Source of the DNA: a virus
Strand: one strand, 5' to 3'
DNA: 42,281 bases
IMG/VR virus record: IMGVR_UViG_3300022745_000064
Coordinates: 1 to 42,281 of that record
A model generated the notes under the pieces. That model had not been told where the DNA came from. It saw only the letters and a list, made by a program, of their open reading frames with translations, and did not search any database. The position numbers were made by a program, and so were the translations under genes. Each line of letters opens with the position of its first letter. Position 1 is the stretch's first letter. Positions 1 through 42,281 of this stretch are shown piece after piece.

Positions 1-201
1 AGCGGGGCCTCCGGGAGTGTAGGGCGCCTCTAATAGGTGGTGGAACCAGGTACCCCGTTTGAGCGCTGACTCAGACTTCGTGATCCGGCGAGGCTTGAGT
101 CTGAGCACGTACCCGTAGTAGTAGCTGGCAGGGCACTGATTGAACGCACGTAGCATTGATGCCGTAGTGACTTTCTTGCCCTCAGGGTCAATGTAGCTCA
201 T
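1..201 (-). CDS. Cas4/RecB-type PD-(D/E)XK nuclease, N-terminal part (rest at 41266-42281)
   Basis: This is the beginning of the nuclease gene whose body lies at the other end of the contig. The ATG at 201 overlaps the polymerase stop codon (ATGA), and an SD-like GAGGTGAGAGAGG lies upstream. Joined through the terminal overlap, the gene encodes 355 residues. The N-terminus shows NQCPASYYYGYV, the conserved Cys (residue 23) and aromatic motif that opens Cas4/AddB-type nucleases and supplies one ligand of their 4Fe-4S cluster. The last codons at bases 1-23 differ from the right-hand copy (for example His to Pro in LLEAHYTP), most simply as contig-end error. Function is described under the main part. 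Confidence 0.85.
   Translation of the reverse strand, partial: MSYIDPEGKKVTTASMLRAFNQCPASYYYGYVLRLKPRRITKSESALKRGTWFHHLLEAPYTPGGPA
7..149. repeat. Terminal overlap, left copy
   Basis: Matches 42139-42281 in direct orientation with a single mismatch (base 23 against 42155); 24-149 is identical over 126 bases. The first six bases diverge further, as expected of low-quality contig ends. An open reading frame continues through the overlap, so this is an assembly or permutation overlap of a circular or terminally redundant molecule rather than a separate repeat. Confidence 0.93.
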
Positions 202-2708
202 GAACTCAGTGCCTCTCTCACCTCTGCCTCAATGTCCTTCCCTGGCAACTCAACGGCATCCCCCCATGTAGGCCCAACCTTCACGTCAGCTACGAGGGGG
301 ACAGTTAGGTCCACACCAAACAGGCGGAACAGCGGAAGGTGTTCCATCGTGTGCTTTACCAACGCTGCTACCTGTGCCGCGTCCTTACGTGAGCTCTCCA
401 CGAGGATAGCGTCATGCACTGCTCCTACAGGCTGGGCCTTCAACCCCCGTTCCCGGATGCCCTCACTTACCAGGCGGAAGGACAGGCTGTTGAGATCGGA
501 AGCGAAGGACTGTACCGGGCTATTGATAGCCTGCCGTTCCGCCCCTGAGCGTACCGCCTCATCGGGTGAGTTGATGTCGGGCAGGTGGCGGATACGGCCT
601 AGGGGAGTTCGGACAAAGCCGTACTTCCGCACGAAGGCACGTTGACGGGCGTGCCAGGGACGCAACCCCCTATAGAGGCGGAAGTAGGCATCACGTGCAC
701 CCTGTGCATACTCATCCGTTACGTGTTGGCCAAACGTGGTCCACATGTATGAAACGAACTTGTTAGCACCCATCCCGTATAGGAATCCGAAGTTGATCCC
801 CTTAGCACCGGTGCGCTCTTCCTTCAGGACATCTTGAGCTGCCTTACCTGTAACGTTCATTGCGGTAGCTAGGTGGATGTCCTCCCCACGGGCATACAGG
901 CCAAGCATCGTAGGTTCCTCCGCAAGGTAGGCAGCGATGCGTAGCTCAACCTGGGAGTAGTCGAACTCCATGAACACAGACCCTAGAGGGGCACCAAGTA
1001 GACATTTTACGTCTTTGCCTCTAGGGATCTGCTGTAGGTTGACTCCGATTGAGTCAGCTCCGCGGGGAGCGCGCTCCGTGTCTTCCTTGCCGCTGGAAAG
1101 CCTACCTGTGACAGTGCCCCATGGCTTGAAACTGGTGTGCAGCCTACTGTTAGGATCCTGTGCCAGCTGCTCAAGCCAGGGCCGGTAGAACCCATCAACA
1201 CGTTTGGAGAGCTTTGCACGCTCTACCAGTAGGCTGGCTACTGGGTAGTCCTGTGCCAGGGTCTTCATTACGTCGCTGGAAAGGGACGGGTCCCCAGGTG
1301 AGCCGTCCGGCTTAGCCTTCCCTCGCGCTAGCACAGGTAGCCCTAGGTGCTCAAAGAGCAACCAGCGTGAGAAGTTGGAGGGCCGGAAGTTAACAGCCTT
1401 GACTCCCGGGGGCCAGTAGGTGTGGTCCGGTACGTAGTCGGCTAGCAACTCTTCGTCTAGCTCTCCAATACGGTGCTCAGTGTCCCTCCGTAGCTGCTGT
1501 AGCTTGCCCTGATCAGCCCATACTCCAAGCAGCTCCGCAGGCACAAGCGCGTTGGCCATCGGGATAGGGATCTCCCGGTACACCTGATGCAGCCTAGGCT
1601 GAGACTCAAACTCCTGATTGTTGTGGAGCCAAAGCCTCGCGGTGTACCAGGTGTCAAGCCCGTTGTATTTCAGTGTTGGACCCAACGGTTCGTCTAGCAG
1701 GTTCGACGTGTCGATCCCCCACGGGTCCACACCAAGCTTTACGCGACAGGCGGTCTTGAGGCTCTTAGGCTGGTTTTCGTCAAGTACTGCCAGTTGAATG
1801 AGCGTGTCTTCAGTGAAGGTGGAAGGGAATCCGAAAACAGCGCCCCATTTGCTATCAAACTTGGCGTTATGCCCGATTCGTACTGGTATGCACTGAAAGT
1901 ACTTGAACAGCCTCGCTAGTACTTCCTTCCACCGGTCTACCCATGGTGACTCTCGGTGGCATAGCGGCACTGCCCAGCACTGCCCCCCGTCCATCTTGGT
2001 GGCGTCTGGAATGCACGTAAAGGCTATGGAGACTATCACTGAGTCCGGTAGGAACTCAGCGATCCCGTTCGTTTCAACGTCGAACGAGACTGCCGCGCTT
2101 GAGCGCATGACGTTGGCAAGTTCTGCCAGCCCCGAGGCAGCCTTAGCCACCCGGATTACCTTAGGTTCGTCCCATTCCCCACGCTCGGATGTTCCGTTGA
2201 GCACCCGAAGGAACGTTTCGATGTCAGCGGTGTATCCGGCCGCCAGCCCAGGGTTGCGAGATACCGCAGCAGGTGCCACCGTAGGTACTACCTTGGTAGC
2301 CTTCCCTGACGCCAGTGTGAGCGGAATGACAGTGCCTCGGTACCTGGTGGGGTTCCCCTTCCCTGTAACCGCGAAAAGGGCCTCAGCGCCTAGGCATAGG
2401 ATCGCCTCAGGGCTGAGAGCTTGTATCTCAGCGTCAAGGTAGGGTAGACACGCCTTCTGAGCAGCCTTGGTGATCGTGGCGTCCCACGCGGTGCACTTGA
2501 TAGCAGCAAGGAACGTTACCTCGGTAGGGGGCAACCTGAGGGCGCGCAACAGCTCATCCCGGGCCGCTTTGCGAGGCATGAACTTAGTGACCACTACAGC
2601 GCGCGGGGTGTCCGACCCTACCCCTGGGGTGTATGGCTCCTCTACGTGTGAGCTGAGCGCACAGTCAGTGCATGTTACCGGAGCTAGCTCACTACAGACA
2701 GAACTCAT
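198..2708 (-). CDS. Family A DNA polymerase with N-terminal UDG-like domain
   Basis: Replicative DNA polymerase of 836 residues. Residues 1-170 resemble a family-4 uracil-DNA glycosylase: C13-x2-C16 and C72-x14-C87 match the 4Fe-4S ligand pattern, followed by the typical LSPEAILCLGAEAL stretch. The glycosylase active-site GEAPG loop is replaced by TKFMP and the HPS motif is not intact, so the domain may bind DNA or uracil without cleaving. A 3'-5' exonuclease domain follows (SFDVETNG with D210 and E212; IGHNAKFD; NGLDTWYT), then the polymerase domain: motif A MEFDYSQVELRI, motif B with KGINFGFLYGMG, and motif C VGAVHDAI. No 5' nuclease domain is present. The start has GGAG 8 bases upstream. 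The gene overlaps the deaminase gene upstream and the nuclease gene downstream, so translation is probably coupled. SPO1-type phage polymerases also carry a UDG-like N-terminus. Confidence 0.95.
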   Translation of the reverse strand: MSSVCSELAPVTCTDCALSSHVEEPYTPGVGSDTPRAVVVTKFMPRKAARDELLRALRLPPTEVTFLAAIKCTAWDATITKAAQKACLPYLDAEIQALSPEAILCLGAEALFAVTGKGNPTRYRGTVIPLTLASGKATKVVPTVAPAAVSRNPGLAAGYTADIETFLRVLNGTSERGEWDEPKVIRVAKAASGLAELANVMRSSAAVSFDVETNGIAEFLPDSVIVSIAFTCIPDATKMDGGQCWAVPLCHRESPWVDRWKEVLARLFKYFQCIPVRIGHNAKFDSKWGAVFGFPSTFTEDTLIQLAVLDENQPKSLKTACRVKLGVDPWGIDTSNLLDEPLGPTLKYNGLDTWYTARLWLHNNQEFESQPRLHQVYREIPIPMANALVPAELLGVWADQGKLQQLRRDTEHRIGELDEELLADYVPDHTYWPPGVKAVNFRPSNFSRWLLFEHLGLPVLARGKAKPDGSPGDPSLSSDVMKTLAQDYPVASLLVERAKLSKRVDGFYRPWLEQLAQDPNSRLHTSFKPWGTVTGRLSSGKEDTERAPRGADSIGVNLQQIPRGKDVKCLLGAPLGSVFMEFDYSQVELRIAAYLAEEPTMLGLYARGEDIHLATAMNVTGKAAQDVLKEERTGAKGINFGFLYGMGANKFVSYMWTTFGQHVTDEYAQGARDAYFRLYRGLRPWHARQRAFVRKYGFVRTPLGRIRHLPDINSPDEAVRSGAERQAINSPVQSFASDLNSLSFRLVSEGIRERGLKAQPVGAVHDAILVESSRKDAAQVAALVKHTMEHLPLFRLFGVDLTVPLVADVKVGPTWGDAVELPGKDIEAEVREALSS

Positions 2709-3132
2709 CTAGGCTCCATACAGGCATACCACCAGCGCGTAGCAGGGAGATACCAGACGGATCCCGGTATCTTTCCGCGTACACAACCCCTGCGAACCAC
2801 ACCGGTGAGTCTAGCAGGATGGAGCGTGCGCAGGCTGCACAGGGGGAGAGCGAGGTTACCAGGATGGGTCGGTGCTGTCTGAGGTAGAGTACCCATTCAG
2901 GCTCAGTGCGTAGCCGGTGTACCAAGCTTGCCTCAGCGTGTGCACACTGAGTACACCCCTGAGCAGGATCCGTAGTGCATGAGGCACCATCAACTCTCCC
3001 ATTAACGGCCCTTACGTTGTGCATCCACTCAGAATACGGGTTGAGCAACCCAACGCTTACTACACCCCTACGGCATGGGTGAGCGGCCATCTCAGCAGTA
3101 GACTTAAGAAATGAACGGATGGTGTTACGCAT
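2692..3132 (-). CDS. dCMP/cytidine deaminase-like zinc enzyme
   Basis: 146-residue deaminase-fold protein. The zinc and catalytic signature is complete: CAHAEAS (His ligand plus catalytic Glu) and SPCAACA (PCxxC). An extra CTQC just before HAE and an early HPCRRG resemble the additional zinc site of phage dCMP deaminases. The likely reaction is dCMP to dUMP, feeding the phage ThyX. GGAGG lies 7 bases before the ATG. The 3' end overlaps the polymerase start by 17 bases and the 5' end overlaps the MazG/dUTPase-like gene, so it lies inside a tightly coupled operon. Assignment to dCMP rather than another cytosine substrate is inferred from this context. Confidence 0.85.
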   Translation of the reverse strand: MRNTIRSFLKSTAEMAAHPCRRGVVSVGLLNPYSEWMHNVRAVNGRVDGASCTTDPAQGCTQCAHAEASLVHRLRTEPEWVLYLRQHRPILVTSLSPCAACARSILLDSPVWFAGVVYAERYRDPSGISLLRAGGMPVWSLDEFCL

Positions 3133-3502
3133 GGTCCAGCCTCCCCTCGTTGTACGCGAGCTTAGCTTTCACAGCCCGATAGAAGTCCGTAGCGCTGAAA
3201 TCGATCCTGCGCGTGATAGCTATTGTGAAGAGGAACACGTCTGCTAGCTCTTCAAGCATTGCATTCCTGTTCACCTCAGGAGGTGAGTCGGGTGTGGCAC
3301 CTTTCCAGGGCTTCCACTGCATTTCGTCAAGGCACTCCCCTACCTCCATCATGCAGGCAAGGATCATGGACCGCAGTCCTTCTGTTGTTAGGGTTACCTC
3401 GCCGAAGCGTTTAGCCTCGATACGCTGCTGCTCACTGAATAGCTGCTGCAAGCGGTCAGGGAACAGCACCTCACGCTCATAGCCGGGGTAGTCCTCAGTC
3501 AT
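3125..3502 (-). CDS. MazG/dUTPase-like all-alpha NTP pyrophosphatase
   Basis: 125-residue helical protein. The paired acidic motifs of the all-alpha NTP-pyrophosphatase fold are visible: EVGECLDEMQWKPWKG (ExxE metal site followed by the Trp-rich loop seen in dimeric dUTPases) and LEELADVFLFTIAITRR (ExxD). The W-K-P-W-K loop favours a dimeric dUTPase-like role, giving dUMP for thymidylate synthesis and keeping dUTP low, over a general MazG activity, but sequence alone does not settle this. AGGAG precedes the ATG by about 9 bases. It overlaps the microprotein gene upstream and the deaminase gene downstream. Confidence 0.8.
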   Translation of the reverse strand: MTEDYPGYEREVLFPDRLQQLFSEQQRIEAKRFGEVTLTTEGLRSMILACMMEVGECLDEMQWKPWKGATPDSPPEVNRNAMLEELADVFLFTIAITRRIDFSATDFYRAVKAKLAYNEGRLDHA

Positions 3503-3599
3503 CTAGCCACACTCCTACCAGGGTGCCAGCAGCGGCCACGATAACTCCGGATAGGAAGCTCAGCAGCAGCCCTCCATCTACCGGCTGGGTATCCCACAC
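3495..3599 (-). CDS. 34-residue single-pass membrane microprotein
   Basis: A small gene fills the gap between the helicase and the MazG/dUTPase-like gene. Its GTG start follows the helicase TAA directly, and a strong GGAGAGGG lies 5 bases upstream. The product has one hydrophobic segment (LLLSFLSGVIVAAAG onward, about residues 11-31), a short polar N-terminus (MWDTQPVDGG) and an acidic C-terminus (WLDD), consistent with a single transmembrane helix. Its stop overlaps the next gene by 8 bases. No family is recognised. It could be a membrane anchor or a host-interaction factor, but nothing in the sequence shows which. Confidence 0.65.
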   Translation of the reverse strand: MWDTQPVDGGLLLSFLSGVIVAAAGTLVGVWLDD

Positions 3600-5138
3600 T
3601 TAGACCCTCTCCGATTTCCCTAGGAGTCGTTCCGGGTGCTTCAGCACTGCGTGTGCTACGTCACCGTCGGATTGTAGCACGTCATATACCACCTGGTCAA
3701 CTGAGTCCTCAGCTAGCAGGTATGTGAAAGTGGTCATACTCGGGTGTAGCGCGATGCGGTCACACCCCTGGGAGTAGTCAACCCATGAGTGTGTCAGCGA
3801 GTACCACACCATATGGTTGGCCGTAGACAGATCAACGCCTAGGGCTGCTGCAGAGGGCTGAATGAGCATTGCAGCGGGACCTGAGGTGTGCTTGCGGAAC
3901 GCGTACACGTTCTCATCCGTCTGGGAGCGTGGAATGCCCCCACGTAGCTCCCAGAAAGATAGCCCTATGCGCTTACACAGCGCTGCAATGTCATCTAGGT
4001 CGCGTCGGAAACGTGCCGCAATCACAACCTTTGACTCTGCCTCCAGGGTCTCCTCACGGAGGAGCTCCTCCAGCGCGTCAAGCTTTTCCGATCCCACCCG
4101 ATGAGTCTCTACGTAGGTAGTCTCATTCTCTTCGTCTATCTCTTTGGTCCCTACGAACCCTCCAGTGAGCTGCATGAGCCGTAAGGTAACCACCAGGGGG
4201 ATAGCGGCCTCTGCAATCACCCCCTCCCGAATTTGGGTGATCATGTCCCGTGCCATTTCAACGTAGTGCACACGTGAGCTTCCAAGCCTGACCGGTATGA
4301 TACGGGTCTCTTTGGCAGGGAGGTCAAAACAGTCTGCCCGCCTAACGATCACAGCGTCAGCGCCCATCAAACGTTGCACCTCATCTATGCCAGACTGCCT
4401 AGGGGCCACCCACTGTACAATGCCCCCCCGCACAGTCCACCTGCCCGTCTGTTGCTTGAAGGCATCGATGGTAGGTGCAAAGTACTGGAAACGATCCGGA
4501 TTGACCCATTGCCACTGCATGAACAGGTCATGCACACGGGAGGCTTTCGTAACCGGGGTACCAGTCAGAGCAAAGCGGTACTTGAAGGCGGGGGCCATGG
4601 ACACCAGCAGCACGGACGCCTTACCGGCAGGATTTTTTATTTTGTGGCTCTCATCAATGACAGCGGCGGATGGTAGCCCTCCAGCCCTAGCCCACTTCAG
4701 CACGCGCGCACGGGTCTTCATCCTACCGTTAGCGGTGGACCGATGCCCGGATTCCAGCCTCTTACCAGGGGTAGAGAACGCCTCAAAATTGGTAACCACC
4801 ACGTGCAGGTCTACCCCTGGTACCTCAGGGATGTCTTGCTTACGGGCCTTTGCGTCCCAAATCGTGACGTGCACCACCAGTGGGCAATGCGTGTGCAGCT
4901 CATGCAGCCACACCCCCATTACGCGGCTTGGGCACACTACGAGTACCTTCCGTACCCCGTCAACCACGTGCAGGGCACCTAACGTATCGATAGTTGTCTT
5001 GCTCTTCCCGGTACGCGGTTCCATGAGTAGGGCCACACCACCCCCCGCTACCTTATCCCTACGCAGGATCTTGAGCGCACGCATCATCCCGTCACGTTGG
5101 TGTGTGTAAGGGGTAGTGCGGAATTCGTACCGAGGCAC
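3600..5138 (-). CDS. SNF2/DEAD-like superfamily 2 helicase
   Basis: About 512 residues. The SF2 motifs appear in order: Q-like TPYTHQRDGM, motif I MEPRTGKSKTT, motif II AVIDESHKIKN (DESH), motif III ALTGTPVTK, and in the second domain SKVVIAARFR and a motif VI-like QGCDRIAL. This is the SNF2-type helicase or translocase found in many phage replication operons, probably remodelling forks or recombination intermediates. The frame is open to 5219, but that start lies inside the terminator hairpin at 5205-5230. The GTG at 5138 has GGGAG 7 bases upstream and gives the usual N-terminus close to the Q motif, so it is preferred. First gene of the replication operon. Confidence 0.88.
   Translation of the reverse strand: MPRYEFRTTPYTHQRDGMMRALKILRRDKVAGGGVALLMEPRTGKSKTTIDTLGALHVVDGVRKVLVVCPSRVMGVWLHELHTHCPLVVHVTIWDAKARKQDIPEVPGVDLHVVVTNFEAFSTPGKRLESGHRSTANGRMKTRARVLKWARAGGLPSAAVIDESHKIKNPAGKASVLLVSMAPAFKYRFALTGTPVTKASRVHDLFMQWQWVNPDRFQYFAPTIDAFKQQTGRWTVRGGIVQWVAPRQSGIDEVQRLMGADAVIVRRADCFDLPAKETRIIPVRLGSSRVHYVEMARDMITQIREGVIAEAAIPLVVTLRLMQLTGGFVGTKEIDEENETTYVETHRVGSEKLDALEELLREETLEAESKVVIAARFRRDLDDIAALCKRIGLSFWELRGGIPRSQTDENVYAFRKHTSGPAAMLIQPSAAALGVDLSTANHMVWYSLTHSWVDYSQGCDRIALHPSMTTFTYLLAEDSVDQVVYDVLQSDGDVAHAVLKHPERLLGKSERV
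3801..3810 (+). repeat. Dispersed decamer GTACCACACC (14 copies; first copy)
   Basis: Exact copies on the + strand start at 3801, 5382, 9895, 16337, 23295, 24823, 30787, 36544 and 38021; on the - strand they occupy 14953-14962, 20568-20577, 31563-31572, 33903-33912 and 41208-41217. About 0.1 copies would be expected by chance in 42 kb on both strands. Copies fall in genes, read in different frames and directions, and in intergenic DNA (24823, 30787). Flanking bases are not conserved. One-mismatch relatives occur near 6620, 11071, 19796, 21087, 38136 and 41039. Confidence 0.85.
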
Positions 5139-5168
5139 AGACTCACTCCCTGGCGTAGTAGGGCTATC

Positions 5169-5197
5169 AGTGTACCTGCTGAGGAGGCACTGCGCAA
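5169..5197 (-). promoter_or_regulatory. Candidate promoter of the replication operon
   Basis: On the minus strand TTGCGC (5197-5192) and TACACT (5174-5169) are separated by exactly 17 bases, just after the terminator of the lysis operon and about 30 bases before the helicase GTG. The hexamers are imperfect against the sigma-70 consensus. Position is the main support. Confidence 0.4.
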
Positions 5198-5204
5198 TAA
5201 GAGA

Positions 5205-5230
5205 CCCCCTCCACAACATTGGGGAGGGGG
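5205..5230 (-). terminator. Terminator of the virion/lysis operon
   Basis: CCCCCTCC (5205-5212) pairs with GGAGGGGG (5223-5230) around a 10-base loop. Reading leftward, the hairpin is followed by GTCTCTTATT, a T-rich tail. It closes the late operon after the lysin gene and separates it from the helicase operon. Confidence 0.7.
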
Positions 5231-5296
5231 TGCTCAGTAGTAACCCGTGGATCAGACCGGTTACCTATTAGGTTGTACCGGCAGGCTAGCAGAGGG

Positions 5297-6382
5297 CTAG
5301 CTACAGCGCAAGCGCTGTCCGATCCTGATCACGTAGGAAGGGCCTCGTACATGGTTCCTCGCTGCGAGGGTGCGCCAGCCCGTACCACACCTACGTGCAA
5401 TCGGACCAGCAAGGTACTCCCCCGGCCGTACCGTCACCATACGCGGGTGGGATGAGGCGGCTACCCTTGGCACGTTGGCTACACCCCCGCACCCCCAACG
5501 GAGCACCTGTCCTCTACGGATGACGTTAACGTTACGCAGTCCCGTACACCGGCTGATCTCAGCCACGGTGGTTCCATGCCTACGCGCAACCCCAGACACT
5601 GTGTCACCCCTCCTCACGGTGTACGTGGTAGCCCTAGGGAGTGGCTTCACGTCGGGGACGGGTAGGGGGTCATTCCTACGCACGTAGGGCGTGGTGCCTG
5701 GCCGGTATAGCCCGATGTAGCCAGGGGTTGCAGAGTAGTCAAGGTCTACTGTGCCCCCTGCTAGCCGCACCCCATTCCTTACCTGACGTATCACGGCACG
5801 TGGCGACCAACGGCCGTGCGACCACGCGTAAGTCTGCCATAGCTTGGTGTACCCCCGGTTCCACGCGTGGCTGATGTAGCTCCCGTGCGCGTAGACTCCA
5901 GTTAGGTCCTTGCTACCTAGGGTGGCCGCGAAACAGTCGGCGTATGCGTCTACAGTGGCATACTGCCGGGGCTGCACATCAAAGTCAACAGCAACCCCAT
6001 ACACGGTGGTGGTGTTCGGGATCCCTAGGCGTACCAGCGCCGATCGCGCGCGGGAGGCATCGGTAGCGCCAGCCTCGCACCCACCAAGCGTACGGGCTGC
6101 CGTAGTCTCGTAGATGGGTCCCACACCAATGCCAGCCTGCGTTAGGCGGGAGACCTCAGCACGTGAGGTGTACTTACCCCCACTCGTGGTAGGGCTCACG
6201 TACACCATGGCAAACGTTACCCCGGAGGAGAGCAGACTCTCAGGGGAGGGTTTACCCCACGACCAGTCTGCCCCTGCCGCCCACCCTGAGTACCCTGAGA
6301 CAGCCCCCGCTGTGGCAGGTGCTACTAAGATAGAGGCTAGCAACGAAAGTAGCAGGGCTACGATGGTGATAGCGCGTCTCAT
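5297..6382 (-). CDS. Secreted endolysin: DUF1906 domain plus two LysM
   Basis: 361-residue cell-wall hydrolase. The N-terminus is a Sec-type signal peptide: MRRA, a hydrophobic run, then ATAGA near residue 27. Residues about 30-225 match the Rv2525c-like glycoside-hydrolase fold (GADWSWGKPS, VTFAMVYVSP, YGVAVDFDVQP, TGVYAHGSYI). Two LysM repeats follow: TTYTVRRGDTVSGVARRHGT (about 250-298) and MVTVRPGEYLAGPIARRCGT (about 317-360), which bind peptidoglycan. A signal peptide on a phage lysin implies export by the host Sec system, leaving the holin to trigger or depolarise. GGAGG lies 9 bases upstream, and the start overlaps the preceding holin-frame stop (ATGA). DUF1906 hydrolases are typical of actinobacteria and their phages. 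Confidence 0.88.
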   Translation of the reverse strand: MRRAITIVALLLSLLASILVAPATAGAVSGYSGWAAGADWSWGKPSPESLLSSGVTFAMVYVSPTTSGGKYTSRAEVSRLTQAGIGVGPIYETTAARTLGGCEAGATDASRARSALVRLGIPNTTTVYGVAVDFDVQPRQYATVDAYADCFAATLGSKDLTGVYAHGSYISHAWNRGYTKLWQTYAWSHGRWSPRAVIRQVRNGVRLAGGTVDLDYSATPGYIGLYRPGTTPYVRRNDPLPVPDVKPLPRATTYTVRRGDTVSGVARRHGTTVAEISRCTGLRNVNVIRRGQVLRWGCGGVANVPRVAASSHPRMVTVRPGEYLAGPIARRCGTGWRTLAARNHVRGPSYVIRIGQRLRCS

Positions 6383-6657
6383 GACAGCATTCCTCCTAGG
6401 TAGGCGTAGAAGAGTGCGGCTGAGAGGGTTGATGTTCCGGAGACGACGATGGTGGCGTACCAGATACCACGCTCGACACTGCTGTTTGGACGCGTAGCAA
6501 TAAGGATCCCCATAAGGCCGGCCCGGACAGCAGAGCCAGCGATAGGGCTACTTTCTCCGGAGAGATGGTGTTGCATAGCTCTGCGTGCCATATGAGCCAC
6601 AACCCAGCGGTGTAGGATACCAGGTGTGGTATGTGGCTTGCTGCTACGCGTGTCCAT
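6379..6657 (-). CDS. Holin locus, frame B
   Basis: This frame has an excellent start (GGAGG 6 bases before ATG 6657), and its stop overlaps the lysin start by four bases. The last 40 residues look like a genuine membrane segment (RGIWYATIVVSGTST then AALFYAYLGGML). The first half is rich in His, Arg, Ser and Met and does not look like a structured protein, while frame A over the same bases does. Either this is an independent small holin or antiholin, or it supplies only the C-terminal transmembrane segment of a protein begun in frame A by a -1 shift or indel. Confidence 0.5.
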   Translation of the reverse strand: MDTRSSKPHTTPGILHRWVVAHMARRAMQHHLSGESSPIAGSAVRAGLMGILIATRPNSSVERGIWYATIVVSGTSTLSAALFYAYLGGMLS

Positions 6658-6683
6658 TTTGTACCTCCGGGTGGGGTAGCCAT
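6396..6683 (-). CDS. Holin locus, frame A (probable N-terminal part of the holin)
   Basis: Begins at ATG 6683 (an upstream GTG at 6698 sits in a TGAGTG overlap with the fibre gene stop). It has two convincing hydrophobic helices: IPHLVSYTAGLWLIWHAEL and KVALSLALLSGPALWGSLLL. After about LLLR the sequence becomes Ser/Pro/Thr/Gln-rich and unconvincing, whereas the -1 frame there continues with RPNSSVERGIWYATIVV. Joining A to B at the CTACGCGTCC region would give a three-helix holin of about 100 residues ending at the lysin start. No canonical slippery heptamer is visible, so a sequencing indel is as likely as programmed frameshifting. Holin identity is inferred from topology and from adjacency to the lysin. 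Confidence 0.5.
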   Translation of the reverse strand: MATPPGGTKWTRVAASHIPHLVSYTAGLWLIWHAELCNTISPEKVALSLALLSGPALWGSLLLRVQTAVSSVVSGTPPSSSPEHQPSQPHSSTPT

Positions 6684-6698
6684 AGCTAAGGCTACCAC

Positions 6699-7949
6699 TC
6701 AGGTGAATACAACGGCAGTAAAGCTAGCCGAGGCAGGGTCAATCGCTGCTGAGGTAACGTTAGCGGCGCGCACCGTAACCGTGTTGGTAGTGCTAACGTA
6801 TCCACAGTAGACAATCCCGTTGGGTGGTGCGGCTGGTAGCCCTAGGGCTACGGCTTGTCCTACGGTAGCCCCGGGTACCGTAATGGTGAGACCGGCGGTA
6901 CTTCCGGCAGCAATGCTACCGAAGTCAAGAGCGGTAGTAACCTTACCCACGATTACGGGGGCGGAGGTGCCTACCAGTGGGGCACCTGTAAACGATACCT
7001 GGTCTATCTGCGTGGCAGCTGATGCGGACTTCTGTACGATGAGTCGCCCGATGAGTAGGCCGTTAGCTGAGACCACAGGGGGTAGCGATTGAGGTGCGGT
7101 AGATGCCTGTGCATTAGCCAGCGTGTAGTCCCCACTACCAAGCACGAAGAATAGGTGATCTTGCGCAATACACCTGTACACCCATACCACAGTGTATCGG
7201 TTAGACGTTAGGGTGGCTAGGTCAGTCCCGTTGTCGTATTGCGTGTTGTTGTACTGCGTTACGTCGGATACCGCCCATGCTCCCCCACTGTGGTACCAAA
7301 ACTCAGTGGGAGTAGTAGAGCTGTTCTGTTCCACCCGTGTTACGCGCCTGGTACCGTGCCACACCACTCCTGAGGTACACGTTACATACCTAGTAGCAGA
7401 CTCACCAAGCAGCAGCCCAGACTCTACCTGGAAGCGCTGTGTGCTAACTACCCTGTGCAGTAGCTTGGAGGGCAGCGTGTTAGCCTGCGTATCCCAATCG
7501 AGCACGTGTACGTCAGTGCCATTGCGAGTCACAGTGAACACCGGTACCACAGTGAGGTAGTCCACCCCGGAGGTGTCAGTGCGTGCCTCCAGTACAGGGT
7601 ACCCATCGTTGTAGTTGACCACGATTGCATACGTGGTGTTGTCGGTCAGGCTGAAGGTGCCCCCGAACACGCTTGTGTACGCTACGGGGAAGTAGAGCCC
7701 TTCCGTGGAGGACTGTAGCGCAAAGATTCCGTAGTCATCCACTGTGATACTGGTGCCATCTACTGCAACCTCATACCCGGGGGCCACCACTACCCCTGAG
7801 CACGCGTAGTCACTCGTGCGCACAAAGGAGGCAGCCGCCAGGCTGCCAAGCTTGTCAGACAGCGCTACCTCAAGCCTAGCTATGCGCGTCTTCAAATCAG
7901 CTATGAGCCGGGGGAACTGGTTTTCCGGTAGGGTGGGACTCTGTGTCAT
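6699..7949 (-). CDS. Tail fibre/receptor-binding-type tail protein
   Basis: 416 residues. A short N-terminal coiled-coil-like segment (LIADLKTRIARLEVALSDKL) is followed by a Ser/Thr/Gly/Val-rich beta-structured body with many short repeats of small residues, as in siphovirus fibre or baseplate appendages. It is the last virion gene before the lysis genes. AAGGAG lies 5 bases before the ATG. No enzymatic motif is seen. Receptor binding is inferred from composition and position only. Confidence 0.6.
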   Translation of the reverse strand: MTQSPTLPENQFPRLIADLKTRIARLEVALSDKLGSLAAASFVRTSDYACSGVVVAPGYEVAVDGTSITVDDYGIFALQSSTEGLYFPVAYTSVFGGTFSLTDNTTYAIVVNYNDGYPVLEARTDTSGVDYLTVVPVFTVTRNGTDVHVLDWDTQANTLPSKLLHRVVSTQRFQVESGLLLGESATRYVTCTSGVVWHGTRRVTRVEQNSSTTPTEFWYHSGGAWAVSDVTQYNNTQYDNGTDLATLTSNRYTVVWVYRCIAQDHLFFVLGSGDYTLANAQASTAPQSLPPVVSANGLLIGRLIVQKSASAATQIDQVSFTGAPLVGTSAPVIVGKVTTALDFGSIAAGSTAGLTITVPGATVGQAVALGLPAAPPNGIVYCGYVSTTNTVTVRAANVTSAAIDPASASFTAVVFT

Positions 7950-7958
7950 CGGTACTCC

Positions 7959-9119
7959 TTACCCTACAAGCCCGTCAATGCTGTCCCCGTTGGATACGGT
8001 TGGTAGCCCTAGTACCAGCGTCGCTGAGCCTACCTGCCGCACTGAGCTTGGGGTTATGGTTAGCTCAGTCACCCTACCTGACAGCGTGGCACCCATAGGA
8101 TGCAGTACTGAGGTACCGGGTAGTACTTTTATGTAGGCGTTCATTCCTGGCGCCAGCATGGTAGGAGGGCTGGAAGGTGAGGTGAGTAGCTCCACCGTGG
8201 TAGCTACCCTCCGACCCGCAGAAGTTACCTCAGTTACAGCGTGAGCAGTAAGAGTGGCTAGGTCAGTTATGCCTGAGCCAACGAAAGAGCTACTCCCCTC
8301 TAGCACGGGAAGCCCTAGGCTGTAGTCTCCGTATCCTACCGCTCTTGCTGCCATCTGACCTGTGCCGTCGGGCAGGTCACCCACCGCTACCACGTCGTTA
8401 ACCCGAGACTCATAGTCCTCCGGAGTGGAGTAGTCAGTTACCACCCCTGGGAAAAAGGAAACTAGGTCGGGTACCAGTGTAAGCCAGGGGTACCCAAAGT
8501 ACAGTCTGTGGGTTAGCACCCCCGAGATGAGCTCAGGTCGAAAAGCGTACTCCAGGTTGCACGTATCCCTTAGGTTAGCCATGGCTTCAGACGCTACGGG
8601 TAAGTCGGAGAACTTGTAGGTTCGGGTAACTGAGGTACCTGCTAGCGTCTCTGGATCAACAGACAGATTACCGATCTCTCCATGCGGACCCTTGTCGGTC
8701 GTAACCCGTGTGATGATGTCCCGTAGGATATCAAAGGGGTCCGCATTGGTGTACACGAGGTCAGACGGGGGTGTGGGATCATAGTCCCCTACCCACACCC
8801 CAGTGAGCTTCCTCTTAGCCAGCAGTGAGGGGAGCGTTTTTACAACCATAGGCAGGTCACCCCGTGCGGAGGTTGCCTGCCACGCCCATATGATGCCCGC
8901 CCATACTGGGGTGTTTCTGTACAGCGCCCATAAGACTGTCTTACCAGGCTGCAACACACTCGCGTACCTGGAGAGTAGGACACCCGGTAGTGTGGCACTC
9001 AGCTCTCCCGTTCCGTCCATTCTGAGTGTCATGGACGGCACCACAATGGGAACTGTATCCATGAGCAGTTCCCCTGTGACTAGGTCAGTAGTTGCGTAGG
9101 TCCAAGATGCGGTATTCAA
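7959..9119 (-). CDS. Minor tail protein (Gp37-like tail-tip/hub)
   Basis: About 386 residues. The body resembles the siphovirus Gp37-like tail proteins of actinophages: PSMTLRMDGTGELSATLPG, then LYRNTPVWAGIIWAWQ, PFDILRDIITRV, and a C-terminal PGMNAYIKVLPG. These sit at the tail tip and are thought to form part of the hub. The frame is open to 9227, but that region overlaps the upstream fibre gene and lacks a ribosome site. TTG 9119, with GAGGTTGGGG ending close upstream, is the best start, though uncertain. Confidence 0.65.
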   Translation of the reverse strand: MNTASWTYATTDLVTGELLMDTVPIVVPSMTLRMDGTGELSATLPGVLLSRYASVLQPGKTVLWALYRNTPVWAGIIWAWQATSARGDLPMVVKTLPSLLAKRKLTGVWVGDYDPTPPSDLVYTNADPFDILRDIITRVTTDKGPHGEIGNLSVDPETLAGTSVTRTYKFSDLPVASEAMANLRDTCNLEYAFRPELISGVLTHRLYFGYPWLTLVPDLVSFFPGVVTDYSTPEDYESRVNDVVAVGDLPDGTGQMAARAVGYGDYSLGLPVLEGSSSFVGSGITDLATLTAHAVTEVTSAGRRVATTVELLTSPSSPPTMLAPGMNAYIKVLPGTSVLHPMGATLSGRVTELTITPSSVRQVGSATLVLGLPTVSNGDSIDGLVG

Positions 9120-9163
9120 CGCCCCAACCTCAGGTAGTAGGTGTGTACACCCCGGGGGATGGC

Positions 9164-10348
9164 TTACGTGAAGCTCCAGTTGCAGTTGTAGGTAAGGTCT
9201 AGATAGTGGGTTGAGGCCCACGTCCAAGGGACGGTAGGGGTAACTGTGTTTAGAGCTCCAGACGCCGCAGTTGGTAGGTAGGCTGACAACACAGTGCCAC
9301 TGTATGCGTAGGAAATACCCTGGACCTTAGATGTTCCGGTACCTACTGCCTGTCCCCACGTATGTACTGCGTTAAGCAAGGTGATCCCGGGGGGCCCTGA
9401 CACCGTCCATTGTCCGGTACCGAACGTGGTGGTGGTACCGAAGGGGCCGATTCGCACCCTAAGGTTGATGGTACTCCCCACCCTGAAGTACCCACCCTGT
9501 GCAGCGGTCCCATTGCCGATAGCCGGCTGAGGGTTACTCAGGCTAGCCCACGTTGGGGTATACGTCTTCCACTCAGTATCCATCAGGAACAGCCAGGCTC
9601 CGCTAGCCCTGAGGTACAGTGTCTTGGTGTCAGTCTCAAAGATAACGACACCGTTACGAACCTTCGAAGGGCGTGTAGCCGACGTGCACTGGTGGGCTGA
9701 TCGTAGCAACGCGTCAACACCACTGATCCCCAGTGTGAGTGACCCTAGGGCAGGGTCAAAAAAGAGCTGCCCATCTGGGTAGTGGGAAGGCGTTTCCCCT
9801 GTAGCGAGTGGAAGCACCCCTCCGCTGGACACCGTGAATACCCGAGAGTCCGTAATGTTACCCGCGCTGATAGAGGTAACACCGGCCCCTACAAGTACCA
9901 CACCAAGTAGCAGTGAGTCATTGGGAGTGGTAGGAACCACAGGGGAAGCAGCGGCAGTACCCGTTACGCTGTTCATGGTGTACGTAGATGACGAGGTACC
10001 CACGTCAACAATGGTGATGACTACCAGGTCATACCGGGGGTAGGTAGGGTGCGCAGTAGCAAGCGTAACGCAGGGAGACAGTGGGGTATCATTGGTTACT
10101 AGCCAAGGGACCCCTGAGCTAGACGACAGTACTGAGCACGACCCTGCGTTGAGGCTGAGGGTAAGGCCGGAGTATGGTACCACCTTCAAGGGGTCCCCAG
10201 CGGCAGGAAACACACCACCCCTATACCCTGGTTGCGTAGCCTTTCCCACGTTGGAGAGGGATGCTGCCATGCCCTTACGGGCTACCTCAGCACTGGTAGA
10301 CACCCCGTCTAGCCACAAGGGCACAGCCGTTGAGTTACCTACTACCAT
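9164..10348 (-). CDS. Tail fibre/baseplate protein
   Basis: 394 residues, beta-rich. The N-terminal half (VPLWLDGVSTSAEVARKGMA, later YPRYDLVVITIVDVG) resembles baseplate-attached appendage proteins. The C-terminal half (WKTYTPTWASLSNPQPAIGN, GGYFRVGSTINLRVRIGPFG, TTFGTGQWTVSGPPG) matches a domain common at the C-terminus of actinophage tail proteins. AAGGAG lies 7 bases before the ATG. Located directly after the Dit-like gene, consistent with a tail-tip appendage. Confidence 0.62.
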   Translation of the reverse strand: MVVGNSTAVPLWLDGVSTSAEVARKGMAASLSNVGKATQPGYRGGVFPAAGDPLKVVPYSGLTLSLNAGSCSVLSSSSGVPWLVTNDTPLSPCVTLATAHPTYPRYDLVVITIVDVGTSSSTYTMNSVTGTAAASPVVPTTPNDSLLLGVVLVGAGVTSISAGNITDSRVFTVSSGGVLPLATGETPSHYPDGQLFFDPALGSLTLGISGVDALLRSAHQCTSATRPSKVRNGVVIFETDTKTLYLRASGAWLFLMDTEWKTYTPTWASLSNPQPAIGNGTAAQGGYFRVGSTINLRVRIGPFGTTTTFGTGQWTVSGPPGITLLNAVHTWGQAVGTGTSKVQGISYAYSGTVLSAYLPTAASGALNTVTPTVPWTWASTHYLDLTYNCNWSFT

Positions 10349-10359
10349 GGGAGTTCTCC

Positions 10360-11259
10360 TTACACCTCATAGCCGTAGCGCCACGATATGGATCCGAGCC
10401 CTGTGAACGAAGTAGTAGCCATAGCCACAATAGTTAGCCCGGACGGAAAGGTTATCCAGGTGGAATCCAGCGTAGCTGCTACCGGGGTGCTCCCGTTATA
10501 CAACGCGTACTGCTGGTCAAATCTGATGTCAAGGGTGTCTCCTTCGTATAGCTCACAGTTGAAGAGCGTACGCCTTCCGTCTGAGGTTACGATGCCCGGG
10601 TTCACCTGGGGTCCAACGAGTAGTGCTGTCACTGCTGCGTCAATGTTACCCTCGTTATTGATGTATGCCCAGATTGACTGTGAGGATGCTGGGAACTCAA
10701 TCGGAGGAACTACAGGGAACTCAATTCCGGTGGGAGGCGAGGGAGGTGCTAGCTCTATACTGTAGAAATCGTAGGATAGCGCACGCGGATCAGGGGATAC
10801 CAGACCGATGGTAAATTCTACAGAGGTAGCGCTGATACGCCGCTCTAGGATGCGACCGGAGCGGAACACCAGAGGGAAGTACTTAGGCGTGGGCTCGTCT
10901 ACCAGCAATGAGGAGCCTACCAGTGCCTCTGTGTACTGAAGGTCAAACATTGCGTTGTTGAAAGGTAGCACCTTGCGCACAAGATCTCTCGCGTAGTCCC
11001 TTGCTACCAGTGATGGACAAACCGCAGTTACCTTGAGCGTCATTACCCTAGGCTCAAGAAACTGGGAGGATACCACACCACCGTGTCTGTTCGGGAACGA
11101 CATGAGAGTGGAGGTGATGTCCCCTCCGTAATCGATATCGTTCAGGAACCAGTCAATACCGGTGGCGTCGTCACGGTAGCCGAATTGGATGGCATACCCG
11201 GAGGAAGCAGCCGTAAGGGTGCACGTCCGGGTTGTGTCCGATACTAGGCGAGTGCCCAT
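10360..11259 (-). CDS. Distal tail (Dit-like) minor tail protein
   Basis: 299 residues, directly downstream of the tape measure gene, the usual Dit position. Features include YAIQFGYRDDATGIDWFLND, SFPNRHGGVVSSQFLEPRVM and VEFTIGLVSPDPRALSYDF, typical of siphovirus tail proteins that form the first ring at the tail tip, with a Pro-rich linker (LAPPSPPTGIEFPVVPP) before a C-terminal beta domain. AGGAGG lies 6 bases upstream of the ATG. Confidence 0.75.
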   Translation of the reverse strand: MGTRLVSDTTRTCTLTAASSGYAIQFGYRDDATGIDWFLNDIDYGGDITSTLMSFPNRHGGVVSSQFLEPRVMTLKVTAVCPSLVARDYARDLVRKVLPFNNAMFDLQYTEALVGSSLLVDEPTPKYFPLVFRSGRILERRISATSVEFTIGLVSPDPRALSYDFYSIELAPPSPPTGIEFPVVPPIEFPASSQSIWAYINNEGNIDAAVTALLVGPQVNPGIVTSDGRRTLFNCELYEGDTLDIRFDQQYALYNGSTPVAATLDSTWITFPSGLTIVAMATTSFTGLGSISWRYGYEV

Positions 11260-11261
11260 TT

Positions 11262-14200
11262 TCAGCCTCCTAGTACCCAGCCAAGTTGCCTCAGCATATC
11301 AGCCCTACCCTCTGGAGTGCCAGGATCCGCATAGACATTGATAACTGTACTCTGCCGCTTGAGTGCTGTGTCAAGAGCTGCCTTCTTTGCCGCCTCATCC
11401 TTAGCTGCCTCAGCAGCCTTCTTCTGGTCCTTAGGCAGTGCCTCGCGTAGCCTGCTGATGTCCTTGGAGTCTCCGGACAGGTCACGCCCTACCCTGCCTA
11501 GGTTCGTCTGTGCAGCCGCTAGAGCTTTCTTGTCCTTGGCTACCTGGTCTGCTAGGCGTGCGCGTAGCTTCTTCCCGTGTGCGTGGTTCAGCGCGGTGGT
11601 ATCCGCGCGTAGCTTATCTGCATCCGCCTCTACCACACGCTGAGCTGCCGCGCGCTTAGCCTGGTCTGCTGCATACCGAGCACTAGCCTTAGCTAGATCC
11701 TGAGTGTCCCTGGCTACCCTGCCCTGTGCATCCGTACGAGACGCGGTAGCCTTCCCAAGCGCTCCACGCGCTTTTGCCACACCCTCAGCAGCAGCCTTCT
11801 TAGCTGAGTTGAGCAGGGAAGGTAGCAGGGTTTTCGTGATGGCGTTCACAGCTGCCGCCGCAATGGCTGTCATCTGCTTCTCGATAGCACTCTGCTGTGC
11901 CTTGATACCGTCCACCAGGCCTTTAGCCGCGCTAACCGCTCCGCCATACAGGCTGTTAGCTACTTGGGTAGCCTCACCCTTGGCAGCCTCGCTGAGGCGC
12001 TTCTGTAGTTCGTTGATCTTCTTTAGCTCTGCGGGTGTTGCACTCGCTAGGTTGTGAGCTGTAGCGGCGCCGGACACCCCTGAGTTAGCCAGCTGTGCAA
12101 GTAGGTCCTTGCTAAGCCCTGCTTTCGTGAGCTTGGCAATATCAGCCTTCAGCTGCTCAGCGCTGGTTACCGTTCCGGTCAGCTTGTCAATTACACCCTT
12201 TACAGTATCGTTCTCCCCCAGTTGTACCGCGTCCATGACCCCCTGGAAAGCACGTGAGTACTGATCACTCCACGCCCCTTGCGCTTCCGTGAGCTTACCC
12301 TGTGCAGCTTTCATCTTGTCTGACAGCACGCCCGACGCATAGGTTAGCTTGGTTAGCGCTGTCTGATACCCATCTGCAATGGAGGAGACGAGAGACTTTG
12401 TGCTAGCGGTGATGGAGCCCCCTGCGAAAGCCTCTGCTAGGTACCCCTTGAGTCTGGTAACCGTGCTCTTCACAGAAGAGAGTTTTGAGAGCCCGGAGGA
12501 AAGCCCCTCTACCAGGAAGCTACCCATCTGCTCCATCACCTTGGAGGGTGACTGGATACCCATCGCTGACTTGAACGCATCGATAAAATTGTGCGCCATC
12601 TTACGCGCGGTGTCTGCGACCCATCCGACCCCCCGCTCCAAGCCAGCCACGATGGCGTGCACCATGTTCATCCCACGGTCAAAGAAATCCTTGCCGATGT
12701 CACCAATCCTACCCGGAATGCTCTCTACCAGGCTGGCTACCCAATGTACTCCGTTGGATAGGCCATCGCGTAGCGCTGCCATCGCTGAGGTGCCTAGGGC
12801 TAGCAGCCTACCGGGCAGTGTGCTCAGGTAGGCGGCCACCCGGCTAGGGACTGTAGCCACAAATCCTAGGATGGTGGCCACACCCCGTGCGAATGTGGTG
12901 CTCAGGAGCGCCCAGAGTGCTGAGGCAGCCCCAACGACCCTCCCCGGTAGGTTTACGAAAAACCGTACGATGGTACCCAGCCCAGTACCTACGAGGGTAG
13001 CCAGCCCTGTTAGCGCCAACTGGAATAGCCTAGCAATGAGGCCTGGTAGTGCTGCCAAGGCGCCCCCGATACGGGAGGGTAGGTTACTGAACCAGGTTAC
13101 TACCCCGTTGAACGTGTTAGGCAGGGTAACCGTTAGGAACGTAACAATGGTGCGGTACACGTTGGCTACAAACGACGTGATAGCGGTAGCAGCCTGACCT
13201 ATCATCCCGATGAACTTCACCGCTGTGAAGATACCAAAGGCTGCCACCATAGCCGCGATAGCTCCTACCACCACAACAGTACCCGCTACGAAAGCGGTGA
13301 TAGCACCCACGGCTAGGAGTAGCCCTTGCAGCAGAGGCTTAATCCAATCCTGGTTTTTGTTCCAGAACTCTACGAGAGCCTCAAATGCTGGCTTGAGCCC
13401 TTTCTCCCACGCGTCAGTAGCAGCCTTGACAACCTTAGGCCAGCCTACCTCAAATACCGTGTGAAGCACATCACCGATGGTACGCACTGCGGAGGAGACA
13501 AAGGAGGCAGCAGCCTTGAACGCAGCGACCACCATAGGGCCATACTTTGTCACTACCTGGTTAGCAATGCGGAGAAAGGAGGTACCGAAGCGGACCAGGG
13601 AGGCTACCGCATTCTTGGTCCAATCAGAGGTAAGGGCCTTAAGCAAGGCTGCCTTAAGGGTGCCCACATACCCAGTGATTTTGGTAACCCAGGTCTGCAC
13701 TGGGGTAGAGTTCCAAACCTTTGACAGCGCGTCCTTGGCCTGAAACCCGAAGAAAAGGAGTTTACCGCCAAGCGCTGTTAGGTTAGCCTCTGAGACACGC
13801 TTGAACCTCTCCCATGCCGCCTTAGGCGAGGATGCCAGGGTGTCAGCAGCAGCCTTCGTAGCCCCTGCAAAGTCACCCATCTCAGCTGAGGCCGTTTTCA
13901 GGTCTAGCGCAAAGAGGGAGCTGCCTAGGTCCTCAGCCTTCGTTCCAAATAGGGCTACTGCTGCCTGTGACCTCTTGAGTGGGTCGGGCATGGCCCTAAG
14001 GCGGTCTAGCACGGTCTGTAGCCCCTGGGCAGCAGCAGGTCCGCCCTTAGCAAAGACAGCAGCAGTCTTAGCGGCGTCTAGCCCTAGGGCTTTGAACCCT
14101 TCAGCAGTTGTCTTCGACCCGTCAACAGCCCGGATGCTGAATTCCTTCAGTCCATCTGCCAGGAAGTCTGAGTCTCTGGCACCTGCCTTGATACCTTGAG

Positions 14201-14888
14201 ATAGGAGCCCCATAGCCTGAGGGCCTGTGATGCCTAGCTTAACCCACTGACTTGAGTACTCATTGATAGTGTCTAGCAGGTCTTCAGCCGCATTAGCTCC
14301 TGACTGCTGACCTTTTGTGATCAGGTCGAAAGCTTCCGTGGTGGTTTTCACCATCCCGTTGCGCACCAGCGTTTGGGCAGCGCGGGCAATCCGTAGGGAG
14401 GACTCCCCCGTAAGGCTGGCTACAGTAAGTACGTCCTCAGTGATCTTTTTGGCTGTAGTTCCAGCACTGGCAGAGGACTTGTCTAGCCCTAGCTGCACTA
14501 CGTTGGTAAGCGCTTCCCCTACGTCCCCAAGGCTGCTACCGAAATTTTCACTGTACACCTTTCCAGCAAGGGCGCCGTAGGATCGGGCAGCGTTAACCCC
14601 ACCTACGGCACCGATCTTCGCGGCAATGGTGGCCCCTACATCCATCTGCTCTAGCGCGCCCATTAGGGCTTTCCCAGCAGCAGCCCCGATAGCCGCAATA
14701 CCCGCAACAAAGGCAGGGCCAATCATACTGGGCAACCTAGAGGTGCCTCTGCTCACCTGGGAGTTGAAACCCTCGCTAGAGTTCCTACCGGCGGTGCCCC
14801 CTAGCTGGCTGAGCCGTTGCCGAGTCTCGTTTTCTGCCTGACGCGTGTCTAGTCTGAGCTCTGCAAGAACCTCGGCAACGGTGGTCAT
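11262..14888 (-). CDS. Tail tape measure protein
   Basis: 1208 residues, the largest gene. The N-terminal part has the tape-measure pattern QMDVGATIAAKIGAVGG and a tail-fold segment around residues 100-380. A central hydrophobic region (VGAITAFVAGTVVVVGAIAA near 530) would span the host membrane during DNA entry. IQSPSKVMEQMGSFLVEGL is a signature of tape measures. The C-terminal 350 residues are Ala/Lys/Asp-rich coiled coil. Length sets tail length; by the family rule of about 0.15 nm per residue this would be near 180 nm, though internal processing would change that. GGGGG lies 6 bases before the ATG, and the start nearly abuts the frameshifted chaperone stop. Confidence 0.92.
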   Translation of the reverse strand: MTTVAEVLAELRLDTRQAENETRQRLSQLGGTAGRNSSEGFNSQVSRGTSRLPSMIGPAFVAGIAAIGAAAGKALMGALEQMDVGATIAAKIGAVGGVNAARSYGALAGKVYSENFGSSLGDVGEALTNVVQLGLDKSSASAGTTAKKITEDVLTVASLTGESSLRIARAAQTLVRNGMVKTTTEAFDLITKGQQSGANAAEDLLDTINEYSSQWVKLGITGPQAMGLLSQGIKAGARDSDFLADGLKEFSIRAVDGSKTTAEGFKALGLDAAKTAAVFAKGGPAAAQGLQTVLDRLRAMPDPLKRSQAAVALFGTKAEDLGSSLFALDLKTASAEMGDFAGATKAAADTLASSPKAAWERFKRVSEANLTALGGKLLFFGFQAKDALSKVWNSTPVQTWVTKITGYVGTLKAALLKALTSDWTKNAVASLVRFGTSFLRIANQVVTKYGPMVVAAFKAAASFVSSAVRTIGDVLHTVFEVGWPKVVKAATDAWEKGLKPAFEALVEFWNKNQDWIKPLLQGLLLAVGAITAFVAGTVVVVGAIAAMVAAFGIFTAVKFIGMIGQAATAITSFVANVYRTIVTFLTVTLPNTFNGVVTWFSNLPSRIGGALAALPGLIARLFQLALTGLATLVGTGLGTIVRFFVNLPGRVVGAASALWALLSTTFARGVATILGFVATVPSRVAAYLSTLPGRLLALGTSAMAALRDGLSNGVHWVASLVESIPGRIGDIGKDFFDRGMNMVHAIVAGLERGVGWVADTARKMAHNFIDAFKSAMGIQSPSKVMEQMGSFLVEGLSSGLSKLSSVKSTVTRLKGYLAEAFAGGSITASTKSLVSSIADGYQTALTKLTYASGVLSDKMKAAQGKLTEAQGAWSDQYSRAFQGVMDAVQLGENDTVKGVIDKLTGTVTSAEQLKADIAKLTKAGLSKDLLAQLANSGVSGAATAHNLASATPAELKKINELQKRLSEAAKGEATQVANSLYGGAVSAAKGLVDGIKAQQSAIEKQMTAIAAAAVNAITKTLLPSLLNSAKKAAAEGVAKARGALGKATASRTDAQGRVARDTQDLAKASARYAADQAKRAAAQRVVEADADKLRADTTALNHAHGKKLRARLADQVAKDKKALAAAQTNLGRVGRDLSGDSKDISRLREALPKDQKKAAEAAKDEAAKKAALDTALKRQSTVINVYADPGTPEGRADMLRQLGWVLGG

Positions 14889-14891
14889 CAG

Positions 14892-15526
14892 CTACCCCCT
14901 AGCATTTCGGAGAGCCTTAGCCCTAGCGCGCTTGGCTTCCGGGGTATTCTGTGGTGTGGTACCTAGCGGGCAACTGAGTTCTGCATCCAGACCCTCTATG
15001 CCCTCACGATCCATACCTTCTGTTAGGTGTGCGTACACCAGATCTAGAAGAACGGGAGCTGAGATCCTACGGAGCCAGTGTCCAGGGCCTGGCTGAAGGG
15101 TGCCGTCTGCGATAGCTCCTGCTGCCCGGAGGAGCCACCAAGCATGGAACCCAGCCCAGTTTGTTCGGAGCCAACAGACGAGTCTGAGGCTCCCTCCGTA
15201 GGGTTTCCCGTAGTGGCCTCGAACAGCGCCATGGCCACCTTGAGCAGGGTCTCAATCCCTACGTTGTGTTCAGCAGAAAGCTTACGCATGCGCGCGTAGC
15301 CGTCCCCATACAAAGCGGCCTTGAGCATATCATGCACCAGGGTAACCGTTCTGGTGCTATTGGCCTCTTCCGCTCCGTCGGACACTAGCCCAGCAAACTC
15401 AAGCGCGAGGAACCCGTCAACTACCGGGTTGATACTGAGTACTTCACCACAGAAGGTGATGGTATCCAGTGCTGAAACCTCGGTCAGCTTGGCTGGGATC
15501 TTAAACTCTCCGAAACTACGTCCCAT
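14892..15526 (-). CDS. Tail assembly chaperone, long -1 frameshift product (G-T type)
   Basis: From the shared ATG at 15526, ribosomes reading GGA AAC at 15208-15203 can slip back one base on GGGAAAC and continue in the -1 frame, which stays open for a further 103 residues to TAG at 14892-14894. The product would be about 211 residues. The extension contains PGPGHWLRRISAPVLLDLVY, as in other T-type chaperone domains, and ends in a basic tail (EAKRARAKALRNARG) four bases before the tape measure ATG. Siphoviruses commonly make G and G-T proteins in this way to bind tape measure and tail tube subunits. The short form is annotated separately. Confidence 0.85.
15044..15526 (-). CDS. Tail assembly chaperone, short form (G type)
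   Basis: 160 residues made without frameshifting. It lies in the expected place between the major tail protein and the tape measure. The N-terminal two thirds are helical (TVTLVHDMLKAALYGDGYAR, LLKVAMALFEATTG). The frameshift site falls at Gly107-Asn108, and after it the zero-frame tail is a Ser/Gly/Gln-rich low-complexity end (LGGSSGQQEL, ending QLPFF). AGAGG lies 5 bases before the ATG. Confidence 0.85.
   Translation of the reverse strand: MGRSFGEFKIPAKLTEVSALDTITFCGEVLSINPVVDGFLALEFAGLVSDGAEEANSTRTVTLVHDMLKAALYGDGYARMRKLSAEHNVGIETLLKVAMALFEATTGNPTEGASDSSVGSEQTGLGSMLGGSSGQQELSQTAPFSQALDTGSVGSQLPFF
15203..15209 (-). promoter_or_regulatory. -1 frameshift slippery heptamer GGGAAAC
   Basis: G GGA AAC in the chaperone reading frame fits X XXY YYZ exactly (X=G, Y=A, Z=C), close to the GGGAAAG site of phage lambda. 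The zero frame ends at 15044 and the -1 frame is open to 14892, which is the arrangement required for the G/G-T pair. Confidence 0.85.
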
Positions 15527-15569
15527 TGGAGCCTCTTTCAGGGTGGGATGGTGGGATGTGTTGTGCTAC

Positions 15570-16196
15570 TCAGTAGTCGATGGCGTCGCCCCACGTACCA
15601 GCCTGGTAGTAGTTCCACGGCACGGTGGATACCGAGGTATCCGGTACCTCAACCTTGAGGCCCACACCCTGTAGGGATGCCTTATTAGCACCTTTCTTCC
15701 GCTCCCAGGTGATTTCCGAACCCTGGAATACCTGGTAGGCAATGAAGATTTCATCCTTTTCAGCGGAGATCCACGCGAACATGAACCGCGCTTCCTCCCC
15801 TGCCTTAGGGGGGTCAAACTTGGCGCACTGCCCCGTCCCAGCGCCGGTAACGGTCCAAGTTCCACCGGACAGCGCTAGGGCAAGGTTGTCACGGTTAAGG
15901 CTGGCTAGGTTGAAACCAACCTCAGCGTTTACCTTGGTGGTAATGGTGCGGATTTCCTGTAGCTCCTCCGCTACCTCCACGGCCTCTGTGTCCTTGCCGA
16001 ATTTGATGGAGATACCCTCATCGGTGTACCCCATCATCAGCCAGGCAGCGTCAAACGTCACCCCACTGAAAGAGCTGTTCGATACCTGGGAGGTAGTGAT
16101 AGTGGGTACCGCGCTGCCTAGCGGAGCGTACAGGCAGAAGCCCGGCCCAGTCTTTACCATCTCTGGAGTGCTTACGAACGTCGGTAGGCCCGTCAT
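15570..16196 (-). CDS. Major tail (tube) protein
   Basis: 208 residues, immediately upstream of the chaperone pair, where the tube protein lies in siphoviruses. The sequence is a compact beta-rich domain (DEGISIKFGKDTEAVEVAEE, RTITTKVNAEVGFNLAS, RFMFAWISAEKDEIFIAYQV) without repeats, typical of tail tube subunits. GGGGA lies about 7 bases before the ATG. Confidence 0.85.
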   Translation of the reverse strand: MTGLPTFVSTPEMVKTGPGFCLYAPLGSAVPTITTSQVSNSSFSGVTFDAAWLMMGYTDEGISIKFGKDTEAVEVAEELQEIRTITTKVNAEVGFNLASLNRDNLALALSGGTWTVTGAGTGQCAKFDPPKAGEEARFMFAWISAEKDEIFIAYQVFQGSEITWERKKGANKASLQGVGLKVEVPDTSVSTVPWNYYQAGTWGDAIDY

Positions 16197-16199
16197 GAG

Positions 16200-16646
16200 T
16201 CATTCCCCTATCCATCGCAGAGCTACCTTGCCGGAATACCTAGCTAGCAAGGTTTCGGAGTCTGGCACCCTACCAAACCCTACAGACAGAGATACCTCTG
16301 TAACACGCGCGGGCGTGTAATCCCCTACAGTGGCGTGTACCACACCCGGAGACATCGGGGTGGCGCAGGACCTTTCTAGCAAGGTAGCCAAGGCTGCGGT
16401 AGCCCCGAACGGGGGCCGGGTGCTCTGGCCCAGAGGCCTGCCCCACACATCCACCTGATACACCGTAGCCATTAAGGGGGTACCGGTGTCCTGCGAAGAG
16501 GCAACAACGCTCTCCGTAACGAACAGCTGGCTGCCTCCCCACTCCTCCGGGGAGGGTAGCCGGGTAGCCACGGGTACCCCTGCCATGGCGCTGAGAGTGG
16601 CTAGCCAGCCCTGCATTACCAAGTCAGATGTGATGGGGTAGCTCAT
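16200..16646 (-). CDS. Tail terminator/completion protein
   Basis: 148 residues between the HK97 gp10-like gene and the tail tube gene, the normal position of the tail terminator that caps the tube and joins it to the head. The sequence (PITSDLVMQGWLATL at the start; YQVDVWGRPLGQSTRPPFG; ARVTEVSLSVGFGRVPD) fits the mixed alpha/beta fold of this family, though similarity is weak. AGGGG precedes the ATG, and the 5' end overlaps the gene upstream by four bases. Confidence 0.68.
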   Translation of the reverse strand: MSYPITSDLVMQGWLATLSAMAGVPVATRLPSPEEWGGSQLFVTESVVASSQDTGTPLMATVYQVDVWGRPLGQSTRPPFGATAALATLLERSCATPMSPGVVHATVGDYTPARVTEVSLSVGFGRVPDSETLLARYSGKVALRWIGE

Positions 16647-16945
16647 AGCGTGCCCCTATTCTGGTAGAACGCAGGGGCCATATAGGGCTGAGCAGCCATC
16701 TTAGACGTACCTAGCTCTACGTAGCCTGCGTAGCGTACATCGCTGCTACCCACGATGGTACCGGAGTCCTCATCCAACTCAACGGTAATGCTCTCCCTCA
16801 GCTTCCCTGTGTCTACCGGGCATAGCCGCTGACAGTCAGCAAGTATGTCATCCCTGAGTTGCTTGAGCTTAGGGAGGAGGCCCTCTGCTAGGTTCTCTGC
16901 AAAGTTGGGGTCAAGCTTGATAACGACTCTAGGTTCATTGCTCAT
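16643..16945 (-). CDS. HK97 gp10-like head-tail joining protein
   Basis: 100 residues with the family pattern: an N-terminal helix (AEGLLPKLKQLRDDILADCQ), then CPVDTGKLRESI, a beta hairpin with an SDVRYAGYVELGTSKM segment, and a terminal QPYMAPAF. It joins tail to head. A strong SD (AGGGGAGGGG) lies just before the ATG, inside the end of the small zinc-motif ORF whose TGA overlaps this ATG. Confidence 0.88.
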   Translation of the reverse strand: MSNEPRVVIKLDPNFAENLAEGLLPKLKQLRDDILADCQRLCPVDTGKLRESITVELDEDSGTIVGSSDVRYAGYVELGTSKMAAQPYMAPAFYQNRGTL

Positions 16946-17088
16946 CTTGACCCCTCCCCTTTTCGTCGGGAGTAGTGCAGTCCAGGGTCTTCCCCTAGGA
17001 GTAGGTTACCATGGTGGTAGTCAATGTGACACCCGTTGCAGAGTGACCCGCCATCCGGTAGGGCCGATAGAGCCGACAGAGACGACAT
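16942..17088 (-). CDS. 48-residue possible zinc-motif protein
   Basis: An ORF out of frame with the end of the stopper gene fills the otherwise empty bases 16946-17020 and ends in a TGA overlapping the next ATG (ATGA). The product contains CNGCHIDYHHG followed by LLLGEDPGLHYSRRKGRG, a Cys/His cluster resembling a small zinc or HNH-like element plus a basic tail. The SD before ATG 17088 is weak (AGTGACGG). Exact gap filling and the non-random Cys/His motif support it. It could still be a fortuitous frame. Confidence 0.5.
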   Translation of the reverse strand: MSSLSALSALPDGGSLCNGCHIDYHHGNLLLGEDPGLHYSRRKGEGSR

Positions 17089-17344
17089 CCGTCACTGCGT
17101 AGGTAGTACCTCGCGAATCGGTCACGATGTCACCCTCAGCTACCACGTACTTACCCGGTAGGTCCATAGTGTACATCTGAACGGTAAGCCAGTGATCGTC
17201 TCGCCGTACCTTGCGGGTTCCCTGCCTGAGTGTGGTACCTACCCCTGCGTACACAGTCTCAGGGTCGCTTACCTCATCTCCGTAGGTATTAATCGTAGAC
17301 CCGCGTGAGACGCATACGGTGTCCATAGGCATTGCCATAGCCAT
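17021..17344 (-). CDS. Head-closure (stopper) protein
   Basis: About 107 residues from ATG 17344. The frame is open to 17410, but that would overlap the connector gene by 65 bases with no ribosome site. The body is a small beta barrel (GTTLRQGTRKVRRDDHWLTV, DLPGKYVVAEGDIVTDSRGT, YAVTDVVSVGSIGPTGWRV), the pattern of siphovirus stopper proteins that plug the connector. Its place between connector and gp10-like genes agrees. The start remains uncertain among several closely spaced ATGs. Confidence 0.68.
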   Translation of the reverse strand: MAMAMPMDTVCVSRGSTINTYGDEVSDPETVYAGVGTTLRQGTRKVRRDDHWLTVQMYTMDLPGKYVVAEGDIVTDSRGTTYAVTDVVSVGSIGPTGWRVTLQRVSH

Positions 17345-17345
17345 G

Positions 17346-17774
17346 CTAGATAGCACTCCAACCGGGTGCATAGGGGTCATCAGAGACCGTTGCAGTGGAG
17401 TAGGGGGCACCCTCTGCCACCTGCGCTTGTACTGAGCGGGACTTTACCCAAGAGAGGTTACCCGCCGCAACCCTTGCCTGAGCACAGAACACAGCGCCGT
17501 TTGGGTTAAGTGTCGCACTTGTACCTTGTTCAGAGTACTGAGATACATCGGCAGAGCGCTCAATGCTCTCATGCTCAGCTAGGTAAGCAGCCTGATAGGC
17601 AACTACCCGCTTGAGCCATGCTAGGTCGCTGGCACTGAAGACCCCTTCACCCTCATCAACGATTAGCCTGCCCACATGAGGCTCTACGTTGTAGTGCGCT
17701 CTGCGGACCTGCGACTCAGTGAGTTCCACACCTGCGATGTCTTCTACGTCGTCAACCGTTGCCACGAAAGGCAT
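17346..17774 (-). CDS. Head-tail connector (adaptor) protein
   Basis: 142 residues. The N-terminal segment (TVDDVEDIAGVELTESQVRR, then VGRLIVDEG and LAWLKRVVAYQAAYL) is the helical core of gp6/gp15-type adaptors that bind beneath the portal. GGAGG lies close to the ATG. It is the first gene after the capsid gene and its terminator-like hairpin. Confidence 0.78.
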   Translation of the reverse strand: MPFVATVDDVEDIAGVELTESQVRRAHYNVEPHVGRLIVDEGEGVFSASDLAWLKRVVAYQAAYLAEHESIERSADVSQYSEQGTSATLNPNGAVFCAQARVAAGNLSWVKSRSVQAQVAEGAPYSTATVSDDPYAPGWSAI

Positions 17775-17795
17775 GCTTCCTCCTCTACAGGGGAA

Positions 17796-17836
17796 GAGAC
17801 CCGTGACACCCTCCCACCAGGGGTAGCACGGGTCTC
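17796..17836 (-). terminator. Hairpin after the capsid gene
   Basis: GAGACCCGTG (17796-17805) is the reverse complement of CACGGGTCTC (17827-17836), a perfect 10-bp stem with a 21-base loop, in the gap after the major capsid gene. Such partial terminators are common after phage capsid genes and would raise capsid mRNA relative to the connectors. There is no long T run, so read-through is expected. Confidence 0.6.
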
Positions 17837-17852
17837 AGTCCCTACCGGTCGG

Positions 17853-18755
17853 TCAGGAGGTCTTCTCGAACACTGCCGCCGCACCAGGAACGGTGAGCGT
17901 CATACCATCCCGCGAACGGTGCTGCAAGACGTGAGCAAGCTCATCCGGGTTCTGCGCGGCAGGGATCATCCTGGTCTGCGGAGCGACACGTGCACCGTAG
18001 GCTAGGTAGCGCCGGTTGATCGGGATGAGGAGCGGGTTACCTACCGTGGTCCGCTTGTAGGTGGTGCACGTCTTCGCACCGAGGCTCCACCGGATCGGGT
18101 GGTCAAACAGAGTGTCCTGTGCCACCGACCCGTTAGCGCTGATGAAGATCGGTCGGTCGTTCTCATCTACGATGGACCGTAGTGCGTGCCGGAAGGACGG
18201 GTGCGCCACGATCACTAGACCCGACTCAGCCCAGTACCGGCTCTCCTCAAGCTTGCTAAGGGTCTGGCTCAGGTGGGCGTAGGTAACCGCGCCACTGACG
18301 TAGTTGGTGTCAGCGGTGTATCCCGTGTCCGCGTCGCTGTTCCTCACACGGTAGTAGACGCTGTTGTACGGCCGGTAGTCCGTTGCAGTGGTCGACCGGG
18401 CACCCGTCACACCAAACGCAGCAGCATCGATGCTCACGTTGAGCTCAGAGAGCCACTCAGCAGTGATCGGGCCGATAGGGTCTGCGGCACTGTCCTCAGT
18501 CTCGGCCTCGTCAAGCTGGTGCCTACCAGTGAACAGGTAGGAGGGCAGCAGCACCTTGAGGCCATCGTGAGTGTCCTCAACCAGGGTAGCGCCACCACCA
18601 ACGTCAGAGCCAAGCAGAGCCGGGATCTCCATGGTGTCCGATGTCATCGGACGGGGCATACCAACGGCCTTTAGCACCGACTGCTGGATTTCAGTACCCT
18701 GAGGTAGGTTGTCAAGTACAACCGGTACCCAGGTGCTGAAGTCACGGGAAACCAC
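17853..18755 (-). CDS. Major capsid protein (HK97 fold)
   Basis: About 300 residues from GTG 18755, which has GGAGG 8 bases upstream; the longer frame starts with a TTG inside that region. HK97-fold features include an N-terminal strand (PRPMTSDTMEIPALL), an E-loop-like stretch, a spine helix (YAHLSQTLSKLEESRYWAES, GLVIVAHPSFRHALRSIVD), and a C-terminal domain with FDHPIRWSLGAKTC and NPLLIPINRRYLAYG. It follows the scaffold gene and is followed by a strong hairpin. Codon choice is more CGC/GTC-biased here than in the neighbouring genes, as expected for a highly expressed protein. Confidence 0.9.
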   Translation of the reverse strand: MVSRDFSTWVPVVLDNLPQGTEIQQSVLKAVGMPRPMTSDTMEIPALLGSDVGGGATLVEDTHDGLKVLLPSYLFTGRHQLDEAETEDSAADPIGPITAEWLSELNVSIDAAAFGVTGARSTTATDYRPYNSVYYRVRNSDADTGYTADTNYVSGAVTYAHLSQTLSKLEESRYWAESGLVIVAHPSFRHALRSIVDENDRPIFISANGSVAQDTLFDHPIRWSLGAKTCTTYKRTTVGNPLLIPINRRYLAYGARVAPQTRMIPAAQNPDELAHVLQHRSRDGMTLTVPGAAAVFEKTS

Positions 18756-18861
18756 GGTAGACACCTCCAAGTAGTTGTGATTCCAGTTCCCTACCTGGGA
18801 GGCTAGTGCCCTAACCCGGACACAATGTCAGTCTATCTGCGTGGCTCCCCGTGCGCAAGGA

Positions 18862-19473
18862 CTACCGCAAGCCAGCAGCCCTCATCACCTCAAGGCCATG
18901 AGACTTCGCAGGAGGTGTATTGCCATCCTTCCTGGGTACCGCACCCGCCTTTGTGGGTGGTGTGGCTGGCTTCTTCGTGGTGAACGCAGCGGGGTACGCA
19001 GCCTTCAGCTTATCCACGATGGTGGGTAGCCCCTCCACCGACCCGTCATCCTTGATTTCGTAGTCGTCCGGAGACACCTGAGGCAGGATCAGTGCTAGGA
19101 GGGAGGGGTCCACCCCTGCCTCTCGGAGGCCGGAGGCCAGGGCTGCACGCTCAGCGCGTAGCGCACGGTCTTCCACGGGCTTGGTAGCAGCGGCTACCTT
19201 GGAGGCTAGCTGTGCCTCAGGGTCCCCACCCGGAGGGTCCGTCACGGAGGGGGCAGGCGTGGGCTCCACCAGGGGCTTGCCTGTGCGGTGGTCAATCCCT
19301 GCTGCCTTCAGGAACTTACGGCGCTCAGCCGCCTCCCCAGACGCTGTCTGGAGGCTTGCCTGTAGCTTGGTCCACTCCTCCTGAGTAGGGGGCGTCCAAG
19401 GGATAGGGTCGGCCGGAGGCTCCGTAACCGGCTCTGTACCGGGGGTTACATTGGGATCAATCTCTTCGGGCAT
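18862..19473 (-). CDS. Capsid scaffolding protein
   Basis: 203 residues immediately upstream of the capsid gene. It is acidic and Pro-rich at the N-terminus (EIDPNVTPGTEPVTEPPADP), has a central charged coiled coil (EAQLASKVAAATKPVEDRAL and ERAALASGLREAGVDPSLLA), and ends in a basic Lys/Pro-rich tail (TTKKPATPPTKAGAVPRKDG) likely to bind the capsid. This architecture and position are standard for siphovirus scaffolds. GGAG lies 8 bases before the ATG. The 106-base gap to the capsid gene shows no ORF and no clear terminator. Confidence 0.85.
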   Translation of the reverse strand: MPEEIDPNVTPGTEPVTEPPADPIPWTPPTQEEWTKLQASLQTASGEAAERRKFLKAAGIDHRTGKPLVEPTPAPSVTDPPGGDPEAQLASKVAAATKPVEDRALRAERAALASGLREAGVDPSLLALILPQVSPDDYEIKDDGSVEGLPTIVDKLKAAYPAAFTTKKPATPPTKAGAVPRKDGNTPPAKSHGLEVMRAAGLR

Positions 19474-19476
19474 TTC

Positions 19477-20259
19477 TTACACTCCTTGCGGACGGGTGGG
19501 AACATCCCCAGTAGTGGCAAATCGGGCTGCTCTGGCCAAGACAGACCGAGGCAGGTACGGAGCGGCTGAGGCTACGTTACCTGCCAACTCTACCAGTTGT
19601 TTTCTGGAGGCGAAATCACTCAGCCCTAAGGCAGCAGATCGCGCGGCCTCCCTGCGTAGCCCTGCTGCGTAGCCCCCGGGGTCACCTGGTTCTATCTCTT
19701 TAAGCTCGCATCGGCAGTTTGGGTGCAATGGGGGCTGCTTTGCTGAGGGCCCCCCTCCGGACAGTCCGTTACCAGAGAACGCACCCCCCGGAGGTACCAC
19801 ACTCCCCGCCAAGTCAAGGCACCGTGGGCAGGCGTTACGTTCTGCCACCCACACCAGGTATAGGCCGCTATCCTGAGCAGCCACGATTACATCGTATTGC
19901 TCACCGGTGTGCGTCCAGTCTCCCTCAAGGTTGTCCGTACGCTTGGCTAACCCGAGCATGGCGTTGATCGCCGTGGTTAATGACCCTCCAGTAGCTTCCG
20001 TCTCCGCTAGCTTGTCAGCCACCTTTCCCGCCATACCGCGTAGCGCGTGGTTAGCGTCATACCCGAGTATCAGGTTGGCCTGTGCCTCTGTGGTTACGCT
20101 GCCCCCTAGGAAGTCCACAATGTTAACGTTGGGTAGGAAGTGCCGTAGCTCATGCTCCGCACGGGATAGCGCTGCTGCCCACACCTCCGGGTCATCTAGG
20201 GCAGCAGCGCCAGACAGCGCCACAGATAACCGCTTGGCCAGGGCTGATAGGTCAGCCAT
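19477..20259 (-). CDS. MuF-like head morphogenesis protein
   Basis: 260 residues. The MuF C-terminal signature is clear: VAERNACPRCLDLAGSVVPP, then a Gly-rich loop and KQPPLHPNCRCELKEIEPG (paired Cys and His-Pro-Asn-Cys-Arg-Cys). MuF-type proteins are packaged in small numbers and may be injected. It follows the portal gene with an 8-base overlap and has GGAG 9 bases upstream. No toxin domain is fused at the C-terminus, unlike some MuF proteins. Confidence 0.88.
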   Translation of the reverse strand: MADLSALAKRLSVALSGAAALDDPEVWAAALSRAEHELRHFLPNVNIVDFLGGSVTTEAQANLILGYDANHALRGMAGKVADKLAETEATGGSLTTAINAMLGLAKRTDNLEGDWTHTGEQYDVIVAAQDSGLYLVWVAERNACPRCLDLAGSVVPPGGAFSGNGLSGGGPSAKQPPLHPNCRCELKEIEPGDPGGYAAGLRREAARSAALGLSDFASRKQLVELAGNVASAAPYLPRSVLARAARFATTGDVPTRPQGV

Positions 20260-21721
20260 CGCTCAGGGCTCCGAACAGCTTATTGATGACCCCTCCGATT
20301 TGCTCAGCAGTGAGTACTCCTGTAGCCGTAGCAGCAGAAAGCTTGGTTACTGCATCCCCTAGCTGCTGTAGCACCTGTACCCGCTGGAGCATCGCCAGCT
20401 CAGTTCCCCCGTTTGTCACGAACTCCTTGGCAGCCTTAGGGGTATACCCCCGTTCAACCAGTAGGACGTCTGTAGGAACCCCTAGGGCTGCTTGCTGCCC
20501 TGCCACGTCCCACGAAGTCTTATCCCCTACGATTTCAGGGGATAGCCAGTCTAGCGCGACCTCGGTGGGTGTGGTACTCCTAACTCCCACAGCAGTGAGA
20601 GCGTGGGCTAGTTGCGCCCTAAAGGTCTCTTTCAGCCCAATCCCGATCTCTGCAACGTGCTGTCGGAACTCAGCGTCAAGGGCTTGCTGACTCTCTGCGG
20701 AAGGCTGCTGCCCTCCAGGGGCGCTGAAGTAGCGAGAGGGTACCCCCGACAGGGAGGACGCTAGCTCTATGTACGCCCGCATCACCTCAATAGCGGCCAT
20801 CGGGTCGGCAGGGTCTAGCGTCCCGAGTTGCTTAGCCCTCAGCGCCCAGATTGAGCCCGGGTCACGCTTGAGGGTGCGTACCTCTTCCTGTGCGAAGTTG
20901 CTCTCTCCGGTGTCGTTCCGCATAGTGTCACCAAGGTCAGACGTGCCTGACGCAGATAGCTCGCTGTACAGTGCGAACACCTGTGGCCACCCTAGGAACC
21001 TGATGTTTGTGCGGTTAACCAGCACTGAAGTAACAACCATGTCTTGGCATCCGTAGGCATCTTCGTGCACCGGACGCGCCTCAGTACCACACTCAGTTTC
21101 GAACATCGGGAACCCTGTGGAGTAAGGGATTACGGAGTCTGTCTCCCCCTCCTCCGTGTGGGGTAGCCAGGTCTTCCCACCGTCGCTGGTTACGAACCTA
21201 GAGAGCTCCGTTTCAGTGTATACGTAGAGGTAGGTTAGGGTCTTCCCGCCCTCCATCTCATCCCAAAATCGTAGGCCATAGGTAGGGGCACCCTCGCAGT
21301 CACAGATAACCTTAGCCGAGGTTGGGTCAAGAGCTAGCATGCTAGCTCGCACAGCGCCGTCGCTATCGGTGTATACCCAGTTGAGCATTACCCCGCGTCC
21401 GTAAGTAAGCACGTCCAGGATATGGCGTCGTGCCTGCTTCACCCATTGGTTAGCGGCTAGCCACTCCGGAAGAGCATCCATGCCATCAACCTCAGGCTCA
21501 CTGAGTAGCAACCGTGAGGCATACGCCTTAACAATGCGCCCGGTAACGTTGAACCTGGTGGACATAGCCCCTGTGCCAGTTACGGCCCTACGGAGGATAG
21601 GATCACGCGTGGTGATAAGGTCCCCTCTACAGGCATAGCTCTTAGCCAGCGCATAGCTATCCTGGTGCTCCCTGCCCTCACTCAGCAACTCAGTAAGCTG
21701 ATCACTCGAAAACTCAGTCAT
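20252..21721 (-). CDS. Portal protein
   Basis: 489 residues, SPP1/HK97-type portal. Indicators are GTGAMSTRFNVTGRIVKAYA near the N-terminus, the wing-domain stretch RRHILDVLTYGRGVMLNWVY, DPTSAKVICDCEGAPTYGLR, the crown-side GVPSRYFSAPGGQQPSAES with QQALDAEF, and a C-terminal helical tail (LLVERGYTPKAAKEFVTNGG). It forms the dodecameric DNA gate of the capsid and the docking site for terminase. AAGGGACC precedes the ATG directly, and the gene follows the large terminase with six bases between. Confidence 0.9.
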   Translation of the reverse strand: MTEFSSDQLTELLSEGREHQDSYALAKSYACRGDLITTRDPILRRAVTGTGAMSTRFNVTGRIVKAYASRLLLSEPEVDGMDALPEWLAANQWVKQARRHILDVLTYGRGVMLNWVYTDSDGAVRASMLALDPTSAKVICDCEGAPTYGLRFWDEMEGGKTLTYLYVYTETELSRFVTSDGGKTWLPHTEEGETDSVIPYSTGFPMFETECGTEARPVHEDAYGCQDMVVTSVLVNRTNIRFLGWPQVFALYSELSASGTSDLGDTMRNDTGESNFAQEEVRTLKRDPGSIWALRAKQLGTLDPADPMAAIEVMRAYIELASSLSGVPSRYFSAPGGQQPSAESQQALDAEFRQHVAEIGIGLKETFRAQLAHALTAVGVRSTTPTEVALDWLSPEIVGDKTSWDVAGQQAALGVPTDVLLVERGYTPKAAKEFVTNGGTELAMLQRVQVLQQLGDAVTKLSAATATGVLTAEQIGGVINKLFGALSDG

Positions 21722-21727
21722 GGTCCC

Positions 21728-23218
21728 TTACCCGATCGTAGAGGTCACAGTACCTAGGGGAGGCTTAGGTTGTACCTTGGCGCGTTTACGAATTTCGATG
21801 AATGCGGCAGAAAGTGAGTCCACCATATCATCGTGCACAACCTTAGGGAAGGCTGTCATTTGTAGCTCAAGCTTCTCAAATCGGGCACGGTGTACTACTC
21901 TACCCATTTCGTACTCCTCTAGGGCACGGGCAGCACGCACCTCTTTGGACTCATGTTGATGGACAGTCAGTGTCTTACATGGAAGATGAGACAGGGTGTT
22001 ACCCGCGTCAGTCCACAGGTCCCCACCCTGGTTCGTCTCAATGAGCACTGCCGTTACGGAGTGCTCTGCAATGAGGCGTAGCACCAGTGTGCGTAGCTGA
22101 GACCCCCGTACCTTGGTCTCCGTTGAGTATATGACCTCAAACGAATCGTGGGGGGTTGAGTAGCCCACGATGGTAATACCGGTAAAGTCCGAATTGGTGC
22201 TACGCGACACGTGAGGGTCGATCGAAAGCAGCCTGATGTTGGTCTGCGGAAGCCTTCCATAGGTGAAGCTGTTGTCACTCCAGTAGCGCCCACCACGCGC
22301 ACGAGGCATGTTGGCAAAGTTCTTAGCGTATGAGACGGTTCCCTGGATTGACTTTAGGTACTCCAGCGGCCATTTTTCCGGCCAGATAGAACGCTCTGTA
22401 CCGTCGTCGTTGGGTAGGATGGGTGCGTAGTGATGGCACCGTATCTTCTGGTCAGTGATCCACTCAGGGGGCTCTCCACCGTTGGCAGTCTGTACCACCT
22501 GATGCACTAGGGAGCCTGCCATCGTAACCGTCCCCGTGAGCACTACAGCGGCACGCTCGTTAAGCGGAAGGATCGCGTCACACAGCGTCCCTAGCCGAGC
22601 GCCGGCCTTAGCCAGGCTGTAGGATTTTTCATCGCTCTCAACGTCATCTAGCACCAGCATGTCAGGCCTACGCTGCCCGATCTTCAACCCGAGTGTCTTA
22701 GAGTCAACACCTTTGGCAGCAAACACGAAACCAGATTCCGCGATATACAGCCCCCGGTTGTCAGCCTGACTCGTGCCCCTGCCTCTGCGCGCAGCAGTGC
22801 ATAGGTCGGGGAAGTCCTTACGCAACAACGGATTGTTGTCTAGCTCTTGCTTGAAAGTGAGCAGGTGGGTCTCTGCCTGAGTAGCCGAGTCAGCAAAGGC
22901 TGCGATGAACTGACGGTGACCGTGTGCAGCCGCCCAAAGTGGGATGAACAGGAACCACCAAGTAGATTTGGCGCACTCACGCGGTGCGGCTAGCGCGTGC
23001 CTCCACTCCCGTAGCCTCATCGGGTACATGAGCTCTCGCGCCATGTTAGACCACTCAACGTGTGCCTCAGAGAGGGAAATCCTCCCCTCCGGAGAAGTCA
23101 TGTGATGCCTTAGGTACACCAAAGCAAACCGCATGGGCGATTCCAGGGTAAACCTCCTACGCCCCTCAGGGTACGCGAGCGCACGCGTGTCCCTAGGTAG
23201 GTAGGCTGTCCAGTCCAT
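21728..23218 (-). CDS. Terminase large subunit
   Basis: 496 residues. The ATPase domain has a Walker A variant (LAAPRECAKSTWW), Walker B PDMLVLDDVESDEKS, and a coupling motif AAVVLTGTVTMAGS. The C-terminal RNase H-like nuclease shows LLSIDPHVSRSTNSDFTGIT, VLIETNQGG and VHDDMVDSLSAAF with the acidic metal ligands. It powers DNA packaging and cuts the concatemer. It is the first gene of the leftward virion operon and faces the rightward gene at 23289. The site before the ATG is poor (GTAGG abuts it, with AGGTAG further upstream). No small subunit lies beside it; a candidate is at 30279. Confidence 0.92.
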   Translation of the reverse strand: MDWTAYLPRDTRALAYPEGRRRFTLESPMRFALVYLRHHMTSPEGRISLSEAHVEWSNMARELMYPMRLREWRHALAAPRECAKSTWWFLFIPLWAAAHGHRQFIAAFADSATQAETHLLTFKQELDNNPLLRKDFPDLCTAARRGRGTSQADNRGLYIAESGFVFAAKGVDSKTLGLKIGQRRPDMLVLDDVESDEKSYSLAKAGARLGTLCDAILPLNERAAVVLTGTVTMAGSLVHQVVQTANGGEPPEWITDQKIRCHHYAPILPNDDGTERSIWPEKWPLEYLKSIQGTVSYAKNFANMPRARGGRYWSDNSFTYGRLPQTNIRLLSIDPHVSRSTNSDFTGITIVGYSTPHDSFEVIYSTETKVRGSQLRTLVLRLIAEHSVTAVLIETNQGGDLWTDAGNTLSHLPCKTLTVHQHESKEVRAARALEEYEMGRVVHRARFEKLELQMTAFPKVVHDDMVDSLSAAFIEIRKRAKVQPKPPLGTVTSTIG

Positions 23219-23288
23219 CCTACGATGCTACCTGAGTTGCACCTATACTGAAACCCACTAGGCTGCTAGAGGTGCCATCCTATGGGGT

Positions 23289-23453
23289 ATGGAGGTACCA
23301 CACCACACCGTGCTGCGCCCCCACGTGACGGAGAGCGTAGAAGAGATCGAAGAGTTGGACGCGTTCCTAGCACGCACTCCCCCTCCTCCCCGGTTCGACC
23401 CACGGGACACCAGCAACCCACCCACCGTAAAGGTAAGGACAACGCGCACGTGA
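23289..23453 (+). CDS. 54-residue protein, unknown
   Basis: A rightward ORF facing the terminase gene. The product is acidic in the middle (TESVEEIEELDAFLARTPP) and Pro/Arg-rich at the end (PPRFDPRDTSNPPTVKVRT). GGGG lies immediately before the ATG, so initiation is weakly supported, but its stop overlaps the next GTG (GTGA) and the composition is protein-like. One copy of the dispersed GTACCACACC motif lies at its start (23295-23304). Function unknown. Confidence 0.5.
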   Translation: MEVPHHTVLRPHVTESVEEIEELDAFLARTPPPPRFDPRDTSNPPTVKVRTTRT

Positions 23454-23797
23454 CCAGGATGCTGCACATCACCACGGTAACAAAGCCTGAGTTGGTCATC
23501 AGGGATTACGTCCCAAAGGCAGACGGGGATCTGATGATCATGAAGCTACTGGCTCTCAAGAGTACCCAAGCAGTGTCGGTTCCTGAGGGTGATATCGAGG
23601 CTGCCTTTAACTCGCATGGGCAACGCGTGCCTCTTGGTTACCATGTTACACACACGGGGTTCCTACCAGCGGTAAACAGCCAGCTAGGGCTGATGATCCA
23701 GGCGTTCAGGCCAGATTTGCGGAACGTGCGCGTGGTATCCCGTAGGGTATCTGGTTACGTGCTGTTCAGCTTGGAGGGGATGGACTACGTGGCCTAA
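23450..23797 (+). CDS. 115-residue protein, unknown
   Basis: Starts at GTG 23450 in a GTGA overlap, with AAGGA about 10 bases upstream. The body looks structured (ELVIRDYVPKADGDLMIMKL, PEGDIEAAFNSHGQRVPLGY, FRPDLRNVRVVSRRVSGYVL). No family recognised. First substantial gene of the rightward accessory operon. The longer in-frame extension back to 23282 overlaps the preceding ORF and is Arg/His/Pro-rich, so it is not used. Confidence 0.7.
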   Translation: MTRMLHITTVTKPELVIRDYVPKADGDLMIMKLLALKSTQAVSVPEGDIEAAFNSHGQRVPLGYHVTHTGFLPAVNSQLGLMIQAFRPDLRNVRVVSRRVSGYVLFSLEGMDYVA

Positions 23798-23883
23798 CCC
23801 TCAAGCACCGGAGCACGCACCTGGTTCGCAACCTCACCTAGTCAAGGTTATGGGTGTCAGAGAGACAGAGGGAGTTGAGAGCG

Positions 23884-24030
23884 ATGACCATCACCTACGC
23901 AGAGGCGCTTAAGCTTCAGGCCGCTATCATCGCCAGGCGTACCCTCCACTCTGACGCGTTCCGCAACTTCGGCACCGATGCTAAGGCCATTGCTAGGGCA
24001 GAGGCTGTCAAGACTGCTCACGAGAGGTAG
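23884..24030 (+). CDS. 48-residue protein, unknown
   Basis: A small helical, Ala/Arg-rich protein (TYAEALKLQAAIIARRTLHS, AKAIARAEAVKTAHER). GGGAG lies 9 bases before the ATG. No family recognised. It sits in a series of short rightward genes spaced by about 10-85 bases, so it is probably a small regulatory or host-interaction protein. Confidence 0.7.
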   Translation: MTITYAEALKLQAAIIARRTLHSDAFRNFGTDAKAIARAEAVKTAHER

Positions 24031-24040
24031 GACTGACGTT

Positions 24041-24268
24041 ATGAAGCCGTGGCCAGTAATCATGTACAACGACGTGCATCCGACCCACAATGGCATCGTG
24101 GTCGGGTACGTCAAGAGCGGCACGGACAAGCGGAGCGGCCGGGTTCGCCACGTCGCGTCCAATGAGCACGGGGTACGCATCGGGACGTTCGACACGTTCC
24201 GCGAGGCACAAGCGGAGGTCCGGGCACACTACCTCGCCCGACACTCGCTACCCCTGCGCAACATGTAG
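24041..24268 (+). CDS. 75-residue protein, unknown
   Basis: Starts at ATG 24041 with AGGA 8 bases upstream. The product is a small alpha/beta domain: MYNDVHPTHNGIVVGYV, a basic loop (SGTDKRSGRVRH), then RIGTFDTFREAQAEVRAHYL. The last part resembles short phage domains that end in an F-x-T-F-x-x-A helix. Function unknown. CGC/GTC/TTC codons predominate, unlike the CTA/GTA-rich virion genes. Confidence 0.75.
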   Translation: MKPWPVIMYNDVHPTHNGIVVGYVKSGTDKRSGRVRHVASNEHGVRIGTFDTFREAQAEVRAHYLARHSLPLRNM

Positions 24269-24306
24269 GTACCCTAGCTGTAGCTCTCCGGCCGCACTCT
24301 AAGTAC

Positions 24307-24450
24307 ATGACGCGCTATACGATCCACTTCATCGGCCCCGACGGCAACCAGTACCAGTCGTTCGGTTCCGCGTACGATGAGGACACTGCAATCCGGGTTT
24401 TCTCCCGGGGACACCGTAGCTGTCTCATCCTTGACATCGTTGGCTTCTGA
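24307..24450 (+). CDS. 47-residue protein, unknown
   Basis: A short domain with TIHFIGPDGNQYQSFGSAYD and SCLILDIVGF, looking like a compact alpha/beta unit. No ribosome site is evident before the ATG, so expression is uncertain. The frame, composition and spacing match its neighbours. No family recognised. Confidence 0.55.
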   Translation: MTRYTIHFIGPDGNQYQSFGSAYDEDTAIRVFSRGHRSCLILDIVGF

Positions 24451-24465
24451 GAAAGCAGAGATACC

Positions 24466-24768
24466 GTGACTGACACCCGTACCCGCGATGAGCTCAGGGC
24501 TGCTGCCCGCGTGCTTGGAATCACCGGCTACAGCGCGATGAACAAGGCCGCACTGCTGTCTGCTGTGCAGGGGGCTGAGGCTGTGCTGAACGTGCATCCT
24601 GTTCCCCCTCAGGGTCCCACGTGCGTGCACAGGGCCATCCCGGCAGACGCTGCGTACGATCGCTACGTTGAGCAGAACATCCGCAACGGACGCACCCGGT
24701 TCACCATTGCACAGATGCGGTCCATCCGTAGGCACGCAAAGCGCACGCAGCGGTTCGAGGTGGCGTGA
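24466..24768 (+). CDS. SAP/Rho-N-like domain protein
   Basis: 100 residues from GTG 24466. The first 40 residues (TRDELRAAARVLGITGYSAM, then NKAALLSAVQ) form the helix-extended-helix of the SAP/Rho N-terminal family, which binds nucleic acids. The rest is basic (RYVEQNIRNGRTRFTIAQMR, then SIRRHAKRTQRF). It probably binds DNA or RNA. Last gene before the hairpin at 24775-24816. Confidence 0.72.
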   Translation: MTDTRTRDELRAAARVLGITGYSAMNKAALLSAVQGAEAVLNVHPVPPQGPTCVHRAIPADAAYDRYVEQNIRNGRTRFTIAQMRSIRRHAKRTQRFEVA

Positions 24769-24774
24769 GATGGG

Positions 24775-24816
24775 GCTACCAGGGTGCACGTAATGAGGGG
24801 AGCGCACCCTGGTAGC
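24775..24816 (+). terminator. Terminator-like hairpin
   Basis: GCTACCAGGGTGC (24775-24787) is perfectly complementary to GCACCCTGGTAGC (24804-24816), a 13-bp stem with a 16-base loop starting seven bases after the preceding stop codon. The tail is ACTTAAGT, without a long T run. A GTACCACACC motif follows at 24823-24832. Confidence 0.7.
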
Positions 24817-24882
24817 ACTTAAGTACCACACCAACTAGTAGCCTTCACAGCCTAGCCTTGGTTCAGGGGGAAGGTGTTGGGC

Positions 24883-24993
24883 ATGTCTCGTATCGCAGCA
24901 GTGATCATTCTGGTAGCGCTCGGCGTTGGGACGGTGTACTCTTCTGGGTACTCAATCAACTTCAGCGCGCTTATCACCTACCTGGGAGTGTAA
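24883..24993 (+). CDS. 36-residue membrane microprotein
   Basis: Starts at ATG 24883 with GGAAGG 8 bases upstream. It is almost entirely one hydrophobic helix (IAAVIILVALGVGTVY) followed by a short polar segment (SSGYSINFSALITYLGV). Single-pass membrane topology is expected. No family recognised. Four bases separate its stop from the next start. Confidence 0.65.
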   Translation: MSRIAAVIILVALGVGTVYSSGYSINFSALITYLGV

Positions 24994-24996
24994 CCA

Positions 24997-25263
24997 GTGA
25001 GTCAAAGCAGTATAGTGTACACGTCGCTGCTCAGCAGCGCGGACGGTACCTTTCAGATCAGGGCCGATGCTGTGGTGAAGGCGTATCTTGACGAGGCCAT
25101 CGGCATGCTTCTCGACTTGGCTGGGGAGGGCTCTGGTACTACGGCGAGTGCCGTTGAGGCCGTGGTGATTACCCCCTGCCTGGGACAGGGGGGCAGGTGG
25201 CGCTACTGTGAAGCTGAGTGGTGGCATGTGCACACGTACACCGAAGGGTCGATGCCCTGGTAG
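24997..25263 (+). CDS. 88-residue protein, unknown
   Basis: Starts at GTG 24997 with GGGAG 8 bases upstream. The N-terminal half is helical (QIRADAVVKAYLDEAIGMLL). The C-terminal half contains TPCLGQGGRWRYCEAEWWHV, with two Cys and clustered Trp residues. No family recognised. Last gene before the 91-bp duplicated cassette. Confidence 0.68.
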   Translation: MSQSSIVYTSLLSSADGTFQIRADAVVKAYLDEAIGMLLDLAGEGSGTTASAVEAVVITPCLGQGGRWRYCEAEWWHVHTYTEGSMPW

Positions 25264-25279
25264 GTAAGGGTAGTAGGTA

Positions 25280-25370
25280 CCCAATCAGCAACACTACGGA
25301 AGCCTCCGTGCACCATGGCTTCCGTAGTGTTATGTCTGTCAGGGAGAGCACAGAACGGAGCGGGACAATG
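25280..25370 (+). repeat. 91-bp terminator/leader cassette, copy 1
   Basis: Identical over all 91 bases to the reverse complement of 34867-34957. It contains a 15-bp perfect hairpin (stem 25290-25304 and 25317-25331, 12-base loop), then a 36-base leader with a purine-rich ribosome site (GGAGCGGGAC), and ends exactly at the ATG of the gene at 25368. The identity stops after that ATG, so the unit copied is terminator plus leader plus start codon. Confidence 0.97.
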
Positions 25371-25565
25371 GCTACCAAGATGAGGCCAAGAGAGCTTGAA
25401 ATCGGCATGCGCATTACGGCCAACCTGTGGGGTCTCTCTAAGACCGAACCCAAGCGCATCGTCCAGGTAGGGCCCTTCCGAAACAGTCGGACTGTTACCG
25501 TGTGGGTTGAGGGCTGGGATGAGCCGGTCGGAATGAGCTGCAACACGGCAGTGTGGGTGCACTGA
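25368..25565 (+). CDS. 65-residue small protein with duplicated leader
   Basis: The start is fixed by the duplicated cassette, which ends at this ATG with GGAGCGGGACA directly upstream. The product resembles a small SH3-like beta barrel (LEIGMRITANLWGLSKTEPK, RIVQVGPFRNSRTVTVWVEG). Its counterpart behind the same leader at 34555 also begins with an SH3-like domain, but the two proteins are not alignable by eye. It is followed by a strong palindromic terminator. Function unknown. Confidence 0.75.
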   Translation: MATKMRPRELEIGMRITANLWGLSKTEPKRIVQVGPFRNSRTVTVWVEGWDEPVGMSCNTAVWVH

Positions 25566-25574
25566 GCCTCTACC

Positions 25575-25612
25575 GTGAGAGCCCCCGGTAGCTAGCTACC
25601 GGGGGCTCTCAC
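25575..25612. terminator. Perfect 38-bp palindrome, bidirectional terminator
   Basis: GTGAGAGCCCCCGGTAGC and its exact reverse complement flank a central TA, so all 38 bases are palindromic. It lies between the rightward operon ending at 25565 and the leftward operon ending at 25738 and can stop transcription from both sides. The bases from 25613 to 25737 hold no ORF that I can support. Confidence 0.8.
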
Positions 25613-25737
25613 GCTGTGTGCTGGTATCGCTATGCTCGGGTGTCGACGTCAGGGCACCGTGTGAGAGTACCCCCTCCACCACAGAAGAGATCTAATACGA
25701 GGGTCACCTAAGCACCTACACCTTCACATTACGCATG

Positions 25738-25956
25738 TCACTCTGTGTCCTCATAGGTGAAGGACACCTTACCAGTGAAGCCACTACGGCGCAGCAGCGT
25801 ACGCACCCGGGCCTCAAGAGTACCCTTGCACGTGTTCTTTACCTCGGTGCCGTTCACCGTTGCTACGTAGTCCCTACGGAGGCCCAACGGCCTGAGGCCG
25901 GCCCACCCTCCTCCTACTAGGACGTAGGGAAGCGAGCGCTTTACAGTGATGGTCAC
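25738..25956 (-). CDS. 72-residue protein, unknown
   Basis: Small basic protein (ITVKRSLPYVLVGGGWAGLR, VKNTCKGTLEARVRTLLRRS, FTGKVSFTYEDTE). The start overlaps the stop of the gene upstream by four bases. No family recognised. Last gene of the leftward small-gene operon. Confidence 0.65.
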   Translation of the reverse strand: MTITVKRSLPYVLVGGGWAGLRPLGLRRDYVATVNGTEVKNTCKGTLEARVRTLLRRSGFTGKVSFTYEDTE

Positions 25957-26147
25957 CTAAGCTCCTCCACCCTCACGTAGCCGAGCTCCTCCAGCCGTGC
26001 GCACTCGCGCTTGGCAGCAGGACGGCCTGCCACCTGGTAGGACATGCCAGCCATGAACTCTCCGCGCGTCTCCGTGCCCTCGAACCTGAAGAACAGCGTG
26101 GTTCCTACCTTGCGCGGTGCGCTCATCGTGTACTCAAGCTGGCTCAT
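25953..26147 (-). CDS. 64-residue protein, unknown
   Basis: ATG 26147 is chosen because AAGGAGG lies 5 bases upstream; the frame is open further but without a ribosome site. The sequence is MSQLEYTMSAPRKVGTTLFF, then GMSYQVAGRPAAKRECARLE with a terminal VRVEEL. It looks like a small beta-sheet domain with one helix. No family recognised. The 87-base gap upstream contains an AGCCTAGG/CCTAGGCT inverted repeat at 26207-26238 that overlaps the upstream stop codon. Confidence 0.7.
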   Translation of the reverse strand: MSQLEYTMSAPRKVGTTLFFRFEGTETRGEFMAGMSYQVAGRPAAKRECARLEELGYVRVEELR

Positions 26148-26234
26148 GGTGCCCTCCTTGTGTGCCCTGTCCACTCAGTATGAGAGGCTGGGGGTGCGAG
26201 CACGTAGAGCCTAGGTTTCAGCTAGGTTGCTATC

Positions 26235-26528
26235 CTAGGCTTGCATCTCGTTCAGCAGCTTCAGTAGTGCCTCAGAGGGCATGCGGTTAAGCCTCTCAAT
26301 GATGGCAACCCGGGTGGCCTCTGCCCGCTCTGCCACCTGTGCGGCGTCGTCCAACACGTTGGTAGCGTGTTCCTGAAGGCCACGCCAAGCATTGCGCATA
26401 GGGATATTCAGAGTAGGGTTGTTGTACACCACTGTGGCAGCAATCCTAAGGTGTGCTACCTCGGTAGTGTTCTCAAAGGTAACCGTCATGATTGCCCGGT
26501 CCTCACTGATGGACTGGTGTATCTTCAC
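26235..26528 (-). CDS. 97-residue helical protein, unknown
   Basis: Begins at GTG 26528 in an overlap with the preceding stop (ATGTGA), with AAGGGAAGG just upstream. The N-terminal third has beta character (IMTVTFENTTEVAHLRIAAT). The rest is predicted helix (LDDAAQVAERAEATRVAIIE, then PSEALLKLLNEMQ). No family recognised. An internal ATG (MTVTFENTTE) is an alternative start. Confidence 0.65.
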   Translation of the reverse strand: MKIHQSISEDRAIMTVTFENTTEVAHLRIAATVVYNNPTLNIPMRNAWRGLQEHATNVLDDAAQVAERAEATRVAIIERLNRMPSEALLKLLNEMQA

Positions 26529-26899
26529 ATTAGCCTTCCCTTGGTAAGCAGGGGTGTGGTAAGCGTGCGCTCAACGCTCCATCCACGGTTAAGGCGTGCA
26601 CGCAGCGTCTCGCAGGAGACACCTACACGGCCTGCCCAGTCAGACATACGCAGCGTCTCACCCTGGTAGCTAATCAGGTGCGCACGGAACCTGTCAGAGC
26701 CGTCTGGGCACGCCCCTAGCTCACAGTTGAGGCACCCACTTCGGGGACGCGTAAGGAACCTGTCGGGTACCACGGTAAAGGAACCACAGGAAGAGCAGTG
26801 CAGCAGAGCATACCAGTAGCTGTCAGGGATGCCCTTACCATGTAGCTGCTCACGGTGGAGCACCGTCACTGCTCCGAACATCTCGCCTACTCTTGCCAT
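26525..26899 (-). CDS. Zinc-ribbon plus HTH DNA-binding protein, paralogue 1
   Basis: 124 residues. The N-terminal domain starts with VGEMFGAVTVL and has two Cys pairs (HCSSCGSFTVV and SGCLNCELG) suitable for zinc. The C-terminal half is a helix-turn-helix (YQGETLRMSDWAGRVGVSCE, then TLRARLNRGWSVERTLTTP). This layout occurs in phage proteins related to the DNA-binding parts of homing endonucleases. No HNH or GIY-YIG nuclease motif is present. It overlaps the second paralogue by 13 bases. Confidence 0.7.
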   Translation of the reverse strand: MARVGEMFGAVTVLHREQLHGKGIPDSYWYALLHCSSCGSFTVVPDRFLTRPRSGCLNCELGACPDGSDRFRAHLISYQGETLRMSDWAGRVGVSCETLRARLNRGWSVERTLTTPLLTKGRLM

Positions 26900-27399
26900 A
26901 GCCCGCGTAGCACCTCACTGTCAGATATGCCCTTACTGACGCGGTGGGTCAGCAGGTCTACGTGTACTCCAAGAATCTGCGCCCACACGGGTAAGGGAAG
27001 AGTCACCCCGTTGCGAGTGAGTGTGGTCCGTTGCCCTGTGACTCTACCTGGAGACACCACAGGGGTACTGAGACTTTCGGCTACGGACCAGCCACGGGAG
27101 AGTCGGTAACGGATGGTCTGCTGAGGGATTGACAACCGGTCCGACCACTCCCGGATGGTCAACGCCTCCCCCTGGTGCTCAAGCCTCCGGGCGTTACGCA
27201 CCATGAGCGCCGCGCCAGAGAGCCCCTTGCCACAGCCACAGGACCGTGAGCGCCCCAAGGTGAGGTCAGATGTACGAACACTTCGGTACGCGCCGCACAC
27301 GCACTCACAGAGGTAGAGGAGCATGCCTCGGTTGGTGCGGCCTGCCTCGCGCACTACGGACCACCGGCCGAAGGTCTGGCCTACGAGGTTACTGCGCAA
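26887..27399 (-). CDS. Zinc-ribbon plus HTH DNA-binding protein, paralogue 2
   Basis: 170 residues built like its neighbour: VGQTFGRWSVVREAG, a Cys cluster (CECVCGAYRSVRTSDL, then SRSCGCGKG), an HTH (HQGEALTIREWSDRLSIPQQ, TIRYRLSRGWSVAESLSTP), and a second HTH-like repeat at the C-terminus (LTRNGVTLPLPVWAQILGVH, RVSKGISDSEVLRGL). The two proteins plainly share ancestry (RGWSVERTLTTP against RGWSVAESLSTP). A DNA-binding regulatory role is likely, but the target is unknown. Confidence 0.72.
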   Translation of the reverse strand: MRSNLVGQTFGRWSVVREAGRTNRGMLLYLCECVCGAYRSVRTSDLTLGRSRSCGCGKGLSGAALMVRNARRLEHQGEALTIREWSDRLSIPQQTIRYRLSRGWSVAESLSTPVVSPGRVTGQRTTLTRNGVTLPLPVWAQILGVHVDLLTHRVSKGISDSEVLRGLWQE

Positions 27400-27653
27400 C
27401 TCAGCCCCTTTGCAGTCAGGTGACAGCTAAGGTATGGCACGCACGCTTCTGTAAGGCCGCGTAGTCGCAACCCCTCCTGTACTCGCATCAGGCGCATGCC
27501 CATGGCATCTTCAGGTGGAAGAGACCCCATCACCCTAGCGATCGTTGGATGGGTTCCCAGCCATGCATAGGATACACACTCCATGGGAAGGGGGAAAACC
27601 TCTCTAAGTACACGAAGTAGCGTGCGCTCCCTGTAGCTCAGCTCAGGCATCAT
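27381..27653 (-). CDS. 90-residue protein, unknown
   Basis: Helical with winged-helix character (LSYRERTLLRVLREVFPLPM, RLMRVQEGLRLRGLTEACVP, LSCHLTAKG). The pattern of a short helical repeat, then R-G-L and a final strand, suggests a small winged-helix domain, but no family is recognised. It overlaps the zinc/HTH paralogue by 19 bases. The ribosome site is weak. Confidence 0.6.
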   Translation of the reverse strand: MMPELSYRERTLLRVLREVFPLPMECVSYAWLGTHPTIARVMGSLPPEDAMGMRLMRVQEGLRLRGLTEACVPYLSCHLTAKGLSCAVTS

Positions 27654-27664
27654 GGGATAAGGGC

Positions 27665-27895
27665 CTAATCCCGGTAAGTGATAGCATGAATATCGGACTC
27701 GGTAGCCGGACGCACCTGAGGACGGATTGCTGAGAGTTCCACACCAACCAGAGTGCGCGCCTTCTGAAGCGCTGTGAGTAGGTCCTCAGCCCGTAGGGAT
27801 AGGGACAGGTGCTCAACTACCCCCCTATCAACCTTAGGTGGTGTGCCCTCGTGCAAGGTCTCAGTGATCGTTACGCGTACGGTGAAGTGACCCAA
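27665..27895 (-). CDS. 76-residue protein, unknown
   Basis: TTG 27895 is the only sensible start, with GGAGG 9 bases upstream spanning the preceding stop codon. The sequence has a beta N-terminus (GHFTVRVTITETLHEG) and a helix (RAEDLLTALQKARTLVGVEL). No family recognised. Five bases separate it from the gene upstream. Confidence 0.6.
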   Translation of the reverse strand: MGHFTVRVTITETLHEGTPPKVDRGVVEHLSLSLRAEDLLTALQKARTLVGVELSAIRPQVRPATESDIHAITYRD

Positions 27896-27900
27896 CTCTC

Positions 27901-28353
27901 TCAGCCTCCGATTACGGTGCCTTCTGCGTACACTACTGTTACAAGCCTACCGTTAGCCACATACTCTTCGGTGACCCGGTCGCTACCGTACATCCTCACG
28001 TAGTCTTCCACAAGGTCTCTCAGGCCATCCATGTTTCGTACCCCACACACATTTGATCTCAACAGCTCACGCAACGTGGCCTTTCCACCAGGCCTATGCT
28101 GGAGGTAGCTGTTGAGCGGATGTGTCTTTCCGTAGGTAATCTCCTTAGGGGTAGGCCAGCTGTCCGGAAGAGTGGTAGTGGGACGCTCTGTGCCTTGTGC
28201 CTCACGCATGATCTCCGTTAGGAGTGCAGCGACGCCGCGTACTGTGCGTATGCTAACCCTGCACCCCGTGTCGGCTACTATCTCGCAGGCTACCTGAAAC
28301 AGATGTTCTGGTAGCTCCTCCATCGTGAGCTTTGGTCCGACGTACTTCTGCAT
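27901..28353 (-). CDS. Protein sharing the primase C-terminal domain
   Basis: 150 residues. Residues about 80-145 (LNSYLQHRPGGKATLRELLR onward, ending ANGRLVTVVYAEG) are clearly homologous to the C-terminus of the prim-pol/DUF3987 protein encoded rightward at 32010-34256, including 44 identical bases. The N-terminal half (LPEHLFQVACEIVADTGCRV, RGVAALLTEIMREAQG) is different and helical. The shared part looks like a winged-helix-type module. The protein may bind the same DNA or partner as the primase, perhaps as a regulator or competitor. That is inference. Confidence 0.75.
   Translation of the reverse strand: MQKYVGPKLTMEELPEHLFQVACEIVADTGCRVSIRTVRGVAALLTEIMREAQGTERPTTTLPDSWPTPKEITYGKTHPLNSYLQHRPGGKATLRELLRSNVCGVRNMDGLRDLVEDYVRMYGSDRVTEEYVANGRLVTVVYAEGTVIGG
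28040..28083 (-). repeat. 44-bp exact inverted repeat with the primase gene
   Basis: Bases 28040-28083 are the exact reverse complement of 34083-34126. Both lie in the shared C-terminal module and encode the same residues (KATLRELLRSNVCGV). Identity falls off sharply on both sides, which suggests recent gene conversion or selection at the DNA level. Confidence 0.95.
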
Positions 28354-28387
28354 GTCAACGTGCTACCTCACTCTGGTGCAGGTGGGT

Positions 28388-28579
28388 CTAGCGGTGGCGC
28401 CGGAGGTGTGTACTCCATCCCGCACAACGAGCGTATCTAGCGAACGTGTTGGCATCCTCCCACGTGTCAAACTCCCATGAGGCCGTCACTCCGCCATCCC
28501 GCTTAGCCATCACCTCCCACTTCGCGCGTGACATTTTCAGGCCTGTCAGGATCCCTAGCATTGCGAACACGAGCCCCAT
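28388..28579 (-). CDS. 63-residue protein, unknown
   Basis: ATG 28579 has AGGAG 10 bases upstream, within the end of the preceding microprotein. Residues 1-15 are hydrophobic (GLVFAMLGILTGL). The remainder is a small alpha/beta domain (AKWEVMAKRDGGVTASWEFD, TWEDANTFARYARCAGWSTH). An internal ATG (MSRAKWEV) would give a soluble 48-residue form, so the hydrophobic lead may be a membrane anchor or may not be translated. Confidence 0.6.
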   Translation of the reverse strand: MGLVFAMLGILTGLKMSRAKWEVMAKRDGGVTASWEFDTWEDANTFARYARCAGWSTHLRRHR

Positions 28580-28580
28580 G

Positions 28581-28667
28581 TCAGCCCCCGCTCCTAGCCG
28601 CGACGATGAGGGCCACCGCCACCATGACGCCGACCGCGATCATGACTGCAACCATCTGTCCGTTCAT
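28581..28667 (-). CDS. 28-residue membrane microprotein
   Basis: ATG 28667 with GGAAGG 6 bases upstream. The product is one hydrophobic helix (MVAVMIAVGVMVAVALIVAA) with a short polar start (MNGQ) and an ARSGG end. The stop lies one base before the next ATG. Single-pass membrane protein of unknown role. Good signals despite its small size. Confidence 0.6.
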   Translation of the reverse strand: MNGQMVAVMIAVGVMVAVALIVAARSGG

Positions 28668-28672
28668 CATGT

Positions 28673-28894
28673 TCACCCTTCCATCTTCCGCACTGACCAC
28701 CGGAAGAGCCCCATCCGCCTCGTGAGCATGTCACGCTCAATGGCGTAGATCATGTTCGTGCTGATTCGGCTCAGGCTCGCGCTTGTGATCCTGGCGTAGT
28801 AGTCCGAGGCCTGCCACGCGCTCAGGTCGAGCGCTTTTTCAAACTCTGCCAGGTCAAGTACCGCCCCGAGACCTGCGTTGAACATCTTGGTCAT
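28673..28894 (-). CDS. 73-residue helical protein, unknown
   Basis: GGAG lies 7 bases before ATG 28894, one base after the preceding stop. The sequence is helical (LGAVLDLAEFEKALDLSAWQ, NMIYAIERDMLTRRMGLFRW). No family recognised. Part of the tightly packed leftward small-gene operon. Confidence 0.7.
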   Translation of the reverse strand: MTKMFNAGLGAVLDLAEFEKALDLSAWQASDYYARITSASLSRISTNMIYAIERDMLTRRMGLFRWSVRKMEG

Positions 28895-28895
28895 G

Positions 28896-29135
28896 TCAGT
28901 ACTCCAATCCTTCGGGGAGACTTCCGTAGGTGGACTTCCACCCCTGCCGTGCCCGCACGCTGCCTTCCAAGTGGGCCTGGAGCGTCGGCGTGAGTACGGG
29001 GATGCTCATGTCGAGCGTGGCCGGCACCTGCCTATTGTGGGCGGCCCTGGCCATGTGGGTGGCGGTGGACGTCTGTATTGCCTGTGCCAGCAGCTTGGCT
29101 GCTTCGTCCGGCAACGGCCGCGTGAACTGTGCCAT
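28896..29135 (-). CDS. 79-residue protein, unknown
   Basis: GGGAGG lies 5 bases before the ATG. The sequence is helical at the N-terminus (RPLPDEAAKLLAQAIQTSTA) with a Pro-rich centre (VPATLDMSIPVLTPT). No family recognised. Bases 29136-29209 upstream hold no ORF; they could carry a leftward promoter, but no clear hexamers are seen. Confidence 0.68.
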   Translation of the reverse strand: MAQFTRPLPDEAAKLLAQAIQTSTATHMARAAHNRQVPATLDMSIPVLTPTLQAHLEGSVRARQGWKSTYGSLPEGLEY

Positions 29136-29209
29136 GTCCGCCTCCCTCGTTGGTGTGCCTTAAGCTTTTTCGAGTAGAGTTGCCGCTAGGGTGTGTGGTA
29201 GGTAGCGGA

Positions 29210-29284
29210 TCAGTTGTGGTGCTTAAGCCACTGTGACAGGGTGAGGCAGAAACCTCCGAAGAGGAACAGGACCAAAGATACCAT
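29210..29284 (-). CDS. 24-residue membrane microprotein
   Basis: The ATG at 29284 overlaps the preceding stop (TGATG), with GGGGTGAG just upstream. The peptide is one hydrophobic helix (MVSLVLFLFGGFCLTLSQWL) ending KHHN. It is the smallest gene proposed here. Support is the coupled start and the membrane-like composition only. Confidence 0.45.
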   Translation of the reverse strand: MVSLVLFLFGGFCLTLSQWLKHHN

Positions 29285-29574
29285 CACTCACCCCGTAGCT
29301 GTGACAGCCGAGACAGTAGCTCAGATGCCTCTTTAGGCGTAATTGCGTCCATAGCCTCTTTGAGTCTGTGGTTAGCGTCAAGACTGGCCCTTCGCTCCTC
29401 TTCCTGTTTGATAGCACGCACGCATAGCTGACCTAGCGTGAAGTCCAAGTCAGGGTCATCGGTAAGACGTGATGGGATAGCGTCCAACAGCGCTATCAGC
29501 CCTTCCCTGCTCATTACGAGGGTAGTGAACTCAGGGTCGTCTGCGGATACCCTGAACGGCAGTATATGTCTCAT
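29284..29574 (-). CDS. 96-residue helical protein, unknown
   Basis: ATG 29574 overlaps the thioredoxin-like stop codon, with GGGAG about 6 bases upstream; the longer frame back to 29700 runs through that gene and is not used. The N-terminus has ILPFRVSADDPEFTTLVMSR, then a long charged helix (VRAIKQEEERRASLDANHRL, KEAMDAITPKEASELLSRLS). No family recognised. Confidence 0.68.
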   Translation of the reverse strand: MRHILPFRVSADDPEFTTLVMSREGLIALLDAIPSRLTDDPDLDFTLGQLCVRAIKQEEERRASLDANHRLKEAMDAITPKEASELLSRLSQLRGE

Positions 29575-29879
29575 CATGCCTCCCGAAACGCGAGTGCCAC
29601 ACCAGCAGCAGTCTGTGCGTGTTGTCCGCCGATGACGAAATGAGCCTCGCCGTCCACCAGGTGGACGAACGAGGGGATGGAGTATAGCATCTTGCCCCAC
29701 GCTTCGGGGGTTTCACCGATGTCGACCACGGTGAAGACTCCGGTCCCAGGGGCGGTTTGGATCTCTGCCCTGGCACGCTGCTTTGCAGCCGGGCACTGAC
29801 GGCACCACTCAGCCGTTACGAGTGCCACTACTCTGCCACTGTGCAGCAGTGGCTGCGTGAAAGGAACTTCAGTGTACAC
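29574..29879 (-). CDS. Thioredoxin-like protein
   Basis: About 101 residues from GTG 29879, which has AAAGGAGG 4 bases upstream; the ATG at 29930 lacks a site. The thioredoxin fold is indicated by VVALVTAEWCRQCPAAKQRA (CxxC redox motif WCRQC), then TGVFTVVDIGETPEAWGKML and the cis-proline YSIPSFVHLVDGEAHFV. It may keep phage or host reductases active or act as a polymerase cofactor; neither is shown. First gene of its group, after about 400 non-coding bases. Confidence 0.78.
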   Translation of the reverse strand: MYTEVPFTQPLLHSGRVVALVTAEWCRQCPAAKQRARAEIQTAPGTGVFTVVDIGETPEAWGKMLYSIPSFVHLVDGEAHFVIGGQHAQTAAGVALAFREA

Positions 29880-30278
29880 GTGCCCTCCTTTGCCATGGCC
29901 GATGGGTTTGGTTGGCCTTCCCTCCCCCATCGGTTCCGGATGTTCGGTTGAACGCGTTTCCCCCGCACCCTCCGGATCACAGCAACTTACTCAGCATCCC
30001 GGTTCACAATACCCCCCGTGGGGCGTCAACTTGCCGGTTTTCGCGTGTCTGCGTACGCGTAAAGAGTCGCCGGTAGTCCCCGTCGCCTTCCATTCTACAC
30101 CGCATGCGCTGTTGCTCTCATGTTCACGTCAAGCGTGCGTCCGGGCGCGCAAGTAGGCGCTAACCTAGCGGATTCGCTGTATCCTGCCACGATGTAGATG
30201 AGCTGTTAAACCCCGGTAGTCACTCTAGATTTGTATCAGGCTACGCTAGCCCTCGTGCTGCAACCAGTGTGCACCCCG
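29880..30278. other. Non-coding stretch upstream of the thioredoxin-like gene
   Basis: No supportable ORF. It lies between the small terminase candidate and the thioredoxin-like gene. A TAGAAT at 30095-30100 (minus strand) would make a good -10 element, but no matching -35 is evident. An ACCCCG/CGGGGT hairpin at 30273-30291 overlaps the end of the gene at 30279 and may be a weak terminator. Confidence 0.5.
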
Positions 30279-30776
30279 CTAGACACGGGGTCTGTCATCC
30301 GACCGGGCGTTCTCAAGGTCTTTCAGTAGGGCTTGAAGCGCTACGTCTGCATCCGTTACCTCATCGGGACTCACGGACTCCCTTGCCTTAGCCTGCCTCG
30401 CTGCGATGTCCAGCAGCTTACCGCGCAACTCTATAGCCCTGATGGCCACACGCACGGCCTGAGAGTCGGCCATCTTGATCACGGGGTCCAACGCGAGCAT
30501 GAGCCTCTCAAGACGTGCTACGTCAAGGAGAACGGATTCCTTGAGCTTCTCTTCCCGGGTGGCCTCTACGTAGTAGTCAAAGGCTGCCTGTGCCTCGGCA
30601 TCGGTGACACCGCAGAAGTCGGGAAGCTCTCTCAGCTTCTTCAGGGCCGACCGGAAGCTATACCCGATCACGCGCATGTCCCAAAGCAGGGAGCCTACCC
30701 GCTCCCGTTGGAGCTCAACGGCGTTGTTGAGTCCCCGCACGGAGTGGGGGCTGCTCCACAGCTCTAGCTCATGCAT
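30279..30776 (-). CDS. Probable terminase small subunit
   Basis: 165 residues. An N-terminal HTH-like region (VGSLLWDMRVIGYSFRSALK with ELPDFCGVTDAEAQAAFDYY) is followed by a pattern typical of small terminase subunits: LLDVARLERLMLALDPVIKM, then a helix with VRVAIRAIELRGKLLDIAAR. The acidic C-terminus is suited to binding the large subunit. It lies 7 kb from the large subunit and is transcribed in the same direction. No ribosome site is seen before ATG 30776, and a GTACCACACC motif sits 11 bases upstream of the start. Confidence 0.68.
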   Translation of the reverse strand: MHELELWSSPHSVRGLNNAVELQRERVGSLLWDMRVIGYSFRSALKKLRELPDFCGVTDAEAQAAFDYYVEATREEKLKESVLLDVARLERLMLALDPVIKMADSQAVRVAIRAIELRGKLLDIAARQAKARESVSPDEVTDADVALQALLKDLENARSDDRPRV

Positions 30777-31445
30777 ACGCGTGAGGGTACCACACCCACC
30801 AGGAGTTGCCTACCCGCTGAAACGCGACATTTTTTCGAGTGTCCTAAGTGGCAGTGTCAAGGGCTGTGGCCAGAGTCACGCATACGCTCGAAGATATGTC
30901 GGGATTCGCATAGCGTTTCGTACACGTCGGATCTAATTGGTGTCTGTTTTATCCCACTCCACAGTGGTACCGTCGGAGTTGATCTTGTATACCGTCAGAC
31001 ACTGTCGGGTGTCGGGCGTAGATATGTATAACTGGGTGCCCAAAAATGCTTCAGAAAACACTGATATGTCCACTCAAACGAGGGCACTTTTCGGAGTACC
31101 CCCACGTAGTTGATGCCTGTCTATGCCTCGGCTCTACGTGCTCTCTTCTCTCCCATACACTGATATACATAACAGTACAAAACGACCCCAGTAATATGAT
31201 TCTAGGGAAGCAAAGCGACATTCAGCGCACTGTCCTATGAGGATCTCTAACTAGCCCGACGGTTCCGACACTGTTTTGAAGATCAACTAGGCCGTCCAAA
31301 ATGAACGGCGTAGTAAAACCACGTACACGCAACCCGGCAGAGTAGGACATATTGGGCAGCTGTACAGAGAAAGTTACACGCACCTTACACGCGTGGCAAC
31401 CTTGTGCTATGCTGCCGCCACTGTGTCATCGGCTAGGAGGTAGGG
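30777..31445. other. 669-bp divergent intergenic control region with repeated elements
   Basis: No convincing ORF. The stretch is visibly richer in A and T than the rest. Two 28-base elements (30824-30851 and 31215-31242) share GCGACATT and TGTCCTA at identical spacing, 19 of 28 bases in all. A third, looser relative is near 31078-31105 (CACTTTTCGGAGTACC). ATATGTC/ATATGTA/ATATACA words recur at about 30893, 31022, 31062 and 31161, and TTACACGC is directly repeated at 31375 and 31385. Together with its place between the divergent terminase-small-subunit and primase transcripts, this suggests operators, promoters or a replication origin. Confidence 0.6.
31385..31413 (+). promoter_or_regulatory. 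Candidate promoter of the primase operon
   Basis: TTACAC (31385-31390) and TATGCT (31408-31413) are 17 bases apart, about 30 bases before the first gene of the operon. The TTACACGC word is directly repeated 10 bases upstream, which could form an operator overlapping the -35 element. Confidence 0.45.
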
Positions 31446-31961
31446 GTGAGCTACAGGCTGAGAGACCACCTAGGTAGGCCACGGTGGTACCGGGACACGG
31501 ACAACCCGCGAGGTAGGCACGCAGCGGCGCACGCGGTGTCCTTCTGGCTCGGGGGAGGGAGCGGTGTGGTACGCCCGATGCACGTTCAGCGCGTGCTGAG
31601 GGCAGGTGGGTTCAACACCACAGCGTTTGCCCTAGGGGACTTGGCTGCCGATGGGGTTCTGCGCGTTGAAGGTCGGGGGAAGATCAGGATCCTCGGAGTG
31701 CCTAAGTGCCCTAAGTGGGAAGGGCGGGGGGATGACGTGTCCTGCCCCTTGTTCGTCGCTCCGGAGCCATACATGCTGTGTGCACTTCGGGATGCGGCTA
31801 AAGCCCTAGCGGTATTGCAGTGCGGGGTAGGGCACACCGTTGAGCTAACACACGCGTTGTTTGACATGTTTCCCGAGTTTCGGCATATGGCGCGTGATGA
31901 GGACTACGTGGGGGTACGCGAGTTTGACTTCACGGGGCCGGGTGTTGACCCCCGGTTCTAA
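31446..31961 (+). CDS. Possible winged-helix protein, unknown
   Basis: 171 residues from GTG 31446 with AGGAGG 5 bases upstream. The central part (MHVQRVLRAGGFNTTAFALG, DLAADGVLRVEGRGKIRILG) reads like a winged helix ending in a beta wing. An N-terminal basic segment (RPRWYRDTDNPRGRHAAAHA) and a C-terminal domain (ALAVLQCGVGHTVELTHALF) flank it. First gene of the rightward primase operon, so an initiator or regulator role is plausible, but no family is recognised. Confidence 0.7.
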   Translation: MSYRLRDHLGRPRWYRDTDNPRGRHAAAHAVSFWLGGGSGVVRPMHVQRVLRAGGFNTTAFALGDLAADGVLRVEGRGKIRILGVPKCPKWEGRGDDVSCPLFVAPEPYMLCALRDAAKALAVLQCGVGHTVELTHALFDMFPEFRHMARDEDYVGVREFDFTGPGVDPRF

Positions 31962-32009
31962 GCGTGGTACTGTTTCGCGGCTCAGCCTAATAGGAGTGAG
32001 GGTTACTAC

Positions 32010-34256
32010 GTGATAGGGCAGGACTACCTAACCCGAGTGTTCGGCCCTGGGCCGGTACAGAGGGTTGCCCTAGCGCGAGAGTTTCAGACTGGGGTGAGTG
32101 CTAAGGGAGAGCCCGTATGGGACTTTCAGGAGCGCATATTTCGGTGGCCCGCACAGCAGGATGAGATGCACGCGTGGGTAACCGGGGTGCCTGATTGCAA
32201 CGTGTATGTGTGTCCCCGGCCGTTGGCTATTCCGCTGCGGAAGAAAGGGCAGACGGAAGATCACGGGGTAGCGTGGGCGGACGTTGATTACCAGGGGGTA
32301 CCTACGGAGAAACGGGATACGGTTCGGAAGCTGATTGCTAAACTCGCGTGGTTTACCGTTGAGAGCGGTAGTGAGCGGGTGGAGGGGTTCCCCAACGTTC
32401 ACGTGTATGTGAAGTTGGATCGGGCTGTTGACGCGCGCACCGTCTTTAAGCTCAACGATGGGCTGAGGGTGTTGTTGCACGCGGACAGCAAGCACACGGA
32501 CAACTCACTGCTGAGGCTGCCGGGGACGGTGAACCAGAAGACCGGCCGTCGGGTGGTGCTGCGGCCGGGGCGTGGAGGGGCACGGAGCGTTGACGCCTGG
32601 CTGGCTCACCCTGTGCTTGGGTCTGGACGCTGGCCTGAGGACGCTGTGGGGGATGGAGGGGGCGCGTGGGTACGGGTGGAGGTGCCTGCGCTCCCAGGGC
32701 CGCTCAGGATGGCACTCAGGATGGACAGTGATGAGGCCCTGGATCGGTATGGTGCCCGATTTAAGGCGGTCCTAGCAGTAACGAGAGATTTGGCTAAGTT
32801 TGGGCTGAGTAGGGACCAGATTCACTCTGCGATGGACGGATTCAGTCCAGCGGTGGATAAGTGTGCTGAAGAGCACGGTGGGTACGATCTGCACGCGGAC
32901 GTGGATTGGGCGCTTGGTCCTGTAGAGCCGAAGAGTCCCACACCCCCTCAGCCTGTTGAGGACACGCCGATAGGTGCCTACCCCCTGGCCTTCATGCCAC
33001 AGCTTGTGAGAGACGCTGTGAAGGCCGGAGGGTCGCTGCCTATGGAGGGGCTGGCAGCAGCGGCCCTGAGCGTGCTTGGGGGGCTGTGCCTGAGGAGCAC
33101 GTACCGGTTCAGGGGCGGAGGGCGGTGCTCTGACCGTAAGGGTATGGGGCTGTGGATACCTATCGTTGGGGATCCGGGTAGTGGTAAGACACCATGTATC
33201 GACATGATGTGGCGACCGGTGCTCAATCAGGAGGGGCTGAGACTGGACGCGTACCTAGCTGCCATGGAGGAGTGGGAGGCAGGGGGGAGGAAAGGTACCC
33301 AGCCTAAGGATAAGAGCCTGGTGCTTGGTGACCTGACCTCTGAAGCGTTGATGTCCCGGTTGGGGGAGCGTGCGCAGAGGGTTATCAAGGTTGACGAGAT
33401 TGCGTCGCTGTTCACCTCGTTAGGGCAGTACAAACAGGTGAGGGGTAACGACGCTGACCGGCTGCTATCCATGTGGGGTAACGCTGGATTCCGGGTAGAT
33501 AGGAAGAATGGTGCGCCGTTCCGGGTGGCCGATCCCGCGGTTGGAGTCATCGGCACCGTGCAGTATGAGCGGGTGCGCGCTATCGCTGAGCTGAACAGTG
33601 GTATGCAGGCCCGTTGGCTGCCCCACATGGTGGAGCCACGGGGGGAGAAGGCTACTGAGTACGGGAGCAGCCTCCCCGCGTGGGAGGATAGGGTGGTTGA
33701 GCTCTACATGGATGAGAGCAAGAGGACCAACGAGTGGGTTATTGACACTGACTCGAAGCTTTGGGTGAGTGCTGAGGAGCGGTGGAGGAAGGTGCGGGAC
33801 ACCCACCGTGGGGTAAGCACTGCCGTCAGCTTCATAGCTAAGGCGGATATCCACGCTGCTAGGGTGGCGGTATCTTTCGCTGAGGGGGACCTAGGCACCG
33901 GAGGTGTGGTACCGGAGGACAACATGCTGGCAGCAGTGCGCTTGGTTGACTACTGCATGAGCCTGTGGACGGAGGGCGCGCTACCAGATACCTCGGAGGT
34001 GCTTACCTCACGGTATTCGGATAAACCCTTCCTAGCACAGGTGGACAACCTCAACAGGCACTTGAGCAGACAGCCTGACGGTAAGGCCACGTTGCGTGAG
34101 CTGTTGAGATCAAATGTGTGTGGGGTGCGTGAGATGGACTCCCTGCGTAAGCTTGTGGAGGTATATGGGAAGGTACACGGGGAGTCGTTGGTAAGGGAGG
34201 AAAAGGCTGCCAACGGGAGGGTAGTAACTGTGGTGTACGCCAGGGTCGCTAAGTGA
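32010..34256 (+). CDS. Prim-pol/DUF3987 primase-helicase-like replication protein
   Basis: 748 residues from GTG 32010 (GAGGG 7 bases upstream). Residues about 60-190 carry archaeo-eukaryotic primase motifs: GVAWADVDYQG (D91-V-D93 metal site), NVHVYVKL (the sxH-type His131), and DNSLLRLPGTVNQKTGRRV. The central part (about 330-640) matches DUF3987 with an ATPase core: Walker A IVGDPGSGKTP, Walker B RVIKVDEIASLF, and a sensor-like VIGTVQY. The last 65 residues are a separate module that recurs in two other proteins of this genome. It probably makes primers and may unwind DNA. Followed by a small gene encoding a relative of its own C-terminal module. Confidence 0.88.
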   Translation: MIGQDYLTRVFGPGPVQRVALAREFQTGVSAKGEPVWDFQERIFRWPAQQDEMHAWVTGVPDCNVYVCPRPLAIPLRKKGQTEDHGVAWADVDYQGVPTEKRDTVRKLIAKLAWFTVESGSERVEGFPNVHVYVKLDRAVDARTVFKLNDGLRVLLHADSKHTDNSLLRLPGTVNQKTGRRVVLRPGRGGARSVDAWLAHPVLGSGRWPEDAVGDGGGAWVRVEVPALPGPLRMALRMDSDEALDRYGARFKAVLAVTRDLAKFGLSRDQIHSAMDGFSPAVDKCAEEHGGYDLHADVDWALGPVEPKSPTPPQPVEDTPIGAYPLAFMPQLVRDAVKAGGSLPMEGLAAAALSVLGGLCLRSTYRFRGGGRCSDRKGMGLWIPIVGDPGSGKTPCIDMMWRPVLNQEGLRLDAYLAAMEEWEAGGRKGTQPKDKSLVLGDLTSEALMSRLGERAQRVIKVDEIASLFTSLGQYKQVRGNDADRLLSMWGNAGFRVDRKNGAPFRVADPAVGVIGTVQYERVRAIAELNSGMQARWLPHMVEPRGEKATEYGSSLPAWEDRVVELYMDESKRTNEWVIDTDSKLWVSAEERWRKVRDTHRGVSTAVSFIAKADIHAARVAVSFAEGDLGTGGVVPEDNMLAAVRLVDYCMSLWTEGALPDTSEVLTSRYSDKPFLAQVDNLNRHLSRQPDGKATLRELLRSNVCGVREMDSLRKLVEVYGKVHGESLVREEKAANGRVVTVVYARVAK
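34083..34126 (+). repeat. 44-bp exact inverted repeat, primase copy
   Basis: Exact reverse complement of 28040-28083, within the C-terminal module of the primase. See the entry at 28040. Confidence 0.95.
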
Positions 34257-34267
34257 GAGGGATGGGA

Positions 34268-34495
34268 ATGAAGATCACTCCGTACAACCTGTATCGGTGG
34301 CTTGAGCAGCAGCCTAGGAAGCGGGCCACGCGTAGGGAAATCACGCTAGAGCTGATGAAGTGGGGCTTCCGTGGTACTGATGACCTGCTCATCGCGTTTG
34401 TCAGGCAGTATGGCTCTGACGCATGGGATGGAGAGTACTACCTCCACCCCGCTACGATGTCCCGTGGGACGAACGAGTCTCGGTACTTCTGCTAA
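34268..34495 (+). CDS. Stand-alone relative of the primase C-terminal module
   Basis: 75 residues from ATG 34268 (GAGAGGG 6 bases upstream). The layout YNLYRWLEQQPRKRATRREI, then GFRGTDDLLIAFVRQYGSDA, resembles NLNRHLSRQPDGKATLRELL and the following region in the primase tail, and shares YGSD with the protein at 27901. It is therefore a diverged third copy of the module, encoded directly behind the primase gene. Last gene of the operon before a strong terminator. Confidence 0.65.
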   Translation: MKITPYNLYRWLEQQPRKRATRREITLELMKWGFRGTDDLLIAFVRQYGSDAWDGEYYLHPATMSRGTNESRYFC

Positions 34496-34504
34496 ATGCA
34501 CAGC

Positions 34505-34545
34505 GAGAGAGCCCCGGTTACCGTGTTGAGGTCCGGGGCTCTCTC
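34505..34545. terminator. Terminator of the primase operon
   Basis: GAGAGAGCCCCGG (34505-34517) pairs perfectly with CCGGGGCTCTCTC (34533-34545), a 13-bp stem with a 15-base loop. It stands between convergent genes and may work in both directions. Its arm resembles the palindrome at 25575 (GAGAGCCCC). Confidence 0.8.
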
Positions 34546-34554
34546 GTGTATGGG

Positions 34555-34869
34555 TCAGTAGTACATGTTCAGGCCACCCTGCCAGGCGTAGCTCTCATGA
34601 ACGCTCATTGGGGCCATGGTAGGAGGGGTGTCAGAGAGGGATTCGGTAGAGGCAATCTCAGCATCGATCATGGCCTGCGTGATCACGTAGCCATCGTCAA
34701 GGATGCTAACTACCTCGGTGACCTGTTCTTCGGTGTAGAGGTTGCAGTCAAGGATACCTTCGATGAAGAACCCCTTGTAGGAACCGAAGTGGCTCACGGT
34801 GCCGACCTTGCCGAATGTCGCTTTGGTGGTGTCAGTAACCTGGACCTTGGTGCCTACTGTGATCGACAT
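34555..34869 (-). CDS. 104-residue SH3-like protein behind the duplicated leader
   Basis: The start is fixed by the 91-bp cassette, which ends at this ATG. Residues 1-55 (VGTKVQVTDTTKATFGKVGT, VSHFGSYKGFFIEGILD) look like a small KOW/SH3-type barrel. The C-terminus is acidic and flexible (EIASTESLSDTPPTMAPMSV). No family recognised. It is unlike the protein that follows the other cassette copy beyond the general barrel-like start. Confidence 0.72.
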   Translation of the reverse strand: MSITVGTKVQVTDTTKATFGKVGTVSHFGSYKGFFIEGILDCNLYTEEQVTEVVSILDDGYVITQAMIDAEIASTESLSDTPPTMAPMSVHESYAWQGGLNMYY

Positions 34870-34957
34870 TGTCCCGCTCCGTTCTGTGCTCTCCCTGACA
34901 GACATAACACTACGGAAGCCATGGTGCACGGAGGCTTCCGTAGTGTTGCTGATTGGG
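34867..34957 (-). repeat. 91-bp terminator/leader cassette, copy 2
   Basis: Exact inverted copy of 25280-25370, again placed between an upstream gene (ending at 35028) and the ATG of the next gene. The two copies lie about 9.6 kb apart in opposite orientation, so each feeds a gene on a different strand. Confidence 0.97.
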
Positions 34958-35027
34958 GGCTACCCACGTGGGGGAGAGTTGGATATGTGCGTCCCCACCT
35001 GTGAGGTACCGGATCATGCCGTGACAG

Positions 35028-35231
35028 TTACTCGCCCCCCGTAGGAACTTCGAAGTGGAGGGGTCCATCGGAGTGGCGTACCCGAACCACAGGGTACCGC
35101 TCACGGTTGTAGTTAAAGATCCGTTGAGCTAGGAGCTTAGCTTCAGGGAATAGGTGAAAGGAGAGCAGTACGGTTTCCTTTCCGGTCTTATCCATCCCTA
35201 GGACGTTGAAGCGGTCGGACAGTGTTGGCAT
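35028..35231 (-). CDS. 67-residue protein, unknown
   Basis: AAGGGG lies 4 bases before the ATG. The sequence is FNVLGMDKTGKETVLLSFHL, then FPEAKLLAQRIFNYNRERYP, with a final VRVRHSDGPLHFEVP: a small alpha/beta domain. No family recognised. A CCCACGTGGG palindrome at 34963-34972 lies between this gene and the cassette. Confidence 0.68.
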   Translation of the reverse strand: MPTLSDRFNVLGMDKTGKETVLLSFHLFPEAKLLAQRIFNYNRERYPVVRVRHSDGPLHFEVPTGGE

Positions 35232-35271
35232 GGTGCCCCTTAGGAGAGTGCGTAGAACGTGGTATCAGTTG

Positions 35272-35580
35272 TCACTCGTTACCGGTGGGGATGCTGAGGT
35301 TGTTGCATGCCCGATCAAGCGAGGCACGGACCACGGAGTAGGTGGCGTGCAAATCTGCCGGGAGTGTGCTGGTGAGCTGAGCGGAAGACCGATCAAGGAA
35401 CATACACCACGACGTCTGGTCAGGCGTGCTCATAGAGGCCAACCAGGTGGTTAGCGTCCGCACAACTGCCTCACTCGGGAGGCTCGGAGTCGATGCAGGC
35501 TCTGTGGTGTGGCAACCGACCGTAGCGCTAAGCACTGCGGAGACGAGGGGGATAAGCGTGATGGTAGTCTTGCTGTTCAT
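35272..35580 (-). CDS. Phage-encoded lipoprotein
   Basis: 102 residues from ATG 35580, with AAGGG 7 bases upstream; the longer frame is not supported. The N-terminus is a lipoprotein signal: MNSKTTITLIPLVSAVLSAT then VGC, so Cys 23 would be lipidated. The mature part is a small helical domain with two further Cys (PDQTSWCMFLDRSSAQL and ASLDRACNNLSIP) that could form a disulphide. Phage lipoproteins often act in superinfection exclusion by blocking DNA entry, but that role is only inferred here. Confidence 0.72.
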   Translation of the reverse strand: MNSKTTITLIPLVSAVLSATVGCHTTEPASTPSLPSEAVVRTLTTWLASMSTPDQTSWCMFLDRSSAQLTSTLPADLHATYSVVRASLDRACNNLSIPTGNE

Positions 35581-35665
35581 GATGAGGCCCTTCACTAGGG
35601 GGCTGGTATTCCTGCCACCCATAACGATGCGCCTCCTGGGTTGCATGCCTGAACACCCTAGGGTG

Positions 35666-36286
35666 CTAGTTGGTGGTATAGAACTCCCGTGCTGCGGACT
35701 GAAGGGCCGACCAGTAGGCGGCACTACTAGACGACTGATAGGCCTCCGCTAGGGCAGCCCAGTCAGTGTCGAGCGTGAAACTCTGGCATCCGCAGAACAC
35801 CGTGCCGTCGGGAAGGGCTACCAGCAGCCCCCATTCTGTACGGATGGAGAACAGCAGGCTGCTCAGACGGACATCGTACAGGTTGGCACCGCGCAGGTTG
35901 GCGTTGATCAGGTTGGCACCGCGCAGGTCAGCGTTGCGCAGGTAGGCGTCGCTCAGGTTGGCACCGTGCAGGTCAGCGTTGCGCAGGTCAGCGTTGCGCA
36001 GGTAGGCGTCGCGCAGGTGGGCACCGTGCAGGTTGGCGCCGTGCAGGTCAGCGTCGCGCAGGTTGGCACCGTTCAGGTAGGCGCCGCACAGGTCAGCGTT
36101 ACTCAGGTTGGCACCGTGCAGGTTGGCACCGCGCAGGTTGGCACCGTTCAGGTAGGCGCCGCACAGGTCAGCGTTACTCAGGTTGGCGCCGTGCAGGTCA
36201 GCGTCGCGCAGGTTGGCGTTGCGCAGGTTGGCATCGTGCAGGTTGGCAGACGGCTTGAGTCTGTGGTTAAGGACTACTCGTAGCAT
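35666..36286 (-). CDS. Pentapeptide-repeat protein (25 repeats)
   Basis: 206 residues. After MLRVVLNHRLKPS come 25 uninterrupted five-residue units of the A(N/D/Y)LXX type (ANLHD ANLRN ... ANLYD), which fold into a right-handed quadrilateral beta helix. A non-repeat C-terminal domain of about 70 residues follows (LFSIRTEWGLLVALPDGTVF, TDWAALAEAYQ). A 75-bp block is tandemly duplicated inside the repeats (around 36067-36141 and 36142-36216), showing growth by slippage. AAGGAG lies 6 bases before the ATG. Some repeat proteins of this type (MfpA, Qnr) mimic DNA and bind gyrase; whether this one does is unknown. Confidence 0.88.
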   Translation of the reverse strand: MLRVVLNHRLKPSANLHDANLRNANLRDADLHGANLSNADLCGAYLNGANLRGANLHGANLSNADLCGAYLNGANLRDADLHGANLHGAHLRDAYLRNADLRNADLHGANLSDAYLRNADLRGANLINANLRGANLYDVRLSSLLFSIRTEWGLLVALPDGTVFCGCQSFTLDTDWAALAEAYQSSSSAAYWSALQSAAREFYTTN

Positions 36287-36361
36287 TTGACGCTCCTTGT
36301 AGGGCTCGTGATTGCGTACACCCTTAGTACAGTTGCCCAGGGTAGCACCACGGGTAGATGG

Positions 36362-37429
36362 CTAGTTGCCTCTCGGTTGCTGGTACTCACCCGACCACAC
36401 AGAATGCCAGTGTCTAGCCATCCCTTCGGTAAGGGTGTAAGAGCGCTGCACAAGCTCTAGGTTCCTAGCCACAACGTCTAGCTTGTGCTCCTTGGAGGCG
36501 TTTAGCATCTCCCGTGTTACTCGGCGCCAATCATGGGGGGCAGGTACCACACCACCCGCGAACAGGGGTGTAGGGTGCGATAGGTGTACTAGGTGGTCAG
36601 AGTACACGGGTATGATCCCACAGGCCGCATACTCAATCAGGCGGGTAGGGCTCTTTCCGTTGTTGAACTTCCGGCCACTCAACGGGGACAGCCCTATCTG
36701 GCCACTGTAGTTAAGACGTAGGTTCCGGTAGTGCTCATCTACGCTATCCACCCACCCGTGGTGCACCGACTCATGTCGACGCACCAGCAGACTGAAGTCG
36801 TGCCCCACAGAGGTGAAGGTGAAAGGCTCGTCTAGGCGGTCTACTAAGCGGAACGCCTTATGCACATCATCGTGGTGGGATGAGCCCCCACTGAACAGCA
36901 CCCGATTAGGGCGTAGTTGCACCGTACCTGCTTCCGGGAACATGAAATCGTGAGGCAACACGATGGGCACCACGTAGATCTTGCCCTTATCGATACCTAG
37001 CTCCTCCGAGAGTGCCCACCGTAGGTAGGGGGTAGCCACCACGATACGGTCTGCCCTGCGTAGGTTGCGCACCAGGGCGTCAAGGCGGTCAGGGGTATAA
37101 AAACGGAAGGGGTCAACATACTGGTTCACATCCCACAGGGCATCGTCAAGCTCAACGACAACCAAGGGGCGATGGGCCATAGGGGACAGGCCAGTTAGCC
37201 CCTCAATGAGCGTGGTAACACTTGGGGTGCACGGCCGTTGGAACACAATGGACTGGTAGCCACCGAGGCTCCTAGGGTCCAATGTACTGCGTAATGTGGA
37301 CGGATCAAGATGATCTTGAGGCCACGCTACGTGAGGCGCCACCGATGGGTGCGCGGCGGGCACAGAGAACCGGTAGTGCTTGCACGCGTCGTTGCCCGCT
37401 GGAACCAGCAGTACCTTACCAGAGTTCAT
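36362..37429 (-). CDS. Glycosyltransferase (GT-B type, group 1-like)
   Basis: 355 residues from ATG 37429, which overlaps the preceding stop (ATGA) and has GGAGG 8 bases upstream. The fold is indicated by an N-terminal Rossmann start (KVLLVPAGNDACKHYRFSVP), a mid-protein acceptor region (VVVELDDALWDVNQYVDPFR, RADRIVVATPYLRWAL), and a nucleotide-sugar domain (PNRVLFSGGSSHHDD, GQIGLSPLSGRKFNNGKSPT, RLIEYAACGIIPVYSD) with the E-x7-E-like motif replaced by FNNGKSPTRLIEYAACG. It may glycosylate a virion protein, phage DNA or the host wall; context does not decide. Confidence 0.82.
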   Translation of the reverse strand: MNSGKVLLVPAGNDACKHYRFSVPAAHPSVAPHVAWPQDHLDPSTLRSTLDPRSLGGYQSIVFQRPCTPSVTTLIEGLTGLSPMAHRPLVVVELDDALWDVNQYVDPFRFYTPDRLDALVRNLRRADRIVVATPYLRWALSEELGIDKGKIYVVPIVLPHDFMFPEAGTVQLRPNRVLFSGGSSHHDDVHKAFRLVDRLDEPFTFTSVGHDFSLLVRRHESVHHGWVDSVDEHYRNLRLNYSGQIGLSPLSGRKFNNGKSPTRLIEYAACGIIPVYSDHLVHLSHPTPLFAGGVVPAPHDWRRVTREMLNASKEHKLDVVARNLELVQRSYTLTEGMARHWHSVWSGEYQQPRGN

Positions 37430-37605
37430 GGACCCCACCTCCCCACGCAGTGACCAGGGTGCCCCTCTTCAAAGATGCACTCTGGGTTAGGGCATGGCGT
37501 CAGCCAGGCGGGGTCAGGCACCAGCATCCGGGCTACCAAGGCCACGCTGTTTAGGGCTGTGGTAAACCAGCCCCCTCGTGGCCTCCTGTGGCGTCCCCTG
37601 GCCAT
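37426..37605 (-). CDS. 59-residue Cys/His-rich protein
   Basis: ATG 37605 with AAGGAG 5 bases upstream, coupled to the glycosyltransferase by an ATGA overlap. The basic N-terminus (MARGRHRRPRGGWF) is followed by a helix and a possible zinc site (PCPNPECIFEEGHPGHC). No family recognised. A small adaptor or DNA/RNA-binding role is possible. Confidence 0.7.
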   Translation of the reverse strand: MARGRHRRPRGGWFTTALNSVALVARMLVPDPAWLTPCPNPECIFEEGHPGHCVGRWGP

Positions 37606-37683
37606 GCTATCTCCTTACGCTAGCTGTGCAGTAGGCGGGTAGGGTAGCATAGCGTGACCGGCAGGCACAAGGAAGGTAGTCTA

Positions 37684-38391
37684 GTGTTAGTTGAGATGAT
37701 TTCGTACACCGTGTTCATGCCACCGAAGAGTGTTCCCTTTCGTCCAGTATTGGGAGCCTCGCAGATGGGTAGCCTAGCAGAGTTTGCGGGTAGGGCATGC
37801 TACGCCTCATGGTCTCGCCCAAATAAGGACACAGATACTCCAGAGTCCTATGTAAGGACGAACCTGCTAGGAAAGGGTCATCTATCGGTTCTTGAGCATG
37901 GGTCCGTTGGGTTCTACCTGAGCGGGGTATCCAGGTCGCTAACCCACGAGTTGGTGCGCCACCGACATTTTTCGTACTCTCAGCTATCACAGCGCTATGT
38001 GAGCATGATTGACGCGGAACGTACCACACCACCCTCGCTGGAGGGGTGCCCGGAGCAACAGAGGCAGCTTGACCAAGTGTGGGAGCACTCGCAGGCCGTC
38101 TATATCTCCCTGGCAGAGTACTTGCACGTGGAGTGTGGTACCTCTCGAAAAGAGGCGTTTGAGGCTGCCAGGGCAGTGCTGCCAAACATGACCCCTACCA
38201 GTATCGTAGTTACTGGAAATCTACGTTCGTGGCTTGAGTTCCTGCTCAAGAGAGGGAGCAAGTACGCGGACAAGGAGATTTACGCCCTGGCTGTAGAGGT
38301 GTGGCAGCAGCTACACCGCGTGTGTCCTGAGGTGTTCAAGAACGTGGTATTTGATGAGGCTGGAAACTTGGCGTTGCGCCTAGCCAGTTGA
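37684..38391 (+). CDS. thyX: Flavin-dependent thymidylate synthase ThyX
   Basis: 235 residues from GTG 37684 (GGAAGG 7 bases upstream); the frame is open to 37654 but without a site. The ThyX signature RHRHFSYSQLSQRY (RHRxxSxxxxSxR) is intact, as are VRTNLLGKGHLSVLEHGSVG (FAD and folate region) and the C-terminal EFLLKRGSKYADKEIYALAV. It converts dUMP to dTMP using FAD and NADPH, with dUMP supplied by the phage deaminase and dUTPase-like enzyme. Transcribed rightward and followed by a terminator and the tRNA region. Confidence 0.95.
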   Translation: MLVEMISYTVFMPPKSVPFRPVLGASQMGSLAEFAGRACYASWSRPNKDTDTPESYVRTNLLGKGHLSVLEHGSVGFYLSGVSRSLTHELVRHRHFSYSQLSQRYVSMIDAERTTPPSLEGCPEQQRQLDQVWEHSQAVYISLAEYLHVECGTSRKEAFEAARAVLPNMTPTSIVVTGNLRSWLEFLLKRGSKYADKEIYALAVEVWQQLHRVCPEVFKNVVFDEAGNLALRLAS

Positions 38392-38481
38392 TCATGCATA
38401 CTGGTTGAGCAACGGGGACACGGAGAGCCACCACTACAGAGGCGGAAGCTCCGGATACTAGTTGAGAGTCGGAAAGGTTCC

Positions 38482-38504
38482 ACGAGCCCCTTACGGAGGC
38501 TCGT
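38482..38504 (+). terminator. Terminator downstream of thyX
   Basis: ACGAGCC (38482-38488) pairs with GGCTCGT (38498-38504), followed by TT. It stands about 90 bases after the thyX stop and before tRNA-Leu. Bases 38392-38481 contain no ORF. Confidence 0.55.
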
Positions 38505-38557
38505 TTGCTGAGTGGGGAACCGTGGTGGTAGGGGTTAGGCCACTGTTAACTACATAC

Positions 38558-38638
38558 GCCAGCGTGGCGGAATGGGATACGCGCGGGTCTTAGGAACCCG
38601 TAGGGAAACCTATGTGAGTTCGAATCTCACCGTTGGCA
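38558..38638 (+). tRNA. tRNA-Leu, anticodon UAG
   Basis: GCCAGCG (38558-38564) pairs with CGTTGGC (38631-38637), with discriminator A. The anticodon stem CGGGT/ACCCG closes the loop CTTAGGA, giving anticodon TAG (reads CUA). A class II variable arm (TAGGGAAACCTA) and T arm GTGAG-TTCGAAT-CTCAC are present. CCA is not encoded. CUA is visibly frequent in the phage genes, so this tRNA may relieve a rare codon in the host. Confidence 0.95.
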
Positions 38639-38640
38639 CT

Positions 38641-38741
38641 GTAGGCGGTACTGATAGCGCTGTCAGTATCGAAAAGTTGCAAGGTGTTTCAACGAGGGAC
38701 GATGCCTAAGGCATGCTGTTCCGACCTTGTGAAGTGCCTAC
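38641..38741 (+). ncRNA. Candidate structured RNA between the two tRNAs
   Basis: The 101-base spacer folds into a closed multi-branch form. GTAGGC at 38641-38646 pairs with GCCTAC at 38736-38741, extended by one G-U pair. Inside are a hairpin (GTACTGA/TCAGTAT, 38648-38669) and a long arm built from CAAGGT/ACCTTG, GGGAC/GTTCC and ATGCC-TAA-GGCAT. It is not a tRNA: there is no T loop TTCGA and no anticodon arm of the right size. It may be a tRNA-cluster-derived RNA, a processing element or an unknown small RNA. Confidence 0.5.
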
Positions 38742-38744
38742 TAC

Positions 38745-38816
38745 ACCCTCTTAGCTCAGGGGAAGAGCCCCGGTTTTACACACCGGTGGTCGCTGGTTCG
38801 AATCCAGCAGGGGGTA
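38745..38816 (+). tRNA. tRNA-Val, anticodon UAC
   Basis: ACCCTCT (38745-38751) pairs with AGGGGGT (38809-38815), discriminator A. D arm GCTC-AGGGGAA-GAGC; anticodon stem CCGGT/ACCGG with loop TTTACAC, giving anticodon TAC (reads GUA); T arm GCTGG-TTCGAAT-CCAGC. CCA is not encoded. GUA is frequent in phage genes. Confidence 0.95.
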
Positions 38817-38934
38817 CGGCTTGTGAGGTTGGTGCGCTTGACTCTTGGTAAGGGTCAACTTACTGACAACGAACGTAACCGGTCTAGTGTCAGTACCGGG
38901 AAGGGGAAGGCTGCTTCACATCCTGAGAAGTGTC
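38817..38934 (+). other. Structured non-coding tail of the tRNA region
   Basis: No ORF. It contains TTGAC/GTCAA and TACTGACA/TGTCAGTA stems. The second resembles the TACTGA...TGTCAGTA hairpin of the RNA between the tRNAs, and both blocks end in GAAGTG followed by C or T and CTA, so this may be a diverged copy. Confidence 0.4.
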
Positions 38935-38935
38935 T

Positions 38936-38962
38936 AGGGACCACGCGCGCAACGTGGTCCCT
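38936..38962. terminator. Terminator of the tRNA region
   Basis: AGGGACCAC (38936-38944) pairs perfectly with GTGGTCCCT (38954-38962), followed by TT. It lies between the rightward tRNA transcript and the leftward gene ending at 38966. Confidence 0.75.
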
Positions 38963-38965
38963 TTA

Positions 38966-39148
38966 CTATGCCCTGTGCTGTGCGATGTGAGCACGGATGA
39001 CCTTGATCTGTGCAGAGACGGGAAGCCTGGTTATGGGCAGGAACCCTCCCCACGGGCATGCAGGGTCGGGGCATCGGCAGGACACCTCCCCAGACACCAC
39101 CGCAGGTACGAAGTCGTCTACACACAGCCTACGGTGGTACCTAGGCAC
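38966..39148 (-). CDS. 60-residue zinc-finger-like protein
   Basis: GTG 39148 with GGGAGG 6 bases upstream, overlapping the VRR-NUC stop by 8 bases. The product has a Cys cluster (VSCRCPDPACPWGGF) and a helix with paired His (KVIRAHIAQHR), the spacing of a small zinc finger. DNA binding next to a nuclease gene is plausible. No specific family recognised. Confidence 0.68.
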   Translation of the reverse strand: MPRYHRRLCVDDFVPAVVSGEVSCRCPDPACPWGGFLPITRLPVSAQIKVIRAHIAQHRA

Positions 39149-39458
39149 AGTGGGCCTCCCTAAAGGCAGTGAACCAGTCTTTGACCTCTGCCAGGGACCA
39201 GGCAACCAACACGTGCCCTCCGGCCCTCATGATGTCGGTGTGGCACTTGAGCTGCCGGGGGCTGCACGGTTCCTCATTGGCAGAGTAGCTACTCCTTACT
39301 TTCATCTCTATCCATATAGAGTAGCCTCTCCAGGTTGCGTGGATGTCTGGCAGCCCCGCACGCTGTCTAGACCCCCCATGCAGCTTCACAGCAAACGCCC
39401 CACACGCCGTTAGGTAGTCGACCACCGACCGGCTCAGCCGGGCCTCAGGCTGGCTCAC
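39141..39458 (-). CDS. VRR-NUC (PD-(D/E)XK) nuclease
   Basis: 105 residues from GTG 39458 (AGGAG 5 bases upstream). Motifs are an N-terminal helix (EARLSRSVVDYLTACGAFAV), KLHGGSRQRAGLPDIHATWR (the PD of the active site), SIWIEMKVR (ExK), and SPRQLKCHTDIMRAGGHVLV. VRR-NUC enzymes of this size are found in phages as structure-specific nucleases or Holliday-junction resolvases. It lies downstream of the recombination operon, after a terminator. Confidence 0.88.
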   Translation of the reverse strand: MSQPEARLSRSVVDYLTACGAFAVKLHGGSRQRAGLPDIHATWRGYSIWIEMKVRSSYSANEEPCSPRQLKCHTDIMRAGGHVLVAWSLAEVKDWFTAFREAHCA

Positions 39459-39481
39459 AGACTCTCCTACATTGGGTAGCA

Positions 39482-39525
39482 ACCAGCCCGGTACGCGTGG
39501 TGAGGATACCGCGTACCGGGCTGGT
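39482..39525 (-). terminator. Terminator after the Lsr2-like gene
   Basis: ACCAGCCCGGTACGC (39482-39496) is perfectly complementary to GCGTACCGGGCTGGT (39511-39525), a 15-bp stem. It ends the long leftward replication operon; the nuclease gene beyond it would depend on read-through or its own promoter. Confidence 0.75.
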
Positions 39526-39534
39526 CAGGGTAGG

Positions 39535-39930
39535 TCAGGCGCGCTTGCCAGGGGCCACGCCATCCCCATCGACGATGACGATGTCCCCCAGGGTCTCAGG
39601 ATCCGGAATGCTCTCCGTGCCCTCAGTCGGCCCCTCAGCCTGAGCAGCCGCGTACTTGGCGAGCACCTCAGCCGACACTCGGCCCTTCGGGGACACCTCG
39701 ATTCCGTTCTCAGCCGCCCACGCGCGTACCGCAGTCAGGTCTACGGAAGGCTTGGTTACGATCTCCATAGCCTTATCGATGAACGGCGCAAGTGCAGCTT
39801 CCAGCGCATCCATGTTGGCATCGGTCAAGTCGATGCGGAAGCGCCGATCACCGATGGTGAACAGACGCGGAGACGCACCCGCCGAACCATCCATGTCGTC
39901 CTTGACGATAACAGTGCGCTCGATAGCCAT
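39535..39930 (-). CDS. Lsr2-like nucleoid-associated protein
   Basis: 131 residues. The N-terminal dimerisation domain of Lsr2 is recognisable (VIVKDDMDGSAGASPRLFTI, RFRIDLTDANMDALEAALAP), as is the C-terminal DNA-binding helix pair with its AT-hook-like loop (LTAVRAWAAENGIEVSPKGR, VSAEVLAKYAAA); the usual R-G-R reads K-G-R here. Unlike host Lsr2 it carries an acidic C-terminal tail of about 30 residues (EGPTEGTESIPDPETLGDIV). Lsr2 is an H-NS-like silencer of AT-rich DNA in actinobacteria; a phage copy could antagonise host silencing or organise phage DNA. GGAG lies 8 bases upstream. Confidence 0.85.
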   Translation of the reverse strand: MAIERTVIVKDDMDGSAGASPRLFTIGDRRFRIDLTDANMDALEAALAPFIDKAMEIVTKPSVDLTAVRAWAAENGIEVSPKGRVSAEVLAKYAAAQAEGPTEGTESIPDPETLGDIVIVDGDGVAPGKRA

Positions 39931-39932
39931 GC

Positions 39933-40460
39933 TTAGATCTCCTCTAGATCAACGAAGTCGTCCTCTACGGCAGGCGCCGGAGCGGTAGGGGTCTCCTTAC
40001 GCGCTGGAGGGGCGGTAGTGGTGTGTGCCTCAGCAGCGGGGGAAACCGACGGTTCAGAGCTTACCTCAGTAGAGGGGAACCATGCAACAACCTCGCTCTG
40101 AAGTCGTTCCTTGTATTCGGTGTCCCCAAGGGTTACCCCCAGTAGCAGCCCGACCACAGACGCAGCGTTGAGCCTCACCTTAGACTTCGGAACAACCTTA
40201 CCTGTGGCGAGGAACAACGACCGGATCTTCCATAGCTTGGAAGCGTCGCTTACGTCGCAGAACACTTCGTAGGTAGCAGACCGGTGCTCCTCCAACTGAA
40301 TGAGGTACACCCAGAAGACAGTAGGAACGTCGTCGACTGTCTTGACGTACTCCCGCACACCGGAAATCCGGGCGAGGTACTCTCCTGAGGGAAGGTGCTT
40401 CTTACTCGCGTTGCTTTCAGTGACATTGGTGAAGTCAAGCACCCTAGGTTCGATGGTCAC
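39933..40460 (-). CDS. Single-stranded DNA-binding-like protein
   Basis: 175 residues. An OB-type domain is suggested by HLPSGEYLARISGVREYVKT, FWVYLIQLEEHRSATYEVFC and DASKLWKIRSLFLATGKVVP. It is followed by a disordered Ala/Pro/Thr linker and an acidic tip (VEDDFVDLEEI), the hallmark of SSB proteins that recruit partners. It lies between the Sak4-like ATPase (GTGA overlap) and the Lsr2-like gene, as SSB-like partners of annealing ATPases often do. Confidence 0.72.
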   Translation of the reverse strand: MTIEPRVLDFTNVTESNASKKHLPSGEYLARISGVREYVKTVDDVPTVFWVYLIQLEEHRSATYEVFCDVSDASKLWKIRSLFLATGKVVPKSKVRLNAASVVGLLLGVTLGDTEYKERLQSEVVAWFPSTEVSSEPSVSPAAEAHTTTAPPARKETPTAPAPAVEDDFVDLEEI

Positions 40461-41266
40461 GTAGCCGTACCTTTCATCATCTCTACTACCTTTGGAACGG
40501 TGGGATTAGCCAGGAAGGAAGGGGCGCCCTTGGTAGGGGTACGAAACCCGGCCTCACAGTTCACTGAGGGGGCGACCCACAGTCTACGCTCTGTGGTAGT
40601 ACGTGTCACTACCTCGCCGGTACTTTTCTGCCGGAAGGATTTCTCTACGGGGGCAGTATACATCCTACCAATGAGGCTTACCTGGGAGCACACAGCGATG
40701 CGCGCCTTATTGGGAAGGTCAGGTGCCAGGAACCCATTCAGTGCGTCAGCATCGTCATCTGACTCAGCGCCCTGGTACACAACCATGCGCTCCTGCGCGG
40801 TGAAAATCAGCCCATAGGGTAGGCTCATCAGGTTATAAATTAGCCCTGACATGAGTTCGCCCGCCTGCCCCCACTCCGGTTGAGTGATCTTCCCCGGCTT
40901 GGAGTCTAGTTTACGCTCCGCACTGAGACCCGTGACGAAGCGTAGGGCGTACATGTGCATCTTGCTCAAGCCATCAAACGCAACCCACTCATACGTGCGC
41001 TTGGTGGCAGGGGATACGAACCCTGGTGTTTTCAGCGTGTGGTACACGTCGTTGATAGCATCCCATGACCCCACGTCCCACACATCCGGGTTGTCACCAG
41101 TCTCGGCCTCGGTACCAAACTCAGGGTCAATCACCAGGAGGTTTGGCGCTGAGCACGCCAAGCGGGTCTTTCCAATCTTGGCACGCCCGTAGAACAGCAA
41201 CCGGGGTGGTGTGGTACCCGGCTTCCGTATTGCTTTGGCCGCTAGGTCTAGGTACTTGTTAGCCAT
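40457..41266 (-). CDS. Sak4-like RecA-fold annealing ATPase
   Basis: 269 residues from ATG 41266, which overlaps the nuclease stop (TGATG) with GGAGG close upstream. Walker A is RLLFYGRAKIGKTRLA; the strand carrying PNLLVIDPEFGTEAE corresponds to the Sak4 acidic motif; TYEWVAFDGLSKMHMYA is Walker B-like. LIFTAQERMVVYQGAESDD and a C-terminal RRLWVAPSVNCEAG follow. Sak4 proteins work with phage SSB in single-strand annealing recombination, and the SSB-like and nuclease genes here adjoin it. Confidence 0.85.
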   Translation of the reverse strand: MANKYLDLAAKAIRKPGTTPPRLLFYGRAKIGKTRLACSAPNLLVIDPEFGTEAETGDNPDVWDVGSWDAINDVYHTLKTPGFVSPATKRTYEWVAFDGLSKMHMYALRFVTGLSAERKLDSKPGKITQPEWGQAGELMSGLIYNLMSLPYGLIFTAQERMVVYQGAESDDDADALNGFLAPDLPNKARIAVCSQVSLIGRMYTAPVEKSFRQKSTGEVVTRTTTERRLWVAPSVNCEAGFRTPTKGAPSFLANPTVPKVVEMMKGTAT

Positions 41267-42281
41267 CAATCCTCCAGCGGATTGGCGCTAGGGTTGTAGT
41301 ACTGGAGTGGGTCTGCCTCAGTGTAGTTCATGGCTCTGACAGTTCTGGCCTGTGCGGAGTCCGGGCCGGCTGCTAGCTCTGTAGTACAAAGGTTGCGAAA
41401 TGAGCACCAATCGCACGAACGGCTAAAGTTCCTACGCAGGCATCCAGGGTCATAATCCTCAGAGTCGATCATGTCACGGGTCTTGAGGGCCGCACCTATC
41501 ACGCGGGTCATCAGCTCAGGATCCTTATCAAGGGAGTCCCTACGAAAGAATGCTGAGCGCTGAATCTTACCAGGTGCGTAGCGGTCGTTCAAGAGCGGGC
41601 GCAAGCGCTCTGTGTAGTCTTCAGGGTTGAGCCCATACTCCTTGAGGGCTAACCACGTGGTCGGGTAATCCGTGTCGCATGCCGCTTTGGACAGCAACCC
41701 ATTCTTGAGCTGAGACGGGATTGATGGCGCCTTTGCTCTGATGTAGTTCCACACGAACCGGGACACCTCAACCCCATTTTCCTGAGCACACCAGATGTAT
41801 AGCACGGAGGCAGGGTCAGTAAGGCGGAATTCGTTGTTGGGAAGGGCTACATTCGTCTTATGGTCCCCTACGAACATCCCGAATTCGTCCTCAGCCAGGA
41901 TGTCAACTCTGCCCCTGTAGGTACCATCCCCGTCTGGCCACTCACACTCTAGAGTGAGTTCCACACCATGCACAGTCCACCCATGCCAGGGGTTGCTAGC
42001 CGAGGCTCCGTAGTGCCAAAGGTACGAGCGCATGAGTCGGCGCATGGTGTCTGGGAGGGGCCCTAGCGCTTCCTGCTCTTCCTCCATAAGCCCGTTGTAG
42101 GCCAGGGTGAGCTCAGCGTGTTTGGCGGCCCAACCGGTGCCTCCGGGAGTGTAGTGCGCCTCTAATAGGTGGTGGAACCAGGTACCCCGTTTGAGCGCTG
42201 ACTCAGACTTCGTGATCCGGCGAGGCTTGAGTCTGAGCACGTACCCGTAGTAGTAGCTGGCAGGGCACTGATTGAACGCAC
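41266..42281 (-). CDS. Cas4/RecB-type PD-(D/E)XK nuclease with Fe-S cluster, main part (starts at 201)
   Basis: Body of the gene that begins at base 201 across the circular join; the full protein has 355 residues. The nuclease core shows GRVDILAED (D144), GDHKT (D157, K159), and an earlier RGTWFHHLLEAHY. The C-terminus has Cys 298, 307, 310 and 316 in the order C-x8-C-x2-C-x5-C; with Cys 23 this matches the 4Fe-4S layout of Cas4 and AddB nucleases. Such enzymes resect DNA ends, producing the single strands that the downstream Sak4-like and SSB-like proteins would use. Reading the contig as linear cuts off its first 31 residues. Confidence 0.9.
   Translation of the reverse strand, partial: AFNQCPASYYYGYVLRLKPRRITKSESALKRGTWFHHLLEAHYTPGGTGWAAKHAELTLAYNGLMEEEQEALGPLPDTMRRLMRSYLWHYGASASNPWHGWTVHGVELTLECEWPDGDGTYRGRVDILAEDEFGMFVGDHKTNVALPNNEFRLTDPASVLYIWCAQENGVEVSRFVWNYIRAKAPSIPSQLKNGLLSKAACDTDYPTTWLALKEYGLNPEDYTERLRPLLNDRYAPGKIQRSAFFRRDSLDKDPELMTRVIGAALKTRDMIDSEDYDPGCLRRNFSRSCDWCSFRNLCTTELAAGPDSAQARTVRAMNYTEADPLQYYNPSANPLED
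42139..42281. repeat. Terminal overlap, right copy
   Basis: Direct repeat of 7-149; see that entry. Joining through it restores an intact nuclease reading frame. Confidence 0.93.

Follow-up and report, generated by a model that had tools for sequence, protein, structure and literature searches.

The window, a stretch of 42,281 nucleotides of viral DNA, carries many dispersed copies of the word CCACACC (GGTGTGG on the other strand). The signal is genuine and under selection, belongs to the phages themselves and goes with a replication module. We favor the view that these sites are putative dispersed start sites for the phage's RepB'-type primase, which we regard as probable. The decamer GTACCACACC, picked out by an earlier, sequence-only reading of the window, is the shape that this conserved signal takes in the window; the widest invariant part of the signal is TGTGG, and the selected unit is the 7-bp core with window-specific flanks and not the decamer.

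Results

The sequence-only reading had listed 14 exact copies of GTACCACACC, nine on the plus strand and five on the minus strand, and every one was found in its place. Those on the plus strand lie at 3801..3810 (core 3804-3810), 5382..5391, 9895..9904, 16337..16346, 23295..23304 (intergenic; a second plus-strand core overlaps at 23303..23309), 24823..24832 (intergenic), 30787..30796, 36544..36553 and 38021..38030 (in thyX), and those on the minus strand at 14953..14962 (intergenic), 20568..20577 (portal gene), 31563..31572, 33903..33912 (within the primase-helicase gene) and 41208..41217 (RecA-like gene). No other 10-mer is as common in the window; the next in frequency, CAGGTTGGCA, owes its count to a tandem repeat within the pentapeptide-repeat gene. 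Expected counts were 0.2 under a dinucleotide shuffle and 0.5 under an order-3 Markov model. The codon-shuffle comparison proposed in the sequence-only reading set the 14 observed copies against a maximum of 4 when protein and codon usage were kept (mean 1.0; n = 200), and against a maximum of 8 (mean 3.5) in a very conservative version in which codon junctions were kept as well and many codons stayed unmoved.

The core is present in 43 exact copies, divided 29:14 between the plus and minus strands. Besides those already given, plus-strand copies lie at 311..317, 1727..1733, 2797..2803, 4908..4914, 5033..5039, 6121..6127, 7359..7365, 8793..8799, 11073..11079, 11777..11783, 12878..12884, 15662..15668, 17726..17732, 19849..19855, 20179..20185, 27739..27745, 29597..29603, 32938..32944 and 41961..41967, and minus-strand copies at 1419..1425, 3291..3297, 6623..6629, 8770..8776, 18959..18965, 26553..26559, 35506..35512, 38298..38304 and 39237..39243. 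With its window-specific flanks the core reads RGTNCCACACCA, for which expectation-maximization (EM) returned about 46 sites. A G at site-flank position 23, present in 12/14 exact sites, was dropped as part of the signal when it failed in the wider site set.

Ten of the 14 exact decamers fall within genes and four are intergenic; non-coding DNA makes up 11% of the window, and there is therefore no strong promoter association. The sequence-only reading was right that one site precedes a start codon: 30787..30796 lies 10 bp ahead of a minus-strand gene whose start is at 30776, and among the exact sites it alone is so placed. Of 24 degenerate sites in coding DNA, 8 are in the sense of transcription and 16 opposite to it. 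The coding sites favor particular frames, with a G-V-V reading in 5/7 antisense sites and T-T-P in 3/3 sense sites, and GTA codons are unusually frequent (30% of Val; a phage tRNA-Val(TAC) is present), all of which might suggest that codon usage, repeated peptides or mutational bias generates the word. This explanation is refuted by the synonymous shuffles, by conservation across phages and by even spacing, and we give it next to no credence; despite the frame preference, a protein-level cause is excluded by the codon shuffle. The earlier contention that the signal is genome-wide and independent of amino-acid constraint was correct, although the reading frames of the sites are not random.

Evidence of selection came from comparing phages Emalyn and Cozz, in which 27/36 aligned sites are conserved (75%) vs 32% for GC-matched 7-mers, only 1/262 of which reaches the level of the core. 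Sites occur at about 1 per kb, on both strands, and are spaced more evenly than expected, both when taken together (pooled z -7.2) and when each strand is taken separately (z -5.8 and -6.3); neighboring sites also tend to alternate strands (z -5.2). By the same spacing statistic, 31 control 7-mers averaged z +3.2.

Among over-represented 7-mers, CCACACC ranks first or second in most PolA relatives and in 8/8 cultured phages that share the replication module (Muddy, GTE2, Emalyn, Zuko, Triscuit and Shrew among them; five host genera), and in the window, in Emalyn and in Muddy it is more frequent than synonymous shuffles predict. Single-protein scans with terminase, portal, capsid, primase or PolA gave few or no loci, and alignment-based scans were needed. 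The sequence-only reading had held that absence of the motif from close relatives would speak against it; the outcome was divided, in that the whole decamer is essentially absent from terminase relatives, that is, structural relatives, whereas the core is the top word in relatives by replication module. In Ghobes, which has the same host strain as Emalyn, CCACACC ranks only 2160th, and that phage's own top words show no even spacing. The DNA of Streptomyces and Amycolatopsis is flat for CCACACC, and an origin of the decamer as a host word was rejected, there being no enrichment in any of 297 actinobacterial genomes. In the open-access literature searched, which leaves out most subscription papers, the core word itself turned up in primers only and in no report.

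Dispersed short asymmetric sites, in a number like that of the 24 stoperators of L5 (PMC3029335), could also belong to a sequence-specific duplex-DNA binder, either a stoperator-like repressor or a nucleoid-like architectural protein. We consider this unlikely for several reasons: (i) the sites are mostly genic and lie in both orientations to transcription, whereas the stoperators of cluster A phages (L5, D29), although likewise dispersed asymmetric sites in actinophages, lie mostly between genes and point one way relative to transcription (PMC3029335); (ii) tblastn found, in the other motif-bearing phages examined, no relatives of the binders suggested by the sequence-only reading (Lsr2, two zinc/HTH proteins and a SAP/Rho_N protein), and Lsr2-type nucleoid sites are AT-rich whereas 5/7 core positions are G+C; (iii) a repressor site is unlikely to hold one 7-mer across phages whose PolA proteins are only 40-47% identical; and (iv) such a binder offers no reason for strand-by-strand evenness. 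A non-systematic look at the proteins scanned recognized no repressor or integrase. In D29, CCACACC ranks only 865th and the known stoperator core ranks top in the same analysis. Of the analogies drawn by the sequence-only reading, the stoperator thus fails on orientation and location, while the Chi-like site is still a live rival. The start-associated sequences of cluster K phages are similar in being 13-bp asymmetric repeats in 11-19 copies per genome, but they lie at translation starts and in the right arm only (PMC3203893), which the window's sites do not. Programmed single-strand nick sites, as in phages tf, phiKMV and T5, recall the window's decamer in copy number and length (some 14 copies of 9-10 bp); in tf the nick site is a 9-mer found 14 times (PMC3517423). 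In all three phages, however, the sites are confined to one strand, and the occurrence of ours on both (9:5 for exact decamers, 29:14 for the core) makes nicking a very improbable function.

The replication module of the window comprises, all on the minus strand, DNA polymerase I (PolA; 198..2708), a SNF2-family helicase (3600..5219), an Hjc/VRR-type resolvase (39141..39482), a tblastn relative of the SSB-like gene of Emalyn, Muddy and Shrew (39933..40460), a RecA-like ATPase (AAA_24, Sak4-type; 40457..41269) and a PD-(D/E)XK exonuclease of the Cas4 family (41266..42240). The proposed reader of the word is encoded on the plus strand at 32010..34256, as a RepB'-type archaeo-eukaryotic primase (AEP) domain fused to a DUF3987 helicase domain. 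The primase domain (residues ~1-300) matches RepB' (3h20) by profile (E 1e-9), its model has 3h20 as best PDB match in fold comparison (E 3e-9), and D91/D93 and the LLRxPGTxNxK motif are conserved.

An AEP domain, of RepB' type by profile and fold, is found in all complete motif-bearing genomes. One complete genome, G355, has kept the PolA, Cas4, RecA-like, SNF2 and SSB-like genes but has lost the motif, and there the slot of the AEP primase is occupied by a DUF3854+AAA_25 protein, DUF3854 being presumably a TOPRIM-like primase domain; this primase swap is a single case. A CCACA word was the top 7-mer in 5/5 phages picked solely by their AEP match (from Microbacterium, Serratia, Brevundimonas and Desulfofustis; four bacterial groups), although these do not separate the primase from the module because PolA, exonuclease, ATPase and helicase genes are also present. 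Overall, a CCACA word was among the top two in 41/51 AEP-positive sequences vs 1/7 AEP-negative ones, the sole positive being an incomplete contig, and 1/46 background ones; several of the 10/51 AEP-positive sequences in which none was clear are short. Trees of PolA, RecA-like, Cas4, SNF2 and SSB-like proteins each require one change of the CCACACC label and the primase tree two. The gene trees cannot single out the reader, however, because a single CCACACC clade on the primase tree is not rejected (AU p 0.19).

Discussion

A plausible scenario is that the phage's RepB'-type primase-helicase would read the word as single-stranded template and start primer synthesis there. Every exposed strand, and especially the lagging-strand template, would then present a place to prime at intervals of 1-3 kb. 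The variants GGTGTGG, CCTGTGG and TGTGGCT have TGTGG in common, and the primase may recognize this sequence, which holds GTG, together with neighboring bases that vary from one phage lineage to another. Most primases require only about 3 nt. There is precedent for longer requirements and for a GTG start: the NrS-1 PrimPol uses an 8-nt template word (PMC7102993), and RepB' of RSF1010 primes at ssiA, with initiation proposed at GTG (PMC4434180). The RSF1010 (IncQ) system with RepB' and ssiA/ssiB is further similar in its matching primase, in having sites on both strands and in strand-specific reading. It differs in that there is one 40-nt hairpin site per strand, as against some 20-100 short sites per genome here, and in that the window's primase carries a helicase domain in the same protein. 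No conserved RSF1010-like hairpin was found next to the sites, where the flanks are uninformative, and farther than some 3 nt from the core there are neither conserved flanks nor paired arms. NrS-1 is likewise a phage AEP enzyme with a long recognition word, but a different one, present in two genome copies; the word of the window recurs about once every kilobase and has been conserved in many phages.

It is also possible, though rather doubtful, that GGTGTGG is a phage-encoded Chi-like signal which, in one polarity, attenuates degradation and loads recombinase, with the Cas4-family exonuclease, SNF2 helicase and RecA-like ATPase processing DNA ends. Like the Chi sites of RecBCD and AddAB it is a short, asymmetric, G-rich word over-represented throughout the genome, with a uniform distribution; its strand-specific evenness would suit any polar signal, and the single label change on each of the five non-primase trees agrees with this scheme. 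GGTGTGG also remains slightly in excess on the strand of the structural genes, whatever the direction of transcription (observed/expected 51/10.0 vs 20/7.9 in leftward segments). The orientation bias was nevertheless set aside as evidence, and rejected as proof of replication polarity, because the raw counts, although striking, are mostly a matter of strand composition under a strand-specific model. Chi normally belongs to the host genome, whereas this word is phage-borne and no enrichment was found in bacterial DNA, either of the decamer in the 297 actinobacterial genomes or of the core in Streptomyces and Amycolatopsis. Furthermore, the motif is gone in G355 even though its nuclease, helicase and recombinase genes are all retained.

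Returning to priming, we lean slightly toward a broader reading in which a large and taxonomically wide group of phages has a primase that reads a 7-8-nt word kept by selection genome-wide at near-regular intervals of 1-3 kb per strand, a sequence-programmed map of Okazaki starts, with the word drifting slowly between lineages (CCACACC, CCACAGG, GCCACA) whose hosts are actinobacterial, proteobacterial and desulfobacterial. If priming is the function, it would explain a conserved word that is prominent in phages in wide use, such as Muddy, which serves in therapy, and the choice of lagging-strand starts by a phage would become a sequence to map, predict and edit. A simple genomic signature would also connect, in phage after phage, a family of primases with the word it recognizes, allowing host-independent classification and letting primase specificity be read from sequence alone.

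As a minor observation, the window record is circular or nearly so, with a 126-nt suffix repeat.

The repeated decamer and its core

A recount agreed with the sequence-only reading in finding 14 exact copies of GTACCACACC, at the same positions between 3801 and 41217. This word is the commonest 10-mer of the window, an entire IMG/VR record of actinophage type, and the commonest 9-mer is GTACCACAC (19 copies). The earlier claim that amino-acid constraint does not explain the repetition was borne out, as 200 shuffles preserving all proteins and their codon usage gave a mean of 1.0 and a maximum of 4 copies. The runner-up 10-mer stems from a pentapeptide-repeat gene (35666-36286), whose 15-nt tandem units mimic an enriched motif. 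Degenerate motif fitting in the window left position 3 of the decamer unconstrained and gave RGTNCCACACC(A) as the informative consensus, with approximately 46 expected sites; CCACACC itself, with 43 copies, is the top over-represented 7-mer. Counting from the start of the decamer, position 23 is a G in 12 of the 14 exact copies (uncorrected p 1e-4), a preference that was gone in the wider site set. Separately, AGCCCTAGG/CTAGGGCTA words are over-represented window-wide (9-10 copies vs about 1), which is not normally so for CTAG.

A search for the decamer in related phages had been suggested as a check; it was essentially absent from terminase relatives, but its core was enriched in PolA relatives. 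Loci found through the terminase (42-51% identity) lacked the word, with 3 decamers in 1.18 Mb, and GTNCCACACC occurred 0-3 times per whole terminase-relative record vs 23 times in the window. Where PolA was at least about 39% identical to that of the window, CCACACC stood among the first few of roughly 1000-2500 7-mers ranked per sequence in nearly every case, in four- to seven-fold excess. Cultured phages in which it ranks highly, with 40-76 copies each, infect Gordonia (GTE2, Emalyn, Cozz and Lauer), Mycobacterium (Muddy), Streptomyces (Zuko), Microbacterium (Triscuit) and Curtobacterium (Shrew). Flanks of the core are phage-specific: the window adds GT-N, Triscuit and Shrew a T, and Emalyn an A 3' of the core. 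On this comparison the decamer is the window's local dialect of a shared core.

Controls pointed to the phages rather than their hosts. CCACACC ranked only 2160th in Ghobes, which has the same Gordonia host strain as Emalyn and a different replication set. It ranked 865th in D29, where the top word was the known stoperator core CTGTCAA/CTTGACA, indicating that word ranking can detect genuine dispersed sites. Samples of Streptomyces and Amycolatopsis chromosomes showed no CCACACC enrichment, and none of 297 actinobacterial genomes was rich in the decamer.

Selection and spacing

Synonymous shuffles gave 17.4 copies of CCACACC (maximum 26) vs 43 observed in Emalyn, and 14.5 (maximum 23) vs 40 in Muddy. 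Emalyn and Cozz are 82% identical in DNA; of 36 sites aligned between them, 27 are conserved without change, compared with a fraction of 0.32 for GC-matched 7-mers, and only 1 of 262 control 7-mers reaches this conservation. Between Emalyn and Lauer (75% identity), site positions have mostly turned over and density is unchanged.

The sites are also too evenly spaced. In the window the coefficient of variation of spacing is 0.58 vs 0.97 expected (0 of 3000 simulations were that low), and over 33 sequences the pooled z is about -7; 31 other frequent 7-mers were, on average, clustered (z +3.2). Either strand alone shows the evenness (z -5.8 and -6.3), and a site and its neighbour fall on opposite strands more often than expected at random (z -5.2). 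A requirement for one site per kb or so on each strand separately implies a signal read single-stranded or with polarity. The strong raw orientation bias of the Gordonia phages was set aside as evidence because a strand-specific model accounts for most of it.

The replication module and the primase

Together, these computations show the core to be a genuine signal under selection, regularly spaced on either strand, phage-borne and linked to a replication module comprising PolA, a Cas4-family exonuclease, a RecA-like ATPase, an SSB-like protein, a resolvase, an SNF2 helicase and a primase-helicase. The binders put forward by the sequence-only reading found no such link, as the Lsr2 protein (39535-39930; Pfam E 1.5e-12), the SAP/Rho_N protein and two neighbouring zinc-ribbon/HTH proteins (26525-26899 and 26887-27399) have no relatives in the other motif phages examined. 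The zinc-ribbon/HTH pair is related to HNH-endonuclease families, with no catalytic HNH recognised in it.

By presence and absence, the archaeo-eukaryotic primase (AEP) domain is the tightest link of the core within the module. Three results concern this domain: (i) a CCACA word was among the top two 7-mers in 41 of 51 AEP-positive sequences, 1 of 7 AEP-negative ones and 1 of 46 terminase relatives; (ii) CCACA lay inside the most over-represented 7-mer of all five phages chosen a priori solely by a tblastn match to the AEP domain, namely Golden and Teagan (Microbacterium; GGCCACA), Opt-155 (Serratia; GCCACAC), LS06 (Desulfofustis; CCACAGG) and Strzyga (Brevundimonas; CCACAGG); and (iii) a 43-kb record, G355 (behind locus L121), has just 3 CCACACC and no AEP domain by profile search. 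AGCCACA or CCACAGG are the words of more distant module relatives. With repeats of 127 nt or more at its ends, G355 is probably complete; it retains the PolA, Cas4, RecA-like, SSB-like and SNF2 genes and carries, in the slot of the AEP primase, a DUF3854+AAA_25 protein. DUF3854 is presumably a TOPRIM-like primase domain, and in PHROGs the protein falls close to phage primases. The single AEP-negative sequence with such a word lies on a contig lacking terminal repeats: G353 (L223-L224), 38 kb long and probably incomplete, contains CCCACAC and CCACACC, and no AEP domain was found in it. In another AEP-less module relative, G375 (L251-L254), a word of its own, ACCCTGAG, is frequent (CCCTGAG, 24 vs 5.2) and is possibly another replication signal.

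The window's primase-helicase (748 aa; 32010-34256) aligns with those of other motif phages in its N-terminal domain; the helicase portion varies, being DUF3987 in the window and AAA_25 in Emalyn. Its profile matches the RSF1010 primase RepB' (3h20, E 1e-9), which is also the best PDB match (E 3e-9) of its predicted structure (mean pLDDT 86), followed by S-2L PrimPol and RepB' with initiator DNA. RepB' is sequence-specific for ssiA/ssiB, with GTG the proposed start point (PMC4434180), and the PrimPol of phage NrS-1 requires an 8-nt template word (PMC7102993); sites of this kind are already known. No report of a regularly spaced, dispersed array conserved across dozens of phage lineages turned up in the open-access literature searched.

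We favor the possibility that the AEP primase reads the core and would initiate primers at it. Counting against this are the 10 AEP-positive sequences without a clear word, the dependence of the swap on a single genome (G355) and gene trees in which the rest of the module fits the motif at least as well as the primase does. The main rival is a Chi-like signal serving the exonuclease, helicase and RecA-like ATPase; those trees count for it, and against it stands motif-poor G355, in which genes of these three kinds are all retained.

Other features of the window

An exact 126-nt suffix repeat (24-149 and 42156-42281) indicates that the assembly is circular or has terminal redundancy. One inverted repeat pair (25280-25377/34860-34957; 98 nt, 97% complementary) contains the near-palindrome AACACTACGGAAGCC...GGCTTCCGTAGTGTT, and a second lies at 27986-28093/34073-34180 (108 nt, 79%). 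The window also encodes tRNA-Leu(TAG) (38558-38639) and tRNA-Val(TAC) (38745-38817), matching the unusually high use in phage genes of CTA (25% of Leu codons) and GTA (30% of Val codons).

Follow-up and report, generated by a model that had tools for sequence, protein, structure and literature searches.

Two identical, inverted copies of a 91-bp hairpin-leader element precede two small genes in an actinophage-like genome

The window analysed here, the whole 42,281-base stretch of IMG/VR virus record IMGVR_UViG_3300022745_000064, contains two identical 91-bp segments in inverted orientation, each of which ends with the start codon of a small gene (A or B). The likeliest interpretation is a gene-control leader in two copies, belonging to a kind known from related viruses, that recent intragenomic copying has kept identical. 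Our best explanation, a two-member start-associated leader cassette that was either copied recently or homogenised between inverted arms, has in our judgement about an even chance of being right. The two copies of the element are located as follows:

25280-25370, + strand: element copy E1, 91 bp, identical to E2
34867-34957, - strand: element copy E2, 91 bp, identical to E1

Comparison of E1 on the + strand with the reverse complement of 34867-34957 gave 91 matches in 91 bases, which confirms the inverted identity reported in the earlier note, and the first base beyond the block is mismatched at both ends. With 0 differences in 91 positions the 95% upper bound on divergence is 3.2%, and the computed expectation for an exact 91-mer pair arising by chance is about 1e-45. 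The 3' limit of the identity is indeed the ATG of genes A and B, which both copies share and from which they diverge at the next base (ATGgct versus ATGtcg). The other edge had been placed just before a strong hairpin; the hairpin does lie inside the block, but the edge is actually found 10 nt ahead of it. A scan for exact repeats of at least 22 bases, leaving out tandem arrays and the contig end overlap, detected only two pairs in the window, of 91 and 44 bases, E1/E2 being the longest exact repeat of the genome when tandem and terminal repeats are excluded. In nine comparison phages (stretches of 21-48 kb each) the longest exact repeat was at most 35 bases. The copy number of the 91-bp element in this genome is two, and no further copy was present in the viral, phage and plasmid collections searched. 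Within this genome, no alignment to diverged leader copies rose above the shuffled background, and a degenerate leader family was dropped on these grounds. Another viral contig (L009) shares a single exact 18-base stretch, which we consider a chance match; it has no leader context and its opposite strand can encode CPAPFC.

Read toward the downstream gene, the element consists of 10 bases, a hairpin, 36 nt ending in CGGAGCGGGACA and the ATG, and the sequence ahead of the start codon is GAACGGAGCGGGACA-ATG. Each hairpin lies within the gap between two co-directional genes.

25290-25331, + strand: E1 hairpin, perfect 15-bp stem, 12-nt loop, -25.7 kcal/mol
34906-34947, - strand: E2 hairpin, perfect 15-bp stem, 12-nt loop, -25.7 kcal/mol
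25332-25367, + strand: E1 leader, 36 nt, GGAG Shine-Dalgarno-like site about 7 nt from the ATG
34870-34905, - strand: E2 leader, 36 nt, GGAG Shine-Dalgarno-like site about 7 nt from the ATG
25368-25565, + strand: gene A, 65 aa, weak coding score, no relatives found
34555-34869, - strand: gene B, 104 aa, gene model starting at the ATG of the element, no convincing relatives
24997-25263, + strand: gene upstream of E1, 88 aa, stop 16 nt before E1
35028-35231, - strand: gene upstream of E2, 67 aa, stop 70 nt before E2

An Rfam covariance-model search of the window returned two tRNAs only, with no match at the element. A pseudoknot between the loop (CUCCGU) and the Shine-Dalgarno region (ACGGAG) would be possible, yet 11% of shuffled loops equal it and we do not claim it. 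Genes A and B are on opposite strands and face each other. The statement that they are not obviously homologous agrees with our results, as their BLOSUM62 local alignment was no better than that of shuffled sequences and neither gene had a match in Pfam, in PHROG or among isolate phages. Distant homology of A and B was likewise unsupported by alignment, and AlphaFold models of the two (pLDDT 54 and 34) were unusable. Gene B also gave a 46% match to a longer Planctomycetota protein (L011), but this came from a seeded pattern spanning 39 residues, lacked Pfam support and was not used.

Downstream, each of the genes A and B converges on a strong palindromic hairpin (T1 or T2), and further hairpins are located in intercistronic positions elsewhere in the genome:

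25574-25613, no strand: T1 palindrome, 18-bp stem (GAGAGCCCCCGG...), between convergent gene A and the leftward operon, likely a two-way terminator
34504-34546, no strand: T2 hairpin, same kind as T1, between convergent gene 34268-34495 and gene B
24775-24816, + strand: intercistronic hairpin of the E1/E2 design with another sequence, before the 36-aa ORF 24883
39482-39525, - strand: intercistronic hairpin of the E1/E2 design (16-bp stem, 12-nt loop) with another sequence, before the nuclease gene 39458-39141
17796-17836, - strand: intercistronic hairpin about 21 nt ahead of gene 17774-17346

The last three sites share the order gene, hairpin, RBS, gene between co-directional genes, with sequences unlike E1/E2 and, in two of the three, a predicted 12-nt loop. 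Strong hairpins are concentrated in gaps, which hold 7 of 10 of them and make up 10.5% of the genome (binomial P ~1e-5). Because hairpins of the same design with other sequences sit between genes, a hairpin followed by a start is a habit of this phage; gene-hairpin-RBS-gene is its general layout, and the only unusual part is the exact duplication, two of five being identical. Hairpins of the GAGAGCCCC type, like T1 and T2, are also present in gaps of Streptomyces phage Zuko.

With regard to function, we infer the action of the hairpin, the co-regulation of A and B, and conversion as the cause of the identity. Standing between an upstream co-directional gene and the RBS of a small accessory gene, the 15-bp hairpin would probably terminate, weaken or process the upstream transcript or, as DNA, might serve as a dyad operator, and the 36-nt leader would provide the RBS and thereby place A and B under the same control. 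One copy may have been derived recently from the other, or the pair may have been homogenised, by recombination or conversion between the inverted arms. The recurrent position before RBSs favours control of the downstream gene or its separation from the upstream transcript. The proposal of a modular control unit, comprising a terminator for the gene before and a leader for the gene after, holds in part: movement as a unit, or conversion, is supported because the boundary falls exactly at the ATG and a separate conversion-like tract of 44 bp connects the same inverted arms. However, the hairpin departs from a consensus terminator, as the strong stem is combined with a 12-nt loop and just 4 T in the 10 nt past the stem, and the element is absent from a consensus terminator scan. 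A U-tract is often missing from actinophage terminators. Pattern scans found no SigA promoter in the element, where TAGTGT is -10-like and no TTGAC stands at the right upstream distance. A promoter within the element was therefore rejected; its -10-like TAGTGTT resembles Zuko promoters, but has no -35. In the divergent region, TACTGTTATGTATATCAG at 31160-31177 (- strand) is off the TAGTGTTATGTCTGTCAG of the element at 3 of 18 positions; it resembles the right arm of the Adephagia ESAS and could be a leftward promoter.

The second exact pair provides an independent view of copying in this genome:

28040-28083, - strand: 44-bp perfect tract, copy 1, in gene 27901-28353
34083-34126, + strand: 44-bp perfect tract, copy 2, in the primase-helicase C-terminal domain (gene 32010-34256)

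This pair is inverted as well and links the same two arms as E1/E2. The primase-helicase C-terminal domain (32010-34256, + strand) and gene 27901-28353 (- strand) are diverged paralogues in which 14 codons in a row are identical at all positions, and outside the 44-bp tract identical codons are used at 11 of the 28 amino-acid-identical positions (permutation p = 3e-5 for all codons and 0.0016 for amino-acid-identical codons). Judged by its sequence, the tract looks like a conversion tract, and selection on the DNA itself could also yield it. Since the tract looks conversion-like, the 91-bp pair, too, may plausibly owe its identity to recent copying from one arm to the other. Among the genes of the phage are those for a Sak4-like annealing protein and an exonuclease. 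Three copies of the small domain involved are present, one C-terminal in the DUF3987 primase-helicase (34050-34239, + strand), one as the stand-alone next gene (34268-34495, + strand) and one at the C-terminus of the inverted gene 27901-28353 (- strand) 6 kb away, and the 44-bp perfect tract is common to two of the three copies.

The 42,281-base record has an exact end overlap of 126 bases (24-149 = 42156-42281) and, because of this overlap, is a circular and probably complete phage genome. The terminal repeat of the contig is this end overlap and is unrelated to E1/E2; when 1-149 is set against 42133-42281, mismatches occur at positions 2, 6 and 23, reflecting strain variation or contig-end errors. 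The genome is actinophage-like and encodes terminase, portal, tape measure, endolysin, DNA polymerase I, helicase and an Lsr2-like protein. Its nearest isolates are Streptomyces, Microbacterium and Gordonia phages with about 42-47% identity (terminase or polymerase), the nearest viral contig shows 48% identity, and searches with terminase, polymerase, primase, A and B revealed no relative above about 48% (terminase). The region 35666-36286 (- strand) encodes a pentapeptide-repeat protein with a 15-bp tandem repeat, whose DNA is about 78% identical to Salmonella phage pentapeptide genes, probably due to repeat composition. At 26525-27399 (- strand), two adjoining genes match parts of HNH-endonuclease families (phrog_374 and phrog_3377), the nuclease core possibly being missing.

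Start-associated leaders with inverted repeats have been published for several actinophage clusters (PMC3203893, PMC7302621, PMC11373665), and the published cassettes are of comparable size and follow the order inverted repeat, RBS motif, ATG (PMC3203893, PMC11373665). The SAS and ESAS of cluster K were described in PMC3203893 and their EF and EG analogues in PMC7302621, and Adephagia ESAS units combine a putative promoter with a 15-17 bp inverted repeat (PMC11373665). We file the present element as one that works like a start-associated cassette and not as a member of the SAS/ESAS family, because its architecture fits and its motif, copy number and promoter do not. In SAS/ESAS, an inverted repeat of about 15-17 bp with a 12-14 bp spacer (17 bp with a 12-14 bp spacer in Adephagia) precedes an RBS motif and the start codon; here, 15-bp arms with a 12-nt spacer end 36 nt before the ATG. 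As in the present pair, cluster K units are placed ahead of genes from unrelated families; those genes are a selected, nonstructural set, and a few lie on the opposite strand. However, cluster K genomes carry 11-19 SAS copies of one 13-bp motif, varying imperfect repeats and a SigA promoter inside, whereas the present element occurs in two identical copies with another motif, a perfect stem and no -35 box. The 13-bp SAS motif, GGGATAGGAGCCC, was absent here within a few nt of start codons, and a SigA-like -35/-10 promoter as in ESAS was not found at the element. Similarly, in Microbacterium phages of cluster EF a conserved motif is found at the RBS position together with an element upstream of it, and those of cluster EG have an 18-bp inverted repeat 14-22 bp ahead of starts; but their sequences differ from ours, each genome has 8-12 copies, and the repeat in EG is short with a 2-bp centre. 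Zuko, the closest phage by DNA polymerase, has repeated control units before small genes and a -10 region, TAGTGTT, that resembles the right stem arm of the element; in contrast, its intercistronic units are promoters with TTGAC -35 boxes, are 60-79% alike mutually and lack a long stem. Zuko (L012) carries at 32-47 kb about ten SigA-like promoters (TTGAC-N17/18-TA[AG][AT]GT) before leftward small genes and also GGATACCCGGGTATCC-type palindromes. T7 RNase III sites are intercistronic processing/terminator hairpins of phages, and the likeness of our element to this type is one of layout, with a hairpin just 5' of an RBS in a polycistronic transcript.

The leader-cassette reading has to contend with the small number of copies, an element found in no relative, the missing U-tract and SigA -35 box, and the weak coding score of gene A, and a passive recent duplication without shared regulation would give the same picture. 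Such an ordinary event, in which illegitimate or annealing-type recombination copied a short leader whose sequence plays no shared regulatory part, seems to us unlikely, though deserving serious weight: it accounts for two copies only and for their absence from relatives, and the exchange tract inside coding sequence shows that copying occurs here without regulation, but it leaves unexplained the boundary exactly at an ATG with a good RBS and the hairpin-start layout that recurs elsewhere in the genome. Another view takes the 91 bp for the shared 5' coding end of A and B, comparable to invertible genes with variable tails, as both copies are stop-free in the frame of the genes, which also has an ATG 36 nt upstream (MSVRESTERSGT-M...). 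We think this very improbable: by rough estimate a 30-codon frame is open by chance in about 1/4 to 1/3 of cases, the upstream ATG lies at the foot of the hairpin without a Shine-Dalgarno, and the downstream ATG, where the identity stops, does have one. An assembly artefact, introducing one copy or the orientation of the intervening segment, would be more surprising still. Inverted repeats can mislead assemblers and the record comes from a collection of virus contigs, but the 126-bp exact end overlap points to assembly words longer than 91, with which the repeat would have been resolved directly, and unique flanks and a rightly spaced downstream ORF accompany each copy. A transposon with terminal inverted repeats was rejected, the flanks GTAGTAGGTA and GGCTACCCAC having no common direct repeat and no transposase occurring among the scanned genes.

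The inverted orientation and 91-bp identity also suit a model in which E1 and E2 are crossover sites between which 25371-34866 (9.5 kb) flips, so that A and B swap behind two outer operons with every leader intact. The segment is self-contained, with its divergent promoter region at about 30.8-31.45 kb and, on each side, an operon that runs outward to T1 or T2, the Sak4-like recombinase and exonuclease are at hand, and A and B lie outside the likely terminators T1 and T2, facing inward; a crossover within the 91 bp would thus swap the two genes and break nothing. However, the scanned segment genes include no site-specific invertase and no record with the other orientation was found in searches that near-identical records may escape, and for these reasons inversion is a minority reading that we regard as rather improbable. 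How primase and helicase are oriented to each other differs from one relative to another (Zuko, Troje) and is uninformative on this point. That the leaders form a built-in recombination switch, with the 9.5-kb inversion swapping two small accessory genes behind two operons, is a doubtful extension with a slim chance of being correct; if true, the exact ATG boundary keeps either arrangement functional.

To return to the preferred leader cassette, knowledge of start-associated leaders in actinophages goes back to 2011, without proof of their function. With the same leader standing ahead of two unrelated genes in a single genome, nature offers a clean test of whether expression is set by the leader alone. 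The pair also exemplifies the intragenomic copying of gene-boundary sequences in phage, which can later serve as recombination sites.
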